Source of the DNA: Epilithonimonas zeae
GTDB lineage: Bacteria > Bacteroidota > Bacteroidia > Flavobacteriales > Weeksellaceae
Length of the DNA stretch: 64,000 nucleotides
Reading direction: 5' to 3'
Assembly: GCF_900141765.1 (NCBI RefSeq)
Contig: NZ_FSRK01000002.1
Coordinates: forward strand, 682,001-746,000
The notes under the pieces are model-generated. The model searched no databases. It saw only the letters and a list, made by a program, of their open reading frames with translations, and had not been told where the DNA came from. Of this stretch, positions 1 through 64,000 are shown piece by piece. Numbering within the stretch: the stretch's first letter is position 1; the number at the start of each line of letters is the position of its first letter. A program made the position numbers and the translations under genes.

Positions 1-474
1 GTCGTGTCTGTCAACCAACGCAATATTTCCAACTAATTGAGCTTTCAAATCACGCAGATAGACTTTTAGTTTTTCCTGAGAAAGCATCCACATATTTCTG
101 GTTCCTGAGATAGTAACAACAGGAGTATCTTTCAAAATATTTTCTGCATAACCGCTTTTCAGAAATGAAATAATTGGAATAGAAGGTGTTAAATACCAAA
201 CCTGATATCCGAAAAGGATGAGATCAAATTTTTGATTCAGAACATCTTCTGGCGGAGGTAATATTTCACTTGGGATTTGCAGATAAGATTCTGGAAATGT
301 ATTGAAAAAAACATCACTTGGCCACGGAAAAGGGAAGTCCTTTTTGAGCTGGATGTTGTAATAAGTGACACTATATTCGTCTTTTTTTTCCTCAAAAGGC
401 TGAGCTATATTCTTCACAATATCCTTCAGTTGTCCGGTTTGTGAATAGTATATGACAAGAATTTTTTTAGGCAT
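1..474 (-). CDS. darA: DarA-like dialkylresorcinol condensing enzyme (partial, C-terminus off window)
   Basis: The first 158 codons are present; the gene runs off the left edge. The N-terminus MPKKILVIYYSQTGQ is a flavodoxin-like first strand and phosphate loop, and the later stretches PFPWPSDVFF, SIPIISFL and LVGNIALVDR match what I remember of the DarA family of dialkylresorcinol/flexirubin biosynthesis in Bacteroidetes. DarA is known to work with the ketosynthase DarB in condensing two beta-keto acyl chains to a resorcinol. The start is the ATG at 474-472, 32 bp after the stop of the MMPL/acyltransferase gene on the same strand, so both are probably one operon that continues to the left. 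The family is recalled, not searched; the alternative is a generic flavodoxin-like NAD(P)H oxidoreductase. Confidence 0.75.
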   Translation of the reverse strand, partial: MPKKILVIYYSQTGQLKDIVKNIAQPFEEKKDEYSVTYYNIQLKKDFPFPWPSDVFFNTFPESYLQIPSEILPPPEDVLNQKFDLILFGYQVWYLTPSIPIISFLKSGYAENILKDTPVVTISGTRNMWMLSQEKLKVYLRDLKAQLVGNIALVDRHD

Positions 475-506
475 TAAAAAAATGGTTTTATACAAAACTA
501 TGATAT

Positions 507-3500
507 TTAGCCCTTATTCTCATTTTTTTTGTAAACTTTTATGGTGTTTGAGTCAAATATTAAAGAATAATTCTTGTTAGAAAACAATAACACTTTTGTT
601 TTTAATAAAATAACAGTTTCCGGAAAATCAACAATTTTTGAGAGATCGAAGTGGTCATCAGAAATCAAAAGCACATCAATGTTTTTATTGACCTTAGAAA
701 TGTTGTTGATATAATTGATTTTTCTTGTCTTAACAACATAACTCTGTTCAGCAACTTCTCGTTTTTCTTCATTACTAACAAAGCTGAAAATCTTTCTACT
801 TGCGTGATAAAGACTTAAAAGAACATCTTTTTGACCAAAGTCATCCGCAATGTGTAGAATCACTGCGTCTTTTGAAATGCGTTTGTCCAGTTCAAAATAA
901 ACCGATTTATTCGCTTCGAAATCTTGTTTGATTTCTTTTACAACGTGGTTTTCTTTATAAAGGAAACTCAAGAATAATTTTTTTCTGAAGTAATTTTCAT
1001 CTTCCAATTCTGTTCTCAATTCTGAAAATTTTTCTCTGAACAATGCATTGATTTTCTTCGTTCTTTCAGAATAATTTTTCCCAAAACTCAAATCACTTTT
1101 ATCGATTCTATCACCAACTTTGATTGTAATGGCGCCATCGTAAATAATGAAATCGCCTTTGGGAAGAACTTCGGAATTTCCGTGAATGTAAACTGGAACA
1201 ATATCCAAATCAAATTGCTCTGCAAGATAAAATGCACCTTTGTGAAATCTTTTAACATCATTGTCGAAAGAGCGTTTCGCTTCAGGAAAAACCATCAAAG
1301 AATAGCCGTTTTTCACTTTTTCTTTCAGTTTTTCCATTCCATTTTCGATGCCTTGAGAAACAGGATAGAAGCCTAAAGCCTTCACGAGTTTCCCAAAAAC
1401 CGGAGACTCGTAGACCCAATCATTAACAAGGTAAACGATTTTGTGAGTTGTCATCGCCATTGCCAATGTGTCAAGAAACGATGTGTGATTAGCAATAATA
1501 ATAGAAGGTTTGCTAAAGTCTTCATTCGGATTTCTGATAACAGTTTTTTTAACAAAAGGGTTGGTGTATAAAACCGAAGCAAGAAACTTTGCAATGAATT
1601 TTTTAATGAAAATCAAAGTGTTGCCTTTTGCATTCTTCACAAAAATACTTCCGAAAACCGAAAATAAAAAGCCACCTAAGCCATAATATATGAACGATAA
1701 AACAGAGTGCAAAAACAGTCTTAAAGTAATTGGCGATAATCCTTTTTTCTGTCGATTAATAATTAAAAACCTGAACCAAAACGGATACAAAGTTGAGGTA
1801 ATCACAATCACAGAAAACATTCCGATCAAAGCAACCAAAGCTAAAGAATGTAAAGCCGGATGTTTTGCGAAAATCAAAGAGCCGATGGATAAAATCGTCG
1901 TGAAAACTGCCAAAATAATAGAAATTCTGTACGTTGGAAGTTCATTTTTTCCGGTTGTATGTTCTTTCTGCATCGCTTTGGTTAAGAAAATACTGAAATC
2001 GTCACCAACTCCAAAAACCAAAGTACAGACAACGGTGCTGAAAATATTTAATTCCAAACCAAGAAAATACAATATTCCCGCCGTCACAACTCCCGTTAAA
2101 ACAATTGGGAACATTGTGAGAAGCGATAATTCGAAATTTCTGAAGAAAACGATAATTGTTAAGACAATTGCTAAAAGAGAATAATTAATCAACGTATTGA
2201 AATCATTTTTCAGCAAACCTAAAAAGTTCTCATTCATCTGTTGACGGTCGATTGCCAAAGCTTCGTGACTTTTTTCGACATCTTTTATGAAAGCATCTCT
2301 TTTCTTTTCATCCACTTTTACCACATTCGAAACGGTATAAAAACCATTTTCATTGCTCAGAAATTCAGAAATTTGTAGTGCTTTTATTTTTTCGTAGTCT
2401 TTTAAACTTAAAGTGGAATAGGGTTTATTTAAATTTTCATTAAACTGATCAAATGCAGAAGAATTAAAACCAAATTTATTTCCGTTTTGAACCAATTCAG
2501 AAATTGTTTGATCTTTTTTGTCTTGATTCCAAAACTGATTCCATTTTTCAACCTTTTTTTGCTGATCTTCTTTCGATAATACAACATTTCCAATTGAATT
2601 GTAGCTTAAAATTTTACCTTCTTTTTTTTCTTTTTCTAAAAACTGACTCAATTGGGAGTTTCTTTCTAAAGCTTCATTTTCAGAATTTCCATAAGAAATC
2701 GTATAAATGGATTTCGAAGTGATGTCTGATAACTTTTCAAGCTTGGCTTCACTGATTTTTAAATCTTTCGGAATGTAATTTAAATCGCCAATATCTTCAT
2801 TAAAACCAACGTGGCGAAACCCAAAAAGACACGCAATAATCATAATTGAACAGACAATAATCAAAGGTTTGTTCTTTTCGTAAGGGTAATTACCAATTTT
2901 ATCGATGAAGTTCGTGCTTACTTTATCTGATTTTTCTTTCGGATGATACAATTGCGGAACAATAATTAAAGCAGCAAACGAAGAAAGGAAAACAGTAATT
3001 GCAGCAAAAAGCCCGAGATCTTTCAATGCTTCAGAACGAACGAAAACCAAACATAAAAATGAAACGGCAGTCGTTGCGCTACTCAGAATGATTGGTTGCG
3101 TGATTTCTTTGTAAAGCTCTTCAATATTGTTGTTGTGTTTGTAATGCGTTAAAATATGGAGCGCATAATCAATTGTAATTCCGATGAGAATCGCACCAAC
3201 ACTTAATGAAATTGCCGAAATTTTATCTTTAATAAAGTATAAAATCATCAGTGAAATGAAAACGGCAAAAACAGTCGGTAAAAAAACAATGAGCGGCGTA
3301 AAGAAATTCCTGAAATAATACATTAGTAAAATCAACAAAACTGTCATCGAAATAATGACTGTATTCTGAATGTCTTTTTTGATCTGTTGAGCATTGGCAA
3401 CCGCAATTACAGGCGAACCGAAATAACTGATTTCTGTTTTTCCTTTAAAACTTTTGTTGATGTCGTCTTTGATTTCATTTAAATTGTTGACGAAAACTTC

Positions 3501-4172
3501 GTTGTTTTTGGTGTCGTTGCTTTTGTTTTTCGGATCGATGAAAAGCAGAAGGTTTTTTCCGTCTTTGGTAACGATGTAATTGTCTTCGAGTTTAAAATCT
3601 TTGCTGATATTTAAAGCATTCAGTTTCTTGATTCCGAGAAAAGTAATTCCGAGCGGATCTTTTTTGATAAATTCTTTTGTAACTAAACTTGTCGGAGAAA
3701 CTAGCGATACATAATTACTTTCAACCTGTCTTGCTATGCTGTCTTCATTGAGCTTTCTTTCAATTTCTTTATAATCGTTTTCATCCAAAAACAAAGGCAA
3801 ATTCTGATTCACGAAATCAAAAGTCTCAGAAATTTCATTGTCATTTACTTTCCCCTGAACCGAACCGATGTATTTTTGTAAAGGTTCAATTTTATTTAAA
3901 AAAGTATCTGCAGTTTCTGAAAGTTGGAAATTGTCGTCTTTCGATTTGTTTTCGATGATGACAATGATTTTGTCTGAAAAATTGAGTTGTTTCAGAACTT
4001 TGGCCGTTAAATCAGACTTGTCATTTTTCGGAATAATCTGATTGATGTCTTCCTCAAAGTTAATTTTGGAAGCAAAAAATCCGCAAATGACAAGAATTCC
4101 CAAAGCTGCTGCAATGGAAATGAGTCGGTTTTTAGAGATAAAATAATATAACTGGATGAAAAAGCGATGCAT
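507..4172 (-). CDS. MMPL/RND-type exporter fused to a PlsC-like acyltransferase (flexirubin cluster)
   Basis: 1221 aa inner-membrane protein. Residues about 1-820 are an MMPL/RND exporter: an N-terminal membrane helix, a periplasmic loop, a bundle of helices (about 270-410), a second loop and a second bundle (about 650-810). Residues about 830-1075 form a PlsC-type acyltransferase with the HX4D motif NHTSFLD near 893-899 and FPEAKRS near 960. The last 140 residues (about 1080-1221) resemble a Rossmann/methyltransferase-like fold (VILHIADDFG, DVLLISDDHF) but lack a glycine-rich motif I. Such exporters and acyltransferases occur in aryl-polyene and flexirubin clusters, where they are thought to acylate or export the pigment lipid. 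darA follows directly, which supports this role. Function of the third part is unknown. Confidence 0.85.
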   Translation of the reverse strand: MHRFFIQLYYFISKNRLISIAAALGILVICGFFASKINFEEDINQIIPKNDKSDLTAKVLKQLNFSDKIIVIIENKSKDDNFQLSETADTFLNKIEPLQKYIGSVQGKVNDNEISETFDFVNQNLPLFLDENDYKEIERKLNEDSIARQVESNYVSLVSPTSLVTKEFIKKDPLGITFLGIKKLNALNISKDFKLEDNYIVTKDGKNLLLFIDPKNKSNDTKNNEVFVNNLNEIKDDINKSFKGKTEISYFGSPVIAVANAQQIKKDIQNTVIISMTVLLILLMYYFRNFFTPLIVFLPTVFAVFISLMILYFIKDKISAISLSVGAILIGITIDYALHILTHYKHNNNIEELYKEITQPIILSSATTAVSFLCLVFVRSEALKDLGLFAAITVFLSSFAALIIVPQLYHPKEKSDKVSTNFIDKIGNYPYEKNKPLIIVCSIMIIACLFGFRHVGFNEDIGDLNYIPKDLKISEAKLEKLSDITSKSIYTISYGNSENEALERNSQLSQFLEKEKKEGKILSYNSIGNVVLSKEDQQKKVEKWNQFWNQDKKDQTISELVQNGNKFGFNSSAFDQFNENLNKPYSTLSLKDYEKIKALQISEFLSNENGFYTVSNVVKVDEKKRDAFIKDVEKSHEALAIDRQQMNENFLGLLKNDFNTLINYSLLAIVLTIIVFFRNFELSLLTMFPIVLTGVVTAGILYFLGLELNIFSTVVCTLVFGVGDDFSIFLTKAMQKEHTTGKNELPTYRISIILAVFTTILSIGSLIFAKHPALHSLALVALIGMFSVIVITSTLYPFWFRFLIINRQKKGLSPITLRLFLHSVLSFIYYGLGGFLFSVFGSIFVKNAKGNTLIFIKKFIAKFLASVLYTNPFVKKTVIRNPNEDFSKPSIIIANHTSFLDTLAMAMTTHKIVYLVNDWVYESPVFGKLVKALGFYPVSQGIENGMEKLKEKVKNGYSLMVFPEAKRSFDNDVKRFHKGAFYLAEQFDLDIVPVYIHGNSEVLPKGDFIIYDGAITIKVGDRIDKSDLSFGKNYSERTKKINALFREKFSELRTELEDENYFRKKLFLSFLYKENHVVKEIKQDFEANKSVYFELDKRISKDAVILHIADDFGQKDVLLSLYHASRKIFSFVSNEEKREVAEQSYVVKTRKINYINNISKVNKNIDVLLISDDHFDLSKIVDFPETVILLKTKVLLFSNKNYSLIFDSNTIKVYKKNENKG

Positions 4173-4358
4173 TTCTGATTATAATAATATGATTACAGAT
4201 ATGATGGCGTTAAGGTTTTTTGTTTTTTCTAAAATCAACTCAATGCACCATTTATTGATGAAATGATCATTAAGTTGGCAAATTTAATGATTTTTGATTT
4301 GGAAAGACTTGAGAAATAAGATTAAATATTTATATTCGTTGTCAAAAAACCATAATTA

Positions 4359-5459
4359 ATGAAAAAAATCTATTTTTTATACATCGTATCACTTTTTTTA
4401 TTGTTTTCCTGTAAAGAAGATGATAATTCTGTAATAGAATCTTCAATTTCAGGACCTACCGTCAATTTTGATATTAATGCTGTTCCGTATTCAAAATTAT
4501 CGACCTATTCTTTTTTCAGTGGAGATTTGAAAGATTTGATACCAGTAGCTAAAGTGATTCCTTATGAGCCGGCAAGTTCTTTGTTTACGGATTATGCTCT
4601 GAAGAAAAGATTTATTTGGATGCCTGAAAATACAAAAGCTAAATACATAGAAGATGGCAAAATACTAGATTTTCCGGTTGGAACAACTTTGATAAAGAAT
4701 TTTTATTATAATACTATACAACCCAATAATGCAACGAAAATCATCGAAACAAGATTGATGATCAAAAAATCCACGGGATGGGTCTTTGCAGAATATGTAT
4801 GGAATGATGCCCAAACAGAGGCTACTCTTTTAACCGGGGAAGATTTTGAAAGCGGAAGTTCTAAGGAAATTACTTTCAAAAAACCAAATGGCGAGAGCAT
4901 CACAACAAATTATAGAATACCATCGGAAACTGAATGTTTTGCCTGCCACAGATTAGATGGTAAAGCAATTCCAATTGGTACAAAACCTCAAAATTTGAAT
5001 AATATATATAGTTATTCTACCAAGAATATTAAAAATCAGTTACAAAAACTGGTAGATGAAGGTTATTTGGCGAGCTATCCTTCTACTATTAATTCCACAG
5101 TAGACTATCGTGATAAAAGTAAACCTGTGGACATACGCTTACGGTCTTATCTTGATGCAAATTGCTCCCATTGCCATCAACAAAATGCCCGTTGTGATTA
5201 TCGTGCGCTAAGGCTGAATTTTAATCAGACCACAAACTTGACAAATCTTGGTGTATGTGTCACAGCAGCCGAGCCTGTGAGTTCAACCATTTCAAAAATT
5301 GTTGCTCCAGGAAATTATAATAAATCGGTAATGCACTATAGACTGCAATCCACAGATGGGAGTAACATGATGCCATTGTTAGGAAGAACAGTGGTGCACG
5401 ACGAAGGTATCCTATTGGTGCGGGAATGGATCAATTCACTAACACAAACTTGTAATTAA
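4359..5459 (+). CDS. SO2930-family diheme c-type cytochrome lipoprotein
   Basis: 366 aa. The N-terminus has a lipoprotein signal with lipobox LLFSC (Cys18) followed by acidic residues, so it should be lipid-anchored and exported. Two heme c motifs are visible: CFACH near residues 193-197 and CSHCH near 269-273. The early SKLSTYSFF, VIPYEPASSLFTDYA and KRFIWMPE blocks and the 366-aa length fit the uncharacterised diheme cytochrome family typified by SO_2930 of Shewanella (recalled, TIGR03806). The next gene starts 14 bp after its stop, so the two are likely co-transcribed. The electron partner is unknown. The start is the ATG directly before the hydrophobic signal core. Confidence 0.8.
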   Translation: MKKIYFLYIVSLFLLFSCKEDDNSVIESSISGPTVNFDINAVPYSKLSTYSFFSGDLKDLIPVAKVIPYEPASSLFTDYALKKRFIWMPENTKAKYIEDGKILDFPVGTTLIKNFYYNTIQPNNATKIIETRLMIKKSTGWVFAEYVWNDAQTEATLLTGEDFESGSSKEITFKKPNGESITTNYRIPSETECFACHRLDGKAIPIGTKPQNLNNIYSYSTKNIKNQLQKLVDEGYLASYPSTINSTVDYRDKSKPVDIRLRSYLDANCSHCHQQNARCDYRALRLNFNQTTNLTNLGVCVTAAEPVSSTISKIVAPGNYNKSVMHYRLQSTDGSNMMPLLGRTVVHDEGILLVREWINSLTQTCN

Positions 5460-5473
5460 AACTGATAACAGAC

Positions 5474-7492
5474 ATGAAAAAACTATTACTATTTACCTTC
5501 TTGTACTCTATAACTATTGTGACAGCACAATCATCCTGTAATAATGCGGTGAATCTTACAGGTGTAGGAACATATACGGTTAGTGGGATCACCGGAACGG
5601 CAGCTCCTTCTGCATGCGGATTGGAGTATGGTATTGGAACAGCCGGAGCATGGTACAAATATACGCCAACTCAAGAAATGAATGTCACTGTGTCTACCGT
5701 AATTGCAGGACAAACAAATGATACGAGGATAATGGTATATTCCGGAGATTGTACAACATTAGCTTGTTTAGTTAGTAATGATGATTATTCCGGATATTCT
5801 GCGCAGGTAAATTTCAGAAGTTCAGCCAACACTACATATTATATCGTCTTTGATAATAAATGGAGCAGCTCCGGATTTCAATTCAAATTATCAGAATCTG
5901 TAGTGGTACCGGATAGGCTTTCTTTCACTTCCCAAATCGTAAGTGGGGCTTCTGCGGCATATAATAATTGCATAGTTGACATGAATGGAGATGATCTGGA
6001 TGATATTGTCTCTGTGGTCAATAAAACAAAAATTGTCATTTCTCATCAAAAACCGGACGGAGGATTTACCGATGTTACTTATACGATTCCAAGTACCATA
6101 GTAGAACCAGAATGGAGCATTGCTGCAGGAGATTATGATAATAATGGTTTTAATGATTTGCTCTATGGTTCATCAACCGGTGTCACTTTTGTGAAAGCAA
6201 ATGCTACCGGAACTGGCTACACTATTGAGAGAAAGACCCAAAACTATTTGACACAGCGTACCAATTTTGTAGATATCAATAATGATGGAAAATTGGATGC
6301 TTTTGTTTGTGATGATAATGGTCCTAACAGATATTACCTGAATGACGGAACCAATATGAATCATAATCGTGGTGGCTTAGGCGATTTTCCTTCAGGCGGA
6401 AACTATGCTTCAACTTGGACAGATTATGACAATGACGGAGACCTTGACCTTTTCATCGCAAAATGTGGAGAAGGCGGTTCAGGAGTTGGAGGTAATATTG
6501 ATGAGTTGTACAGAAACAATGGTAATGGAACCTTTACTAATGTAGCAAACTCCGCTAATTTGGCAGAACCTTCCCAGAGTTGGTCTGCTGCTTGGGGGGA
6601 TTTTAATAATGATGGATATATGGACACAATGATCGGAATCAATTCTGATACTGATGGACTAAATAAGGTTATGAAAAATAACGGAGATGGAACATTTACA
6701 GACGTTACCGCAGGATCAGGATATGAAAACATTACGGACTCTAGCCGAGAATATGTAACATACGATTTTGATAATGATGGTTTCCTGGATATATTAGGGG
6801 CTGGAAATACCATTATGTTCGGCGATGGCAACTTCAAGTTCACTCCCAATGGTAATCCCTACAACCTGAATATCTACCGCAGACCCGTTGGAGATCTTAA
6901 TAATGATGGATTTTTGGATATCCAGAGTGGACAGAATATCTTGATCAATAAAGGAAATAGTAATAAATGGTTGAAAGTTACATTGAAAGGGGTTCAAAGT
7001 AACAGAAATGGGATTGGTGCAAGAGTGGAGATTTATGGCGCTTGGGGGAAGCAGATCCGTGACGTACAAAGCGGGACAGGATTCGGTAATATGAGTACAC
7101 TAAATACCCATTTCGGGATTGGGCAAGCCAATGCAATTGCTAAAGTTGTAGTAAAATGGCCGTCCGGAAAAGTAGATACTGTTGAGAACGTAACGCCTAA
7201 TACGACATTAAATATTGTAGAAGGTTCTACATTAGGAGTTTCTGATGTGCAGGTTGACAAAGACTCATTTACTGTCTACCCTAATCCAAGTCATGATCTT
7301 GTTAACTTCAGAACAGAAAAAGGATTTTTACCTATTCAAGTAAAGCTATATGATATGAATGGAAAAATAGTTCTGCAGAAAGACGTTGTCAAAAATTCAA
7401 TATCTATTAAGCAATTAAGTTCAGGGACATATTTGCTTGTTGCAAATGACAAGACAGGAAATTCCTATTCGCAGAAAATTATAAAGAAATAG
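5474..7492 (+). CDS. T9SS-secreted FG-GAP/VCBS repeat protein with ASPIC/UnbV domain
   Basis: 672 aa. A signal peptide (about 1-19, ending TAQ) precedes a beta-sandwich region (20-145). Then comes a seven-bladed propeller signalled by repeated calcium loops of the form DxNxDGxxD: DMNGDDLDD, DYDNNGFND, DINNDGKLD, DYDNDGDLD, DFNNDGYMD, DFDNDGFLD and DLNNDGFLD. Residues about 495-580 match the ASPIC/UnbV domain (NGIGARVEI, FGIGQA, WPSGKVD). The C-terminus (about 595-672) is a type A T9SS sorting domain: FTVYPNPSHD, VKLYDMNGK, LSSGTYLLVA, then KIIKK. It should therefore be secreted and anchored to the cell surface. It lies 14 bp after the diheme cytochrome gene and ends in a strong terminator, which suggests a two-gene operon. 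The ligand is not known. Confidence 0.88.
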   Translation: MKKLLLFTFLYSITIVTAQSSCNNAVNLTGVGTYTVSGITGTAAPSACGLEYGIGTAGAWYKYTPTQEMNVTVSTVIAGQTNDTRIMVYSGDCTTLACLVSNDDYSGYSAQVNFRSSANTTYYIVFDNKWSSSGFQFKLSESVVVPDRLSFTSQIVSGASAAYNNCIVDMNGDDLDDIVSVVNKTKIVISHQKPDGGFTDVTYTIPSTIVEPEWSIAAGDYDNNGFNDLLYGSSTGVTFVKANATGTGYTIERKTQNYLTQRTNFVDINNDGKLDAFVCDDNGPNRYYLNDGTNMNHNRGGLGDFPSGGNYASTWTDYDNDGDLDLFIAKCGEGGSGVGGNIDELYRNNGNGTFTNVANSANLAEPSQSWSAAWGDFNNDGYMDTMIGINSDTDGLNKVMKNNGDGTFTDVTAGSGYENITDSSREYVTYDFDNDGFLDILGAGNTIMFGDGNFKFTPNGNPYNLNIYRRPVGDLNNDGFLDIQSGQNILINKGNSNKWLKVTLKGVQSNRNGIGARVEIYGAWGKQIRDVQSGTGFGNMSTLNTHFGIGQANAIAKVVVKWPSGKVDTVENVTPNTTLNIVEGSTLGVSDVQVDKDSFTVYPNPSHDLVNFRTEKGFLPIQVKLYDMNGKIVLQKDVVKNSISIKQLSSGTYLLVANDKTGNSYSQKIIKK

Positions 7493-7493
7493 C

Positions 7494-7527
7494 AAAAAGC
7501 CTACGTCAAACGATGTAGGCTTTTTTA
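7494..7527 (+). terminator. Rho-independent terminator after the cytochrome/FG-GAP operon
   Basis: An 11-bp stem (7494-7504 with 7515-7525, core AGCCTAC/GTAGGCT) has a 10-nt loop and runs into a T-tract, starting two bases after the stop codon. Confidence 0.9.
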
Positions 7528-7602
7528 TATCAAAAATATAGATTTTGTATCCGATAGTTTTTTTGAATAATTACAAATACACTATATAAAATAAAAAACC
7601 CC

Positions 7603-7610
7603 TACTTTTG
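7603..7610 (+). promoter_or_regulatory. Bacteroidetes -7 promoter element for topA
   Basis: TACTTTTG matches the Bacteroidetes -7 consensus TAnnTTTG and lies 16 bp before the topA start codon. No clear TTTG is found at the expected -33 distance. Confidence 0.5.
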
Positions 7611-7626
7611 CAAAAATTTTTCTAGA

Positions 7627-10185
7627 ATGCCAAAAAATTTAGTGATCGTCGAATCTCCGGCAAAAGCAAAAACAATTCAGAAATATTTAGGCTCAGATTT
7701 CGAGGTTAAGTCCAGCTTTGGGCATATTCGTGATTTGCCTAAAAAAGGAATGGGAATCGACTTGTCGAATTTCACACCGGACTATGAAGTGTCTGCTGAT
7801 AAGAAGAAATTGGTGACAGAACTAAAAGCTGCAGTTAAAAAAGCAGAAATGGTTTGGCTGGCTTCCGATGAGGACCGCGAAGGAGAAGCGATTGCTTGGC
7901 ATTTGGCAGATGAGCTAAAACTGAAGCCGGAAAATAGAAAAAGAATTGTTTTCCACGAGATTACTAAAAATGCAATTCTAAAAGCCATCGATAATCCAAG
8001 AGATATTGACCAGAATTTGGTTAATGCACAACAGGCTAGAAGAGTTTTGGACAGAATCGTAGGTTTTGAGATGTCGCCAGTGCTTTGGAAAAAAGTAAAA
8101 ACTGGTTTGTCTGCTGGTAGAGTTCAGTCTGTTGCGGTACGATTGGTTGTAGAAAGAGAAAAGGAAATCAGAAGTTTTGTTCCAAAGCCAAGTTTCAAAG
8201 TGGAAGGGACTTTTCTTAACAATGCAAAACATGAGATTGCTGCTAAACTGAAAAAAGATTTTGAGAAAGAATCTGAGGCAGAAAAATTCTTGGAATTAGC
8301 AAAAACAACAGATTTCAAAGTTCTGAATGTTGAGACCAAACCTGGATCTCGTACAGCATCTGCTCCGTTTACAACATCTACGTTACAACAGGAAGCTTCT
8401 TCCAGATTGGGTTATGGTGTGACGACAACGATGCGTCTGGCACAAAGGCTTTACGAGGAAGGATTCATCACATATATGAGAACGGATTCCGTGAATCTTT
8501 CTCAGGAAGCGATCAATGGAGCAAAGACACAAATCATCTCAGAATACGGTGAGAATTATTCCAAGCCGAGAAATTATACTACAAAATCGTCGTCTGCACA
8601 GGAAGCGCACGAAGCGATTCGTCCGACAGATTTTTCTGTGAAATCCATTGGTGATGCGCAATTGAACAAATTGTATCAATTGATTTACAGAAGAACTTTG
8701 GCGTCGCAAATGGAGAATGCTAAAATCGAGAAAACTGTTATCGAAATTGGGAATTCAAAATTGCCACAACACTTCGAAGCGCAAGGTGAAGTTATTGTTT
8801 TTGATGGTTTCCTTAAAGCTTACGGCATTGTAAAAACTGAAGATGATGATGACGAAAGCAACGAAAAACTGTTACCGAAAGTAGCAATTGGCGAAGCTTT
8901 AGACTATAAAAAAATAACAGCAACAGAAAAATTCACGAGACCATCAGCTAGATTTACCGAAGCTGGTTTGGTTAAAAAACTGGAAGAATTGGGAATCGGT
9001 CGTCCATCGACTTATGCACCGACTATTCAAACCATTCAGAATCGTGAATATGTTGATAAAAGAGAAATAGAACCACAAACGAGAGAAATCGTAAAAATGA
9101 CTTTGGGCAAAACCGGAGTTAAAAAGGAAGTTCTTGATGAGAAGTTTGGTGGTGATAAAAATAAATTTGTTCCTACGGATATTGGTGAAGTGGTGAATGA
9201 TTTCCTAATCAATAATTTTGCTGAGATTTTAGATTATGGATTCACGGCCAGAGTAGAAGAGGGCTTTGATGAGATTGCCAACGGTGACCAGAAATGGAAG
9301 GAAATGATGACGGATTTCTATTCGAAATTCCATCCAAGGATTGAAGACGTTGAGGAAAATGCAGACCGTGCCAATGGCGAAAGAATCTTAGGTGTTGACC
9401 CTAAAACCGGTAAAAACGTTCACGCAAGAATTGGAAGATTTGGACCGATGATTCAGATAGGCGAGCAGGACGATGAGGAGAAACCAACGTTTGCTTCACT
9501 GATGGCGAATCAAAATATTGCGACCATCACACTGGAGGAAGCTTTGGAATTGTTCAAGTTACCTTTTGATTTGAAAGAAGTGGATGGTCAGCCCGTTTCT
9601 GTGGGGGTTGGTAGATTTGGACCTTATGTGAAATGGGGCGAGACTTACATCAGTGTTCCGAAAGGGGAAGATCCATTATCTATTGACCAAAATAGAGCAG
9701 AGGAAATCATCAATGAAAAGAAAGTGGCAGATGCGCCGATTGCTAACTACAAAGGTGAGCCTGTAACCAAAGGAACGGGAAGATTTGGACCTTTTATCAA
9801 ATATCAAAGTATTTTCATCAACGTTCCGAAACGTTATAACTTCGATAATCTTTCTCAAAACGACATCAATGAATTGATTGATGCCAAACTGGAGAAAGAA
9901 GCCAACCGATATATCCAACATTGGGAGGCTGAGAAAATCTCTATCGAAAATGCTAGATGGGGACCTATTGTAAAACACGGCAAAAATATCTACAAAATCC
10001 CGAAAAAGAAAGATGACTCTAAATATGAAGCAGAAGACTTGAAAGGTGTTTCTTTGGATGAGGTAAAAAAATGGATCACGGCACAAGACCCGAAAGCTTT
10101 TGCTGAAAAGAAAAAACCAGCCGCTAAAAAGCCCGCTACGAAAAAAGCGACAACAGCTAAGAAAGCGCCGGCGAAGAAGAAGTAA
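7627..10185 (+). CDS. topA: DNA topoisomerase I
   Basis: 852 aa, the normal length for type IA topoisomerase in flavobacteria. The TOPRIM domain is at the N-terminus (VIVESPAKAKTI, then SDEDREGEAIAWHL near 80-93). The catalytic tyrosine is Tyr283 in FITYMRTDS, and the family motifs SAGRVQSVAVR and EAHEAIRPTDF are present. The C-terminal third carries repeated RFGP motifs (GRFGPMI, GRFGPYV, GRFGPFI, RWGPIV), as in Bacteroidetes enzymes that use these instead of zinc fingers. The tail is Lys/Ala rich (KKPAAKK...KAPAKKK), probably a nonspecific DNA-binding extension. It relaxes negative supercoils in the cytoplasm. The gene stands alone, with its own -7 element and terminator. Confidence 0.97.
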   Translation: MPKNLVIVESPAKAKTIQKYLGSDFEVKSSFGHIRDLPKKGMGIDLSNFTPDYEVSADKKKLVTELKAAVKKAEMVWLASDEDREGEAIAWHLADELKLKPENRKRIVFHEITKNAILKAIDNPRDIDQNLVNAQQARRVLDRIVGFEMSPVLWKKVKTGLSAGRVQSVAVRLVVEREKEIRSFVPKPSFKVEGTFLNNAKHEIAAKLKKDFEKESEAEKFLELAKTTDFKVLNVETKPGSRTASAPFTTSTLQQEASSRLGYGVTTTMRLAQRLYEEGFITYMRTDSVNLSQEAINGAKTQIISEYGENYSKPRNYTTKSSSAQEAHEAIRPTDFSVKSIGDAQLNKLYQLIYRRTLASQMENAKIEKTVIEIGNSKLPQHFEAQGEVIVFDGFLKAYGIVKTEDDDDESNEKLLPKVAIGEALDYKKITATEKFTRPSARFTEAGLVKKLEELGIGRPSTYAPTIQTIQNREYVDKREIEPQTREIVKMTLGKTGVKKEVLDEKFGGDKNKFVPTDIGEVVNDFLINNFAEILDYGFTARVEEGFDEIANGDQKWKEMMTDFYSKFHPRIEDVEENADRANGERILGVDPKTGKNVHARIGRFGPMIQIGEQDDEEKPTFASLMANQNIATITLEEALELFKLPFDLKEVDGQPVSVGVGRFGPYVKWGETYISVPKGEDPLSIDQNRAEEIINEKKVADAPIANYKGEPVTKGTGRFGPFIKYQSIFINVPKRYNFDNLSQNDINELIDAKLEKEANRYIQHWEAEKISIENARWGPIVKHGKNIYKIPKKKDDSKYEAEDLKGVSLDEVKKWITAQDPKAFAEKKKPAAKKPATKKATTAKKAPAKKK

Positions 10186-10204
10186 TTAGACTTTATAAAA
10201 ATAG

Positions 10205-10234
10205 AAAGCACAGATTTTTGGTCTGTGCTTTTTA
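10205..10234 (+). terminator. Rho-independent terminator after topA
   Basis: A 10-bp perfect stem (10205-10214 AAAGCACAGA with 10222-10231) has a short TTTTTGG loop and a T-run, 20 bp after the topA stop. Confidence 0.9.
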
Positions 10235-10314
10235 ATTAGTTGCTGATGATTAGCACTTTGTTGTATTGCTCAAAGTCAGGAGACTTTGCGCAGCGGGGCA
10301 TATTTATGAAAATA

Positions 10315-11109
10315 TTATTTTTTACTTTTCTTTTCAAGTAATGATTTCATACTATCAGTAAATCCTTTTGCTGATTCTTTGCTTTGAATAATTTGATTTA
10401 TCAAAAATGTCAATATACTTTTCACGTGGCTTGCGTTTTCTAAACAAGCTTGGTCTGTTTCAGCGTGAAGACCCTCGCTAAGTTCACTATGTAAAACTCC
10501 AAGTGGATTCATTCCATTAGGTTTTAGAATCGATGGAAGCAGGTCTTTAACTAAGTCGATTTTGTCTTGAGTTACTCTCGTTTGTTTCGTTTTTTCTAAT
10601 GCAATTTTGTATGCTACTTTATTTACTTCTTCAACTAAATCGGTAATAGAGTCAAGAAGCTCGTCAATTATTTGTTCAGTAATTCTTCGATAATAAGAAA
10701 ATGCACCAATGCCATAACCTTGAGATTCGCAAACAAGCCCTTTTCTAAATGTCTTCGCGTGTTTACCAAGAATGCTTTCAAGATTTTTATCCATCTTAAT
10801 TTCCCATTCAGGATATTGTCCAAATTTATAAACATAGTCTAACTCTGGACTGATATATACGTCAAACTGTCGTGTAAACTGTCTACAAGATTGACACAGA
10901 TATATAAGTCTCACTTTTTCGTCAGCACTACTTGGATTTGAATATTTTTGAAACTCCGCATATCTATTAGTCATATTAAATGTTTGCAAATTTCCACAGT
11001 TCCTACAAACCATATTTATTGCAGGTGTAGGAATTCTATCCATTGTTTGTGGAACAGATAAATTAAACTTTCTAAATAGTGAGTATTCCTCTAAAAATTC
11101 TTTATTCAT
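10315..11109 (-). CDS. Uncharacterised zinc-ribbon protein
   Basis: 264 aa, not recognised with confidence. Two CxxC pairs, CRNC (Cys35, Cys38) and CQSC (Cys72, Cys75), form a likely zinc ribbon in the first 80 residues. The rest is predicted helical, including a block with GAFSYYRRITEQIIDEL and a conserved-looking histidine patch LHSELSEGLHAE. This layout recalls DUF4145-type proteins that occur alone or near defence genes, but I cannot assign it. There is no signal peptide or membrane segment, so it should be cytoplasmic. It is a single gene between topA (convergent) and the repeat array upstream of it. The start ATG is at 11109. Confidence 0.7.
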   Translation of the reverse strand: MNKEFLEEYSLFRKFNLSVPQTMDRIPTPAINMVCRNCGNLQTFNMTNRYAEFQKYSNPSSADEKVRLIYLCQSCRQFTRQFDVYISPELDYVYKFGQYPEWEIKMDKNLESILGKHAKTFRKGLVCESQGYGIGAFSYYRRITEQIIDELLDSITDLVEEVNKVAYKIALEKTKQTRVTQDKIDLVKDLLPSILKPNGMNPLGVLHSELSEGLHAETDQACLENASHVKSILTFLINQIIQSKESAKGFTDSMKSLLEKKSKK

Positions 11110-11239
11110 ATTTTATGTTTATGTAATGACCGTAAAATTCAAATATACGTATTGCTTCAATATAAAATATAAACCACTTGGCTTATCCTAAAATTGGAAG
11201 AATTAATGATTTGTTTTTTTATCTAATCCACCCAAAAAC

Positions 11240-11427
11240 ACTCACCAACCAATCTTTTACACTCATCATCTAGTCTCCTAGACTCATCATCTAGTCTCCT
11301 AGACTCAAAAACGAGTCTTTTATACTGGATTTCAAGTCTTTTTCACTCAACGTTGAATCTCGGAGACTGGAATTTTAGTCTTTTATACTAAAAACGAACC
11401 TTTTATACTGGTTTTTGAGTGTAAAAG
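11240..11427. repeat. 21-bp imperfect tandem repeat array (9 units)
   Basis: Successive units begin at 11240, 11261, 11282, 11303, 11324, 11345, 11366, 11387 and 11407. All are 21 bp except one of 20 bp. Each unit starts ACTS, has about eight variable bases, and ends in a form of AGTCTTTTAT; units 2 and 3 are identical. Across the junctions the conserved motif reads AGTCTnnTnnACTS, in places fully palindromic (AGTCTCCTAGACT). A period of 21 bp is two turns of the helix. The array fills the space between the stop of the 159-aa gene and the promoter region of the zinc-ribbon gene. It contains no open frame of note. Confidence 0.85.
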
Positions 11428-11455
11428 AGTCGTTTAGATAGTTTGAGAAGTGAAT

Positions 11456-11935
11456 TTACTCTGTGTCAGGTTTCTTTTTGTTGCCTTTTCTCGTGAATCT
11501 CTTGCTGAGGTCGGCGTAAATTGGTGTTGCGGTTGCTACGCCTTTATTGGACGCTTCTTTTACTGCACCATAATAAAGGAGGGCTGCCAAGAGCGCTTCG
11601 TTGCCTGCAATGGTAATCGTGTCGCTGAGGTCGGATGCCAATTGTTCCGCTAGATTACGAATTGGCGAAAGTCCGGTTACCACGGCTTCATCCTTTAGGA
11701 ACTCTGGTCTATCCATATAATTAGGAGCAAATTCCGAATTAGTGTTCGTGTAGTCTTTTACTTTTTGTACGGTAGCAACTGTCTTGTCGCCCATTTTGAA
11801 AATTGATGCTTTCTCACCTGGCGCCAAGGCTTGCACATAAGGTGCGACTAGAATTCTTACTTCTTGTAGTTTTTCGGTGGCTTTTGCCAATATTGCAGGC
11901 GGAATCACGATACTGATTTGATTTTTTGTGCTCAT
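11456..11935 (-). CDS. Conserved Bacteroidetes protein of unknown function
   Basis: 159 aa, soluble, without signal peptide. I recall close relatives beginning MSTKNQISI and containing LFKMGDKTVATVQK and ALLYYGxVKEA in many Bacteroidetes, all annotated as hypothetical. The sequence is mostly helical. KMGDKTVATVQK is the most family-typical stretch here, and the C-terminus is basic (RFTRKGNKKK). The stop codon directly borders the 21-bp repeat array, which would form its 3' untranslated region. A link between protein and array is possible but unproven. It is divergently oriented from the beta-propeller gene. Confidence 0.75.
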   Translation of the reverse strand: MSTKNQISIVIPPAILAKATEKLQEVRILVAPYVQALAPGEKASIFKMGDKTVATVQKVKDYTNTNSEFAPNYMDRPEFLKDEAVVTGLSPIRNLAEQLASDLSDTITIAGNEALLAALLYYGAVKEASNKGVATATPIYADLSKRFTRKGNKKKPDTE

Positions 11936-12114
11936 CGTTTGTGATTTTTTTGTTAAACAATCAAATGTAGTAAACTACAATAGACGATAGATTTACAAAA
12001 GTTAATTTTTAAAATTTTAATAAAATTTTGGATGAAAGATTTTGATTATCCAAGCCGAAACCGCAGGATACTTCCCTGAACCGATTGCTTTAACTTAGCT
12101 GAAAATCAAAAGAT

Positions 12115-13203
12115 ATGAGCGCATCTAGAAACTTTAGCCGAAAAGATTTTATCCAAACCTCTGCTTTGGGAATGGCTGCGATGTTTTTTGGTTCGTCATT
12201 TACCAAGGTACTTGATTTTTCGGAGAAGCCCTATTTCAATTTGAAACCGATTGGGCGGCAGTTTTCTTTGGATGGTTACTACATCTGGTGCAGCTCACCC
12301 ATCTGGGGAGACGATGGTAAGGTTCATCTTTTCTACTCCCGATGGAAGAAGGAAAAAGGGATGGGCGGTTGGCTGAATGGCTCCGAGATTTGCCGTGCAG
12401 AGGCGGATTCGCCGTTTCATCAATTCGAACATAAGCAGGTAATTCTAAGTCCAAGAGGTGGTGGGTTCTGGGATGCGACGACTTGCCATAATCCCTTAAT
12501 CAAAAAGGTGGATGGCGAGTGGCTGTTGTTTTTTATGGGAAATTCTAATGGGAAAACCAACACCAAAAGGATAGGATTAGCAACGTCCAAAACTCTGGAC
12601 GGCGATTGGCAAAGACCAGAACAACCTTTGTTGCTTCCAGGAAAAGAAGGCGCTTGGGATGATCATTGTACCACCAATCCTGCTTTTGTAAAAGGGAATG
12701 ATGGTAAATACTGGCTGTTCTACAAATCCTGGAACACCTACGAGTATGAAACCCAAAAAGGCGCAGTGAGGGGTAACCGAAAGTATGGTTTAGCAAAAGC
12801 TGATTCACCTCTGGGACCTTACACCCAAGTCTCCGAAAATCCCGTCATTGACTTTTCGAATATGCCAAACAATGCCCAATTGGAAGATGCTTTTGTCTGG
12901 CAACACAATGGAAAGTTCCACCTTGTGGCGCGCGATATGGGATTTTATAACCACGAATTTGGCTTGCATCTAACCTCCAAAAATGGTGTGAGCTGGACAA
13001 AGCCAAAAATCGCCTATCTCGATATGAAATCTTATGTCACAGAACCAACGCCTCCAAAACATTTGAAACGATTTGGCAGACTGGAGCGCCCGATGCTTCT
13101 GATGAGCAAAGATGGAAAGAAACCTCAGTTTTTATTCGGAGCTACACAAGGCGGAGCGTTTGAAACTTCTACCACTTTTGTGTTTGAGATTTTGAATAAA
13201 TAG
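12115..13203 (+). CDS. Secreted five-bladed beta-propeller glycosidase-like protein
   Basis: 362 aa. The N-terminus NFSRKDFIQTSALGMAAMF resembles a Tat-type signal with an RK in place of RR. The mature part has the repeating blade pattern of GH32/43/117-type five-bladed propellers: IWCSSPIWGDDGKVHLFYS, HNPLIKKVDGEWLLFFMG, TNPAFVKGNDGKYWLFYKS, LEDAFVWQHNGKFHLVARD and a final LFGATQGG. Acidic residues at blade starts (for example GAWDDHCTTNP, QLEDAF) are plausible catalytic candidates. Substrate cannot be read from the sequence. It is a single gene, divergent from the 159-aa gene. Confidence 0.75.
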   Translation: MSASRNFSRKDFIQTSALGMAAMFFGSSFTKVLDFSEKPYFNLKPIGRQFSLDGYYIWCSSPIWGDDGKVHLFYSRWKKEKGMGGWLNGSEICRAEADSPFHQFEHKQVILSPRGGGFWDATTCHNPLIKKVDGEWLLFFMGNSNGKTNTKRIGLATSKTLDGDWQRPEQPLLLPGKEGAWDDHCTTNPAFVKGNDGKYWLFYKSWNTYEYETQKGAVRGNRKYGLAKADSPLGPYTQVSENPVIDFSNMPNNAQLEDAFVWQHNGKFHLVARDMGFYNHEFGLHLTSKNGVSWTKPKIAYLDMKSYVTEPTPPKHLKRFGRLERPMLLMSKDGKKPQFLFGATQGGAFETSTTFVFEILNK

Positions 13204-13320
13204 ATTAAAAACAGGTGTCACGAGAAAACTTCATCAAATTTTGTGTGCTTTGTGATGAACTTTGTGTCTTTGTGTTTAGCAAATCACAAAAAATTAATGA
13301 ACAGTCTGAAGTTTTATTAA

Positions 13321-13328
13321 TATTTTTG
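13321..13328 (+). promoter_or_regulatory. -7 element at the head of the polysaccharide locus
   Basis: TATTTTTG fits TAnnTTTG and lies 29 bp before the first gene of the polysaccharide cluster. A -33 TTTG is not evident at the usual spacing. Confidence 0.45.
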
Positions 13329-13357
13329 CCCTTAAAACCAAGAAAACACATTTCCTG

Positions 13358-14707
13358 ATGGGTGGAAAATTACAATTGGCAAATCTTAAAAACTTTCCCT
13401 GGCTGATTTTTTTCGTAGCGATCGTTATTTGGGTTGCAATGGCAGGCGCCAATTTTTATTACCAGAATCAAGGTGGTTACACCGGCACAGGTATCCTTTT
13501 CCCGATTTCTGTCATCTATCCCAATCAGTTTTTGTGGAGTGGATTTGTGTTTGCATTTCTATTTTTGATTGCGGGGATTTTCGCTTTCATGTATTCTGAA
13601 AGACTGAATGTCGTTCTTCTTTTTGTTATCGCTATTGTTTTGGTTTTATTAGGCAATCTGAGTCAAGGGAATTTTGATATTGCTTTCCTGCAACCGTTTT
13701 ACCTGAAAGGGAGACAATATTATACCGACGCTTTGGCGATTACCGACGGACAAATTTGGTTAAGAGATTTCTCCAAAAATCTGGAGCATTTCCAGATGCA
13801 CACCAAAACGCATCCGCCATTTGTAACGCTTTTGCATTATTGGATTCTGAATATTTCTAATATCGAGACTCTTGCAATTGTGTTTTTTGCGATTGGAAGT
13901 TTGTCTTTCCCATTGTTTTATAAGATTCTGCTTTATCTAGGATTTGAAGAAGCCAGAAGGAAATGGATGCTGCTTTTGTTGGCGGTAATTCCTTCCGTTA
14001 ATATCTATCTTTTGGTCTCTATTGATGCATTGGTTCTGACATTAACCTTGATTTTTCTATTAGGATTTGCGAGAATTTTTCATCAGAAGAGAATTGATTC
14101 TATTTCATTTTTGTTAATTTCTTCTGGATTGATTCTGACTAATATTTTGACATTTTCAGGGTTATTTCTATTCGCATTTCTTGGCTATATCAGTTTCTAT
14201 TTTTTAGTCAAAGGAAAATGGAATTTTGTTTGGCTAAGTTTGATGAGCGCTGTTGTTTTTGTTTTGACTTTCACAGTAATTTATTCAACAACCGGATATA
14301 ATCAATTAGAGACATTTCTACTAGCATCGCAATCCGAAAATCCGGATGGCTTCCGATTATTCCATCAGCCATTTGTTTATCTGATGACAAGATTGGAAGA
14401 TATTGGAGAGATTTTTCTGTTTCTGTCTTTTGGTTTTTTAGCCGTTTTCTTTTCCAAGAAATCAGGAACGGAAGTTTTTGAAAACCGGAATATCAATATT
14501 TTGTTTTTCTCAGCCATCACGGCCATTTCGACAATGCTTTTGACAGGTGCTTACGGAACCGGAGAAACGGCAAGAGCTTGTTTGTTTTTGGTGCCTTATT
14601 TCCTCATTTTGTTGAAGGATATTAGTTCTGATCAATTTAAAACCTTGTTTTATCTATGCCTTCTCCAAACTTTTGGGATGCAGATGATTGGGAATTTTTA
14701 TTGGTAA
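13358..14707 (+). CDS. Polytopic GT-C-type glycosyltransferase-like membrane protein
   Basis: 449 aa with about 11-12 hydrophobic segments. A soluble loop between the first helices holds YYTDALAITDGQIWLRDF and HTKTHPPFVTLLHYW; an acidic pair in the first loop followed by HPP is typical of GT-C mannosyl/PMT-like transferases that use polyprenyl-phosphate sugars. It is the first gene of a same-strand cluster; the acyltransferase gene starts 12 bp downstream. Donor and acceptor are unknown. Confidence 0.7.
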   Translation: MGGKLQLANLKNFPWLIFFVAIVIWVAMAGANFYYQNQGGYTGTGILFPISVIYPNQFLWSGFVFAFLFLIAGIFAFMYSERLNVVLLFVIAIVLVLLGNLSQGNFDIAFLQPFYLKGRQYYTDALAITDGQIWLRDFSKNLEHFQMHTKTHPPFVTLLHYWILNISNIETLAIVFFAIGSLSFPLFYKILLYLGFEEARRKWMLLLLAVIPSVNIYLLVSIDALVLTLTLIFLLGFARIFHQKRIDSISFLLISSGLILTNILTFSGLFLFAFLGYISFYFLVKGKWNFVWLSLMSAVVFVLTFTVIYSTTGYNQLETFLLASQSENPDGFRLFHQPFVYLMTRLEDIGEIFLFLSFGFLAVFFSKKSGTEVFENRNINILFFSAITAISTMLLTGAYGTGETARACLFLVPYFLILLKDISSDQFKTLFYLCLLQTFGMQMIGNFYW

Positions 14708-14719
14708 AACACTTTTGCT

Positions 14720-15769
14720 ATGCTGAACAATTTAACAGGACTGAGATTCTATACTGCATTTTGGGTTTTCCTCTACCACTTTTGCGTTTATACCGGAGGA
14801 TTGGATAATTTCTTCGTGAAGAAAGGCTATTTGGGTGTTGATATTTTCTTTGTGTTGAGTGGTTTTATTTTGACCTATGCTTATCATAAAAGCTTTATTT
14901 TGGAAAAAGTAACCTCAAAGAAATATTATAATTTTCTGGTTAAAAGATTTGCAAAAATCTATCCGCTTCAGATATTGACTTTTGTAATTGTTGGAGCGCT
15001 TTTGTTTGTTGGAAAATATGTTTTTCATCAAAAAGATCTGATTATAAGACCTGATCATATTGTTTCAAATCTCTTGATGATTCACGCCTGGAACATCAAT
15101 GATGCATTGAGCTGGAACACACATTCCTGGAGTTTGTCAGATGAATGGTTTGCTTATCTGTTCCTATTCATTATAGCAGCTTTTATCATCAAATTGAGTA
15201 AATTTTGGGGCAGAATTGTTCTTGGTGCTGTTGTTCTTTTCTTTATTGTAAGATGGTTCAATATAGAGAATTTTGACCTTAATGAATATACTTTTAACGG
15301 AATCGAAAGGATTGTTCCTGAGTTTTTCCTGGGAATTTTAATAGGATTATTAAGATTTGATTTTAATATTTCGAAAAACGCAGCGAGTGTGATTTTTGCG
15401 GCTAGTGTTTTGGCTTTATTGACTCTTACAATCACAGATTACAAAGTTGATGCTTTGTGTATGTTGCTGTTTGCTGGGATGATTTATTCATTATCATTTC
15501 CAACGTATTTTGATAAGTTATTCAATTCAAAAAGGATGGTTTATCTGGGCAATATTTCTTTTGCTTTTTATATGTTTCAGCTAACGGCGTTTTATTTGTT
15601 CAAGCCGTTTCAAAACTATATCGGAAAACTGAATGTCTCAGGATATATTTCCAGTCCTGTAGAGTTGTTGATATTGGTTTTGATTAATTTGACGATGGCT
15701 TCTTTGGCTTTCAAATATTTTGAAGAACCGGTAAGATTGTATTTATTAAAAAAAATGATTAAAAAATAA
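14720..15769 (+). CDS. Acyltransferase 3 family membrane protein (OafA/YrhL type)
   Basis: 349 aa with about 10 membrane helices. Family motifs are at the N-terminus: LTGLRFYTAFWVFLYHF (the conserved histidine in LYHF) and GVDIFFVLSGF, then RFAKIYPLQ and HSWSLSDEWFAY. Such proteins acetylate sugars of surface polysaccharides from the cytoplasmic side. It sits 12 bp after the GT-C gene, before the polymerase gene, so a role in decorating the polysaccharide repeat unit is likely. Confidence 0.88.
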   Translation: MLNNLTGLRFYTAFWVFLYHFCVYTGGLDNFFVKKGYLGVDIFFVLSGFILTYAYHKSFILEKVTSKKYYNFLVKRFAKIYPLQILTFVIVGALLFVGKYVFHQKDLIIRPDHIVSNLLMIHAWNINDALSWNTHSWSLSDEWFAYLFLFIIAAFIIKLSKFWGRIVLGAVVLFFIVRWFNIENFDLNEYTFNGIERIVPEFFLGILIGLLRFDFNISKNAASVIFAASVLALLTLTITDYKVDALCMLLFAGMIYSLSFPTYFDKLFNSKRMVYLGNISFAFYMFQLTAFYLFKPFQNYIGKLNVSGYISSPVELLILVLINLTMASLAFKYFEEPVRLYLLKKMIKK

Positions 15770-15827
15770 TTAATATCAGAAAAATTAAACCAAATTAATA
15801 CTTGTTTAATAATCTTAAAATAAGAAT

Positions 15828-15835
15828 TATATTTG
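15828..15835 (+). promoter_or_regulatory. -7 element upstream of the EpsG-like gene
   Basis: TATATTTG, a full match to TAnnTTTG, lies 40 bp before the ATG in an otherwise AT-rich 106-bp gap. It may give the distal genes an internal promoter. Confidence 0.4.
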
Positions 15836-15875
15836 AAGATTCTAACGAGAAAAACACATAGCACAAAGGCAATTA

Positions 15876-17009
15876 ATGGCATTTTTACACCCCATTTTCA
15901 CCATTATTTTTGTTTTTTTAATTCTTTATAGTTTTGTAGAGGTTAACAGAGACGAGAATTCTAAAACTCCGAAATTTATTTTTTGGACGATTGGTGTATA
16001 TATGATTATTGCGATTGGTTACAGGCGTTATGTTGGAGCAGACTATCCGGTTTACGATTCGATGTACAGCCAATATTTTCCTACAATTGAATATGGACAA
16101 TTGGTAGATAAAATGCTGTTCCGACAATCCAGAATAGATATCGAGTGGATGTATGCGATGCTCAATAAGTGGGTATATGCAACAGGTTTTCCTTTCAAAG
16201 AATTTACATTGATAAGCGCAATTATAACCATTGGAGGAAAGCTGATGGTTTTCTACAAAGACTCCAAATATCCTGTTTTTGCTATTCTTTTATTTTTTAT
16301 TCCAGGGTATTTCATTGCAGATAGCGGGCATATGAGACAAGCATTGGGCATGACGATGTGTATGCTCTCATTCACATTTATCAAAGATAGAAAAGTATGG
16401 TGGTTCCTTTTATGTATGTACGTTGCATACGGATTTCATAAATCAACCATTATCTTTTTGCCGGCTTATTGGATTGCAACAATTCCAATGAACTCCAATA
16501 AGATTTTTTATTCTATTCTTGCCTGTGTAATATTATCGCCTTTTCAAGTATATAATCTATTTTCTTCCTTTTTGGAAACACTTAATGTTCAGGACGTTTC
16601 TAATGGGTATAATGGATATATCAATTACGAAGCTTCAGGATCCAGTTTCATGGACGGTCAAATCTTAGTTTTCAGCTTTTTGTTGATTACTTATGATAAA
16701 GTTGCCTGTGAGAAAATATATTATTATGAGTATATGCGAAATCTCTTGGTGATGGGTGTCTGTCTTTATTTTATAATGAGAAGTAATCCTGTTTTTTCTA
16801 CAAGATTGGTGGGCTCATATTTAGCATTTGCATCGCTTGTAATTACTAATATTATTGCGGCTATGGATAATAAAAATATCAAAAAGTTGGCACACCTGTT
16901 CTTTGTAGTTTTTATGATATTTTACTATTTTGTATTTGTAAAGTATCAGGGAGATGCTGGACGATTCACACCAGATAAATATCAAAACTTCCTTTGGTTT
17001 CCTCAATAA
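15876..17009 (+). CDS. EpsG-family polysaccharide polymerase (Wzy-like)
   Basis: 377 aa with about 10 membrane helices. YRRYVGADYPVYDSMYS near residues 49-65 and DSGHMRQALGMTMCMLSF are characteristic of the EpsG family, the Wzy-like polymerases of exopolysaccharide loci. The basic RxxGADYxxY motif in the first large loop is the most typical sign. It probably polymerises undecaprenyl-linked repeat units in the periplasmic leaflet. The next gene begins 6 bp later. Confidence 0.85.
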   Translation: MAFLHPIFTIIFVFLILYSFVEVNRDENSKTPKFIFWTIGVYMIIAIGYRRYVGADYPVYDSMYSQYFPTIEYGQLVDKMLFRQSRIDIEWMYAMLNKWVYATGFPFKEFTLISAIITIGGKLMVFYKDSKYPVFAILLFFIPGYFIADSGHMRQALGMTMCMLSFTFIKDRKVWWFLLCMYVAYGFHKSTIIFLPAYWIATIPMNSNKIFYSILACVILSPFQVYNLFSSFLETLNVQDVSNGYNGYINYEASGSSFMDGQILVFSFLLITYDKVACEKIYYYEYMRNLLVMGVCLYFIMRSNPVFSTRLVGSYLAFASLVITNIIAAMDNKNIKKLAHLFFVVFMIFYYFVFVKYQGDAGRFTPDKYQNFLWFPQ

Positions 17010-17015
17010 AAATAA

Positions 17016-18581
17016 ATGAAAAATAACATAACACTTTTAATAATATTTCTAATTCTTGGATTATTGATTTTTTTCAATATTCAGGTGGTTATGGATTTTG
17101 CGGGAAGATATATTTATCCCTTGGATGATGCGTACATTCATCTTTCTATGGCGAAGAATTTTGCTGAATTTCAAACCTGGGGAATTACCCAATATGAATT
17201 TTCTTCCACAACATCGTCTCCGCTTTTCACATTTTTATTAGCAATTCTGATTAAAGTGTTTGGAAATTGGGAATATATCCCGCTGGTTGCGAATAGTGTT
17301 GCAGGAATTGGATTAATTCTGATTTTTCATCGGTATCTGAAACGATTTTCCCCGACAACTTATATCATTGTTTTATCATCTGTAGTTTTATTAATGCCAT
17401 TGCATCTGATGATAATGACAGGGATGGAACACGTTTTTCATACATTGGCGATGGTTTTGGTTTTACTAGGATTTCAAAAATACCTTGAAGATAAAACCCC
17501 GAGAAACTTTTCGAATCTTGCTTTATTTTCTATCATTGCCGTAGGTTTCAGATATGAGAGCTTATTTTTCATTTTCTCTATTTGCGTTTACCTTTTCTTT
17601 CTTAAGAAAGATTATGTCATAAGCATTGCTTTAGGACTCTTTGCAATCGTTCCGGTTGTGGTTTACGGATGGATCTCATTGGATCACGGTTCGTTTTTTC
17701 TGCCTAATTCTTTAATTTTAAAGGGCAATACGAACGATGGAATTGTCGGATTCTTTACCAGAGTTGCAGGAAATGCTTATCGTGGAATTTCGGTTCTGGT
17801 ATTGATTTTAATATTATTAATCCAGATTTTCAGAAACGTAAAAACTCATAAACTCAAAAACCCTCAAATTCTCCAACACTCCAAAAATGCTGTTCCTTTT
17901 GTTGTGTTTTGTGGATTTGCAATTCATCTTTTGTTCGCCAATTTTGGCTGGCTGATTAGATATGAGTCTTATCTGGTTGTCATTGTTTTATTTACGATTA
18001 CTCCTTTTATTGATGAGGTTTTTCAGAAAAATGTGGCTAATAACGTTTTAAAATTCGGAACAGTTTTTATTTTATTGATAGCACTTTATATGAGATTCGG
18101 AACGATGTTGGAAAAACAGCCGATTGCTTCTAAAAATATATTTGACCAGCAGATTCAACTGGCAGATTTCCTACATCAATATTACAGAAACTCGAGAGTT
18201 GTTGCCAACGATATTGGTGCGATTACTTACTTTAATAATATTCATCTTTTGGATACTTACGGTTTGGGAAGTATTGAAGTGGCAAAACTGAGAAAAAATG
18301 ACCATGCCAAATTTACAGATAACAAAGCTTTGCAAAAGTATGTTTATAATGCCGCAAAAAATCAGATGTTTGATGTGGCTTTGGTTTTTGATGAATGGGT
18401 AAAAATGCCGGATTATTTTTCAAAAGTTGGAACTTTGACGATTCAGAATAATTATATGGCTGGCGGAACAACTGTTTCTTTTTATTCTGTGCAGAAAGAA
18501 AATACACTTAGACTTAGAAATCAATTGATTGAATTTTCCAAAAAGACACCAAAAGATGTTATTATAAAAATTGTAGATTAG
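17016..18581 (+). CDS. Polytopic GT-C-type glycosyltransferase-like protein
   Basis: 521 aa with about 10-11 membrane helices in the first 370 residues and a soluble C-terminal domain. The first periplasmic loop has PLDDAYIHLSMAKNFAEF, an acidic DD close to the first helix as in GT-C enzymes. The C-terminal part (VVANDIGAITYFNNIHLLDTYGL) is typical of the periplasmic domain of ArnT/PMT-like proteins from Bacteroidetes. It lies 6 bp after the EpsG-like gene and 5 bp before the arginase-like gene. Donor sugar unknown. Confidence 0.75.
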   Translation: MKNNITLLIIFLILGLLIFFNIQVVMDFAGRYIYPLDDAYIHLSMAKNFAEFQTWGITQYEFSSTTSSPLFTFLLAILIKVFGNWEYIPLVANSVAGIGLILIFHRYLKRFSPTTYIIVLSSVVLLMPLHLMIMTGMEHVFHTLAMVLVLLGFQKYLEDKTPRNFSNLALFSIIAVGFRYESLFFIFSICVYLFFLKKDYVISIALGLFAIVPVVVYGWISLDHGSFFLPNSLILKGNTNDGIVGFFTRVAGNAYRGISVLVLILILLIQIFRNVKTHKLKNPQILQHSKNAVPFVVFCGFAIHLLFANFGWLIRYESYLVVIVLFTITPFIDEVFQKNVANNVLKFGTVFILLIALYMRFGTMLEKQPIASKNIFDQQIQLADFLHQYYRNSRVVANDIGAITYFNNIHLLDTYGLGSIEVAKLRKNDHAKFTDNKALQKYVYNAAKNQMFDVALVFDEWVKMPDYFSKVGTLTIQNNYMAGGTTVSFYSVQKENTLRLRNQLIEFSKKTPKDVIIKIVD

Positions 18582-18586
18582 AAATT

Positions 18587-19657
18587 ATGAACTTCGAAGA
18601 CTTTATCATTGCGCCAAGATCATTCCGAACCGAGAAGTGGCAAATCGGAAATAAAATAACAAGCGAAATCAAAGAAGATAGTATTGTTTTGCTTTTCGTT
18701 TCAGATTATCGTGGTGCGAATGGCGATGCAGAAAGTCAGGATTTTACAGGGATCAGAAGAGAGTTTTACAAATTATCACAACTAGATTTCGATATTCCGA
18801 TTATTGATTTAGGTGATCTGGTTTCCGGAAAAACGCCTCAGGATTCGCATTATATTCTGCAGGAAGTTTTGTCGGCTTGTCATTACAAAGGCGCGGTTCC
18901 CGTAATTATTGGAGGTAGCAACGATTTGGCTTTTTCGCTGTTTTCAGCGCTCAATTTTCATCAGAAAGATATTAATTATACTCAGATTAGCAACGTAGTT
19001 TCTTTGAAGCAGGATGAGGAAATCCACGAGTCCAATTTCTTGAGCAAAATCTTAGGATCCAAAAATTTCTCAATAAAAAATTATCATCACTTAGGTTATC
19101 AGAAACATCTCAACGAAATGGATTCTGTGAAATTGATTAAAGAAGTTCAGTTCGACATCATCCGTCTAGCGGAGATGATGAATTCTACGGAGAAAACTGA
19201 ACCTTATTTCCGAAAGGCAGATTTGGTTACAATTAACTGCGATGCGATTGAAACTTTTGCCGAAGCTTTTTCTATGAATCCACAAGTCAATGGACTGAAT
19301 AGAAGGGAAATTTGTGCTTATATGAAAGAAATTGGTTTGAGCGAGAGACTGAAATCTGTTGGGATTTTCAATTATAATATTTATTCTGATTCTCAACTCA
19401 ATCATCAGCTTTTGGCACAAATGATTTGGTATTTGATAGAAGGAATCAATATTCAAAAATCACATCCGAAAGAGAAAACTTATGAGACTTTTTATGTTTT
19501 GATTAATGATGAGCAATACGCTTTCAAGAGAGAGGTTTTCAGCAATCTTTGGTATTTTGGCGAGGATGAAAATATCGATAATTGTATTCCGTGTTCAAGA
19601 TCGGATTTTGATGAAGCTAAGAGAGGCTTTTTAGGTTCAAGATTTACAAGAAATTAA
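18587..19657 (+). CDS. Arginase/formimidoylglutamase-family protein, probably without metal site
   Basis: 356 aa, about the length of arginase-fold ureohydrolases. The fold is visible in IVLLFVSDYRGA, DLGDLVSGK, VPVIIGGSNDLAF and LVTINCDAIETF. The metal-binding signatures are degraded: GG-D-H is GGSNDLA with no histidine, the DAHxD strand reads SLKQDEEIHE, and SxDxDxxDP reads TINCDAIETFA. It is thus unlikely to bind the usual Mn pair. Databases often label such flavobacterial proteins formimidoylglutamase, a label the residues do not support. It sits between polysaccharide genes with only 5 bp to the upstream gene. Its role is unknown. Confidence 0.75.
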   Translation: MNFEDFIIAPRSFRTEKWQIGNKITSEIKEDSIVLLFVSDYRGANGDAESQDFTGIRREFYKLSQLDFDIPIIDLGDLVSGKTPQDSHYILQEVLSACHYKGAVPVIIGGSNDLAFSLFSALNFHQKDINYTQISNVVSLKQDEEIHESNFLSKILGSKNFSIKNYHHLGYQKHLNEMDSVKLIKEVQFDIIRLAEMMNSTEKTEPYFRKADLVTINCDAIETFAEAFSMNPQVNGLNRREICAYMKEIGLSERLKSVGIFNYNIYSDSQLNHQLLAQMIWYLIEGINIQKSHPKEKTYETFYVLINDEQYAFKREVFSNLWYFGEDENIDNCIPCSRSDFDEAKRGFLGSRFTRN

Positions 19658-19663
19658 ATAAAG

Positions 19664-19735
19664 CGACGAAGTCTCGAAATATTGGTAGAAAATAATATTC
19701 ATATATTGGGAGCAACGAAGTTGCGACATATAGGT
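19664..19735. repeat. Two short REP-like palindromes around ACGAAGT
   Basis: The 79-bp gap between two genes contains GCGACGAAGTCTCG and GCAACGAAGTTGCGAC, both built on a GAA core with complementary arms. A third relative, AAACGAAGTTTCGACG, lies near 34500. This looks like a dispersed extragenic palindrome family. Confidence 0.5.
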
Positions 19736-19736
19736 A

Positions 19737-20747
19737 ATGATAAATCAAGAAAATTTGTTTAAAGTTTCGATCATTGTTCCGGTTTATAACGTTGAGTTAT
19801 ATCTGGAAAAATGCTTGTTGTCATTAGTTAATCAAACTTTGCAGGAAATAGAAATTCTTGTCGTGAATGATGGTAGTCAGGATCAGTCTCAAAAGATTAT
19901 TGATAAATTTCAGCAAGAATATCCGGACAGGATTTTTGGCTTTATGAAAGAAAACGGTGGATTAAGCGATGCACGAAATTTCGGAATAGATCGAGCGAAA
20001 GGACAGTATTTAGGCTTTGTTGATAGTGATGATTATGTTTCCGAAATGATGTTTGAAGAGATGTACAATCTTGCTGAAAAACACAACGCCGAAATGGCAA
20101 TATGTAATCTTCAAAAGGTGGATGAAAATGGAAATACCACTCAAAAATTAACACAACTTCCAAACTTTCCGGAGAAAATTGTTCTGGAAAATAATCTTTC
20201 GGTTTTTTCGGATATTTCTTATTTTGCTTGTAATAAGCTTTTCAGGAGAGAATTATTTCAAGATAAAAGATTCAAAAAAGGAATTCATTTCGAAGATATT
20301 GAATTGATTCCTCAATTGTTGCTTCAGTGTCAGACCTTAGCATTCACGCCTAATTATCATTATCAATATTTGGAAAGACAGGATTCTATCAGTAAAAGTC
20401 ATACTATAAAAGGTCTTGACATTTTGAAAGCTGTAGAAACTGTGAGCAAGAAATTTAGTCAAAGTCAATTTTCTAATCAATTGGAAGCTTTGAAAGGATT
20501 TCAGATTTTGGAAGGCGTTTATACATTTCTGGCTTATTTGGCTTTCGTAAAAGATGCTGGCGATTTTGATAAAATGTCACAAGAACTGGATACTTTTATC
20601 AAAACTAATAGCTTAAAAATTAAAGATATATTGCAATATAAGCGGTTTGGTAGGAATTATCTATTATCTTTGCCCCTGAAGAAAAAAATTTATTACACCC
20701 TAAGTCTGTTGAGATTGAAGAAGCTCGTCAGGTTATTGATAAATTAA
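19737..20747 (+). CDS. Glycosyltransferase family 2
   Basis: 336 aa. A GT-A fold is seen at the N-terminus: VSIIVPVYNVELYLEKCL, LVVNDGSQDQS, GLSDARNFG and the DxD-type metal motif GFVDSDDYVS (about 98-107). The later NKLFRRELF and HFEDIELIPQL blocks are usual in bacterial capsule/O-antigen GT2 enzymes. It transfers a sugar from a nucleotide donor in the cytoplasm, probably during repeat-unit assembly. It is followed 22 bp later by the WecA/MraY-type gene. Confidence 0.9.
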   Translation: MINQENLFKVSIIVPVYNVELYLEKCLLSLVNQTLQEIEILVVNDGSQDQSQKIIDKFQQEYPDRIFGFMKENGGLSDARNFGIDRAKGQYLGFVDSDDYVSEMMFEEMYNLAEKHNAEMAICNLQKVDENGNTTQKLTQLPNFPEKIVLENNLSVFSDISYFACNKLFRRELFQDKRFKKGIHFEDIELIPQLLLQCQTLAFTPNYHYQYLERQDSISKSHTIKGLDILKAVETVSKKFSQSQFSNQLEALKGFQILEGVYTFLAYLAFVKDAGDFDKMSQELDTFIKTNSLKIKDILQYKRFGRNYLLSLPLKKKIYYTLSLLRLKKLVRLLIN

Positions 20748-20769
20748 TAATAAGCCATAAAAACACTGA

Positions 20770-21879
20770 ATGAATAATAATTTCGAAACTTTTTTAGAAA
20801 GCACCGGAATATCTTTCTTTTATTTTAAGCTCTTGCTCGGCTTTGCATTCTCGTTTCTCATTACTTACGTTGCAATTCCTACAATCATAAAAATTTCCAG
20901 AAGAAAAAATCTGATGGATGAGCCTGGCGCAAGGAGTTCTCACCTGAGAAAAATCCCCAATCTTGGTGGAATTGCCATCTTTTTTTCATTAGGCGTTTGC
21001 GCTCCAATCTTCGCATACGAATTATTTGACCGTTATAAATTCTTGTTTGCCTCCTTCATTATTCTGTTTTTTGTTGGTGTAATGGACGATATTATGGTTC
21101 TGCGGGCTTATAAAAAGCTGTTGGCTCAAATATTAGTTTCAGCGCTGCTTGTTATAGGTTCTGATGTACGTATCAGAAATCTTTTCGGGGTTTTTGGGGT
21201 CTATGAGATTAATTATTATGTGAGTGTTGCCTTCAGTATATTGACATTTATTATTTTGATTAATGCTTTTAACCTGATTGATGGAATAGACGGATTGGCG
21301 GGCAGTTATACCATTGCCACAAGTGCCTTGTTTGGGATCAGTTTTTTTAGATTAGGAAGTCACAATGATCCTTTGGTTATTCTTTGCGGTATTTTGATTG
21401 CCGCTTCTTTAGGTTTTCTATTTTATAATTTGTCCAATAAAAGAAGTACCAAAATATTTATGGGTGATACAGGTTCCATGATATTGGGCTTTTTGTTGTC
21501 GTTCACCGGAATATCTTTTATTGATATTTTTATTGCGAAAAGAGATGACGTCTTTTATCACTTACAATCTGCTCCGGTAATTGCAGTGGCTATTTTGATT
21601 TTACCAATTATAGACACGCTTACAGTAATTATTACCAGAATTTATCACAAAAAATCAGTATTATCTCCGGATAAAAATCATATCCATCACAAACTATTGA
21701 ATCTTGGATTAACTCACCGCAGATCTACTGCTTACATTATTGCTTACTATCTTTTTATAATTATAGCGGCCTATTTTTTAAGACATCTTAATGTAAATCA
21801 ATTATTACTAATTATTGTAACATTAGGTTTTTTAGGAGCTTATATTCCGATATTTTTGTTACGATTCAAAAAAGATTAA
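20770..21879 (+). CDS. WecA/MraY-type undecaprenyl-phosphate sugar-1-phosphate transferase
   Basis: 369 aa with about 10-11 membrane helices. Family motifs are clear: MDEPGARSSHLRKIPNLGG, FVGVMDDIMVL, NAFNLIDGIDGLAGS, KIFMGDTGSMILGF and the cytoplasmic HIHHKLL loop. These proteins load GlcNAc-1-P or a related sugar phosphate onto undecaprenyl phosphate, the first step of O-antigen or exopolysaccharide repeat-unit synthesis. It is followed by the Wza and Wzc genes, fitting a Wzy-dependent pathway. Sugar specificity cannot be told. Confidence 0.92.
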   Translation: MNNNFETFLESTGISFFYFKLLLGFAFSFLITYVAIPTIIKISRRKNLMDEPGARSSHLRKIPNLGGIAIFFSLGVCAPIFAYELFDRYKFLFASFIILFFVGVMDDIMVLRAYKKLLAQILVSALLVIGSDVRIRNLFGVFGVYEINYYVSVAFSILTFIILINAFNLIDGIDGLAGSYTIATSALFGISFFRLGSHNDPLVILCGILIAASLGFLFYNLSNKRSTKIFMGDTGSMILGFLLSFTGISFIDIFIAKRDDVFYHLQSAPVIAVAILILPIIDTLTVIITRIYHKKSVLSPDKNHIHHKLLNLGLTHRRSTAYIIAYYLFIIIAAYFLRHLNVNQLLLIIVTLGFLGAYIPIFLLRFKKD

Positions 21880-21887
21880 AATTGTTA

Positions 21888-21895
21888 TACTTTTG
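21888..21895 (+). promoter_or_regulatory. -7 element before the wza-like gene
   Basis: TACTTTTG fits TAnnTTTG, begins 9 bp after the upstream stop codon and ends 15 bp before the ATG at 21911. It would make export genes separately transcribed and argues against the in-frame TTG at 21893 being the start. Confidence 0.45.
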
Positions 21896-21910
21896 CAAAA
21901 AGAAACATTG

Positions 21911-22774
21911 ATGAAACACCGTTATATTTTTAACATATTTTTATTACTTATTCTTGTGGGAATTAGTTCTTCCTGCGTTACAAAAAAAGATGTTCGATAT
22001 CTACAGCCTAGCGAAAGTCTCACTATTAATGAGGAGGGTCTAGTCCCTTACAATGTTCCAGAATACAGAGTTACAAAAGGAGATATATTAAGTTTAAATG
22101 TTGTGACAACTCCAAAAGGTGATGCTGCCCAATTTTATTCTTCACTCAACGCATCTGCTGCTGGCAGTAACAATACTGGTCAGACAGGAGGAGGGCAAAC
22201 TGGTGGTGGCAATGGCAATGGGGGTAATGCTACTTTTTATTTTAATGGATTGAAAGTAGATTCTAAAGGAGATGTTAATATTTTCGGGATCGGATATGTC
22301 AAGGCAGAAGGCAGAACTTTGGAAGATATGACCAAAGAGATACAGGAAAAGGTAAACGAAAATTTCTTACAGGGCAAATCCGAAGTTAGACTGAATCTTG
22401 ATGGTATCCGTTATTATCTATTGGGTGACATGGAAACTGTTGGAGTAACTGGAGAAAAAACAGCTTATGTAACTCAACTTAATATAATGCAGGCCATCGC
22501 TATGAATGGTGGTCTTAATCGTACTGTTGATCGTAAAAATATAATGATCCATAGAAAATATCCTGAAGGTATAAAAACCGCAAGATTAGATCTTACAAGA
22601 GAAGATGCTATGAATTCGCCTTATTACTGGTTACAGAATGGTGATATCATTTATCTTAATACTAATGGCAAAAGTATCAACGGATTTGGGAAAGAGCCAC
22701 TACAGACTTTGACAACAGGAGTATCATTGATTACTACAGTGATGTCTATTTATCTAATTATTACCAGATTATAA
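21911..22774 (+). CDS. Wza-type polysaccharide export lipoprotein
   Basis: About 287 aa from the ATG at 21911. The signal ends in a lipobox, ISSSC, followed by VTKKDVRYLQ. A polysaccharide-export (PES) domain begins at YRVTKGDILSLNVVT. A Gly/Asn/Gln-rich insert (about 80-105) separates it from the second part, DVNIFGIGYVKAEGRTLEDM, and an SLBB-like region (YYLLGDMETVGVTGEKTAY, IMQAIAMNGGL). The C-terminus has a hydrophobic stretch (TGVSLITTVMSIYLIITRL) that may be the outer-membrane helix. Its last base is the first base of the Wzc start codon, indicating translational coupling. Confidence 0.9.
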   Translation: MKHRYIFNIFLLLILVGISSSCVTKKDVRYLQPSESLTINEEGLVPYNVPEYRVTKGDILSLNVVTTPKGDAAQFYSSLNASAAGSNNTGQTGGGQTGGGNGNGGNATFYFNGLKVDSKGDVNIFGIGYVKAEGRTLEDMTKEIQEKVNENFLQGKSEVRLNLDGIRYYLLGDMETVGVTGEKTAYVTQLNIMQAIAMNGGLNRTVDRKNIMIHRKYPEGIKTARLDLTREDAMNSPYYWLQNGDIIYLNTNGKSINGFGKEPLQTLTTGVSLITTVMSIYLIITRL

Positions 22775-25278
22775 TGATTCCTGATAAAAACGGAAATAAA
22801 GCACAAGATGCAGCTCAGGTAGCTGAAAAAATGGGATCTTTCAATTTGTTTGATCCAGCTCATTTTGTACAAAGGGTTATTCGTAATTGGTATTGGTTTG
22901 TGATTCTTGGATTTATAGGGTATTGTATTTCTTATGTTTATAGTAAATATTATGCTCAAAGAGTTTATTCTTCAAGTTTATCCTTAAGTATTTCTAATAA
23001 TACAGCTAGTTATTTTACACCCAATCAGTCTATTAACTTCATTTGGGGGCAAGGCGGAAATCAGGACGGCGTTTATCTGAAGAAAATATTATTGTCAAGA
23101 AGTCATAATGAATATTTGGTTAAAAAACTGAATTTAATTACCAATTACACTACAAAAGGATTAATCAAAACTACTTATTTGGATCAGGAAGACAGTCCTG
23201 TGTTTTTGGAAATTGATAGAAATCACCTGCAGCAGGTTAATTATCCTATTAGCTTAATACCAAAGGACAAAAATAAATATGAGGTAGTTTTACCGGAAGA
23301 GGGGCAATCTCCATACTTGTATAATTACGATACAGAAAGTATGGAAACTATACCCGCATATCCTAGACCAAAAAATAAAATTTTGGGGCTGAATGAATGG
23401 TATGAGACTCCTAATCTTAAGTTTAAATTAGTTCCGAATCCGACACCAAATAATTTAGGACTTGATAATATTATTGTCACTCTGGTTCCGGTAAATCAGG
23501 CTGTTAATGGAATTATTGGCAGTTTGGCTGTAGAATTTGACAAAGAGTTGAGTTCTATAATGATTATTACAAAAACTGGTTATAACCTCAACAATACCGT
23601 TAGTTTCCTTAATAATTCGGTACAGGAATTAATCAAAAAAAGATTGTTGGATCAAAATATGGTGGATAAAAACACTGTAGAATATCTTAATGAAAATCTT
23701 TCTTTAATAAGGAAAAAATTAGATTCGAGTGGCACTGTTCTTAATAATCTAAAAATTAATAACCGTCTTTTCGATATGGAAAATATCGATTCTAAGACAT
23801 TAGCAAAATTGACGGATCTAGAAACTCAAAAAGCTGAATTAGTTACAAAAATCAATTCTCTCAATGATGTTAGATCTTCTGTTAATACAAATAATATTGA
23901 GAAAATCATCAGCCTGAATATTGCAGGAATTGAGGACGGAAGCTTCAATGCGTCAGTTTCAGAATTAAAGCAACTTTATGCAAAACGCAGAGAGATGGCT
24001 CAAATTTATACGCCTAACTCTGAGCCAATGCGTGAAATTAATCGATTGATTAATGAAGCTAAATTTACTTCCCAAGGTGGATTGAAAAAATATTTCCAAG
24101 GTTATAATGATAGACTTGCTGATATTAATGCCCAAATTGGAAAAATAGATCAGGAACTTGTTACGCTTCCGGAAAAACAGAGGATTTTCTTAGATGCTCA
24201 AAGAGGTTATAACATTATTGAAAATACTTATAATACTTTATTAACAGAACAGGCAAAATCTCAAATGCGTGTCGCGACCAATCAAAGTAATCTCAATATT
24301 ATTGACAGTGCAAAAAATCTTGGACAGGGACCTATTGCTCCGGATGTAAAGGGCACAAAAATGCAGATTATAGGAGGGTTGTTATTGATTCCGCTTATTT
24401 TTCTTCTTCTTGCCGAATTATTAGATAATAAAATCAGAAATCTGAAAGAGTTGTTGACAGTGACTAAAATCCCATTACTTGGCGTAATTGGTCATAATAG
24501 TTATGATAACAATTTAACAGTTTTAGAAGAACCAAAATCTTCCATTTCAGAAGCATTCAGAGCCGTGAGAGCTAATCTTAGATTCTTGTTTGATGAAGAA
24601 CACAAAAGTAAAGTTATTCTGGTGACATCTTCTATTAGTGGAGAAGGTAAAACATACGTTTCGATCAATATTGCTTCGATTCTAGGATTAAGTGGGAAAA
24701 AAGCAGTTTTGTTAGGAATGGATCTTAGAAAGCCAAAGATTTTTGGTGATTTTAAAATTAATAACAAAAACGGAATTTCTAATTACCTCACAGGTCAGGT
24801 AGAACTTGACGAAATCATCAATCATACAAGTATTCCTGGATTGGATGTTATTACTTCAGGTCCTATTCCACCGAATCCTTCAGAATTATTAATGAGTGAT
24901 AACAATATGAAGTTCATAGAAAGATTGAAAGAGATCTATGAATATGTTATTATAGATTCGCCACCTGTAGGATTGGTTGCCGATTCTTTTGAGTTGATTA
25001 AAAAAGCAGATACCACAATATATGTTGTTCGTCACGAGTACACGGAAAAACATATGTTGAAGATGATTACCGAAAAATACTTCAATAAAGAAATAGCGAA
25101 TCTGGGATTAGTTTATAATGATTTTGTAGTAAAGCAAGGTTATGGCTACGGTTACGGCTATGGTTACGGTTATGGCTACGGCTATGGTTACGGCTATTTT
25201 GATGAAGATAAAAATTATAAAGAACCAACAATAATTAAAATAAGGAATAAGCTGAAAATGTTTTTTAATAAAAAATAG
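22774..25278 (+). CDS. Wzc-type polysaccharide co-polymerase / tyrosine autokinase
   Basis: 834 aa. The N-terminal chain-length (Wzz) domain has a membrane helix near 30-50 (WYWFVILGFIGYCISYVY), a long periplasmic coiled region and a second helix near 530-550. The cytoplasmic BY-kinase domain carries Walker A TSSISGEGKTYVS, Walker A' LLGMDLRKPK and Walker B YVIIDSPPVG. After the kinase domain comes a tyrosine cluster of ten Gly-Tyr repeats (about 789-808) and further tyrosines, the autophosphorylation tail. These kinases control polymer length and export by cycles of phosphorylation and oligomerisation with Wza. The start overlaps the wza stop by one base. Confidence 0.93.
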   Translation: MIPDKNGNKAQDAAQVAEKMGSFNLFDPAHFVQRVIRNWYWFVILGFIGYCISYVYSKYYAQRVYSSSLSLSISNNTASYFTPNQSINFIWGQGGNQDGVYLKKILLSRSHNEYLVKKLNLITNYTTKGLIKTTYLDQEDSPVFLEIDRNHLQQVNYPISLIPKDKNKYEVVLPEEGQSPYLYNYDTESMETIPAYPRPKNKILGLNEWYETPNLKFKLVPNPTPNNLGLDNIIVTLVPVNQAVNGIIGSLAVEFDKELSSIMIITKTGYNLNNTVSFLNNSVQELIKKRLLDQNMVDKNTVEYLNENLSLIRKKLDSSGTVLNNLKINNRLFDMENIDSKTLAKLTDLETQKAELVTKINSLNDVRSSVNTNNIEKIISLNIAGIEDGSFNASVSELKQLYAKRREMAQIYTPNSEPMREINRLINEAKFTSQGGLKKYFQGYNDRLADINAQIGKIDQELVTLPEKQRIFLDAQRGYNIIENTYNTLLTEQAKSQMRVATNQSNLNIIDSAKNLGQGPIAPDVKGTKMQIIGGLLLIPLIFLLLAELLDNKIRNLKELLTVTKIPLLGVIGHNSYDNNLTVLEEPKSSISEAFRAVRANLRFLFDEEHKSKVILVTSSISGEGKTYVSINIASILGLSGKKAVLLGMDLRKPKIFGDFKINNKNGISNYLTGQVELDEIINHTSIPGLDVITSGPIPPNPSELLMSDNNMKFIERLKEIYEYVIIDSPPVGLVADSFELIKKADTTIYVVRHEYTEKHMLKMITEKYFNKEIANLGLVYNDFVVKQGYGYGYGYGYGYGYGYGYGYFDEDKNYKEPTIIKIRNKLKMFFNKK
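25138..25197 (+). repeat. Ten 6-bp Gly-Tyr codon repeats in the Wzc tail
   Basis: Sixty bases encode Gly-Tyr ten times, alternating GGT/GGC and TAT/TAC codons. Synonymous variation means the DNA is not a pure 6-bp repeat, so the protein pattern appears to be under selection. Confidence 0.9.
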
Positions 25279-25309
25279 AAGTCTTTATCAAGGCTTTTAT
25301 TTTTTTATA
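25279..25309 (+). terminator. Terminator after the polysaccharide export genes
   Basis: AAGTCTT pairs with AAGGCTT (one G-U pair) over a 4-nt loop and is followed by TTATTTTTTT, directly after the Wzc stop codon. Confidence 0.75.
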
Positions 25310-25407
25310 GACTATTTTGGGAATAAGTTCGTTTTTATAACAATAAATTATATTTTTTTGTTTTTATTTAACTAAACTTTAAGAAGTTCCTTAATCTAAA
25401 AATGTTT

Positions 25408-25415
25408 TATATTTG
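25408..25415 (+). promoter_or_regulatory. -7 element for the porG-uppS-bamA block
   Basis: TATATTTG matches TAnnTTTG perfectly and lies 40 bp before the chosen porG start at 25456. It overlaps the upstream in-frame ATG at 25402, which therefore is not the likely start. Confidence 0.55.
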
Positions 25416-25455
25416 CACCAAATTTTTGAGTAATAGACGTTTCAGTATATTGAAA

Positions 25456-26247
25456 ATGAAGAGAGAATTCACCTATGCCCTTGTCGCTATATTTTGTTTT
25501 TTGAGTTTTGCAAAAGCTCAGAGACACGAGATCGGGGTACAATTAGGAATGAGTAATCTTGTTGGAGATATCGGGAGAACAAACTATATTCTTCAAAAAC
25601 CTCTCGGAAATGTATCTGAGAACGGGCTTCCATTTTATGGAGGCGTAATGTACAGAATGAATTTTAATCCCTATCAAACCGTCAGGCTTAATGTGGGATT
25701 TAGTAACATTCAGTTTGATGATAGGTATGCGAAAGAAGATTATCGGAGAATTAGGCAGTTGAGAGGAACCAATTCGGTGATATCAGCTGATTTGCTTTTC
25801 GAGTATAATTTTTTGCCAGTGAATGACGAGCAGATTAGCATGATAAGTCCGTACATATTTGCAGGTATTTCCGGGTTATATATGGATGCGGCAAAAGCAG
25901 ATTTAACAATCACGAATACTACTGTAGAAGCTAAATACAGACAAGAAAAGGCTTTCACAATGGGACTTCCTTTTGGTGTAGGCCTCAAATATAAATTTAA
26001 TTATAACTGGGCATTGTCAGGAGAATTTACGTTCCGCCCGACTTTCTCAGATCAGGTGGATTATAGTATGTTGAAAGATGGAGATGTGACAGTGAAAAGT
26101 TCTCTTGGAAAAGACGATACAGCTGTTATTGTACAGGGTTTTATGAATCAAAGAAATGTGGGTAATGTCAATTCTAAAGATTGGGTTAATTCTGCAACAT
26201 TGATTTTGTCTTACTCTTTTGGAAGACCACCTTGTTATTGCAAATAA
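25456..26247 (+). CDS. porG: PorG-like T9SS outer-membrane protein (DUF6089)
   Basis: 263 aa from the ATG at 25456. The signal peptide ends FAKAQ, then RHEIGVQLGMSNLVGDIG begins an outer-membrane beta-barrel of alternating aromatic and polar residues, ending ATLILSYSFGRPPCYCK. The start of the mature chain and the position directly before uppS and bamA match the flavobacterial DUF6089/PorG family, an outer-membrane component connected with the PorKN ring of type IX secretion (recalled). This agrees with T9SS sorting domains elsewhere in the window. Confidence 0.82.
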   Translation: MKREFTYALVAIFCFLSFAKAQRHEIGVQLGMSNLVGDIGRTNYILQKPLGNVSENGLPFYGGVMYRMNFNPYQTVRLNVGFSNIQFDDRYAKEDYRRIRQLRGTNSVISADLLFEYNFLPVNDEQISMISPYIFAGISGLYMDAAKADLTITNTTVEAKYRQEKAFTMGLPFGVGLKYKFNYNWALSGEFTFRPTFSDQVDYSMLKDGDVTVKSSLGKDDTAVIVQGFMNQRNVGNVNSKDWVNSATLILSYSFGRPPCYCK

Positions 26248-26251
26248 AATT

Positions 26252-26998
26252 ATGCAGGACTTAAAAAAGCTAATAAATAAAGACAAATTACCGAAACACG
26301 TTGCTGTTATAATGGATGGAAACGGTAGATGGGCAAAATCCAGAGGTGAAGAAAGAACCTTTGGACACAAAAATGCTATCACTGCCGTTCGTAATGTTAT
26401 TAATGCCTGTAACGAGATTCACATACCATATCTTACGCTTTATACATTCTCTTCAGAAAATTGGAATCGACCGAAAGAAGAAGTAGATACTTTAATGAGT
26501 CTTTTATCCGAAACCCTATTGCTGGAGGCAGAAGAGATTTTTACGAAAGGATTGAGAATGCATGTAGTTGGAGATATCACGCAGCTTCCGGAATTAGTTA
26601 GAGATCAACTACTTAATGTGATTGAACTGACTAAAAATAATGACAAAGGAAATCTGATTCTGGCTCTGAATTACGGTTCACAAAAAGAAATTCTGAAAGC
26701 AGTAAAAGAAATCAGTCAAGATGTGAAAGATGGGATTGTAGATGTTGAAAATATTGATGAAAAAATATTCGAAAGTCATCTTTATACCAAAGATTTCCCA
26801 GCGGTTGATTTGATGATAAGAACAAGTGGCGAAGTCCGTATCAGCAACTTTTTGCTTTGGCAGATTGCTTATGCAGAACTTCAGTTTTTAGATGTACTTT
26901 GGCCGGACTTTACAAAGGACACTTTTTTTCAGTGCATATTAGACTATCAAAATAAAGAAAGAAGATACGGGATGACCAGCGATCAGATTTCTTCATAA
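26252..26998 (+). CDS. uppS: Isoprenyl (undecaprenyl diphosphate) transferase
   Basis: 248 aa from the ATG at 26252, four bases after the porG stop; an upstream TTG in the overlap is less likely. cis-Prenyltransferase motifs are complete: HVAVIMDGNGRWAKSRG with the catalytic aspartate, then TLYTFSSENWNRP, LALNYGSQ and DLMIRTSGEVRISNFLLWQ. It makes undecaprenyl diphosphate, the carrier for peptidoglycan and for the surface polysaccharide encoded just upstream. The gene belongs to the envelope block with porG and bamA. Confidence 0.96.
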   Translation: MQDLKKLINKDKLPKHVAVIMDGNGRWAKSRGEERTFGHKNAITAVRNVINACNEIHIPYLTLYTFSSENWNRPKEEVDTLMSLLSETLLLEAEEIFTKGLRMHVVGDITQLPELVRDQLLNVIELTKNNDKGNLILALNYGSQKEILKAVKEISQDVKDGIVDVENIDEKIFESHLYTKDFPAVDLMIRTSGEVRISNFLLWQIAYAELQFLDVLWPDFTKDTFFQCILDYQNKERRYGMTSDQISS

Positions 26999-27031
26999 AA
27001 TATATTAGAAAAGAGAACAACTTCAATAAGA

Positions 27032-29566
27032 ATGAAATTAAGATTTATACCCATTATTTTGTTGACAGCTTCAGTGTATTTTCACGCTCAGGTTGTTCCA
27101 CAGGGTAACAATGCAGAAAGCACAGAACTTGCAGGAAACCAAAACCAAGAGTATGTTCTGAAAGATATCGTTGTAGACGGTGTCAAAAGATACACACCAG
27201 CTCAGATTTTGCGTTTTACAGGTCTTGTGAAAGGAGAGAAGTTAGAAATTCCGGGGCAGAGAGTCAGCAATGCTGTCAAAAAACTTTGGGAAACCCAATC
27301 TTTTTCTAAGGTTGAGGTCTATATTCAGGATGTTGAAGGGCAAAACGTTGTCCTGCAATTCTCGTTACAAGACCTTAAGGAATTAGGCGAAGTCAAATTC
27401 ACGGGTAAAGGAATTGGAAAATCCAAGAATGAAAAACTGATCAAGGATAACAACTTGAAGCCGGGAACTAAGATTAATAATAATCTGGTTTCTAGTTTAC
27501 AAAATAAAATTCCTCAGGAATATGTTGCAAAAGGCTTTGCTGATGCAAAAATCAATATTCAGGAAAAAGCAAATGGTACAGATGCTAATCTTGTAGACTG
27601 GACTATTGAAGTTGCTAAAGGTAAAAAAGTCAAAATCGATAAAATCGAGTTTGAAGGCAATGAAAGTGTGTCTGACAGAAAACTGAGAAAAAAAGGGTTC
27701 AAAGACACCAAGCAGAAAAGATTTTTGTTGGGTATTCTTAAACCTTCTAAATTTATCCAGGATAAATATGATGAGGATAAGAAAAACCTGATAAGCTACT
27801 ATAACTCATTAGGTTTTAGAGATGCTACAATTGTTTCGGATTCTGTTACCAGAAACGAAAAAGGTTATAATATCAATGTAAAGCTGAACGAAGGTAAAAA
27901 ATACTATATCGGTGATATCAACTTCATCGGAAATACCACTTTTACTACAGAGTTTTTGCAGAAAATTTTAGGCTACAAAACCGGAGATATTTATGATGCA
28001 GTAGGATTCAATAAAAAAGTTGGAGAAGATGGAGGAAAAGAAGATGATTCTGATTTGAAGTCCATTTATATGAATAATGGTTTCTTGTTCTCCAATGTTA
28101 CACCGATTGAAAAATCAATCAAAGGTGATTCTATCAATTTGGAAATCAGAATTAATGAAGGGGAAAAAGCAACTTGGAATCGTGTAACCTGGTCTGGAAA
28201 TACTACGACACACGATCACGTGATTTTGAGAGCGCTTAGAACTAAGCCTGGAACATTGTTCGCAAAATCTGATATCAAGAGAACTTATTTCGAATTGGCT
28301 GGTATGCAGTTTTTCGATCCTCAACAAATCGGAACAGATGTAAAACCGAATCCACAGGATAATACCGTTAATATGCACTGGACGTTGGTTGAAAAAGGTT
28401 CTTCTCAGGTGCAGTTACAAGCTGGTTATGGTGGAGGTTCTTTCATCGGAACATTAGGATTAACGTTCAATAACTTCTCTTTGAGAAACTTTTTGAAGTT
28501 CAAAGATTTCAAACCGGTTCCACAAGGTGACGGACAAACTTTATCGCTTCAGGCTCAGGCAGGACAATATTTTAGGAATTATGGAGTTTCTTTTACAGAA
28601 CCTTGGGTATTTGGAACAAGACCAACCGCTTTGAGCGTCGGTTTGAATTATTCTAATGTGAATTATTCTTACTCTACAGGAGATCAAACCATGAACATTT
28701 TCTCCGCAACTGCAGGTCTTTCTAGATCATTGAAATGGCCGGATGATTATTTCTCTCTTTATACTGGGATACAGTATCAAAGTTATAACTTCAGCAATTA
28801 TCCATTCTATTTTGGTGATGCATTGGAGTATAATGGTAGTACAAAATCATTCAGTTTCAATATTGGTTTGAGTAGAAACTCAGCTGGTTTGGATCCTGTT
28901 TTCCCAACTTATGGTTCTAATATAGAAGCGTCTTTGAAGTTTACGCCGCCATATTCTTGGTTCAGTAACAAAGATTATTCTACAATGAGTACTTTGGACA
29001 AGTACAAGTGGATGGAGTTCTATAAAGTGAAGTTAAAAGCTGATTTCTATAACGAAGTTATTGGAAAATTGGTTCTTAGAACAACTGGAGAAATGGGATT
29101 CTTGAACGGATATAGCAAAGAATTAGGTCCACCACCATTTGAAAGATATTATGTTGGAGGTGTAGGTTTGTTCAATGGTAGATTTGATGGTAGAGAATTG
29201 GTGCCGTTGAGAGGTTATGAAAATGCTTCTTCTACAGGATTCAGTTCATCTTCAACTTATGATATCACGCCTTATGGTGGAGCAACAATCTACAATAGAT
29301 TTGCAGCAGAATTAAGATATCCGATATCAATGAACCAGACGGCAAAGATTTTCGTTTTGACGTTTGCAGAGGCAGGAAATGCTTGGAACAGCTTCGGAAC
29401 TTACAATCCATTCAAATTGAAAAGATCTGCAGGTTTAGGTATCAGAGTATCGATGTCAGCATTCGGATTGATTGGATTTGATTTCGCTTATGGATTTGAT
29501 AAAACATTAGGAAGCTCAGAACCATCAGGATGGCAACAACACTTCTTGATGAACCAACCATTATAA
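27032..29566 (+). CDS. bamA: Outer-membrane protein assembly factor BamA
   Basis: 844 aa. The signal peptide ends YFHAQ. POTRA domains run from about 40 to 450 (YVLKDIVVDGVKRYTPAQIL, VKIDKIEFEGNESVSDRKL, YYIGDINFIGNTTFTTEFL, ATWNRVTWSGNTTTHDHVI). The C-terminal Omp85 barrel includes the conserved loop motif LRGYENAS and the closing strand block GLGIRVSMSAFGLIGFDF. It inserts barrel proteins in the outer membrane. It lies between uppS and two Skp-like chaperone genes, the common flavobacterial order. Confidence 0.96.
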   Translation: MKLRFIPIILLTASVYFHAQVVPQGNNAESTELAGNQNQEYVLKDIVVDGVKRYTPAQILRFTGLVKGEKLEIPGQRVSNAVKKLWETQSFSKVEVYIQDVEGQNVVLQFSLQDLKELGEVKFTGKGIGKSKNEKLIKDNNLKPGTKINNNLVSSLQNKIPQEYVAKGFADAKINIQEKANGTDANLVDWTIEVAKGKKVKIDKIEFEGNESVSDRKLRKKGFKDTKQKRFLLGILKPSKFIQDKYDEDKKNLISYYNSLGFRDATIVSDSVTRNEKGYNINVKLNEGKKYYIGDINFIGNTTFTTEFLQKILGYKTGDIYDAVGFNKKVGEDGGKEDDSDLKSIYMNNGFLFSNVTPIEKSIKGDSINLEIRINEGEKATWNRVTWSGNTTTHDHVILRALRTKPGTLFAKSDIKRTYFELAGMQFFDPQQIGTDVKPNPQDNTVNMHWTLVEKGSSQVQLQAGYGGGSFIGTLGLTFNNFSLRNFLKFKDFKPVPQGDGQTLSLQAQAGQYFRNYGVSFTEPWVFGTRPTALSVGLNYSNVNYSYSTGDQTMNIFSATAGLSRSLKWPDDYFSLYTGIQYQSYNFSNYPFYFGDALEYNGSTKSFSFNIGLSRNSAGLDPVFPTYGSNIEASLKFTPPYSWFSNKDYSTMSTLDKYKWMEFYKVKLKADFYNEVIGKLVLRTTGEMGFLNGYSKELGPPPFERYYVGGVGLFNGRFDGRELVPLRGYENASSTGFSSSSTYDITPYGGATIYNRFAAELRYPISMNQTAKIFVLTFAEAGNAWNSFGTYNPFKLKRSAGLGIRVSMSAFGLIGFDFAYGFDKTLGSSEPSGWQQHFLMNQPL

Positions 29567-29589
29567 AAAATAAATACTATTTTTATAGG

Positions 29590-30222
29590 ATGAAAAAATT
29601 AGCATTAATTGTAACAATTCTTTTTACTACTACACAAATCTATGCACAAAAGATAGGTGTTGTAGATACGAACTATGTGTTGAGCAAATTGCCTCAGTAT
29701 AAAGAAGCTGAAAACAGACTCAATACTCAAGTCGAACAATGGCGTTCTGATTTGCAACAATTACAGGCAGAATACGAAAGAAAAAAAGAAGCTTTCGAAA
29801 ATGAAAAAGTTTTGCTTGTTGGCGATCAGTTGAAGCTAAGAGAAAAAGAAATCGTAGATTTGGAGGCAAGTGTACGTAATACTATTGGTGCGAGATTTGG
29901 AACCAACGGAGAAGTTAATCAGTTGCGTTCTAATTTGACGAAACCTTATCAAGATCAGATTTGGAATGCTATCAAAACTGTTTCTACAAAGAATAATTTG
30001 GGAATAGTTCTTGATAAAAGTAATAACATTAGTGTTATATTTTTAGATAAAAAGTATGACTACACGGATGCTGTTTTAGCTTTGTTGGGAAAGAATACAC
30101 CTAAAGTTGAGGAAACGAAAGGTAACAATATATCAAGCCCTAACAGTAAAAATGAAAGAGGAGGAAAGACCAATTTAAAATCAAAGGTTAATGCCTTAAA
30201 GAAAAAAGTGATGTCAGAATGA
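29590..30222 (+). CDS. OmpH/Skp-family periplasmic chaperone (long copy)
   Basis: About 210 aa from the ATG at 29590, just after the bamA stop; an in-frame start inside bamA (29530) is less likely since MKKLALIVTILF starts a proper signal peptide ending IYAQ. The mature chain begins KIGVVDTNYVLSKLPQYKEAE, followed by a coiled-coil region of about 100 residues (QLQAEYERKKEAFENEK) and the return YTDAVLALLG. The C-terminal 40 residues are a polar, basic extension. It should hold unfolded outer-membrane proteins for BamA. Confidence 0.9.
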   Translation: MKKLALIVTILFTTTQIYAQKIGVVDTNYVLSKLPQYKEAENRLNTQVEQWRSDLQQLQAEYERKKEAFENEKVLLVGDQLKLREKEIVDLEASVRNTIGARFGTNGEVNQLRSNLTKPYQDQIWNAIKTVSTKNNLGIVLDKSNNISVIFLDKKYDYTDAVLALLGKNTPKVEETKGNNISSPNSKNERGGKTNLKSKVNALKKKVMSE

Positions 30223-30267
30223 TCATCAAATTAAAATTAATATAAATTATAAACATAACTTTTTAAA

Positions 30268-30768
30268 ATGAACAAATTAAGTGTATTATTAGTAGCAGTT
30301 GTAATGGTTTTTGCAACAGGATTTGCAAACGCTCAGAAAATTGCTTCTGTAGATATCAACGCAATTTTCACGGCTATGCCAGAAATGAAAGCTCTTGATC
30401 AGCAATTGCAAAATTTGCAGACTGCAAAGCAAGGTGAATTAGAAAAACAAGGAAAGTCTCTTCAGGACTTGATGAAAAAATATCAGGATGAAGCTCCTAA
30501 GCAGACAGCAGCTATCAATGAGCAAAGAAGCCAGGAAGTTCAAAAACTTCAGGAAAACCTTCAGCAGATGTATTCTGCAGCTCAGAAAGATATCGCAGAA
30601 AAAAGAGATGCAGGTTTAGCTCCACTTGAGAAAAAAATCAATGATGCTATCTCTAAAGTAGCTAAAGCAGCAGGTTACGAGTATGTATTCGATGCTTCTA
30701 CGCCAGCTTTAGTTTACAAGGCAGGAACAGATGCAACACCAGCAGTTAGAAAAGAATTAGGTCTTTAA
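30268..30768 (+). CDS. OmpH/Skp-family periplasmic chaperone (short copy)
   Basis: 166 aa. The signal peptide ends ANAQ and the mature chain begins KIASVDINAIFTAMPEMK, followed by a long coiled coil rich in Gln/Lys (LQDLMKKYQDEAPKQTA) and a C-terminal YEYVFDASTPALVYKAG strand block. It is a paralogue of the preceding gene and has the usual length for the family. The two copies follow bamA, and the block is closed by a strong terminator. Confidence 0.94.
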   Translation: MNKLSVLLVAVVMVFATGFANAQKIASVDINAIFTAMPEMKALDQQLQNLQTAKQGELEKQGKSLQDLMKKYQDEAPKQTAAINEQRSQEVQKLQENLQQMYSAAQKDIAEKRDAGLAPLEKKINDAISKVAKAAGYEYVFDASTPALVYKAGTDATPAVRKELGL

Positions 30769-30790
30769 TCAACAAAGACAATTAATATCT

Positions 30791-30826
30791 AAAACCGTCT
30801 CGTTTCTTGTAACGAGACGGTTTTTT
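30791..30826 (+). terminator. Terminator closing the bamA-ompH block
   Basis: A 14-bp perfect stem (30791-30804 with 30811-30824) has a 6-nt loop and a run of T. Confidence 0.95.
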
Positions 30827-30839
30827 AGGAATAGTAATT

Positions 30840-31319
30840 ATGGAAAAAGAATTTTCATCAACCTTTAAAATCCGTTTTGCAGATTGTGATCCGATCGGAC
30901 ATCTCAATAATGTCAAATATTTGGAATATATGCTCAACGCAAGAGAAGATCATGTAGAACAAAACTATGGTTTTACTTACGAGCAATACACTAAAGAAAC
31001 GGGCTGCACTTGGGTTACCATTCAAAATGAAATTGCTTATCTAAAGGAAGTAAGATACAATTCTACAGTTGAGATTACCAGCAAAACAATTGCGGTGAAT
31101 AATATGACATCAGTTGTAGAATTATTGATGAAAGATGAAAATGGTATAGTTCATGCCGTTTTTTGGTTAACAGTGATTTACTTCAATATGAAAACCAGAA
31201 AAGCTGAGATGATGTCTGATGAGAGCTTAGAAAAATTCTCTAAGTTCTTGGTTGAAATCGATCATAAAACATTCAAGGAAAGAGTCGGTTATTTGAGACT
31301 TCAAAATAAAACAAAATAG
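30840..31319 (+). CDS. Acyl-CoA thioesterase, 4-hydroxybenzoyl-CoA thioesterase type
   Basis: 159 aa hotdog-fold protein. The active-site motif FADCDPIGHLNNVKYLEYM has the aspartate and following residues of the YbgC/4HBT group. The later EVRYNSTVEITSKT and FWLTVIYFNMKTRKA blocks complete the fold. It probably hydrolyses acyl-CoA or acyl-ACP in the cytoplasm; the natural substrate is unknown. The rfbD gene starts two bases after its stop. Confidence 0.88.
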   Translation: MEKEFSSTFKIRFADCDPIGHLNNVKYLEYMLNAREDHVEQNYGFTYEQYTKETGCTWVTIQNEIAYLKEVRYNSTVEITSKTIAVNNMTSVVELLMKDENGIVHAVFWLTVIYFNMKTRKAEMMSDESLEKFSKFLVEIDHKTFKERVGYLRLQNKTK

Positions 31320-31321
31320 TT

Positions 31322-32191
31322 ATGAAAAGAATACTTGTTATAGGAGGTAACGGTCAGTTGGGACATTGTCTGCAAAAGTTAGCGCCCAAATACCACGATC
31401 AATACGATTTCAATTTTACCGGATCATCCGTTGTAGATATCACGAATTTTGAACAAGTAGAGACTGTTTTTGCAGAATATCAACCCGATTTTGTGATTAA
31501 TGCTTCTGCTTATACAGCTGTAGATTTGGCAGAGACAGAAACTGAAAAGGCTTTTGCGATTAATGCAGATGGTGTTGGGAATTTGGCTCAGGTTTGCAAG
31601 GATAACAATGCAATTTTGATTCACGTTTCAACAGATTATGTTTTTGATGGTGAAACTAATTTGAGTTATTCTGAGGATGATTTTACAGATCCAATTGGCG
31701 TCTATGGTGCTTCAAAAAGGAAAGGTGAAGAATTGGCTTTGGAAAACAATCCGGAGACTGTGATTCTTAGAACATCTTGGTTGTATTCGGAATTCAATAA
31801 GAACTTTGTGAAAACAATGCTTCACTTATTTGAGATTAAAGATGAATTAGGAATTGTAGGCGATCAATTCGGTCAGCCAACCAATGCTAATGACCTTGCC
31901 GAAGCTATTTTAGAAATTATTGATGCTAAAAATAAAACGTTCGGAATTTACCATTTCTCCAATTATCCGGAAACTACTTGGTTTGATTTTGCGAGTAAAA
32001 TAAAAGAATTTTCAGGTTCCAACGTTATATTAAAATCAATTACAACACAAGAGTTTCCAACGCCGGCAAAACGTCCAAAAAGAAGTACAATGTCTCTAGA
32101 CAAAATCGAAAAAGATTATCAAATCGAACCAAAACATTGGGAAAATAGTCTGAGAGATTGTGTAGAAATCTTAAAATTAACGAATGCGTAA
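31322..32191 (+). CDS. rfbD: dTDP-4-dehydrorhamnose reductase
   Basis: 289 aa. The NAD(P)-binding motif GGNGQLGHCLQ is at the N-terminus; INASAYTAVDLAETE, HVSTDYVFDG and the catalytic YGASKRKGE follow, all typical of RfbD/RmlD. It makes dTDP-L-rhamnose, a sugar donor that could feed the surface polysaccharide made by the locus at 13-25 kb. No rfbA, rfbB or rfbC is present nearby. The following gene overlaps its end by eight bases. Confidence 0.92.
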   Translation: MKRILVIGGNGQLGHCLQKLAPKYHDQYDFNFTGSSVVDITNFEQVETVFAEYQPDFVINASAYTAVDLAETETEKAFAINADGVGNLAQVCKDNNAILIHVSTDYVFDGETNLSYSEDDFTDPIGVYGASKRKGEELALENNPETVILRTSWLYSEFNKNFVKTMLHLFEIKDELGIVGDQFGQPTNANDLAEAILEIIDAKNKTFGIYHFSNYPETTWFDFASKIKEFSGSNVILKSITTQEFPTPAKRPKRSTMSLDKIEKDYQIEPKHWENSLRDCVEILKLTNA

Positions 32192-32864
32192 ATTATTATT
32201 TTTAATTTCATTTTTTTGTTTTCAGTTCTTTTATCTTCAGACGGTTATCCTTAACAAAGTCGATAAAACGAATGATAACAAAGACAAAATTTTCTATAAA
32301 ATATCGGATGTCTCTAAATCGGAATTTTTAGGAGAAATATTAGTGAATGGATTTTCCAATGATGATGTGAAAATGTTTGGAGAAATTTATAAAAAAGCCA
32401 AACAAGTAGGAGCTAATACATTTTCTCTGAAACCCATTGAGAGCGTTGACGGAACAATACAAAAATTTGATCCGGCTTATTATATTCTGAATTTATATTA
32501 TACCAAAGCTGATGAAATCGCAGACGAGCAGAATGTTGCTTTCCTGATTTCTTCAGCAGACAAAACCCAGAAAATCAATATCGATAACAAAACAACCGAA
32601 ATTCAACCAAGAAGCTTTCTTAAACTGAATTTAGTAGATAATGAAGTTCTGACAGTCTCTACCCGAAAATTATTGGGATCAACGGTAAAATTGGCAGGAA
32701 AAGCGGGGCAACAATCTTTATATTTTTCTTTGTCCAATTTTAAAATTCGTAGCAATGACAGTATCTACGGCGGCGTTAACCTCAAATCCGGCGATATTAC
32801 GGGATTAGAAAAGTCTTTTGGTATGTTTTTGACTACTATATATACAGAACAGAAAAAGGATTAA
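32184..32864 (+). CDS. Secreted protein of unknown function
   Basis: 226 aa, not recognised. A signal peptide (about 1-19, LISFFCFQFFYLQ) suggests export. The mature part has a predicted mixed fold, with YKKAKQVGANTFSLKP, then YYILNLYYTKAD, and a hydrophilic C-terminal beta-rich part. No lipobox or sorting domain is seen. The start codon lies inside the rfbD coding region (8-bp overlap), so translation is probably coupled. Confidence 0.75.
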   Translation: MRKLLFLISFFCFQFFYLQTVILNKVDKTNDNKDKIFYKISDVSKSEFLGEILVNGFSNDDVKMFGEIYKKAKQVGANTFSLKPIESVDGTIQKFDPAYYILNLYYTKADEIADEQNVAFLISSADKTQKINIDNKTTEIQPRSFLKLNLVDNEVLTVSTRKLLGSTVKLAGKAGQQSLYFSLSNFKIRSNDSIYGGVNLKSGDITGLEKSFGMFLTTIYTEQKKD

Positions 32865-33021
32865 TGTTAATAAATTGTCATACTCAAATAGTTTATTTTC
32901 AAAATTAAATTGAGTAATTTTATAAAAGAAGATTTAAGACCGGGCAATTGTAATTTATTTACAGATCTCACATTGCAAAACAATCTGAGCGGAGCTGAAT
33001 CTCAAATCTAAATCATACATA

Positions 33022-34392
33022 TTGGAAGAATTTTTTGAAAACGAACTTGCTAAAAAGTTCGAAGAAATGATAGAGAATAATGATGAATTCTATTTCGATA
33101 CCGAAGAATATATAGAAATTATCATCTATTATCTGGAGCTCGGAGATTACAGCTATGCTGAAATGGCCGTGAATCACGCTCTGAAAATACACCCTAATTC
33201 TTTGGAAATCAAAACTAAGCAATTAGAGGTTTTCTTGGAGTTAGAGCGCTATGCGAAAGCAAAAGAACTGATTGATGAATTACATCAGTCGTCTTTGGAA
33301 GACACAGACTTTTTGGTTTGTTGTGCTAAATATTATTCCAACCTTGGAAACCCGAAAAAATCAATTGAATATTGTCAGAAAGCTTTGGAGTTGGAAGAAG
33401 AAGAAAATTTCCTTCACAATTTTATTGCGGACGAATATGTCAATCTGGACGATCCTTTCAATGCGCTGAAACATTACACTTCGGCTCTGGAGCACGATCC
33501 TTACGACGATTATTCTTTGGAAAACGTAATGGTTTGTTATAGTAAACTGAACCGTTCACAAGAAGCAATAGACTTCCTGAATCAATATCTTGATAAGTTT
33601 CCATTCTCAGAAACCGCTTGGTATGAGTACGGACAGTTTTTCTTCAACAAAAAAAATTATGACGAAGCCATCAAAGGATTCGATTATATTTTAGCCATCA
33701 ACTCAAGTGCGGTTGGCGTTTATGCAAACAAGGCATCTTGCTATGAAGCAATGGGTGAATGGGACAAAGCAATTGCGGTTTATGAAGAAATGCTGGAGTT
33801 AGAATATACAAAAGCATTCACCTTCTATAAAATTGGATTGTGTTACAAAGAAGCCAAAAAATTGGTTCCTGCGCTCACGTCTTTCCAAAAATCACTCAGA
33901 GAAGATCCTCAGTTTTATTTGGCTATGATGGAGCAATCCAATATTTATGAAGAGATGGGTAATACCAAAGAAGCACTTTATTTTGCTCAAGAAGCGGTTG
34001 CTCTTAACGTAGGGAATCTGGAATATCAGAAACGTCTAGCTTTTCTTTACATCACTTGCGGTGAGTATGAAGAAAGTCTGACTTGCCTGAAAAAGCTAAC
34101 CGAATCAGAACCAAGCAGGTTTTACAATTGGTATGCTTATTCGGAGGTTTTGATGTTGATAGGTGAATACGAGGAAGCGATTACAATTCTGGAAAAAGCT
34201 TTGCAAACACATCAGCGTGCCGAATTATATTATCAGTTGAGTAATTGCTACTTCAACCTGAAAAATGATTCAGAGGGTATTGCCAAGCTGGAAAAAGCCC
34301 TGAAGCTGGATCCTTCGTTAAGCAAAGATATGCAGCAGAAATATCCGTTCATCAAAGAACAGGTTAAAAAAATAAAGACCAAAAAGAAATAA
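33022..34392 (+). CDS. Tetratricopeptide repeat protein with TTG start
   Basis: 456 aa, soluble, built of about ten TPR units (for example NPKKSIEYCQKALELE, YDEAIKGFDYILAIN, WDKAIAVYEEMLELEY, NDSEGIAKLEKALKLD). No ATG is available: the frame is closed by a TGA at 32986-32988 and the first plausible start is the TTG at 33022, which gives MEEFFENELAKKFEEMIENN, the N-terminus I recall for the flavobacterial family. The protein is a cytoplasmic scaffold of unknown partners. It ends with a strong terminator. Confidence 0.88.
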   Translation: MEEFFENELAKKFEEMIENNDEFYFDTEEYIEIIIYYLELGDYSYAEMAVNHALKIHPNSLEIKTKQLEVFLELERYAKAKELIDELHQSSLEDTDFLVCCAKYYSNLGNPKKSIEYCQKALELEEEENFLHNFIADEYVNLDDPFNALKHYTSALEHDPYDDYSLENVMVCYSKLNRSQEAIDFLNQYLDKFPFSETAWYEYGQFFFNKKNYDEAIKGFDYILAINSSAVGVYANKASCYEAMGEWDKAIAVYEEMLELEYTKAFTFYKIGLCYKEAKKLVPALTSFQKSLREDPQFYLAMMEQSNIYEEMGNTKEALYFAQEAVALNVGNLEYQKRLAFLYITCGEYEESLTCLKKLTESEPSRFYNWYAYSEVLMLIGEYEEAITILEKALQTHQRAELYYQLSNCYFNLKNDSEGIAKLEKALKLDPSLSKDMQQKYPFIKEQVKKIKTKKK

Positions 34393-34395
34393 GAG

Positions 34396-34424
34396 AAAAG
34401 CTCAGATAATTCTGAGCTTTTTAT
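34396..34424 (+). terminator. Terminator after the TPR gene
   Basis: AAAAGCTCAGA pairs with TCTGAGCTTTT over a TAAT loop, followed by T-rich sequence. Confidence 0.9.
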
Positions 34425-34499
34425 TTTTTATGAGCCGGGAAACTGCTTTCTGTTACATTTCCTCGCTCGGTCGGCTCCGCTGCGGGATTTTTCTCTACA

Positions 34500-34518
34500 A
34501 AACGAAGTTTCGACGATT
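34500..34518. repeat. REP-like palindrome around ACGAAGT
   Basis: AAACGAAGTTTCGACG resembles the two elements at 19664-19735 and lies in the 237-bp gap between the TPR gene and the EamA gene. A GC-rich stretch (GGTCGGCTCCGCTGCGGG) lies just before it. Confidence 0.4.
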
Positions 34519-34629
34519 CCATTAAATAATTAAAAAAGAAAGAGTTAATCAGGGCTATGGCATTCGACATCAATTCAAATTTCGACAATTTTAATTAGCA
34601 TAATCTGTCAAATTAACGGAACAATAAAG

Positions 34630-35514
34630 TTAAGAAACTACTTTCGGCTTACTCCTCAAAAATATCAATCCAGTCAAAATCACCAAAGCACCAACAGATT
34701 GCTGCGTCGTCAATTTTTCACCATCCAAAATTCCCCAGATAATCGCTACGATTGGCATTAGCAAAGTAACTGTTGATGCAAAAAGTGGCGTAGAAATACT
34801 AAGTAATTTGTAATTCATCATCATTGCTAATCCAGTTCCAAAGATGGATAACATTGCTACAAAACCCAGTCCTTCAAGCGTACTTTGATTAAAGCTGAAA
34901 TCTTGGAAAAATCCGGAAAATACCAATGCAATTAAAGAAGGTAATAATAAAACGAAAGAAAAGATAAAAGCTGACATCAGAATAGCCGGAACTTCCTGTA
35001 GTTTTGATTTTATTGTCGTTGTACTGATTGCATAAAGTAGAACTGCTAAAACCAGCAAAAGAATAGGGTAGATTTTGATTTCGCCACTTTCACCACTTCC
35101 CAAAGCCAAGATACAAGCCCCAATAAAACTGATTAAAACGCCAATCATTTGTCTTTTGGTGGTGGAGAACTTCCAAACCAAAGAACCTACTATAATCACG
35201 AATATTGGCATCATGGAATTAATGATTCCTGCAATGCTACTGCTAATCTCAGTCTCTGCTAATGGAAACAGAAACATCGGAATAAAACTACCAGTCACAG
35301 CAGCTAAGATCAACCATTTTGTGTGCTGTTTTGGAAATTGTTTGATTTTAGTAATGGCGTAAGGCATCAATACAATTCCGGATATCAGAACTCTCAATGC
35401 TCCGACTTCATAAGGATTGAAATGTTCTAAAGATTTTTTTATTAATATGAAGGATGATCCCCAAATCACCGATAATGCGATGAGAAGAATCCATTTTTGC
35501 TTTTCGGTATTCAA
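34630..35514 (-). CDS. EamA/DMT-family transporter
   Basis: 294 aa with ten hydrophobic segments in two EamA halves (ALSVIWGSSFILIKKSL at the start and FVAMLSIFGTGLAMMMNYK in the second half), the usual architecture and length for drug/metabolite exporters of the inner membrane. It overlaps the end of aat by four bases (ATG within the stop region), so the two are co-transcribed. Substrate unknown. Confidence 0.9.
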   Translation of the reverse strand: MNTEKQKWILLIALSVIWGSSFILIKKSLEHFNPYEVGALRVLISGIVLMPYAITKIKQFPKQHTKWLILAAVTGSFIPMFLFPLAETEISSSIAGIINSMMPIFVIIVGSLVWKFSTTKRQMIGVLISFIGACILALGSGESGEIKIYPILLLVLAVLLYAISTTTIKSKLQEVPAILMSAFIFSFVLLLPSLIALVFSGFFQDFSFNQSTLEGLGFVAMLSIFGTGLAMMMNYKLLSISTPLFASTVTLLMPIVAIIWGILDGEKLTTQQSVGALVILTGLIFLRSKPKVVS

Positions 35515-36158
35515 GGTTTTTGTTGTTTTAAGATGTTTAAATAATCGATTTTCGGAATCATTTTTGCGCCCAGACTTTCCAGATGTTCAGAGTGGATTTG
35601 GCAATCGATGAGTTCCCATTGATTTTGATATTTGGTTGTGAAATGGATAAAGCCGGCTTTGGAAGCATTAGAAACTTTGGAAAACATACTTTCGCCGCAG
35701 AGAACGTTACCAACTAAAATTCCATAAAAACCACCAACCAATTCGCCGTTTTGCCAGACTTCAAAACTTTTAGCTTTTCCATAATTGTGAAGTTTTACAA
35801 AAGATTCGATAAGTTCTTCATTAATCCAAGTTCCATCCTGACCTTTTCTTTCCAAAGTTTTGCAATTTCTCATCACTTCTTCGAAACATTGGTTTTCGGT
35901 AAACTCAAAAACCTTATCTCGCAGAATTTTTCTCATCGATTTTGAGATTTTAATTTCATTTGGGAATAAAATAAATCTTGGATCTGGACACCACCAAAGA
36001 ATTTCTTCTCCCTCATTATACCAAGGAAATAATCCAATTTGATAGGCAAACCAAAGTCTTTCTGGTCTCAAATCGCCTCCGAAAGCCATCAACCCATCCT
36101 CCGAATCATAATGTTCAGGATTTGGAAAAGAAATATCGTTAGGATCAAGTTTAAGCAT
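35511..36158 (-). CDS. aat: Leucyl/phenylalanyl-tRNA-protein transferase
   Basis: 215 aa, the normal length. Family signatures are plain: DGLMAFGGDLRPERL, YQIGLFPWYNEGEEILWW, CPDPRFILFP and FYGILVGNVLCGESMFS. It adds Leu or Phe to N-terminal Arg/Lys of proteins, marking them for ClpAP/ClpS degradation by the N-end rule. EamA follows with a 4-bp overlap. Confidence 0.95.
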   Translation of the reverse strand: MLKLDPNDISFPNPEHYDSEDGLMAFGGDLRPERLWFAYQIGLFPWYNEGEEILWWCPDPRFILFPNEIKISKSMRKILRDKVFEFTENQCFEEVMRNCKTLERKGQDGTWINEELIESFVKLHNYGKAKSFEVWQNGELVGGFYGILVGNVLCGESMFSKVSNASKAGFIHFTTKYQNQWELIDCQIHSEHLESLGAKMIPKIDYLNILKQQKP

Positions 36159-36187
36159 TGGATGATTTTGGGTTTATAAAAAATAAT

Positions 36188-36214
36188 CCCTGCATTTTAA
36201 AATAAAGTGCAGGG
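36188..36214 (-). terminator. Terminator after the DUF3127 gene
   Basis: On the minus strand CCCTGCACTTT pairs with AAAATGCAGGG (one G-U pair) and is followed by ATTATTTTTT. Confidence 0.85.
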
Positions 36215-36242
36215 AGATTTATGTGATATTATTCTATTGATA

Positions 36243-36623
36243 TTAGAAAGGCAAGTCATCATCTTCATCCTCAGCAAAAACATTTTTGTTTTCTGTTGCA
36301 GGTGAATTTTGAGAAGGCGTAGCTTCAGTCGGTTCGTTAAAATCGCTGGAACCATCTTTTTCCATTCTCCAAGCTGTGATAGAGTTAAAATATTTTACAT
36401 CACCTTGTGGGCTTGTCCATTCTCTACCTCTTATATTGATATGAACTTTTACTTTGTCACCTACTTTATATGTATTCAGTAAGTCAACTTTTTCTGATAA
36501 AAATTCAATATTAATAGGTTGTGGATACTGCTCTTCTGTCAAAAGAACCAATTCTTTCTTTTGAAATCCACTGTTAAAAGTTTGTAAATCAGAAATTTTC
36601 TTTATCGTTCCTGTTAATTCCAT
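36243..36623 (-). CDS. DUF3127 protein with SSB-like acidic tail
   Basis: 126 aa. The N-terminal 90 residues (MELTGTIKKISDLQTFNSGF, KVGDKVKVHINIRGREWTSP, YFNSITAWRMEK) match the DUF3127 family, predicted OB-fold. A flexible Ser/Pro/Glu linker follows and the protein ends EDEDDDLPF. The last six residues are almost identical to the C-terminal tip of single-stranded DNA binding protein (DDDIPF), the docking site for repair and replication proteins. It is probably a cytoplasmic DNA-linked protein; the function is not established. It is a single gene with its own terminator. Confidence 0.85.
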   Translation of the reverse strand: MELTGTIKKISDLQTFNSGFQKKELVLLTEEQYPQPINIEFLSEKVDLLNTYKVGDKVKVHINIRGREWTSPQGDVKYFNSITAWRMEKDGSSDFNEPTEATPSQNSPATENKNVFAEDEDDDLPF

Positions 36624-36720
36624 ATCTCGAAAATGTTTTAAGTGTGTAAAGGTAATAAAAAGTATTGATGTTATTGAAAAAACGGGTGATCAAAAAACTT
36701 TAAAAAAATGTTGATTTTAT

Positions 36721-36752
36721 TTTGGAGAGAATACAAAAGAGTTATATATTTG
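36721..36752 (+). promoter_or_regulatory. Bacteroidetes promoter for the tRNA operon
   Basis: TTTG (36721-36724) and TATATTTG (36745-36752) are separated by 20 bp, the expected -33/-7 arrangement. It lies 40 bp upstream of the first tRNA. Confidence 0.85.
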
Positions 36753-36792
36753 CACTCACCAAAACGAAAGAAAAGGAGTTCTTAAAAATAAT

Positions 36793-36874
36793 GCGGATGT
36801 GGTGTAATTGGTAGCCACGCCAGACTTAGGATCTGGTGCTTCACGGCGTGGGGGTTCGAGTCCCTTCATCCGCA
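36793..36874 (+). tRNA. tRNA-Leu (anticodon TAG)
   Basis: 82 nt. The acceptor GCGGATG pairs with CATCCGC; the anticodon stem CCAGA/TCTGG encloses CTTAGGA with anticodon TAG. A long variable arm fits a class II leucine tRNA, and GGTTCGAGTCC forms the T arm. CCA is not encoded. Confidence 0.95.
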
Positions 36875-36913
36875 CAAAGAAAGAATTTCTAAGCAATTAG
36901 GAATTTTTTTTAT

Positions 36914-36986
36914 GCGAAAATAGCTCAGCTGGTAGAGCACAACCTTGCCAAGGTTGGGGTCGCGGGTTCGAGTCCCGTTTTTCGCT
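36914..36986 (+). tRNA. tRNA-Gly (anticodon GCC)
   Basis: 73 nt plus an encoded CCA. The acceptor GCGAAAA pairs with TTTTCGC; the loop TTGCCAA holds anticodon GCC; GGGTTCGAGTCCC is the T arm. Confidence 0.96.
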
Positions 36987-36994
36987 CCACCGTC

Positions 36995-37078
36995 GCCCTG
37001 GTGGTGGAACTGGTAGACACGCAGGACTTAAAATCCTGTGTCCGCAAGGACGTACGGGTTCAAGTCCCGTCTGGGGTA
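36995..37078 (+). tRNA. tRNA-Leu (anticodon TAA)
   Basis: 84 nt class II tRNA. The acceptor GCCCTGG pairs with CTGGGGT using three wobble pairs; the stem CAGGA/TCCTG encloses CTTAAAA with anticodon TAA; a long variable arm TGTCCGCAAGGACGT is present. It begins 8 bp after the end of tRNA-Gly, so all three are one transcript. Confidence 0.94.
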
Positions 37079-37081
37079 CTT

Positions 37082-37119
37082 AAAAACTCTCTGAATCGAT
37101 TGATTACAGAGAGTTTTTT
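37082..37119 (+). terminator. Terminator of the tRNA operon
   Basis: AAAAACTCTCTG pairs with CAGAGAGTTTTT, 3 bp after the last tRNA, followed by T-rich sequence. Confidence 0.92.
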
Positions 37120-37165
37120 ATTTTTAGGGTAGTTAAAAAGCTGGCTTTTATGTAATTGATTTGTA

Positions 37166-37348
37166 TTATATAAACAGTTGCCAATAATTCCATTGGAACC
37201 AAGCTTCCACTTCGGTTTTTAATTTAGCTGTTAGTTTTTTATAATTTTTTCCTTAATGGTCTCAATTTTTCCAGTCAAATCAAAGTTTGCTGTTTCTCCG
37301 ACATTCTGTTCTTGAGCGGCTACCATCAAAAACAGTGTGCATCATCAT
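37166..37348 (-). pseudogene. Possible decayed small secreted-protein gene
   Basis: The 520-bp stretch between the tRNA terminator and 37641 has no intact gene. On the minus strand three linked frames read MMMHTVF, then MVAAQEQNVGETANFDLTGK with ETIKEK, then YKKLTAKLKTEVEAWFQWN to a stop at 37166. Two single-base shifts would join them into a small protein with a signal peptide ending AAQ. I do not recognise it. The rest of the gap is AT-rich and holds only a -7-like element near its end. Confidence 0.35.
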
Positions 37349-37547
37349 TATCTCGCTTAGTTTGGGTTCTGAATAACTCTTTTCGATTGAAAATTGTGTA
37401 GTGTTTTAAAATTATTACAAAAGAAAATGCAACCAATTTAAATAAGACTTCTTTTTTCTGATTAAGAAAATATAAAATCTCTATAAAAATCAAACCTTAC
37501 TTATCCACTGATATTCTATTTTAATTTTTTTGTATTAAATTGTTTTC

Positions 37548-37555
37548 TATATTTG
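37548..37555 (+). promoter_or_regulatory. -7-like element before the first TPR/HTH gene
   Basis: TATATTTG matches the consensus and ends 85 bp before the GTG start. A TTTG lies only 15 bp upstream, shorter than the usual 19-21 bp. Confidence 0.35.
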
Positions 37556-37640
37556 TTTATTAATATTTATTTGATATTTTGGTAATATTTTAACTAATAT
37601 TCAATTAATTTGCTAGTGAATATCTTTATTTTTTGATTCT

Positions 37641-39113
37641 GTGAAAGCGAATTGTTTCATATTATTTTCATTGATAGCATTTTTTTCTTCCTTAGACTTA
37701 AATGCGCAAAGCTTATCTAAAAAACAGATTGACAGTATGCTTGATAAGACCAATATTGGATGGGATTTGGAAAGAAATATAAAAAACCTGAAGCAGATAT
37801 ATGGATATGCAGAAAAAATAAATTATGAGAAAGGAAAATATCGGGCACTCATGCATATGAGTAACTGGTATATGTTGAAAAGACAATATAAAACGGCAAT
37901 TCCAATATTTGAAAATGTAGAATCTTTGCCTATTGAAAACCCTGACAATTATATATACAAAATCCAGGCATTACAAGATAAAGCTTCCGCTTATATTGAA
38001 TTAGGATTTTTTGATGATGCCCGTACAGCCATTAATAAATCTTTGAACGAAAGCAGGAATTTGAAAAATGACAACAAGTTTCTCATAATAGGACGCGCTT
38101 ATCATCTGAAAGCTACACTTTGTATAGAACTGAAAAAACCGGAAGATTCTGTTTTGTTTTATACAAAAAAATCAATACTATATTTTCAAAAAATTCAAAA
38201 AACTGCTTTAAGAGAAGGAAAACTACAAAGCGCGTATATCAATATCAGTACAAGCTTTTTTGAAGCGAAGAAAATGGATTCGGCTTTATTCTATTCCTAT
38301 AAAGTGAAATCTATGAAGAATTTGGGGCTGGAAGCCCAATCTTATTTGTTTCAGACTATTGCCCAGGTTCATATAGAAAAAAAACGTGTGGACAGCGCCC
38401 TTTTTTATTACAAAAAATCCGAGACCATATCCAAGATATTAGAAGATCCGGCTACGTTGAAAGTAGCTTATACTACCTTGTCCGGACTGTATGAAAAATT
38501 GGGAAACAAAGACAGTTCATTATTATACAGTAAAAAATATTCTCGGTTAGTAGATAGCATTGCTTTGCTTGATAAAAAAGGGGCAACAGCTGCATCTCAG
38601 GCTATAAAAAAGGAAGTCCGGGAAGAAAATACAGAAACAAAACAGAGACTATATATCATATTGCTATGCATCTTTGTCTTATTATGCGTCCTTATAATCT
38701 TTCTTTGGTTTTTCTTCAAAAATTATCATAAGGAGAAAAAAGAAAGAATGAAAAAAGATGAGATACTTTTAGAAAAAGATGATGAGCTTACTAAAACAAA
38801 ATCTATAATAAATGATGCTTTTGAGGAAGTAACAAAGCTTGCAAAAAATAATGACCCTGCTTTTTTAGGCAGGTTTAAAGAAGTATATCCTGCTTTTTGT
38901 GATGAAATTCTGAAGATATGCCCGGATATGATCAATTCCGAGCTTGAGTTTTGCGCTTATCTTAAACTCAATTTTTCTACCAAAGATATTGCAACCTATA
39001 CTTTTGTAACACCAAAAGCAGTACAAAATAGGAAAAACAGAATCCGAAAAAAACTGAATATTCCTTCGGATGAAGACATCTATTTTTGGATGAATAAAGT
39101 TGAGAAAAAATAA
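37641..39113 (+). CDS. Membrane-anchored TPR protein with C-terminal LuxR-like HTH (copy 1)
   Basis: 490 aa. A signal sequence/helix (about 1-22, ending LNA) is followed by a periplasmic TPR region (about 35-310), a membrane helix (about 335-358), a charged coiled segment (KKERMKKDEILLEKDDELTK) and a C-terminal HTH (about 440-490) with STKDIATYTFVTPKAVQNRK and RIRKKLNIPS. The topology predicts a one-component transmembrane regulator: TPRs outside, DNA binding inside. The start is the GTG at 37641; a TGA at 37617 closes the frame. It is convergent with the T9SS protein gene and is a paralogue of 41302-42768. Confidence 0.85.
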   Translation: MKANCFILFSLIAFFSSLDLNAQSLSKKQIDSMLDKTNIGWDLERNIKNLKQIYGYAEKINYEKGKYRALMHMSNWYMLKRQYKTAIPIFENVESLPIENPDNYIYKIQALQDKASAYIELGFFDDARTAINKSLNESRNLKNDNKFLIIGRAYHLKATLCIELKKPEDSVLFYTKKSILYFQKIQKTALREGKLQSAYINISTSFFEAKKMDSALFYSYKVKSMKNLGLEAQSYLFQTIAQVHIEKKRVDSALFYYKKSETISKILEDPATLKVAYTTLSGLYEKLGNKDSSLLYSKKYSRLVDSIALLDKKGATAASQAIKKEVREENTETKQRLYIILLCIFVLLCVLIIFLWFFFKNYHKEKKERMKKDEILLEKDDELTKTKSIINDAFEEVTKLAKNNDPAFLGRFKEVYPAFCDEILKICPDMINSELEFCAYLKLNFSTKDIATYTFVTPKAVQNRKNRIRKKLNIPSDEDIYFWMNKVEKK

Positions 39114-39140
39114 AAAGAACCGGTAGATTCCGGTTCTATA
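39114..39140. terminator. Bidirectional terminator between convergent genes
   Basis: AGAACCGG pairs with CCGGTTCT over a TAGATT loop, placed in the 28-bp gap between two convergent stops, with A/T flanks on each side. Confidence 0.8.
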
Positions 39141-39141
39141 A

Positions 39142-40455
39142 TTAGTTTTTGATGAATTTAAGACTTTGAGGATGATTATTAAATATTCCTTTTAAAATAT
39201 AAGCTCCCTTTGGAAGATTGCTGAGATCAATATTATTTCTATTGTCATTAACCCTGTTTATTTTTTTTCCTGCTGCATCATATATTTCTATATTGGAGAT
39301 GCTGTTGCTACCTTTAATATGAAGAATGTCTTTCACCGGATTGGGATATATTAGGACTTTCTCTTTATCTGCATTAGTAACAGCCATATTGACATCAGGC
39401 AATTGAAGGCGGAATCCTATGGGAACCCCGTTCTGTCTTCCCCATCCTACAATATACTTTCCATCAGGGGAGATTGCTCGCGGTAGACTAAAGGTGATAC
39501 CTTGTGTATCGATTCCTAGACTCTGCGCATAAGCCGTAAGCTCTACACGCCCTGTTGTGGGAGTCCAGATAAAGCCTTCGCCACTATCAGGTGCAGGGTT
39601 TACAAAGATGTTACGAAAATATCCCACTGCTATGCTTCCATCTGCATTTATAGCAGTTGTTGCTCCTGAAAAGCCTGTTTCCAAGCTGACATCGGGATGG
39701 TCAATTTTTATTACACCGCTCGTCTCACTCCATATGATAGCGTATCCTAACATACTACTTCCTGTTGCCCATACACCATTATCAGAAATTGCTGCAACTT
39801 CGTTCAGGGGCAGAGTTCCATATTCTGTTTCTTCTGTAACTAGTTTCTGAACACCATTTTTCCACACAGCAAAAGATCTGTAACCTGTATCACTCATATC
39901 TTGCCATCCTCCGATTACAGTTCCATCTGCACTTAAGGCATTTGCTCTCGCACTTTTTCCTTCTTGCGTGCTACCCATATCGGAAACTCCTGTCTCCTGT
40001 GTCCATTTAACAGGATGTCCTACACCCTCATTATACCACCCAAGCCCTACTATGGTTTTGCCATCTGATGAAATATTAAATGCACTGCTGGTATGTTCTC
40101 CTGAACTGGCTCCTATGCCTCCAAGATAATTAGGGCTTTCTGTAGCAACATCATACAGTGTTATTTCATTAAGATTGGTTGAAGGATTCGTGATGCTGAG
40201 AGCGATTTTGCTACCGTCGGATGAAATAGAAGCATTACCTGCAAGCGAAACTCCGTTAGTGACTTGTCCTATATTTTTAAATCCGTTTTCCGAAGTCCAC
40301 ATAAAATAGCTATTCCCTATACTTCCGGTTACTGTTCCTGTATTGGAAACATCATCAGGATGAACTGCAATACCAAGATTCGTGACCTGTGCACTGACAT
40401 GAAAGCATAATGCTGTAATTGACAAAGTTAAAATTTGTGTAAATTTTTTGTTCAT
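39142..40455 (-). CDS. T9SS-secreted HAF-type repeat protein
   Basis: 437 aa. The signal peptide ends VSAQ. Residues about 25-350 are a repeated beta pattern with ISSDGKTIVG, LSADGTVIGG, INADGSIAVG and ISPDGKYIVG and intervening W segments (FMWTSENG, VKWTQETG, IIWSETSG, FIWTPTTG), like the extracellular HAF repeat family, probably a propeller. A type A T9SS sorting domain ends the protein: VLIYPNPVKD, IEIYDAAGKK, LPKGAYILKG, KFIKN. A site similar to the operators of the nearby regulator loci lies 60-85 bp upstream of its start. Function unknown. Confidence 0.85.
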   Translation of the reverse strand: MNKKFTQILTLSITALCFHVSAQVTNLGIAVHPDDVSNTGTVTGSIGNSYFMWTSENGFKNIGQVTNGVSLAGNASISSDGSKIALSITNPSTNLNEITLYDVATESPNYLGGIGASSGEHTSSAFNISSDGKTIVGLGWYNEGVGHPVKWTQETGVSDMGSTQEGKSARANALSADGTVIGGWQDMSDTGYRSFAVWKNGVQKLVTEETEYGTLPLNEVAAISDNGVWATGSSMLGYAIIWSETSGVIKIDHPDVSLETGFSGATTAINADGSIAVGYFRNIFVNPAPDSGEGFIWTPTTGRVELTAYAQSLGIDTQGITFSLPRAISPDGKYIVGWGRQNGVPIGFRLQLPDVNMAVTNADKEKVLIYPNPVKDILHIKGSNSISNIEIYDAAGKKINRVNDNRNNIDLSNLPKGAYILKGIFNNHPQSLKFIKN

Positions 40456-40514
40456 AATTCGGTATTAATAATTGTTTAAAATTCTGTCTGCAAATTGCAA
40501 ATTATTTCTCGTTT

Positions 40515-40540
40515 CCTAGATACCATAAAGATACCACAAG
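40515..40540 (-). promoter_or_regulatory. Putative operator (11-bp direct repeat) upstream of the HAF-type gene
   Basis: On the minus strand TGTGGTATCTT is followed at once by TATGGTATCTA, a direct repeat with 11-bp phasing. Two TTTG -7 candidates lie 37 and 44 bp downstream. It resembles sites at 41205 and 42797. Confidence 0.55.
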
Positions 40541-40603
40541 TTTTTAATCTGCTGTTTTACAGTTTGTTAAAAATTATTTACATGTATTCGACGTTTTGTA
40601 AAA

Positions 40604-40661
40604 TGTGGCAGCAAAGTGATTTAAGATTTCTTTTCATATTGATCCCAATACTATTTCCTTG
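40604..40661 (+). promoter_or_regulatory. Degenerate operator/promoter of the TPR/HTH pseudogene
   Basis: TGTGGCAGCAA is followed by a worn second unit (AGTGATTTAAG). Exactly 54 bp from the first T is CTTG in the -7-like block ATTTCCTTGTGCATCT, the same spacing as at the two intact copies. Confidence 0.45.
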
Positions 40662-40696
40662 TGCATCTTAAATATGATTGCAACATCACAATACAA

Positions 40697-41175
40697 ATGA
40701 ATTATATGTTATACGCAGATGTCTTACTTTATGTATATAGTGGGAAATTGTTTAGTTTCTTTTCTGTTTCATTATTGATTGTAATATTTGGAGTTATTGA
40801 TCTGTTTTATTTACTTCATAAACAGCGGAAAAGAAAACCCAAAAACTTCAACAGAAAATAACAGAAAGTCTATTTGCCGACAGTACTTGATAAAGTTATT
40901 TATGATGTAATTATTTCTCTGGCACAATATAACTCTCCTGAAATTCTATATCGTTTCACAAGAGCTAATCCAAAGTTCTTTAAAAAGCTTCTGCAAATCG
41001 AACCGAATCTCAAAACATCAGAACTGCTTTTTGCGCCCATCTCAAATTATAATTTTCCACAAAAGAGATTGAAGCATACACTTTTGTAACTCTCAAGGCA
41101 GTGCAGAATAGTATACGGGCAAGGCTTAATATCCCTTCTCAGGAAGACCTGTAGGTATGGTTTGATAAGTTTTAA
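40697..41175 (+). pseudogene. Decayed TPR/HTH regulator (copy 2)
   Basis: This is a shrunken relative of the genes on either side. It starts MNYMLY, has one hydrophobic helix (FFSVSLLIVIFGVIDLFYLL), lacks the TPR region, stops at 40859 and resumes in another reading phase at 40874 with ISLAQYNSPEILYRF and LLQIEPNLKTSEL. A one-base shift then gives FCAHLKL, a stop, FSTKEIEAYTFVTLKAVQN, ARLNIPSQEDL, a stop and VWFDKF. Compare FCAYLKLQFSTKEIASYTF in the intact copy. Two in-frame stops, a frameshift and a loss of about four codons in the HTH mark it as dead. Confidence 0.85.
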
Positions 41176-41204
41176 TATGCTAATAATCAATTTTTTTTGG
41201 CTTT

Positions 41205-41262
41205 TGTGGCATCTATGTGGTATGTGTTTTTTTCGGGAATAATGATTGATGGTATTTCTTTG
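41205..41262 (+). promoter_or_regulatory. Operator and -7 element of TPR/HTH copy 3
   Basis: TGTGGCATCTA and TGTGGTATGTG form a direct repeat with 11-bp phasing. The -7-like TTTG (41259-41262, in TATTTCTTTGCCC) begins 54 bp after the first T. The start codon follows 40 bp later after a CA-repeat leader. Confidence 0.65.
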
Positions 41263-41301
41263 CCCATCTAACAAGATCGGAGCTAAAACACACACACACA
41301 A

Positions 41302-42768
41302 ATGAATTTTTCTTTAAAACAAAAATTATGGACATTTTTTGTCCTGATTATTCTACTGATTTTATTAAAATCCTATGCTTTTTTTGTTTCAGGTCGTAAT
41401 GATAATGATTCATTAAAGATCAATAATCTTCTGATCTCAGCCAAAAAACAATCTACGGAATTTAATTTTAACGAGAGTATTTTTTTAAGTAAAAAGGCAT
41501 TACGCGCTTCGGAAAATCAATCTTACAGAATAGGAATTATTAAAAGTAATTATCAGATAGCTTTTGATCTTTGCAATCTTGGAAGTTATGATGAAAGTAT
41601 CAAGTACATTAATATACTGGAAAAGTCATATGGAGATTACATTCAGGATGATTTTCAGCTTAACATTGATTTGGCAGATCTGAAGGGGAGGAATTTTCTT
41701 GCGCAGGGTTTCAAAAAAAGGGCAAAAGAAGAATTCAGAAAAGAGCTTGGTTTAGCCTATTTGTATAAAGATTCTGAAAAAAAATATCAAGCAGCAATCC
41801 ACGCATATACCAATTTGTCGGCAAGTTGTGAGACAGACAGCGCTTATTTCTATATGAAAAAGATACTTTCTTTTAGAGATAAGGTTAAAGACAAAAAAGC
41901 ATTTTACATCACCTATATCAATATTTCAGACTATTATTATAAGGAAAGAAAAGTCAATATAGATTCTGCTTTGTATTATAATAGCAAAGGAATTCAATTG
42001 GCAGAAGAAAACAATTCTACCTATATGTATATTGCAATTTTGCAGAAGGCAGAACTTCTTTTTCTCCAAAAGAAGTATCACGAATCTCTTCAGTATACTT
42101 TAAAAGGTATCAGACTTTCCAAGGAAAGAAACAGGAGCGAAGAGGTATTGCTTTCTTATAAACTCTTGGCGGATAATTACAGGGAATTAGGCGATTATAA
42201 GTTGCAGTCCAAATTTTTGGACAAATATTCCAAAATGAATGACAGCATCTTCAATGCAAGACAAACGGGTATACAAGCATCTGCAGATGTGATTTTTAAC
42301 GAACAGGATCAAAATAAAAAAAGCCAAAGAACATCATCGCTTTGGTACATCATTTCGTCGATATTTATAATCTGTGCCATTGGCCTGGGTTTGTTTTTCT
42401 ATTTTAAAAAGAATAAGAAACCTATTGAGAATTCTGATTCTGTTGTAGAAAATAAATCAGAAACCGAATTACCAAATGTTTCTTATGAAGAAATAATTGC
42501 GCTGGCAAAAGGAAATTCTTCTGATTTTCTATTCAGATTCAAAGAGATCTATCCCAGTTTTTTCGAAAAGTTATATGAAATTGAACCGGAACTCATCACT
42601 TCCGAGCTTACATTCTGTGCTTATCTGAAATTACAATTCTCCACAAAAGAAATTGCTTCTTACACTTTTGTGACGCCCAAAGCTGTACAAAATCGAAAAA
42701 ACAGGATCAGAAAAAAGCTCAATATTCCATCCAATATGGATATCTATACTTGGATTGGTAGGCTTTAA
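41302..42768 (+). CDS. Membrane-anchored TPR protein with C-terminal LuxR-like HTH (copy 3)
   Basis: 488 aa. An uncleaved N-terminal helix (about 8-28, LWTFFVLIILLILLKSYAFF) is followed by TPR repeats (about 40-325; for example KKYHESLQYTLKGIRLS and LGDYKLQSKFLDKYS), a second helix (about 348-370), an acidic linker and a C-terminal HTH (about 443-488: FSTKEIASYTFVTPKAVQ, RIRKKLNIPS, ending WIGRL). The C-terminal 90 residues are very close to copy 1. The ATG follows a run of CA dinucleotides. The own promoter carries the TGTGG direct repeat, so autoregulation is likely. Confidence 0.87.
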   Translation: MNFSLKQKLWTFFVLIILLILLKSYAFFVSGRNDNDSLKINNLLISAKKQSTEFNFNESIFLSKKALRASENQSYRIGIIKSNYQIAFDLCNLGSYDESIKYINILEKSYGDYIQDDFQLNIDLADLKGRNFLAQGFKKRAKEEFRKELGLAYLYKDSEKKYQAAIHAYTNLSASCETDSAYFYMKKILSFRDKVKDKKAFYITYINISDYYYKERKVNIDSALYYNSKGIQLAEENNSTYMYIAILQKAELLFLQKKYHESLQYTLKGIRLSKERNRSEEVLLSYKLLADNYRELGDYKLQSKFLDKYSKMNDSIFNARQTGIQASADVIFNEQDQNKKSQRTSSLWYIISSIFIICAIGLGLFFYFKKNKKPIENSDSVVENKSETELPNVSYEEIIALAKGNSSDFLFRFKEIYPSFFEKLYEIEPELITSELTFCAYLKLQFSTKEIASYTFVTPKAVQNRKNRIRKKLNIPSNMDIYTWIGRL

Positions 42769-42796
42769 TGATTTGATAATCAGTTAATTGTAATTA

Positions 42797-42854
42797 TGTG
42801 GTATCGATGTGGCAGGTATTTTTATTGATTTAGCAGACAACTGTATTTTCTTTG
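42797..42854 (+). promoter_or_regulatory. Operator and -7 element of the 43-kb surface protein locus
   Basis: TGTGGTATCGA and TGTGGCAGGTA form a direct repeat with 11-bp phasing. TTTG (42851-42854, in TATTTTCTTTGCC) begins exactly 54 bp after the first T, as upstream of 41302. A CA-rich leader also follows here. Confidence 0.65.
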
Positions 42855-42890
42855 CCTTCTAGAAACACAATAAACATAACACACACACAA

Positions 42891-42986
42891 ATGATGAATC
42901 TTCTTGAGAGGCATTCGGAGAAGGGGTTTAATTTCCCCTCTTTTGGATGTTTTACTTTTCACTCATTCTCACAAAGATTCATTTGA
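42891..42986 (+). CDS. Possible 31-aa leader peptide
   Basis: After the same CA-repeat leader that precedes the TPR/HTH copy 3 start codon, ATGATGAATC opens a 31-codon frame (MMNLLERHSEKGFNFPSFGC...). Within it AGGGG (42922-42926) can pair with CCCCT (42935-42939), followed by CTTTT, a weak terminator-like hairpin. It could be a leader peptide, the stub of a lost regulator copy, or chance. Confidence 0.3.
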   Translation: MMNLLERHSEKGFNFPSFGCFTFHSFSQRFI

Positions 42987-42998
42987 TATGAACTTCAA

Positions 42999-43550
42999 AT
43001 GTTTAAGAATACTCCATATTGCTTATGTTCTTTTCCCAGTTTGATATTGGGAAGATTTACATTAGTACTCTTTTTTATTTTATTTTCCTTTTCTGCTAAT
43101 GCACAAACTGTGATAGTAGGATTGGAACATATTGTTGTTCAGGAAGGTGCAATGATTTATGTTGATAGTACAGAAGCTAAACCAGGTCTGGATGAAGTGG
43201 TCTTAGTAACAAAAAATGCTGAAAATAATCCGGTTGTCAGCAGGGAAAAATTACTAGCTGTTTCTAAGGCAAATAAAGAAAGCAAATCTCGGATCAAAAA
43301 GGGTTTACCTAAACAAATAGAATTCACTTATCAGCCTAAAGAAAATAATTCTTCTATTTCAGAAACTTCTACTCAAAAAATAGTTGCTTCCAGTTCAAAT
43401 TTCCAATGGAATCTGATAGGAATCGTTGTAGAAATAAAATATAGTTTTCTTCAGGTTTTATGGAATAAAGGAAAAACTTCCGAAAAGGAAAACTTCTTCG
43501 CAGAGCAGTCTATTGCTTACAAATCTTCCCGCGCTCCTCCATATTGCTAA
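42999..43550 (+). CDS. Secreted protein of unknown function
   Basis: 183 aa, not recognised. A signal peptide core FTLVLFFILFSFSANAQ (cleavage near residue 36) is preceded by a long n-region. The first mature part VIVGLEHIVVQEGAMIYVDS looks like a beta strand pair; the rest is charged and probably disordered, with a short hydrophobic segment near 137-150 (FQWNLIGIVVEIKYSFL). It lacks a T9SS sorting domain and ends APPYC. It is under the operator-type promoter at 42797 and upstream of the first giant exoprotein. Confidence 0.65.
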   Translation: MFKNTPYCLCSFPSLILGRFTLVLFFILFSFSANAQTVIVGLEHIVVQEGAMIYVDSTEAKPGLDEVVLVTKNAENNPVVSREKLLAVSKANKESKSRIKKGLPKQIEFTYQPKENNSSISETSTQKIVASSSNFQWNLIGIVVEIKYSFLQVLWNKGKTSEKENFFAEQSIAYKSSRAPPYC

Positions 43551-43580
43551 TACAATCATAACCTGATATTGCAGAAAAAA

Positions 43581-43605
43581 CATTTTCAAAAATCTATTGA
43601 AAATG
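43581..43605 (+). terminator. Inverted repeat after the 183-aa gene (possible terminator)
   Basis: CATTTTCAA and TTGAAAATG form a perfect 9-bp stem around a 7-nt loop. A T-run follows only after 10 bp, so termination is uncertain. Confidence 0.4.
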
Positions 43606-43646
43606 ATAATTCAGTATTCTTTTTTAACAATTAAAAAAATTAGCAA

Positions 43647-43727
43647 ATGTCAGCACTTCATAAAATAAAAGCTTATCTGTATGATAACCTTTTGACCAAA
43701 GATGAACCAGAGATGGCAAATCTTTGA
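43647..43727 (+). pseudogene. N-terminal fragment of an HU-like DNA-binding domain protein
   Basis: The 26-codon frame begins MSALHKIKAYLYDNLLTKD, the start I recall for the Bacteroidetes HU-like proteins with a DUF4469 domain (IKAYLYDN-LTKDNPNDF). It then leaves the family pattern and stops. No later part of the gene can be read convincingly downstream, so this is a 5' remnant in the 344-bp gap. Confidence 0.5.
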
Positions 43728-43766
43728 TAGGTTTCTTGCAGTAGCATAACAGTCACAGATAATATC

Positions 43767-43821
43767 CGCCCGTGAGGAGAAGAACATCCCTGAGGGTTAG
43801 AGAAACCGCCTCAAACGGGCG
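43767..43821 (+). other. GC-rich imperfect hairpin in the leader of giant exoprotein A
   Basis: CGCCCGTGAGG (43767-43777) can pair with CCTC-AA-ACGGGCG (43809-43821), an 11-bp stem with a 2-nt bulge. The loop holds a second small hairpin, and a similar GTTCGTGAGG word follows near 43845. It is conspicuously GC-rich in an AT-rich gap, ending 73 bp before the next ATG. It may be a structured leader RNA. Confidence 0.4.
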
Positions 43822-43894
43822 ATAGGAAATCTTCCATCCGTTCGTGAGGAATGGTTCCTAATAAAAGCACATTTATTTACTAAAAACAATTTGA

Positions 43895-46800
43895 ATGAAA
43901 TTTAAAATACTGATGAGTCTTCTTTTTATTTTAGGCTTTTATCAACAATCATTTTCACAATCCCGACCAGGATCATCTATGCAGCTACAAAAAAAGAGGC
44001 TGCCAAATAGTGGAGCGGGCAATGCTATTACTGGTAATCCGATACGAAAGAATTCCCCATCTCAAATTCGTTATCAAGAAACATTACAGGGAGGTGCAAC
44101 AATAATTGGGAATTCATGGTATTATAGCTTACCAGCTGATAATACTGCTATGTTAATAGCAGATGTTGATGACGACAACTCTACAAATATGTCCAGCTCT
44201 GCAGACTTGATTTTGCCTGTAGGATCAAAAATTGAGAAAGTATTTCTATCAATCGAAAGCGGTTATTATGATTATGCCAATTTTACAGCTGTAAAACTTA
44301 AAGTGCCTGGAGCTGCGAGCTACACTACTTTGATATCGGCCACCAGTTTAGCGGACAATCTTTTATCGGATCTGGTTGACAGCACGATTTCCGGAGGTTA
44401 TGGTCAGATGATTTGGGATATTACATCTATGGTTCCTGCTAACGGATACGTAAGCACTGCAGGAGGAGGTGTCGGTGGTCGCTTTTATTTGGCAGATCCC
44501 AATCCACAGCCTTATAATATGGGTGGATGGTCAATGATTGTGGTATATTCTAATCCCAATTCAAAATTTAGAAGCATAACAGTTGCAGATAATTGGCAGT
44601 ATTTTTATGATTCTTCTGTAGAAACTAATATTTCCGGCATAAAAGTACCTTCTTCAGGTAATGTAAAAGCTGTAGTAGGGGTTACAGGCACTTATGGAGA
44701 CAGAGGGTATGAGGATTATGTAAAATTTGGAAAGCAGGGTGATATTTTGACATCCCTAAAGGATCCTATGACGGGCTTGGATACGGATGCTCTAAACAGC
44801 TCTATAGCCTGGACCTCCGAAAATAATGTTTCAGCCGACGGAGGACCCGCAATTTCCGGTAATTATGTTGCACGTAACCCAATTAGTGCAGGACATATTT
44901 ATGGACCTGCCGAATCATGGGATTTTGATGCTGACATATTTGATGCTTCAGGTATTTTAACAGCTTCAATTAACCCTATAGATGTAACGTTTATTCAAGA
45001 AAGCACTGGCGGCGATGTTTTGGCCAGCGGTTCTTACTTTATATCCGTTGATTTGGCTCTTGCTCCAAAACTATTAAAAACATTATCGCCTACTTCTATC
45101 TATGATGGCGGGACAGCTACCTATACATGGACAGTAACGAACACATTGTCTGATGCCATACTCCAGACCATTTCTTTTACTGATAATTTACCTGCAGGTA
45201 TAAAAGTAGCATCCGTTCCAAATGCTTCTATCACTGGCGGTATAGGCGGAGGCATAGCTGCTGCGCCAGGATCGGGAACTGTTACTATTTCTAATTTACA
45301 GCTAAACCCAGGGCAAAGTGCAACAATAAAGGTAGATATTACAAATGTTCCCGGACAACTGAATGCGACTTGTACTGGTTTGCCATCCGCATTTACAAAT
45401 AGCTTTTCCAATATTTCGTTAGGGGATGATGTAAGTCTGGATGCAAGCGGAATTGTACCGCAATGTTTAATTGTCAAATGTAAAGCGAATGTTACGCCTC
45501 CTCCTGTTCAGGATCTGAGTGCTGTCTGCCCGGCAAATACAGTCAATTTGGCAAGTGCTTTTACTGGGACCGTACCCGCAGGCTTATCCTTGGTTTGGTT
45601 TACAAACAATACCCATTCTGGAACGGCATTATCGGGAACACAAATAACTCAGGCTGGTGCTGGATCGTATTATGCATTTTACTATGATAGTGTCTCACAG
45701 TGTTATAGTGTAGCTTCTTCTTTAGTTAATGTAACTGTTTTTAATCTTGACTCAGACGGGGATGGCGTACCTGATGTGTGTGATCTTGACAATGATAATG
45801 ACGGTATTTTGGATACTGACGAATGTGGGTCGGCTAATAGAATTGTTAGAGGAGATTTTTCAAACCTACCGACACCTTCCGGTAACATAAACGCAGCCCA
45901 AGTAGCCGCGGCAACTTCAAATAAATGGGTATATAATGGTACAAATGGAGTAAATCTTTATTGGGGTAATGTTACTTCCGGTTTTGGTAATGGTATCACA
46001 TTGGACAAAGATAACCAGACACAAACCCTTACCCAATCATTGACTGGCGTAGGTTATGTTTTGCCAGGTTTCAAGTCGCAGCTTCTTATTACAAAGTTTA
46101 TGGCAAGAAATGGTGTTGGAGGAACTGGGTCTGGTACTCAGAAAGGAAGGTCATCCACCTTGACCATTAGCTATGCAGGAGTGGAGTATGTCAAACTGGT
46201 TACGGCTGATGGGGTAAATAGTAACTCTACGCTTACATACAGTAATGGGGCTACTGGGAATATCTCTACAATATTAGTGGATAGTAACTATGATAATTGG
46301 ACGATCACACTTCCGTCGAACATTTCCCATTCGGGTGATTTGGTAATTAAAAATGTAAATGGTGTTGGAAATGCTCTTGGAGGTGCTGATGATTTTGTAA
46401 TGGCAGATATTGTTTTAAACTCTTGCAAGGATACCGATGGTGATGGGATTCCCGATTATCTGGATCTGGATTCAGATAACGATGGCTGTTTGGATGCTAT
46501 CGAAGGTGATGAGAATGTAACTAGTTCACAGTTGGTCACAGCAGGAGGGGGCTTGACTGTTGGGATAGGTTCTACCGCTGCTAGTCAAAACCTTTGTGCA
46601 AATGGTACTTGTGTCAATGCCAATGGAGTTCCAAATATTGTGAACCCTGGTGGTGCTGCAGATATTGGAAATGACCAGGGGCAGGGTGTTGGTACTTCAC
46701 AAAATGAAAAACTTACTGCTTGTCTCCCTATCTGTGGTTTTGATAATACAAATGGCGGAAATACGACGCCTGTTCCAGTAGCAAAATCTAATATAAGTGC

Positions 46801-48253
46801 AAATGCCGCTCCTACTATTACATATTTACAAAATGCCTCTGCTTCCGCATCCAGAACCAATGAATTTGATTTTGGCGGAGTAAATCTTACCAATTCTACA
46901 GGGAATACAATACCAAATGTATTGATCGATATAAGCAAGTTAGGTTTCTGGACGCAGAATGTATCTGGAACTACCTTCAAAATATATGCATATAACCAGG
47001 CCAACCAAGCTTGGGAAGGGACTTTGGGTAATGGGCAGACCGCTTATTTCAAGATATTGGGTATTTCGGTAAACGGTGCTCAAATAACAAATCCGAACAT
47101 CAGGTTGCTTCCCGTCCAAAATTCTGCATCGGTAACAGGATATCATTTTGCTTCTACAAGTGATACCGTTTCTGACGTTGCGACGTCTTTTACAGATGGA
47201 GGCACAGGAACTAGTTACTCTATTACTGGTTCTACGGTTTCTCTTCCTCAAAATCTGCCTGTAATAGATTTAGGAGCTTTAGCCAATGGATCTACGCTTA
47301 CAAATGTTAAGATCAGAATGGGTCTGGTAATGCCGAATAATGCAGATGCCTGGGTAAACAATCCGGATACGGGGACAGGTGATATTGATTATTATGTATA
47401 TGGGTTTGCGGATGTTTGGGGTACAGGTTACGATTTTGGAGATGCCCCATCAAGTTACGGGATAGCACAGCATGCTCCTTCATTATGTAGTCCGGCAATT
47501 TATATAGGACCAAACAGACAGGATTATGAAAGTTCTGTTACAGGAAATACAACAGCTGATGCCGATGACCTGAATATGCCAAATTATGATGATGAGAACG
47601 ATAGCCTACCTGATTTTTCAGCAGGTCAAACTTCATATTCTATTACTTTACCATATGTAAACAACGCTGCTTCCGGTACTGTAAGTGCCTGGATAGATTG
47701 GAACAACAACGGCGTTTTTGATGCTTCGGAACGGGCCAATACAACCATATCTACAGGAAGCGGAAATATAGTTCTTACTTGGAAAACCTCTGGAGCTGCA
47801 AGCGGAGAAGGGGTAATACCATCCGGAATCACGACAGGGTATAAAATGGTGCGCACCCGTATAGGGACTATAAGTTCAGAAATATTGAGTGTGTCCGGCA
47901 TAGCGACAGATGGTGAGGTAGAAGACAGGCTTCTATTTGTTTCTGCATATTGCACCAAACCAGGAGATTTCACAACAGGAGGTACACCTACAAAAATAGG
48001 TATCACAGTTCAGGAAAAACTTTCGGGTTGGCCAGAGTCTATTCCTAATGGTCATATAGCTTTGGAATCAAAAGAAAAAGGATTTGTGATTACGAGAGTT
48101 TCGCACGTGAGTACAACACCGGATCTCACAAATGATTCTATCAAAGATCCTAAAGAGGGAATGCTGATCTATGACATTCAGGACAAATGTGTAAAATTAT
48201 TCAATGGGATTACATGGAATTGTATCCGTAGGACATGTAATGACACTAATTAA
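43895..48253 (+). CDS. Giant multidomain exoprotein A (DUF11, TSP3, GEVED, C-terminal W module)
   Basis: 1452 aa. Signal peptide (about 1-21, ending SFSQ). Residues 40-395 form a beta-rich head. A DUF11-type domain (about 398-525, TYTWTVTNTLSDA, SFTDNLPAGIKV) and an Ig-like domain follow. Type 3 thrombospondin calcium repeats occur near 618-648 (DSDGDGVPDVCDLDNDNDG) and 845-872, flanking a beta-sandwich shared with exoprotein B. A GEVED domain spans about 1150-1350 (AWIDWNNNGVFD, DGEVEDRLLF). The C-terminus (about 1365-1452) is not a T9SS type A domain but a module IALESKEKGFVITR...GMLIYDIQDKCVKLFNG. It is probably a calcium-stiffened surface adhesin. A small partner gene follows 14 bp later. 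Confidence 0.8.
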   Translation: MKFKILMSLLFILGFYQQSFSQSRPGSSMQLQKKRLPNSGAGNAITGNPIRKNSPSQIRYQETLQGGATIIGNSWYYSLPADNTAMLIADVDDDNSTNMSSSADLILPVGSKIEKVFLSIESGYYDYANFTAVKLKVPGAASYTTLISATSLADNLLSDLVDSTISGGYGQMIWDITSMVPANGYVSTAGGGVGGRFYLADPNPQPYNMGGWSMIVVYSNPNSKFRSITVADNWQYFYDSSVETNISGIKVPSSGNVKAVVGVTGTYGDRGYEDYVKFGKQGDILTSLKDPMTGLDTDALNSSIAWTSENNVSADGGPAISGNYVARNPISAGHIYGPAESWDFDADIFDASGILTASINPIDVTFIQESTGGDVLASGSYFISVDLALAPKLLKTLSPTSIYDGGTATYTWTVTNTLSDAILQTISFTDNLPAGIKVASVPNASITGGIGGGIAAAPGSGTVTISNLQLNPGQSATIKVDITNVPGQLNATCTGLPSAFTNSFSNISLGDDVSLDASGIVPQCLIVKCKANVTPPPVQDLSAVCPANTVNLASAFTGTVPAGLSLVWFTNNTHSGTALSGTQITQAGAGSYYAFYYDSVSQCYSVASSLVNVTVFNLDSDGDGVPDVCDLDNDNDGILDTDECGSANRIVRGDFSNLPTPSGNINAAQVAAATSNKWVYNGTNGVNLYWGNVTSGFGNGITLDKDNQTQTLTQSLTGVGYVLPGFKSQLLITKFMARNGVGGTGSGTQKGRSSTLTISYAGVEYVKLVTADGVNSNSTLTYSNGATGNISTILVDSNYDNWTITLPSNISHSGDLVIKNVNGVGNALGGADDFVMADIVLNSCKDTDGDGIPDYLDLDSDNDGCLDAIEGDENVTSSQLVTAGGGLTVGIGSTAASQNLCANGTCVNANGVPNIVNPGGAADIGNDQGQGVGTSQNEKLTACLPICGFDNTNGGNTTPVPVAKSNISANAAPTITYLQNASASASRTNEFDFGGVNLTNSTGNTIPNVLIDISKLGFWTQNVSGTTFKIYAYNQANQAWEGTLGNGQTAYFKILGISVNGAQITNPNIRLLPVQNSASVTGYHFASTSDTVSDVATSFTDGGTGTSYSITGSTVSLPQNLPVIDLGALANGSTLTNVKIRMGLVMPNNADAWVNNPDTGTGDIDYYVYGFADVWGTGYDFGDAPSSYGIAQHAPSLCSPAIYIGPNRQDYESSVTGNTTADADDLNMPNYDDENDSLPDFSAGQTSYSITLPYVNNAASGTVSAWIDWNNNGVFDASERANTTISTGSGNIVLTWKTSGAASGEGVIPSGITTGYKMVRTRIGTISSEILSVSGIATDGEVEDRLLFVSAYCTKPGDFTTGGTPTKIGITVQEKLSGWPESIPNGHIALESKEKGFVITRVSHVSTTPDLTNDSIKDPKEGMLIYDIQDKCVKLFNGITWNCIRRTCNDTN
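46163..46383 (+). repeat. 221-bp block nearly identical to 52967-53187
   Basis: Base by base reading finds one difference (C at 46196, G at 53000) in 221 bp, at a constant offset of 6804. Flanking sequence differs at many positions. Confidence 0.9.
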
Positions 48254-48267
48254 AAACGACATCAACA

Positions 48268-48801
48268 ATGAATTATAAAATAATAATCAATAGTCTAATA
48301 CTTGTTTTGCTGGCAGATTTTGCCAGCGGACAAGTCTCTATGGGAGGCAAACAAAGTGTAGAAGGAACAGCCACAATTCTGGATTTTAATAGCCAAACTG
48401 GTAATATAAAAGGAATAATCCTTCCGGCAGTGGATGATGTTTCCAACGCATTGTCTTCTGACCCTGCGAGTAATAATGGTACATTTTTATTCAATAAAAG
48501 CAATCAAAAAGTTCAGGTCTACGAGAACAACGTATGGAAAGATCTTTCGGATGCCGGAAGCAGTAGTAATCTTGTTATTAACACTTCTGATGAGAAAAGT
48601 GGAGGTGTGGTTATAGGTGCTTCAAGCAGTCCTGCAAAAGGGGTTCTTATCCTGGAATCGTCGGATAAGGCAATGATCTTACCAAGAATATCAGAACCGC
48701 ATAAAAATGTTAAAAGCCCATATCCAGGAATGATGTGTTTTGATACCGTAAGCAGAACACTTGCAGTATTTGATGGTGCAAAATGGAATTATTGGAATTA
48801 G
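48268..48801 (+). CDS. Small secreted partner protein a (two W modules)
   Basis: 177 aa. Signal peptide ends ASGQ. Two similar halves follow: KGIILPAVDD...GTFLFNKSNQKVQVYENNVW, and LILESSDKAMILPRISEP...PGMMCFDTVSRTLAVFDGAKWNYW. Each half has the pattern of a beta module common in Bacteroidetes secreted and fibre-head-like proteins (GMxVYDT...LxVYNGxxW). The gene starts 14 bp after exoprotein A and is its probable partner. It lacks any known sorting domain. Confidence 0.78.
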   Translation: MNYKIIINSLILVLLADFASGQVSMGGKQSVEGTATILDFNSQTGNIKGIILPAVDDVSNALSSDPASNNGTFLFNKSNQKVQVYENNVWKDLSDAGSSSNLVINTSDEKSGGVVIGASSSPAKGVLILESSDKAMILPRISEPHKNVKSPYPGMMCFDTVSRTLAVFDGAKWNYWN

Positions 48802-48807
48802 AGTAAA

Positions 48808-48828
48808 ATGGATTTCTTTGAAATCCAT
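48808..48828 (+). terminator. Perfect inverted repeat after gene a (weak terminator)
   Basis: ATGGATTTC and GAAATCCAT form a 9-bp stem with a TTT loop 6 bp after the stop codon. There is no clear T-tract. Confidence 0.35.
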
Positions 48829-48994
48829 ATAAACTATTAATTAATCAGAGAGTTGCGGAAAGCGCGAGAGAAATTCCAGGACTGCACCTAGAATAAGCTC
48901 ACACAAAGCTTTTTACAAACTGCCTATTGTATAATAGTGATCATGGGAAGGACTCCTTGAGGTAAGAATTAAAAAATATTCTAAAAACAAACAA

Positions 48995-51900
48995 ATGATA
49001 AAAATAAATTTTTTTAAACAAGCAAAAAGCAAGATATCTCTCTTTGTGATATTGCTTTGTTTACTATTGTCTAACAATATTAATGCGCAAGCAGTTGGAT
49101 GTACCAATACAATGTACCTTTCTCAGGGCACATTCAGTCCAAGTACTGAAGTCGGTTTTTACCGTATTAATAACTCTACGAATCCTTTTACATATCCGTT
49201 GATGAAACAACATGCAGGTTTGATAATTAATGCAATTGGCATAAATCCTGTTGATGGAAATATGTATGGGATGCGTTATTCTAATGCTAATCTCGTAAGA
49301 ATTGACACTAATGGTAACTTTATAAACTTAGGGACTATTCCAGGTTTACCTATTTTAGATTATAATACTGGAGAAATAGATGTGGCAGGTAATTATTATG
49401 TGAAAGCTACTGGACTTAATAACAAGTTCTATAAAATTAACCTGAGTACAAATGCAGTAACTTCATTAACTTTAAGTGCAACCTTAGAACTTTCTGATTG
49501 GGCGTTTAATAACACAGATGGACAATTATATTCTGTAAATCTACCAGACGGAAGATTGTATAAAATAAATCCAAGCACCGGAAATGCAACACCGATTGGT
49601 GCTGCTTACAGTATGCCGGATGCTTTCGGGGCAATGTTTGGAGCAAGTAATGGAGAAATTTATGGAGCAATAAACAGTGGTGGTTTTTATCAATTTAATA
49701 CCGTTACTGGAGCACGGACATTAATTTCTGCATCACCAGCAGCAGACCAAAATGATGGTGCTCATTGTGTTACTCAGCCCATAACCTTCAATGTAAATTT
49801 ATATGTGTCTAAAACAGATAGCAAGACAACTTACACATCGGGAAGTTCCACAACTTATACTATTGTTGCAGGAAATACCGGACCGTTTGGTGTAGTTAAT
49901 GCAAATGTGACAGACCCTGTTCCGGCAGGTATTCCTTCTGCAAATGTAACCTATACAGCAGTAGCTTCTGCGGGAAGCAGCACCCAAGTTGTAGGGACGC
50001 AGACTGGTGCAATTAATGATTTTGTTTCTTTACCAGTTGGTGGGACGGTGACTTATACTGTTACGGTTAATATACCAACTACTTTTACAGCGGATTTAGT
50101 AAATACTGTTACGATTACTGCGCCTATTAATTCTGTTGAGACTAATAGTGCAAATAATTCAGCAACAGATACCAATACAAGAGTTTGTGTTACTCCCCCT
50201 ACGCCAACGGTTTCAGCAGGAGGGCCAACCACATTCTGTGCTGGCGGAAGTGTGACTTTAACTTCATCTTCTGCCTCTGGCAACCAATGGTACAAAGACG
50301 GCGTTATCATTTCCGGAGCAACAGGACAGACCTATTCTGCGAATGCTTCCGGAACATATACGGTTATTGTGACTACTATTGGCTGTCCAAGTCCTGCATC
50401 AGCGGGCACAACGGTAACGGTTAACCCAATACCACCAGCCTTAACTGTTTCAGCAGGCGGACCTACCACATTCTGTACAGGCGGAAGCGTGGTTCTTACC
50501 TCTACCTATAACACTACAGGTGCTTATCAATGGTACCTTAACGGCACAGTAATTCCTGGGGCGGTTTCTTATCAATATACAGCAACTGGTTCAGGGACTT
50601 ATACAGTTACAAGAGAATTAGGAGGCTGTACCAGTCCTGCATCGGCAGGTACGACGGTGACTGTAAATCCTACGCCACCAGCATTGACGGTTTCGGCAGG
50701 TGGTCCTACAACTTTCTGCGCAGGCGGAAGCGTTGTCCTGACCTCAACTTATAATACTACTGGAGCTTACCAATGGTACCTGAATGGAACATTGATTTCT
50801 GGTGCTACCTCGTATCAATATACAGCGTCTGCATCAGGCACCTATACTGTTACAAGGGAATTGGGCGGATGTACCAGTCCTGCATCGGCAGGTACGACGG
50901 TGACTGTAAATCCTACGCCACCAGCATTGGCGGTTTCAGTAGGCGGACCTACCACATTCTGTACAGGTGGAAGTGTTGTGCTGACCTCAACGTATAATAC
51001 TACTGGAGCTTACCAATGGTACCTAAATGGGACATTGATTTCTGGTGCTACCTCGTATCAATATACAGCGTCCGCACCAGGCACCTACACAGTTACAAGA
51101 GAATTAGGAGGCTGTACCAGTCCTGCATCGGCAGGTACGACGGTGACTGTAAATCCTACGCCACCAGCATTGACGGTTTCGGCAGGTGGTCCTACAACTT
51201 TCTGCGCAGGCGGAAGCGTTGTCCTGACCTCAACTTATAATACTACTGGAGCTTACCAATGGTACCTGAATGGAACATTGATTTCTGGGGCGGTTTCTTA
51301 TCAATATACAGCAACTGGTTCAGGGACTTATACAGTTACAAGAGAATTAGGAGGCTGTACCAGTCCTGCATCGGCAGGTACGACGGTAACGGTAAATAAT
51401 TGTACGGGTATTGCTTGTAATACGAAGTTCTATTTAACGCAATATCCTGTATCAGGACCCACTACTTTGTATGAACTAGACAATACTACCAACCCTTTTA
51501 CGATAACTTCTATAGGTACATCTCCTGCCAATATGCATGTAAATGCTATTGGTTACAATACAGTAGATAATCTGATTTATGGGATAAGAACCGATGCTGG
51601 TTTTATGAACTATATGGTAAGGATAGACGGCAATGGAGTATTTACCAGCTTGGGAGCTGTGACTAATTTACCCACAGGTGGTTATAACTCTGGTGCATTT
51701 GATAATAGTGGAAATTACTATGTACTTAATTCCGGGTCAACGAGGTTTTATAGAATAAATGTAACAACCAATACCGCTACATTGATTACACTTTCAAGAT
51801 TGTTAAATGTGAACGATATTGTTTATGATAAAACGACAGGGAAGATGTTCGGCTACGAAGGAGTATCGGGAGCTAATATATTGGTTTCTATTGACCCTGT

Positions 51901-53854
51901 TACCGGAACGGTTACCAATATCGGAGCAAGCGGATTACCGGGTGGTACTCTCGTAGGAGCTTTGTATGTCGATGCCTCTGGAGATATTTTCGGAAATGCA
52001 GATAATGGTTCAGGCTTTTATCAGTTCAACAAAACCACAGGTACAGCTGTAAAAATTTCCAACTCGATTGGTGCCAATGGAAACGATGGGACAAATTGCC
52101 CTGATGCGGTAATTACTTTCCCAGCAGACCTAAGTATTACTAAAACAGACGGCAAAACAGTTTATACACCGGGTACAACCAATACCTACACTATTGTTGT
52201 AAGCAACAACAGTGGTCAGTATGGTGTGCTTGGTGCTACGGTTTCAGATCCTGTACCGGCAGGTATCCCTGCTGCGAATGTATCTTATTCCGTACCGGTA
52301 TTAACAGGCGGAGCAACCACCAGCATTACCGGAACTCAAACCGGTGCTCTTAATGATGTGGTAGGACTTCCTATAGGTGCTACAATCACCTACACCGTTA
52401 CTATCAATGTTCCTGTTGCATTTACAGGCGATCTGACTAATACCGTTACAGTAACTCCACCTGTAAATTCTACAGATCCTAATAATGCTAATAATTCGGC
52501 GACAGATGTAGATAGTTTTAACAATCCTTGTGCGATTACTGCTTCCAATCCTGATTCAGACGGAGATGGAATAGCTAACTCTTGTGATGTAGATGATGAC
52601 AATGACGGGATCTTGGATACGAATGAATGTGGTTCTAATAACAGAATCATTAGAGGAGACTTCTCAAGCCTCCCGACGCCTTCCGGTAACTTAAATGCTG
52701 CTCAGGTTGCAACAGCAACTTCAAATAAATGGATATATAATGGTTCAAATGGTGTAAATCTTTATTGGGGTAGTGTAGCAGGAGGTTTTGGCAATGGGAT
52801 TGTGTTAGAAAAAGATAATCAAACAGAATCTTTAACACATTCTTTAAGCGATGTTAATTATTCTTATTCTGGTACTCCACCTCAAATTCTTATTACAAGA
52901 TTTGCTGCAAGAAATGGTATTGGGGGAACTGGATCTGGTACTCAGAAAGGGAGATCATCCACCTTAACCATTAGCTATGCAGGAGTGGAGTATGTCAAAG
53001 TGGTTACGGCTGATGGGGTAAATAGTAACTCTACGCTTACATACAGTAATGGGGCTACTGGGAATATCTCTACAATATTAGTGGATAGTAACTATGATAA
53101 TTGGACGATCACACTTCCGTCGAACATTTCCCATTCGGGTGATTTGGTAATTAAAAATGTAAATGGTGTTGGAAATGCTCTTGGAGGAGCTGATGATTTT
53201 ATGTTTGCAGATATTGTTTTGAACTCTTGTAAAGATACCGATGGCGATGGCATTCCGGATTATCTAGATTTAGATAGTGACGCAGATGGATGTTCCGACG
53301 CTATGGAAGGCGGTGCAAATGTTATCGAGTACTGGTTGGTAACGGCTGGCGGTGTAGTGAATGGTGGTAGTACCACTGTGAATCAAAATTTATGTGCAAG
53401 CTCAAGCTGTATAAGTACCGGAACTGGTAATAATGGATTGCCTAAGGCAGCGTTTGCTGCAGGATATAGCAACACAACAGGTCAGTCTGTTGGGAACTCT
53501 CAGAATGCATTGGTAAATGACTGTTTCTGCTATGAATCTCCTACTGATCTTACTGCAATAGTTCCAGTAAATCACGGCATATCTGCACTAGGAAGAGCAG
53601 GCGCAGAAAATGGCAACTGGCCAATGTTGAGAAATTCTGCATACACAGCACTAGAGGCTAAAACCAAAGGTTTTGTTGTAACCAGAACTACCAGCCCGGA
53701 AACGACTGTTGCAATTCCTGTTGTAGGGATGATGGTATTTGATACAGATGAGGATGGAGGCAAAGGCTGTCTGAAAATCTACACCGGATCAGGAGTAGGA
53801 GAAGGATGGAAATGCTTTACAACACAGGGCTGTCCGCCACCTCCAAGTAACTAA
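48995..53854 (+). CDS. Giant multidomain exoprotein B (DUF6923, DUF11, five Ig-like repeats, W module)
   Basis: 1619 aa. Signal peptide (about 1-31, ending INAQ). Domain order: DUF6923-like propeller (about 32-260; NAIGINPVDGNMYGMRY), DUF11 (267-400; VSKTDSKTTYTSG), five Ig-like domains (about 400-802) of which four are near-identical 81-residue repeats, a second DUF6923-like domain (805-1035), DUF11 (1042-1180), TSP3 repeat (DPDSDGDGIANSCDVDDDND), the beta-sandwich shared with exoprotein A (1218-1408), TSP3, and the C-terminal module (about 1522-1619; ALEAKTKGFVVTR, GMMVFDTDEDG, CLKIYTG, GWKCF). No T9SS type A domain is seen. It is a likely adhesin; the gene for partner b follows. Confidence 0.82.
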   Translation: MIKINFFKQAKSKISLFVILLCLLLSNNINAQAVGCTNTMYLSQGTFSPSTEVGFYRINNSTNPFTYPLMKQHAGLIINAIGINPVDGNMYGMRYSNANLVRIDTNGNFINLGTIPGLPILDYNTGEIDVAGNYYVKATGLNNKFYKINLSTNAVTSLTLSATLELSDWAFNNTDGQLYSVNLPDGRLYKINPSTGNATPIGAAYSMPDAFGAMFGASNGEIYGAINSGGFYQFNTVTGARTLISASPAADQNDGAHCVTQPITFNVNLYVSKTDSKTTYTSGSSTTYTIVAGNTGPFGVVNANVTDPVPAGIPSANVTYTAVASAGSSTQVVGTQTGAINDFVSLPVGGTVTYTVTVNIPTTFTADLVNTVTITAPINSVETNSANNSATDTNTRVCVTPPTPTVSAGGPTTFCAGGSVTLTSSSASGNQWYKDGVIISGATGQTYSANASGTYTVIVTTIGCPSPASAGTTVTVNPIPPALTVSAGGPTTFCTGGSVVLTSTYNTTGAYQWYLNGTVIPGAVSYQYTATGSGTYTVTRELGGCTSPASAGTTVTVNPTPPALTVSAGGPTTFCAGGSVVLTSTYNTTGAYQWYLNGTLISGATSYQYTASASGTYTVTRELGGCTSPASAGTTVTVNPTPPALAVSVGGPTTFCTGGSVVLTSTYNTTGAYQWYLNGTLISGATSYQYTASAPGTYTVTRELGGCTSPASAGTTVTVNPTPPALTVSAGGPTTFCAGGSVVLTSTYNTTGAYQWYLNGTLISGAVSYQYTATGSGTYTVTRELGGCTSPASAGTTVTVNNCTGIACNTKFYLTQYPVSGPTTLYELDNTTNPFTITSIGTSPANMHVNAIGYNTVDNLIYGIRTDAGFMNYMVRIDGNGVFTSLGAVTNLPTGGYNSGAFDNSGNYYVLNSGSTRFYRINVTTNTATLITLSRLLNVNDIVYDKTTGKMFGYEGVSGANILVSIDPVTGTVTNIGASGLPGGTLVGALYVDASGDIFGNADNGSGFYQFNKTTGTAVKISNSIGANGNDGTNCPDAVITFPADLSITKTDGKTVYTPGTTNTYTIVVSNNSGQYGVLGATVSDPVPAGIPAANVSYSVPVLTGGATTSITGTQTGALNDVVGLPIGATITYTVTINVPVAFTGDLTNTVTVTPPVNSTDPNNANNSATDVDSFNNPCAITASNPDSDGDGIANSCDVDDDNDGILDTNECGSNNRIIRGDFSSLPTPSGNLNAAQVATATSNKWIYNGSNGVNLYWGSVAGGFGNGIVLEKDNQTESLTHSLSDVNYSYSGTPPQILITRFAARNGIGGTGSGTQKGRSSTLTISYAGVEYVKVVTADGVNSNSTLTYSNGATGNISTILVDSNYDNWTITLPSNISHSGDLVIKNVNGVGNALGGADDFMFADIVLNSCKDTDGDGIPDYLDLDSDADGCSDAMEGGANVIEYWLVTAGGVVNGGSTTVNQNLCASSSCISTGTGNNGLPKAAFAAGYSNTTGQSVGNSQNALVNDCFCYESPTDLTAIVPVNHGISALGRAGAENGNWPMLRNSAYTALEAKTKGFVVTRTTSPETTVAIPVVGMMVFDTDEDGGKGCLKIYTGSGVGEGWKCFTTQGCPPPPSN
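50183..51397 (+). repeat. Five Ig-like coding repeats, four with exact 243-bp period
   Basis: Units start at 50426, 50669, 50912 and 51155, with a more divergent first unit from about 50183. Each encodes 81 residues of the Ig-like pattern FCxGGSVVLTSTYNTTGAYQ and GTYTVTRELGGCTSPASAG. Confidence 0.92.
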
Positions 53855-53951
53855 ATCGGGCAATAGCCAATTTTTTACAATTTGCCATCGGATTCAGATA
53901 ATTAAAATCTGATGGCAGTTGTAATAATTAACTTTAAAATATAAAAACAAA

Positions 53952-54530
53952 ATGAACAAGATAATTTCAATCATATTAATAAGTGTTTCCGCCACTGCCT
54001 TTTCTCAGGTAAGAATAGGAAAGTCTGACGCAGCCAATCTTAGCAGCACTTCAGTTTTGCTGGAGTTTGGAGATACAAAAGACAAAGGAATTGTATTGCC
54101 ATATGTAGAAACAGTTCCTGCAGAAGGAAGTACACAAGCCACAGGTGGTACCATTATTTTTGATGTTTCTGCAAACACTGAGTACAAAATAAAAGTCAAA
54201 AATCAGAATGCAGGTTGGCGAGACCTCAGTGTGCAATCCGGATATTCCACATCGGTAGAAACTATTGTAAAGCCAGTACAGGCAACGCCATTGGCGGATA
54301 ATACAAACGCAAAAGCAATCATTGGTTCGTCAACTTCTGCAGCAGATGGCATTTTGGTGTTGGAGTCTACGGACAAAGCAATGGTGCTGCCAATTGTAGA
54401 TGATTATAAAGCTATCAAAAATCCTTCCCCCGGTATGCTTGCATTCCTGAAAGGCCTTACAGCAAATGAACATCGCTTGATAGTTTTCAACGGACAGAAA
54501 TGGACGTTCTGGAGACCAAAAGTGAACTAA
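53952..54530 (+). CDS. Small secreted partner protein b (two W modules)
   Basis: 192 aa. Signal peptide ends AFSQ. The first module reads KGIVLPYVETVPAEG...GTIIFDVSANTEYKIKV...GWRDLS. The second reads ILVLESTDKAMVLPIVDD...PGMLAFLKG...LIVFNGQKWTFWRP. The start VRIGKSDAANLSSTSVLLEF is shared with partners c and d. It lies 97 bp after exoprotein B. No membrane segment or sorting domain is present. Confidence 0.78.
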   Translation: MNKIISIILISVSATAFSQVRIGKSDAANLSSTSVLLEFGDTKDKGIVLPYVETVPAEGSTQATGGTIIFDVSANTEYKIKVKNQNAGWRDLSVQSGYSTSVETIVKPVQATPLADNTNAKAIIGSSTSAADGILVLESTDKAMVLPIVDDYKAIKNPSPGMLAFLKGLTANEHRLIVFNGQKWTFWRPKVN

Positions 54531-54555
54531 GACAAGACTACTATTTAATTTTTTA

Positions 54556-54622
54556 GCCGGGCAGTTTTTTATATTACGACTACAATTTCTTTCATAACTA
54601 TTGTGCTGTTCGGCTTTTTTTC
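54556..54622 (+). terminator. Terminator after the B-b cassette
   Basis: GCCGGGCAG pairs with CTGTTCGGC (two G-U pairs) around a 41-nt loop, followed by seven T. Confidence 0.65.
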
Positions 54623-54695
54623 TAAAATGTGATTTGAATGAACTGCTTTGAGGCTAAAAGTAGATAAGAATATTTTTAAAGTTAACTTCACCACA

Positions 54696-55142
54696 ATGAA
54701 AATTAATAATCTGAAAAATGTAAATCTAATAATCCGAGTACTTGCTTTTTTGATGTTATTGAATATTGGATTTTTTCTCTTGGCAATCTTGCTTTTAAAA
54801 TCGATCTTGATTCCTGTAATCATTGGGGCGATAATATTAGCTGAGATTGTATTCTATTTTCGGCTAAGGTATATAGAGTTTGATGATTCTGGAGAAGTTT
54901 TGATTCTGAAAGCCTATCACCCTTTAAAAAATAAAATCCACTTGCAAGGAAATGCGAATATAGAAATTCCTAAAAATTGCATTGAAAAATATGTTGTGAA
55001 CGGCGGAAAACTGATGTTGTGGGGAACCCATTTGGGGAGAAACAAACCCTTTACAATAGAGTTCCGGATTCCCTATTTTGGAAATATCAATCAAAATAAA
55101 ATTGATTCAAGATTAAAAGAATATCTAAATAGATATGAGTGA
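54696..55142 (+). CDS. Two-helix membrane protein of unknown function
   Basis: 148 aa from the ATG at 54696; an in-frame TTG at 54648 is less likely. Two close membrane helices (about 12-35 and 37-56) are followed by a soluble, beta-rich domain of about 90 residues (YIEFDDSGEVLILKAYHP, KLMLWGTHLGRNKPF) that suggests a PH-like or YcxB-like fold, though I do not recognise it firmly. It sits between the B-b cassette and the remains of a mobile-element gene. Confidence 0.6.
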   Translation: MKINNLKNVNLIIRVLAFLMLLNIGFFLLAILLLKSILIPVIIGAIILAEIVFYFRLRYIEFDDSGEVLILKAYHPLKNKIHLQGNANIEIPKNCIEKYVVNGGKLMLWGTHLGRNKPFTIEFRIPYFGNINQNKIDSRLKEYLNRYE

Positions 55143-55345
55143 TTTCATTAACATCAATATAGGAGCTTTGATTCACCAGCGGGTTTCGGAAAAAAACTGG
55201 AAATCACAAGGATTTGTAATTTTTTCAACAGTTCTGAGGATGAGGTTTTAGAAATGTATCTCTCAAACTCTGGAAACAGAATTATTATTGAAATGGAGCA
55301 AGATTCTGGATTATGATTTTTTCAGGATCTATACCCAGCATCAAG
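55136..55345 (+). pseudogene. Decayed small gene of a transposon-associated family
   Basis: Three frames joined by two shifts read MSDFININIGALIHQRVSEKN, then EITRICNFFNSSEDEVLEMY, then LETELLLKWSKILDYDFFRI to YTQH. I recall intact relatives (RICNFF...LLKWSKLLEYDFFR..SQHLILY) in Chryseobacterium, often next to IS-type transposases. No transposase or terminal inverted repeat is seen here. The start overlaps the previous stop. The following 60 bp show nothing before the minus-strand terminator. Confidence 0.65.
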
Positions 55346-55404
55346 CTTACTTACTTTCTCTTCTATCTCTTGTAATTCCTGATTTATAAACTCAAATGTT
55401 ACAT

Positions 55405-55432
55405 AATTAAAAAAAGCAGACCTAGGCCTGCT
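55405..55432 (-). terminator. Terminator of the minus-strand C-c operon
   Basis: On the minus strand AGCAGGCC and GGTCTGCT pair with a tight loop and run into TTTTTTTAATT. It lies about 125 bp after the last gene of the minus-strand group. Confidence 0.7.
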
Positions 55433-55558
55433 CTTCCTAAATAAATTTTAATTATGGAAAAATTGAATAGTTACTCCGTTATTGAGTATATCTTCTTTAA
55501 TTTTTATTTCTCACACTCCATATAGAAGTTAGTTTCATCAATATAAACTGATTTATAA

Positions 55559-55777
55559 TTACAGAATCCCAATGTAATAATCTCTTAATTTACCTTTGTG
55601 AAAATAGAGATGTATTTTTTTTGAAAATATCCCCAAACAATAAGTTTTCAATATATAAGTTCTCTCATTACGTGTCTTATAATCTGCAGGTCTCCCGAAA
55701 AATTTTTGAGTCTCGTGCCGAGATTTGCCAATCATGGTTTCTTCTAAAATTTTATCAAGTATTTGTGTGTCCATCAT
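55559..55777 (-). CDS. Small BamE-like protein, possibly frameshifted
   Basis: 72 aa. The pattern MIGKSRHETQKFFGRPADYK then YILKTYCLGIFSKKIHLYFH and KGKLRDYYI recalls the short BamE/SmpA-like fold (helix-turn then beta strands) without a signal peptide. The frame stops after GIL; one base shift continues as TLGFCNYKSVYIDETNFYME to a stop near 55490, which looks coding and hints at a frameshift. The gene starts 14 bp after partner c, on the same strand. Confidence 0.5.
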   Translation of the reverse strand: MMDTQILDKILEETMIGKSRHETQKFFGRPADYKTRNERTYILKTYCLGIFSKKIHLYFHKGKLRDYYIGIL

Positions 55778-55791
55778 TTAAGATTTTAATT

Positions 55792-56304
55792 TTAGGGTTT
55801 CCAAAAAGACCAAACGGTTCCGTTGTAAACAACAAGCTGTTTTTTCACGGTGTCATAAACCATCATTCCTGGCGCAGGGCTAATGATGTTAAGATGAGGG
55901 CTTGCTACTTTTGGTAAAATCATCGCTTTGTTGGTATCAGAAAGTACTAAAATCCCGTTAGCTGGGTCTGATGTATTTGTTCCAATCATAGTTTTAGCTG
56001 TGGTAAGCTCGGTTTTGGATTGCTGTATAGCAATGTTAGCCTGGCCGGTAGTATCAATACTCAAATCAAACCAACTTCCTTGTTTCAGGTATTTCATCTT
56101 GTGATCGGTCACATCATAAATAATAGTTCCGTTTTCAGTACTGCTGGCTGTGCTTTCAACATAAGGGACGATCATTCCTTTGTTTTCTGTATTGGCGAAC
56201 TCCAACGAAACCGATGTGTTGGTAACGTTGGTTTTGCCAATAGCGACTTGAGATTTAATAACAATTGTTACAAAAATCAATACTACTCCTAAATTTTTTT
56301 TCAT
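55792..56304 (-). CDS. Small secreted partner protein c (two W modules)
   Basis: 170 aa from the ATG at 56304, where MKKNLGVVLIFVTIVIKSQ is a signal peptide; an upstream ATG at 56337 would put 11 polar residues before it. Modules: KGMIVPYVEST...GTIIYDVTDHKMKYLKQGSW, then ILVLSDTNKAMILPKVASPH...PGMMVYDTVKKQLVVYNGTVW ending SFWKP. About 70-80 percent of residues agree by eye with partner d at 61806-62321. It follows giant exoprotein C. Confidence 0.8.
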   Translation of the reverse strand: MKKNLGVVLIFVTIVIKSQVAIGKTNVTNTSVSLEFANTENKGMIVPYVESTASSTENGTIIYDVTDHKMKYLKQGSWFDLSIDTTGQANIAIQQSKTELTTAKTMIGTNTSDPANGILVLSDTNKAMILPKVASPHLNIISPAPGMMVYDTVKKQLVVYNGTVWSFWKP

Positions 56305-56368
56305 TGTACTGTCTTTAGAATCTGTTATTCTCATCACAAATGTTTTTTTATATTAATGAATTGTGTTC

Positions 56369-59300
56369 TTAGTCCGGGCATGTCTGTGTAGAAATACAAT
56401 ACCAATGATAGTTGACACCATTATCTGTAGAGGTGTACATTTTCAAACAATGATTAGTGGCATCATAAACTACCATTCCCTCTACAAAGTTCCCTGACGG
56501 TATTTCTACAGGAACATCCGGCGTTGAGGGGTTGCTGTCAGCATCACTGAAAGCGACTCTGTTTACAACCAATCCTTTTGTTTTGGATTCTAATGCAATC
56601 CATCCTCCTTTTCTTACCATTGGCCAATTGTCGGCATCTGTTTCACCTGCTCTTGCCAGAGAAGTAATTCCAACTTTGGTGTCCAAAATAGTTCCGCCGG
56701 TTGTGAGTCCTGGTTTGTAACAAAATGTAGGACAGCTATTTATCAGCGCATTTTGCGAATCTCCTATGCCTTGTCCCGTAGTATTACTATATCCTGTTGG
56801 TAGAGTTAAAAACTGAGGAACACCATTCGCATTAACACAAGTTCCCGTAGCACATAAATTTTGATTAACAGGCGTACTGCCTCCTGTTACAGTTCCTCCA
56901 GCTGTTACAAGCTGACCTGTTGAGATATTTGCTGCACCTTCTATCGCATCAGAGCATCCATCACCATCAGAATCTAGATCTGACTGGTTAGGAATTCCAT
57001 CAGTATCCGTGTCACATATTTTTTTAGAAAAAATAGAATACTGAGTGCGCTCTCCTGCTCCAACTCCGGAGTTTGTTAATTCAATAGAAGAAACAAGCGT
57101 ATTACCAATTCCTTTTAACATAATCATTTGATTATCCACGTTACCAGAACTCGTTATTTTTCCGCTAGATACATTATAAATCATACGAGGAAAGGCTGTG
57201 GTAATATTGGCTGAATAAAAAGCGTTATTTGCAGTTCCTCCATTTACACTAAAAGTATAATCAACAAACGAAGGAGAACTTGAAACAACATCTAAATCAT
57301 TCAGGTAAAATGCAATTTCACTTGCAGGAATAGCAGGGCTAAATGTAATTGTATAACTAATTCCTCCTACTCTTTCTATTTGCTGTCCTCCTCCCGATTG
57401 ATTTACAAAAAATCTGTTTTGAGAATCGTTCAAACTATTTGTAGTAGTTACAAGAGTACCATTAGTTGTAACAGTTACAGTTGATGTAGTCTGCCCCGTC
57501 CATGCCCCGGAAGTATTTTGGGAGAGATAAGGAGTACAATCTTCTGTGATATCTAAGATACCATCATTATCATCATCATAATCACACATATCTGGGATGC
57601 CATCTCCATCAGAATCTACACCAATGCAATAAAGTGTATTTGTATCTGTCGAAGTACTATTTGCTGTATTGGCATCATTAATATTGGCTGGGGCTGTTAT
57701 TGTTACTGTATTTGCAAGATTTCCTGTAAATGTTGAAGGGATATTTACTGTCACAGTGTAGGTGACTGTTCCATTTACAGGGAGCGATATCAAATCATTA
57801 ATTGCACCCGTTTGTGTGCCTGTTACAGAAGTTGTACTTCCGGCAGAAGCCACAGCCGTGTATGACATGTTTGCAGCTGGAATTCCGGCCGGTAACAGAT
57901 CGGATACGGTAGCATTTTGTACCCCAAAAGGACCATTATTTCTTGCTACAATAGTATAAACGGTATTTGTTCCAGCTGAATAAGTGCTTGTTCCATCTGT
58001 TTTGGTAACAGATAGATCTGCATCAAATGTAATTGGAGCAGTAACGCAATGGGCACCGTCGTTATTTCCACTTGCTGGTGCAGAGGAAACCTGCACTCTG
58101 TTTCCGTTTGTCAAATTAAATTGAAAAAAACCACCGGCATTATTAACCCCGTAGATTTCGCCGGTACTTGAACCAAAAAGGGCTCCAAAGGTTGCCGCTC
58201 CGGGAGAGGTACCTATAAAACTTACTGTTCCGGTCGATGGGTTAATAGAAAATAGCCTGCCATCTAAAGCAACGCCATATAAGAGATTTGTAACCACGTT
58301 GTATGCTAAGTCAGAAGGATCAGTAGCTTGTGATAAAGTAATTGGTACAGCCGTCAAAGATGCTATATTAACTCTGTATATTGTACTATTGGAGCCGGAG
58401 TGCTTAATGTAGTAATTCCCGAGATGATCTATCTCTCCACTGTTATAATTAGTGGTTCCGGTTGCAGCGGGTAACCCGGAGATGGCTCCTAAATCTGTAA
58501 TGGCTCCACTGGAATCAATCCTAAGAAGATTATTACTAAAGGTTCGCATCGCATAGATATATCCATCTATTGGATTAAGCCCGGTTGCATTATATTGATA
58601 GCCTGCCGGTGAACCAATAATAGGATAAGTAAATGGATTGGTAGAAGAGATGATATTGTATATTGCACTGTTGGCATTTTGAACCAGATACATTTTAGAG
58701 TCGCATGGAAAAGGTGTGGGCGATACAATTAGACATACATTACCTATACTGTTTGTGATATTGCCACTAAGGTTTGATATGTTTGCTGATGTATTAGTAA
58801 AGGCAGTTGGGTTACTTTCGCAACTCGGATTGCCTTGACCGGGCATATTGGTAACATTAACAGTGATGGTGGCAGTTGTATTAGCTGCTTGATTATAACC
58901 GGCAACTGCTATGGATGTTCCGCCTGGATTTGCAGTTACGGTTCCAGCTGTCAATCCTGTAACTGTAACATTAGGATTTGCGGCAAGCCTAAGTCCACTT
59001 GGAAGGTTGTCTGTAAATGAAAGATTAGTCTGTGCAACACTACCGGCAGCCGTATTGTTAAGAGTAAAAGTATATGTTGCTGTACCATTAGAAACAATAG
59101 TAGAAGGAGATACACTTTTAGTAAGCACTGTAACTGGAGCGAGAGATGGCGAAAAATTATCATACAGATAATATACTCCCTGTGCATTGGCCAAAGTAGT
59201 AGCTCCACCTTGTCTAAGCTGACCTACTGTCATATACTCTTCACCTCCTACCGCAGTATATTGCAATGTTACCTTTACCCAATTATTACGGGATGTTGCT

Positions 59301-60004
59301 CCATAAACATCGGTATTGCTTGCGGGGATTAAAACTCTGCCACTACCAAAGGAATTAAGTAGTGGTGCAAAGCTTCCTCCACCCACTGTATTGCTATTTG
59401 AAGGAGATGTTGTCGAAAATACTGCACCGATAAAGCCTTGTTCTGATGCTGGAAGATCGACATATGTTAAAACAGGTAAAAATGCGGAAGGCGACCCGCC
59501 GAACATGTGAGCTACATAAAAAGAAAAACTATAAGTAATACCTGCTATCAGGGGAGATGATAACCTATTGGTAAGATATTCTTTGTAATTGTTAAGTGGA
59601 GAGTTATTTACTTCCGCATAACCTCCTACAAAACCAGTTCCGCTTTGGGCTGTAAGTGTCTGTGGGCTAAGTGTAAGGCTAGACCCGCTAGTTGGAGTAC
59701 AGACATTCATATAATCCGGAGTACCTGCAGTTGTAGGCTGTGTCCATCCTGTAGCTCTGGTTAGCTGGCTTTGGGCATTAGGGCATTGTGAGAAATTCTC
59801 AAAATCCGGATTACTGATGTTTTGCGCACCAATATAACAACCTATTAATATTAAACAAAACCTTATAAGATTGTTTCTCAAGATATGGTTCTTGATTTGA
59901 TTTCTTTTTAAAATTATATTTTTCGTCACATTTTGCGTTATGTCACGACCAGATACTATTAATTTTAGCAACGCAAATAAGTGTTTAGAATAGAATTTAA
60001 TCAT
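56369..60004 (-). CDS. Giant multidomain exoprotein C (two DUF11, DUF6923, TSP3, W module)
   Basis: 1211 aa. The hydrophobic signal core (FCLILIGCYIGAQ) sits near residues 48-60 after a long basic n-region; no internal ATG is available to shorten it. Then: an N-terminal domain starting NISNPDFENFSQCPNAQ, typical of Bacteroidetes surface proteins; DUF11 (about 293-425); DUF6923-like (435-655; NATGLNPIDGYIYAMRT); DUF11 (660-800); TSP3 (DSDGDGIPDMCDYDDDNDG); a beta domain; TSP3; and the C-terminal module (about 1110-1211; WIALESKTKGLVVNR, GMVVYDATNHCLKMYTS). The shared C-terminus ties it to A and B. Partner c follows and gene e precedes it by 24 bp. Confidence 0.8.
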   Translation of the reverse strand: MIKFYSKHLFALLKLIVSGRDITQNVTKNIILKRNQIKNHILRNNLIRFCLILIGCYIGAQNISNPDFENFSQCPNAQSQLTRATGWTQPTTAGTPDYMNVCTPTSGSSLTLSPQTLTAQSGTGFVGGYAEVNNSPLNNYKEYLTNRLSSPLIAGITYSFSFYVAHMFGGSPSAFLPVLTYVDLPASEQGFIGAVFSTTSPSNSNTVGGGSFAPLLNSFGSGRVLIPASNTDVYGATSRNNWVKVTLQYTAVGGEEYMTVGQLRQGGATTLANAQGVYYLYDNFSPSLAPVTVLTKSVSPSTIVSNGTATYTFTLNNTAAGSVAQTNLSFTDNLPSGLRLAANPNVTVTGLTAGTVTANPGGTSIAVAGYNQAANTTATITVNVTNMPGQGNPSCESNPTAFTNTSANISNLSGNITNSIGNVCLIVSPTPFPCDSKMYLVQNANSAIYNIISSTNPFTYPIIGSPAGYQYNATGLNPIDGYIYAMRTFSNNLLRIDSSGAITDLGAISGLPAATGTTNYNSGEIDHLGNYYIKHSGSNSTIYRVNIASLTAVPITLSQATDPSDLAYNVVTNLLYGVALDGRLFSINPSTGTVSFIGTSPGAATFGALFGSSTGEIYGVNNAGGFFQFNLTNGNRVQVSSAPASGNNDGAHCVTAPITFDADLSVTKTDGTSTYSAGTNTVYTIVARNNGPFGVQNATVSDLLPAGIPAANMSYTAVASAGSTTSVTGTQTGAINDLISLPVNGTVTYTVTVNIPSTFTGNLANTVTITAPANINDANTANSTSTDTNTLYCIGVDSDGDGIPDMCDYDDDNDGILDITEDCTPYLSQNTSGAWTGQTTSTVTVTTNGTLVTTTNSLNDSQNRFFVNQSGGGQQIERVGGISYTITFSPAIPASEIAFYLNDLDVVSSSPSFVDYTFSVNGGTANNAFYSANITTAFPRMIYNVSSGKITSSGNVDNQMIMLKGIGNTLVSSIELTNSGVGAGERTQYSIFSKKICDTDTDGIPNQSDLDSDGDGCSDAIEGAANISTGQLVTAGGTVTGGSTPVNQNLCATGTCVNANGVPQFLTLPTGYSNTTGQGIGDSQNALINSCPTFCYKPGLTTGGTILDTKVGITSLARAGETDADNWPMVRKGGWIALESKTKGLVVNRVAFSDADSNPSTPDVPVEIPSGNFVEGMVVYDATNHCLKMYTSTDNGVNYHWYCISTQTCPD

Positions 60005-60028
60005 AATATGTATTTTTAATAGTAATGG

Positions 60029-60316
60029 TCAAAGGTTGATTACGTTTGTGCTGAGATTCTCAGTAAGATTCCTTATTCTTAAAACACTATCAACATCCAG
60101 GTTTTCCGTAGGAGAGGGAATGTTTACAGTATAGTTTTTGGTACGTAATTGATCTCCAGTTATTATTGGAAGGATGATGCCGTATAAAATAGTGTCGTTT
60201 GCTGGTTTTAAGGTAACACCTAAAATGGTTTTGGCCGTAGTAGTATTGACGCCAACCTGAGCATGTGTAAAAAATCCTGTAAAAAGAAGAATTTTCACCA
60301 ATAGTGCTGTACTCAT
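60029..60316 (-). CDS. Truncated small secreted protein e upstream of exoprotein C
   Basis: 95 aa from the ATG at 60316 (MSTALLVKILLFTGFF...HAQ signal); an ATG at 60352 is also in frame. The mature start VGVNTTTAKTILGVTLKP and YGIILPIITGDQ match the beginning of the first module of the partner proteins, but the GMxVYD...W part and the whole second module are missing. It could be a shortened family member with a different job or a decaying copy. It lies 24 bp upstream of exoprotein C in the same orientation. Confidence 0.6.
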   Translation of the reverse strand: MSTALLVKILLFTGFFTHAQVGVNTTTAKTILGVTLKPANDTILYGIILPIITGDQLRTKNYTVNIPSPTENLDVDSVLRIRNLTENLSTNVINL

Positions 60317-60352
60317 CTTCAATATTTTAAAATTACTTGAATTATTTATCAA

Positions 60353-60667
60353 TCTTGCTAAGCCTGCAAACGTGCCGCTGTTGTAATAGTCTATCTTTGA
60401 AAGGTTTATTAAGCTTTAAGGATCTTTGCGATTTCCTAAGCAATTTACCAAATGTGTTAAAATATTGTTAAATAAGCATGTGAGGATTTCTGAAAAATGA
60501 TACCGTTATCACTAAATTAAACTACTTGTTAAATTCTCGATTTTTTAATGATAAGTATCTATTCTTTGCGGATGTTTTAATTTTATCTAATTATTTTGAG
60601 AATATGATTAAAATAATAATCTATAATAATGTTTCATCAATTCTTTTTTTTCTTACACCATTAGAGC
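60353..60667. other. AT-rich intergenic stretch without recognisable gene
   Basis: Upstream region of the e-C-c group. No TGTGG-type operator was found. A 65-codon frame starting with TTG at 60526 has very AT-rich composition and no family likeness, so it is not called. Confidence 0.6.
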
Positions 60668-60702
60668 ATAAAAAAGTAATGACATCTAAGACATCATTAC
60701 TT
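60668..60702 (-). terminator. Terminator of the 60.9-61.3 kb gene
   Basis: On the minus strand AAGTAATGA pairs with TCATTACTT around an 11-nt loop and is followed by TTTTTATG. Confidence 0.75.
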
Positions 60703-60871
60703 AAAAACAAAAACAAATTCTAAAAGAAAATTCTCTCAGAGATATTTTATATATATAAAACTATTTGATTAGAAAACTAAAGTGATTGTGAGTTATATTA
60801 AAAATGCAGTCAGGTAATTCATTTTCTTGGTAAGCAAAATATCCTTGAATATTAAAATATTGATTAAGAAT

Positions 60872-61312
60872 TTAATGAGCCTGCCCGATATCCAGACGGT
60901 CGAATTTGCCATCAGTATTTAGATGAAATTTGAAGAATACTTTAAAAGTTCCCCAACTTCCGGCTTTGAAATTTTCTGTGATATCTTTCCCATCGTTTTC
61001 CACCTTGTCAATTGTGAGAAATTTTTCTTCACCCAAAGCTTTTGAAAAGAAAGATTTGAAATCAACCTTATTACCATCATCCGTCATCGTCGGGTTTTCT
61101 GTAAAGAAAGAATACCAGCTTTTATCTCCGGATTGTAACGCTTCAACGGCACTTTTTACTGTTGAATTAGTGATTTTTGATAAGTCCATAGTTTGTTGTG
61201 TTTTTTTAATTGTTGAGTTTTTATTGCCAGACATTTTATCTTTATTTTTATTCTGAGCGCAAACTGTTACATAGCAGCAAGTAACAAAAATCGGGAATTG
61301 AAGCTTTTCCAA
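60872..61312 (-). CDS. SnoaL/NTF2-like small protein
   Basis: 146 aa as the longest frame. The region MDLSKITNSTVKSAVEALQS, SWYSFFTENPTMTDDGNKVD, KALGEEKFLTIDKVEND and FKVFFKFHLNTDGKFDRLD is a typical cone-shaped SnoaL/NTF2-like fold. The first 41 residues (MEKLQFPIFVTCCYVTVCAQ) could be a poor signal peptide; a start at 61189 (MDLSKI) would give the bare 105-aa domain and is at least as likely. The ligand or reaction is unknown. It is a single gene with its own terminator. Confidence 0.7.
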   Translation of the reverse strand: MEKLQFPIFVTCCYVTVCAQNKNKDKMSGNKNSTIKKTQQTMDLSKITNSTVKSAVEALQSGDKSWYSFFTENPTMTDDGNKVDFKSFFSKALGEEKFLTIDKVENDGKDITENFKAGSWGTFKVFFKFHLNTDGKFDRLDIGQAH

Positions 61313-61388
61313 TTCCTGATTTTGAAAGAGCTTATGAATACTCTATTACCTCGTCGTGTATCCGTCGTTAGCGAAAATAGTCTGACCA

Positions 61389-61690
61389 CTATTCACCATC
61401 CGGATCATAAGTTAGTTTTTTGGTAACAGCACTTGGTTGCATATCTTTTTCCCCAAGCATATCTTTAGCTTTTTAATAATTTTTTCATCGTAGAAAAAGC
61501 AAGGGTACTTACCCAAAACTTTCTTTATAGTATCTGTAAAATGGGTATGCGATGCGGCTAGGGTAGAGGCAATATGCTTGATACGGAAGAATTCCTGTTC
61601 CTTGCCTTTGATGACATCATCAATGTGCCTATCCAGAAAGGTAAGGTACTTTTCAGCGATTTCGTTTTTACGTAAAGTAGGCTTATTCAT
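61389..61690 (-). pseudogene. Truncated AraC-type HTH protein with frameshift
   Basis: The 92-aa frame contains one AraC-like helix-turn-helix (FFRIKHIASTLAASHTHFTD then VLGKYPCFFYDEKII). The frame then loses the family pattern. One base shift restores KAKDMLGEKDMQPSAVTKKL followed by TYDPDGE and a stop at 61389, matching the usual start of the second HTH (LTYDPSNF). The upstream sensor half and the rest of the second HTH are absent. It is either a remnant or an unusual one-HTH protein broken late. Confidence 0.6.
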
Positions 61691-61805
61691 TAGAGTAGTG
61701 GTTAAAGAAAAAATCCCTAACAGATTTTCAACAAACTAATGGCCGAAAGCTCTGTTAGGGAAAAGGTCTATCTATAATAACAGTATTCTGTTTTGTAGTG
61801 TCAGG

Positions 61806-62321
61806 TTATGGCTTCCAAAAAGACCAAACTGTCCCGTTGTAAACGGCAAGTTGCTTCTTTGTGGTGTCATAAACCATCATTCCTGGTGCCGGATTGATGA
61901 TATTAAGGTGCGGGCTGGCTACTCTTGGAAGGATCATCGCTTTGTTGGCATCAGACAGAACCAAAATGCCGTTGCTATCCATTGCTGTATTGTTTCCTAT
62001 GGTTGTTTTAGCAGTACTAAGTTCCGGTTTGGAGGTCTGGATAGCGATATCAGATTTACCCGTGGTATCCACAGAGAGATCAAACCAGCTGTTATCTTTT
62101 AGATACTTTACTTTATGATCTGAGTTGTCAAAGATTACAGATCCGTTTTCTGTAATAGCAGATTTGTTTTCTATATAGGGTAGTATCATTCCTTTGTTTT
62201 CTGAATCTGAGAATTCCAAAGAAACGGAATTGTTGCTGACACTGGTTTTTCCAATAGCCACCTGGGATTTAATAGTAATAGCCGCTACTATTAATAAACA
62301 GGTTAAAATATTTGTTTTCAT
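61806..62321 (-). CDS. Small secreted partner protein d (two W modules)
   Basis: 171 aa. Signal peptide MKTNILTCLLIVAAITIKSQ. First module: KGMILPYIENK...GSVIFDNSDHKVKYLKDNSW; second: ILVLSDANKAMILPRVASPH...PGMMVYDTTKKQLAVYNG ending SFWKP. It is a close paralogue of partner c. It starts 23 bp after the end of the giant exoprotein D gene, repeating the giant-then-small order of the other cassettes. Confidence 0.82.
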   Translation of the reverse strand: MKTNILTCLLIVAAITIKSQVAIGKTSVSNNSVSLEFSDSENKGMILPYIENKSAITENGSVIFDNSDHKVKYLKDNSWFDLSVDTTGKSDIAIQTSKPELSTAKTTIGNNTAMDSNGILVLSDANKAMILPRVASPHLNIINPAPGMMVYDTTKKQLAVYNGTVWSFWKP

Positions 62322-62344
62322 TGTGTGTTTTTTATGTGAGATAA

Positions 62345-64000
62345 TTAATTTGTTCTTTGATCAAAAATAGGAGGAGTAGTACCTGCCGCACACGCTTTGA
62401 GACCAAAATTATAATTGGTAAAACTAGCATTGGTTACCGTAGCAGATAATGTTCCGTCAGGAGTTCCGTCTCCACTTCCTGTATTATTGTTTTTGTTTTC
62501 ACCAGTCGTTACCCATCCCGCGATGTTATGGTTAATTGGGGTTGTTGCAGTATTAGTTCCTATTGGATAAACGTTAGGAGACAACTGCAGGGTGTAATTG
62601 CTATTAGCACCTACGTTGATGGTGTAAGTTCCATTGGAATTAACGGGTGTGCTGTTAGCGATGATACCGCTGCTGTCTACCAGATAGATATAACTTCCTC
62701 CTGCAGAAGTACCAGCTTCACCACTGTCGATTACAGTATTGCCATTCGCATCGTTAAAGACCGTACCGGAAATTGTAAGACAAGCCTGAATGGTAACGTT
62801 GACATCATCTGTACTTACACAGTCGCCAGTGGTAATAGTCCATCGGAAGGTATATGTTCCTGCAGCACTCAAAGCGGATACCGATGTCTCAGGTGATGAT
62901 GCGTTAGAAAAGACAGGCGACGTTCCTGCAGGTGAGGATATAACTGACCATGTTCCTGTTCCTGAGCTGGGATCGTTGCCCACCAATGATACGGCAGTAT
63001 TGCAGATCACATCCTGATCACTTCCCGCATTGGAATTAATCTGCGGAGCTACCGTAATGGTAAATGTTCCCTCTAATGATGTTCCGGAGCATGCGTATTC
63101 TTTATCTAAAAATGCTCCTATGCCCCCAACACTGGGAACTAGCTTTATTTTGAAGGTGTACACACCGGCTTTCGTTAGGTTACCAATTACTGTAGAAGTG
63201 GAGGTAAAAGATCGTAGATTGGAAGCTTCAAATGTAGGGGACGCAGCTCCGTTTGGTACTGAAACGGTTGTAAAATCATATTTTCCCCCAAAATCCTGAA
63301 AATAGCTGCTGTTAACCACACCTTTATATACGGTAGGCAATTGAACGGTTGCTGTTACAACGCCTGAACCCGGATAACATACCACTGTATTGTTAACGCT
63401 AACATTAGGACGTGCACCATCAGATATGTGAATATAATAATACTGAGTAGCACCAATACAACTTCCATTGCTTGTATAGACTGTAAATCTGTAAGTTCCT
63501 ACACGCCATCCGCCTGATGGAGGCGTCACTGTCACACTTCGGTTAGCGGTGCCAGCACCGCTTGTAGTAAATCCTGGAGCACCTCCTGGCGGGATAACAC
63601 CCGATACTAATACGGTTGAAATATTGGTTACAGGATCAGAAGAATCTAATCTGTAACCGAAAGTGATAGGTGTGGTGCTGCCTGCCATACCACACTGTAC
63701 TTCTCCGCCACTATTAGCATTAAAATATGAAGTCATCTGATCGGGTTCAGAAGCTACAAGAAAAGAAACAGGTTTTGGCGTAATACCTGTGATAGTGTAG
63801 GTAATCTCTGGGGTAACATAAGTACCCGAAGCATTAGTAATTGTCAGGTAGAATTTATACACTCCCGGTGTGGTGGCTCCCGTGAAGTATAATGCGCCAT
63901 CAAAAATTCTCCAATAAGTAATATTACCTCCTGACGGCTGGCTGTTTACCGTCATAGCGATGCTTGTACCATAGGTAGGATTACCAGCTGCACCTGCTGT
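62345..64000 (-). CDS. Giant exoprotein D (partial, N-terminus off window)
   Basis: The frame is open to the right edge (551 codons seen). Visible parts are Ig/PKD-like beta domains (for example YKFYLTITNASGTYVTPEITY, and SNAGSDQDVICNTAVSLVGN followed by GTYTFRWTITTGDCVSTDDV) and a C-terminal SdrD/Cna-B-like domain (ISGTVFNDANGNTVIDSGEAG, NYTLQLSP). It ends GLKACAAGTTPPIFDQRTN, without the W module present in A, B and C and without a T9SS type A domain. Partner d follows. Its start and total size are not visible. Confidence 0.78.
   Translation of the reverse strand, partial: TAGAAGNPTYGTSIAMTVNSQPSGGNITYWRIFDGALYFTGATTPGVYKFYLTITNASGTYVTPEITYTITGITPKPVSFLVASEPDQMTSYFNANSGGEVQCGMAGSTTPITFGYRLDSSDPVTNISTVLVSGVIPPGGAPGFTTSGAGTANRSVTVTPPSGGWRVGTYRFTVYTSNGSCIGATQYYYIHISDGARPNVSVNNTVVCYPGSGVVTATVQLPTVYKGVVNSSYFQDFGGKYDFTTVSVPNGAASPTFEASNLRSFTSTSTVIGNLTKAGVYTFKIKLVPSVGGIGAFLDKEYACSGTSLEGTFTITVAPQINSNAGSDQDVICNTAVSLVGNDPSSGTGTWSVISSPAGTSPVFSNASSPETSVSALSAAGTYTFRWTITTGDCVSTDDVNVTIQACLTISGTVFNDANGNTVIDSGEAGTSAGGSYIYLVDSSGIIANSTPVNSNGTYTINVGANSNYTLQLSPNVYPIGTNTATTPINHNIAGWVTTGENKNNNTGSGDGTPDGTLSATVTNASFTNYNFGLKACAAGTTPPIFDQRTN

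Follow-up and report, generated by a model that had tools for sequence, protein, structure and literature searches.

In the type IX secretion system (T9SS), the type A and type C sorting domains are described, in the excerpted text of PMC10202324, as segments of about 100 residues at the extreme C-terminus of secreted Bacteroidota proteins; as described there, they are like the module that ends the giant proteins reported here in both their extreme C-terminal place and their ~100-residue size. Type B substrates are characterized in the excerpted text of PMC12618676 as large adhesin-like proteins with a C-terminal domain, whose cognate PorP/SprF gene commonly lies directly downstream, and several such substrate-shuttle pairs, with specificity, are described per genome. 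As far as that excerpt goes, the type B arrangement resembles the giant/small gene pairs studied here in C-terminal position and gene layout (PMC12618676). The pairs differ from it in that the partner is a module homologue of ~155 mature residues and not a PorP/SprF protein, and the giant's module differs from a type A domain in that TIGR04183 does not match it and that, alone, it is not predicted to fold fully. No account of a two-part giant/small system was found in the open-access literature searched, in which such a two-part surface protein, if real, is therefore not described; PMC9950754, PMC6421346 and PMC7073777, in their excerpted texts, are about subjects other than this pair.

The window, that is, the whole stretch of 64,000 nucleotides analysed, lies in the 4.08-Mb genome of Epilithonimonas zeae. 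A preliminary description had proposed four cassettes in it, each with a very large secreted protein followed by a small secreted one of 170-192 aa. The sizes given for the small proteins were correct, and three of the cassettes, A-a, B-b and C-c, were borne out, with gaps of 14, 97 and 64 bp; the fourth, D-d, did not hold as a giant-small cassette, as a profile search found no module at the C-terminus of D. The features are as follows (window positions, except for D').

Giant A: 43895..48253, + strand, 1452 aa; signal peptide by eye; C-terminal module at about 47939-48244
Small protein a: 48268..48801, + strand, 177 aa; signal peptide by eye; two modules
Giant B: 48995..53854, + strand, 1619 aa; C-terminal module at about 53501-53836
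Small protein b: 53952..54530, + strand, 192 aa; two modules
Small protein c: 55792..56304, - strand, 170 aa from the ATG at 56304
Giant C: 56369..60004, - strand, 1211 aa; C-terminal module at about 56372-56755
Small protein d: 61806..62321, - strand, 171 aa; two modules
Protein D: 62345..64000, - strand, running past the window, 804 aa in full; without a C-terminal module
Giant D': module at contig positions 746818-747180, just outside the window, 2257 aa; profile match

The start of small protein c (56304) was chosen according to the profile match; from an upstream GTG the protein would have 181 aa. The body of giant A contains DUF7933 and GEVED domains above cut-off, and the bodies of B and C carry DUF6923/Ig_7/DUF11 and DUF7933/DUF6923/DUF11, respectively. 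Adhesin-type repeats are present in several of the giant bodies, and paralogues differ in their bodies.

Giants A, B and C each end in a single copy of the module, which is no more than 10 residues from the stop in 147 of 150 distinct giants. Four cysteines are invariant in the profile built from the eight giant ends of this genome, and one or more of them are absent in some relatives. In the small proteins, two copies of the module come after a signal peptide, and the proposal that these are tandem copies of one module was confirmed by profile comparison (hhalign, N versus C copy, E 7e-6). The giant copy matched the C copy of the small protein at E 2e-10 and the N copy at E 6e-5; on these comparisons, all three copies, one in the giant and two in the small protein, align. 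Near the N-terminus, 142 of 149 small proteins match a pattern in which a small residue precedes a glutamine, taken to be the signal-peptide cleavage point; the mature part has a median length of 155 residues and is cysteine-free in 127 of the 149. No Pfam or NCBIfam family covered the module above cut-off, and PHROGs yielded weak matches only, almost all of them to families without a known function. In three of the four small proteins of the window, the final ~25 residues weakly match the Pfam family DUF2793 (E 0.001-0.009); these matches are below the curated cut-off, and membership is not claimed.

The module-bearing giant nearest to d is D', with its module about 2.5 kb upstream of d. The gene order D'-D-d was read in Epilithonimonas arachidiradicis (locus L131), a small protein of which shares 92% identity with d, and G008 and G037, genomes of two relatives, likewise show a giant-to-small spacing of ~2.5 kb, as judged from match positions. 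Over its residues 8-659, D aligns at 55% identity with the beginning of a module-bearing giant (2489 aa) from C. jejuense; by this alignment, D is a shorter relative of a module-bearing giant.

Across its whole genome, E. zeae encodes eight giants ending in the module and nine small proteins. These form seven adjacent pairs, so that seven of the nine small proteins adjoin a giant; d is about 2.5 kb from D', and the ninth small protein, on another contig (C1, locus L014), is an orphan. We extended the search to 60 genomes of the family, representing 33 genera, with profile matches accepted at E up to 1e-6. The giant profile matched in 39 of the 60 genomes and the small profile in 41. Among the giants listed, 131 of 150 had a small protein less than 200 bp downstream on the same strand, one had a partner at 200-600 bp, seven at 0.6-4 kb, and 11 none within 4 kb. 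The converse count was similar: among the small proteins listed, 131 of 150 had a giant less than 200 bp upstream, one had it at 200-600 bp, five at 0.6-4 kb, and 13 had none within 4 kb, some 'unpaired' members in either count possibly having partners outside the matches listed. Small proteins occurring mostly alone in other genomes would have spoken against a functional unit, and the opposite was found. Adjacent pairs among the matches listed occurred in at least 36 of the 60 genomes and at least 19 of the 33 genera, many of them in multiple copies, with up to 13 pairs per genome among the matches listed, and yet the module stands outside the Pfam and NCBIfam families above cut-off.

Gene order was followed more closely in 78 named loci holding 88 small proteins (90 at lower score limits), a set that over-represents the c/d subtype because it was retrieved with a c/d-type query. 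A giant lay less than 300 bp upstream of 58 of the 88 small proteins. In 11 of the 88 the order was reversed, with the giant open frame less than 300 bp downstream, and this reversed order was read directly in loci L143 and L167. For 13 others the giant was 0.6-4.3 kb upstream on the same strand, and for two it was 1.5-2.5 kb downstream on the same strand. The remaining four had no giant within 5 kb, two of them being at contig edges; one of the four (L205) adjoins a broken giant. At the threshold used, no single natural open reading frame combining a giant end with a small protein was found in the 78 named loci.

The two partners have also diverged in step. The distances among giant ends and those among small proteins were correlated over 61 pairs (r 0.78), and none of 2000 permutations gave a value as high. 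For the eight pairs of the E. zeae genome, with D' entered as the partner of d, r was 0.894, and 23 of 40320 permutations reached it; species history cannot explain this correlation, since all eight pairs are in one genome. A rough sorting into subtypes with hand-made regular expressions placed 52 of 61 pairs on the diagonal; the correlation of distances is given preference over it here. Adjacent genes can co-diverge without contact, and matched divergence therefore indicates a kept unit and not binding; it shows that the cassettes stay together as units, as is expected of interacting partners. Taken with the shared modules, it shows a conserved two-gene unit. The earlier view that the pairing reflects a functional unit is therefore well supported by its spread over at least 36 of 60 genomes and at least 19 of 33 genera, by the reversed-order pairs and by the matched divergence.

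To model the two partners together, AlphaFold2 was given an artificial read-through chain of one C-type pair, in which the linker holds the partners near each other. The joint alignment had 78 rows: nine in-frame pairs read through the intergenic stop codon(s), and 69 single rows (32 small and 37 giant). Rows were chosen at identities below 80% (small) and below 85% (giant) and then picked by hand (50 small and 57 giant rows). The joint chain was predicted with a pLDDT of 84.5 and a pTM of 0.84; pLDDT fell below 50 only at residues 124-158, which comprise the linker and the signal peptide, and residues 1-40 were only moderate (block means 64-80). The giant end alone (46 alignment rows) reached a pLDDT of 68.2 and a pTM of 0.52, with 66 of 120 residues under 70, and giant residues 41-50 went from 45 as a helix alone to 93 as a strand in the joint chain; the two runs differ in their alignments (78 versus 46 rows) as well as in the partner. 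We estimate that with a misplaced giant end, which makes up about one-third of the chain, the pTM would hardly exceed ~0.6, and from the pTM obtained we infer that the giant end and the small protein are placed jointly. In the joint chain, one series of strands is found in the giant part (43-117) and twice more in the small part (174-222 and 259-311), and the predicted threefold arrangement is taken from this repetition.

As the giant end is incomplete alone and better folded in the joint chain, the models most naturally suggest that the terminal fold of the giant is completed by the small protein. The preliminary description had suggested that the small protein may cap, anchor or oligomerise with the giant; what the joint-chain prediction (pTM 0.84) favours is a direct complex at the giant's end. 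Such a complex very probably forms, and the predicted joint domain quite probably has a pseudo-threefold 1+2 architecture. The cassettes supply specific, readily testable partner pairs. When both profiles were searched against the sequences of solved structures, no match appeared at E up to 10, and Foldseek comparisons of the joint model found no fold match in the PDB (best E 1.8) and no significant match in BFVD (best E 0.039). Many of the BFVD names listed were those of tail-fibre, collagen or S74 proteins, which we discount as evidence.

We also compared 12 module giants with the known T9SS sorting domains: A, B and C, one each from loci L011, L012, L013, L015, L016 and L143, and three from L131 and L157 together. 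Neither the type A domain TIGR04183 nor the type B domain TIGR04131 matched any of the 12, whereas TIGR04183 does match two neighbouring proteins and TIGR04131 a neighbouring protein in L157. As regards the ChiA-type C-terminal domain of type C, the 12 giants gave no match among the NCBIfam models scanned, which may not include one for type C. A PorP/SprF partner was not found either, the four window small proteins having no match above cut-off in NCBIfam or Pfam. SprA was present in 56 of the 60 family genomes, including all 39 with the giant profile, and both profiles were absent from the four genomes without it. This co-occurrence is weak support, since the SprA-less genomes represent just two genera and 17 of the 56 SprA genomes have no giant.

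The explanation that we favour overall, and consider probable, is that each cassette encodes a two-chain secreted adhesin-like protein whose 1+2 domain would most likely export and/or anchor the giant. Both chains would reach the periplasm by their N-terminal signal peptides (recognized by eye). There, the last ~110 residues of the giant, a beta-rich module copy predicted not to fold fully alone, would be joined by the two copies of the small protein, and the three would form a single pseudo-threefold domain at the C-terminal end of the giant. The assembled domain would then serve as the export and/or surface-anchoring unit of the giant, as suggested by its position, which is that of T9SS sorting domains, on giants in which neither a type A nor a type B domain was detected. 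We regard a sorting or anchoring role of the assembled domain as plausible, if a little short of probable, and put forward a dependence of the pair on type IX secretion more tentatively. That the pairs represent an additional class among the C-terminal sorting or anchoring domains of Bacteroidota is a speculative and somewhat unlikely extension. Such a domain would function only as two chains, with one third of a beta-structured domain coming from the giant and two thirds from its cognate small protein, and only as a completed pseudo-trimer would it be passed to the T9SS or an anchor; up to 13 such adjacent pairs among the matches listed, and seven in E. zeae, would then operate side by side in one genome. 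If true, the favoured explanation would account for the maturation of giant adhesin-like proteins that have no known sorting domain.

Other functions of the small protein would leave part of this evidence in place. It might be a structural cap or oligomeriser at the giant's distal end, with export and anchoring achieved by other means and the complex serving only to protect or bundle the C-terminus. The joint-chain complex prediction speaks for that arrangement too, as do a few module relatives in fibre proteins and the adhesin-type repeats in several bodies; we nevertheless think it unlikely, as the 12 scanned giants have no type A or B sorting domain and, by eye, only a signal peptide at the N-terminus, which would leave the C-terminus as the likeliest anchor point. 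A dedicated periplasmic chaperone that keeps the C-terminal end of the giant ready for export and leaves it thereafter, without a lasting surface complex, would be in keeping with the separate signal peptide of the small protein, with a lipobox-like sequence in just 5 of 149 small proteins and with a giant end that is incomplete when modelled alone. Such a chaperone is distinctly unlikely, however, given that the small protein is itself a module homologue predicted to complete the module fold, and that no match to a known chaperone family was obtained for the four in the window.

It is very improbable that these are ordinary modular secreted proteins sharing a common Bacteroidota module, brought together as operon neighbours by chance and making no contact. 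The module does occur beyond the family at weak similarity, but chance would not readily produce the pairing of 131 of 150 listed members, the reversed-order pairs, the matched divergence or the fuller fold in the joint chain. A giant followed by a small downstream gene, in many paralogous copies, also recalls toxin-immunity or other polymorphic-toxin pairs; in the giants, however, it is the C-terminus that is conserved, on bodies that vary, and the small protein is exported and homologous to that conserved end, and we therefore rejected this as scarcely credible. Two-partner secretion, which calls for a TpsB outer-membrane pore as partner, was likewise rejected, the window partners having 170-192 aa and matching no Pfam or NCBIfam family above cut-off.

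Returning to the favoured two-chain protein, its possible origin can be considered from relatives of the module outside the family. Among the scored part of the first-look candidates from 345 genomes of the phylum, the giant profile exceeded 80 bits only in genomes of its own family, and the best extra-family matches were 46 bits for the giant profile and 57 bits for the small profile. Open frames with the module outside the family numbered 36, some of them fetched twice and many cut by locus ends; one of the 36 had two copies, four had the module at the C-terminus, and the others had one copy near the N-terminus. Ten of the extra-family module proteins were chosen for domain scanning: two contained an S74 chaperone, one a YadA head repeat and seven neither. 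S74 chaperones and YadA heads are domains of homotrimeric fibres. Fibre-like Bacteroidota proteins, some with an S74 or YadA head domain, thus share the module with the pairs at weak similarity and mostly carry it once per chain, near the N-terminus. The giant/small pair, unlike these relatives, has the module split 1+2 over two genes and placed at the C-terminus of the giant. As the relatives mostly have one copy per chain and a few of them carry fibre domains, a simple origin would be the division of a homotrimeric fibre module 1+2 between two genes, so that a single giant chain could carry it; the pair has the look of such a module and would offer a natural example of a presumed trimeric module split 1+2. 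A full pair, which may reflect transfer or contamination, was also found in a record titled Sphingobacterium psychroaquaticum (L157).

The cassettes, each a giant secreted protein and a small one sharing a beta-rich module, may be regulated by a TPR protein and an RPPP-type exported protein. The TPR protein has a weak LuxR-type (GerE) match, below the cut-off, and its ~180 aa neighbour carries a C-terminal RPPP-like motif, RAPP in the window copy; the other RPPP proteins, at separate module-bearing loci (L-numbers), share only 15-23% identity with that copy.

Window 41302-43550, (+): TPR protein and ~180 aa exported protein, adjoining
L014:12899-14574: a regulator and an RPPP protein that look like those of the window, close to the orphan small protein
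L013:10909-11565: RPPP-type exported protein, alone
L143:6428-7027: the same, alone
L205:9202-9735: the same, alone

Two ORFs lie near giant C.

Window 60029-60352, (-): 107-aa ORF, upstream of giant C
Window 60872-61312, (-): 146-aa ORF of an unrelated type, between C-c and D-d

The former opens much as a generic module protein does, a signal peptide being followed by VGVNTTTAKTILG, but ends prematurely; it looks like a remnant. The latter is, from its looks, a putative SnoaL-like protein.

Beside d-type small proteins, or beside their giants, two proteins of ~140 and ~110 aa recur together; they are helix-turn-helix-like by eye and possibly transposase-related.

L143:18307-19131: ~140/~110 aa pair
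L167:12988-13715: ~140/~110 aa pair
L133:11582-12315: ~140/~110 aa pair

Outside the Weeksellaceae, a giant-small pair separated by 739 bp was found at L157:1913-10504, in a record titled Sphingobacterium psychroaquaticum. L103 and L125, which likewise lie outside the family, each show a protein that ends in the module and, after it, one that bears the module close to its N-terminus, a gene order that is possibly a distant parallel of the split giant/small arrangement.
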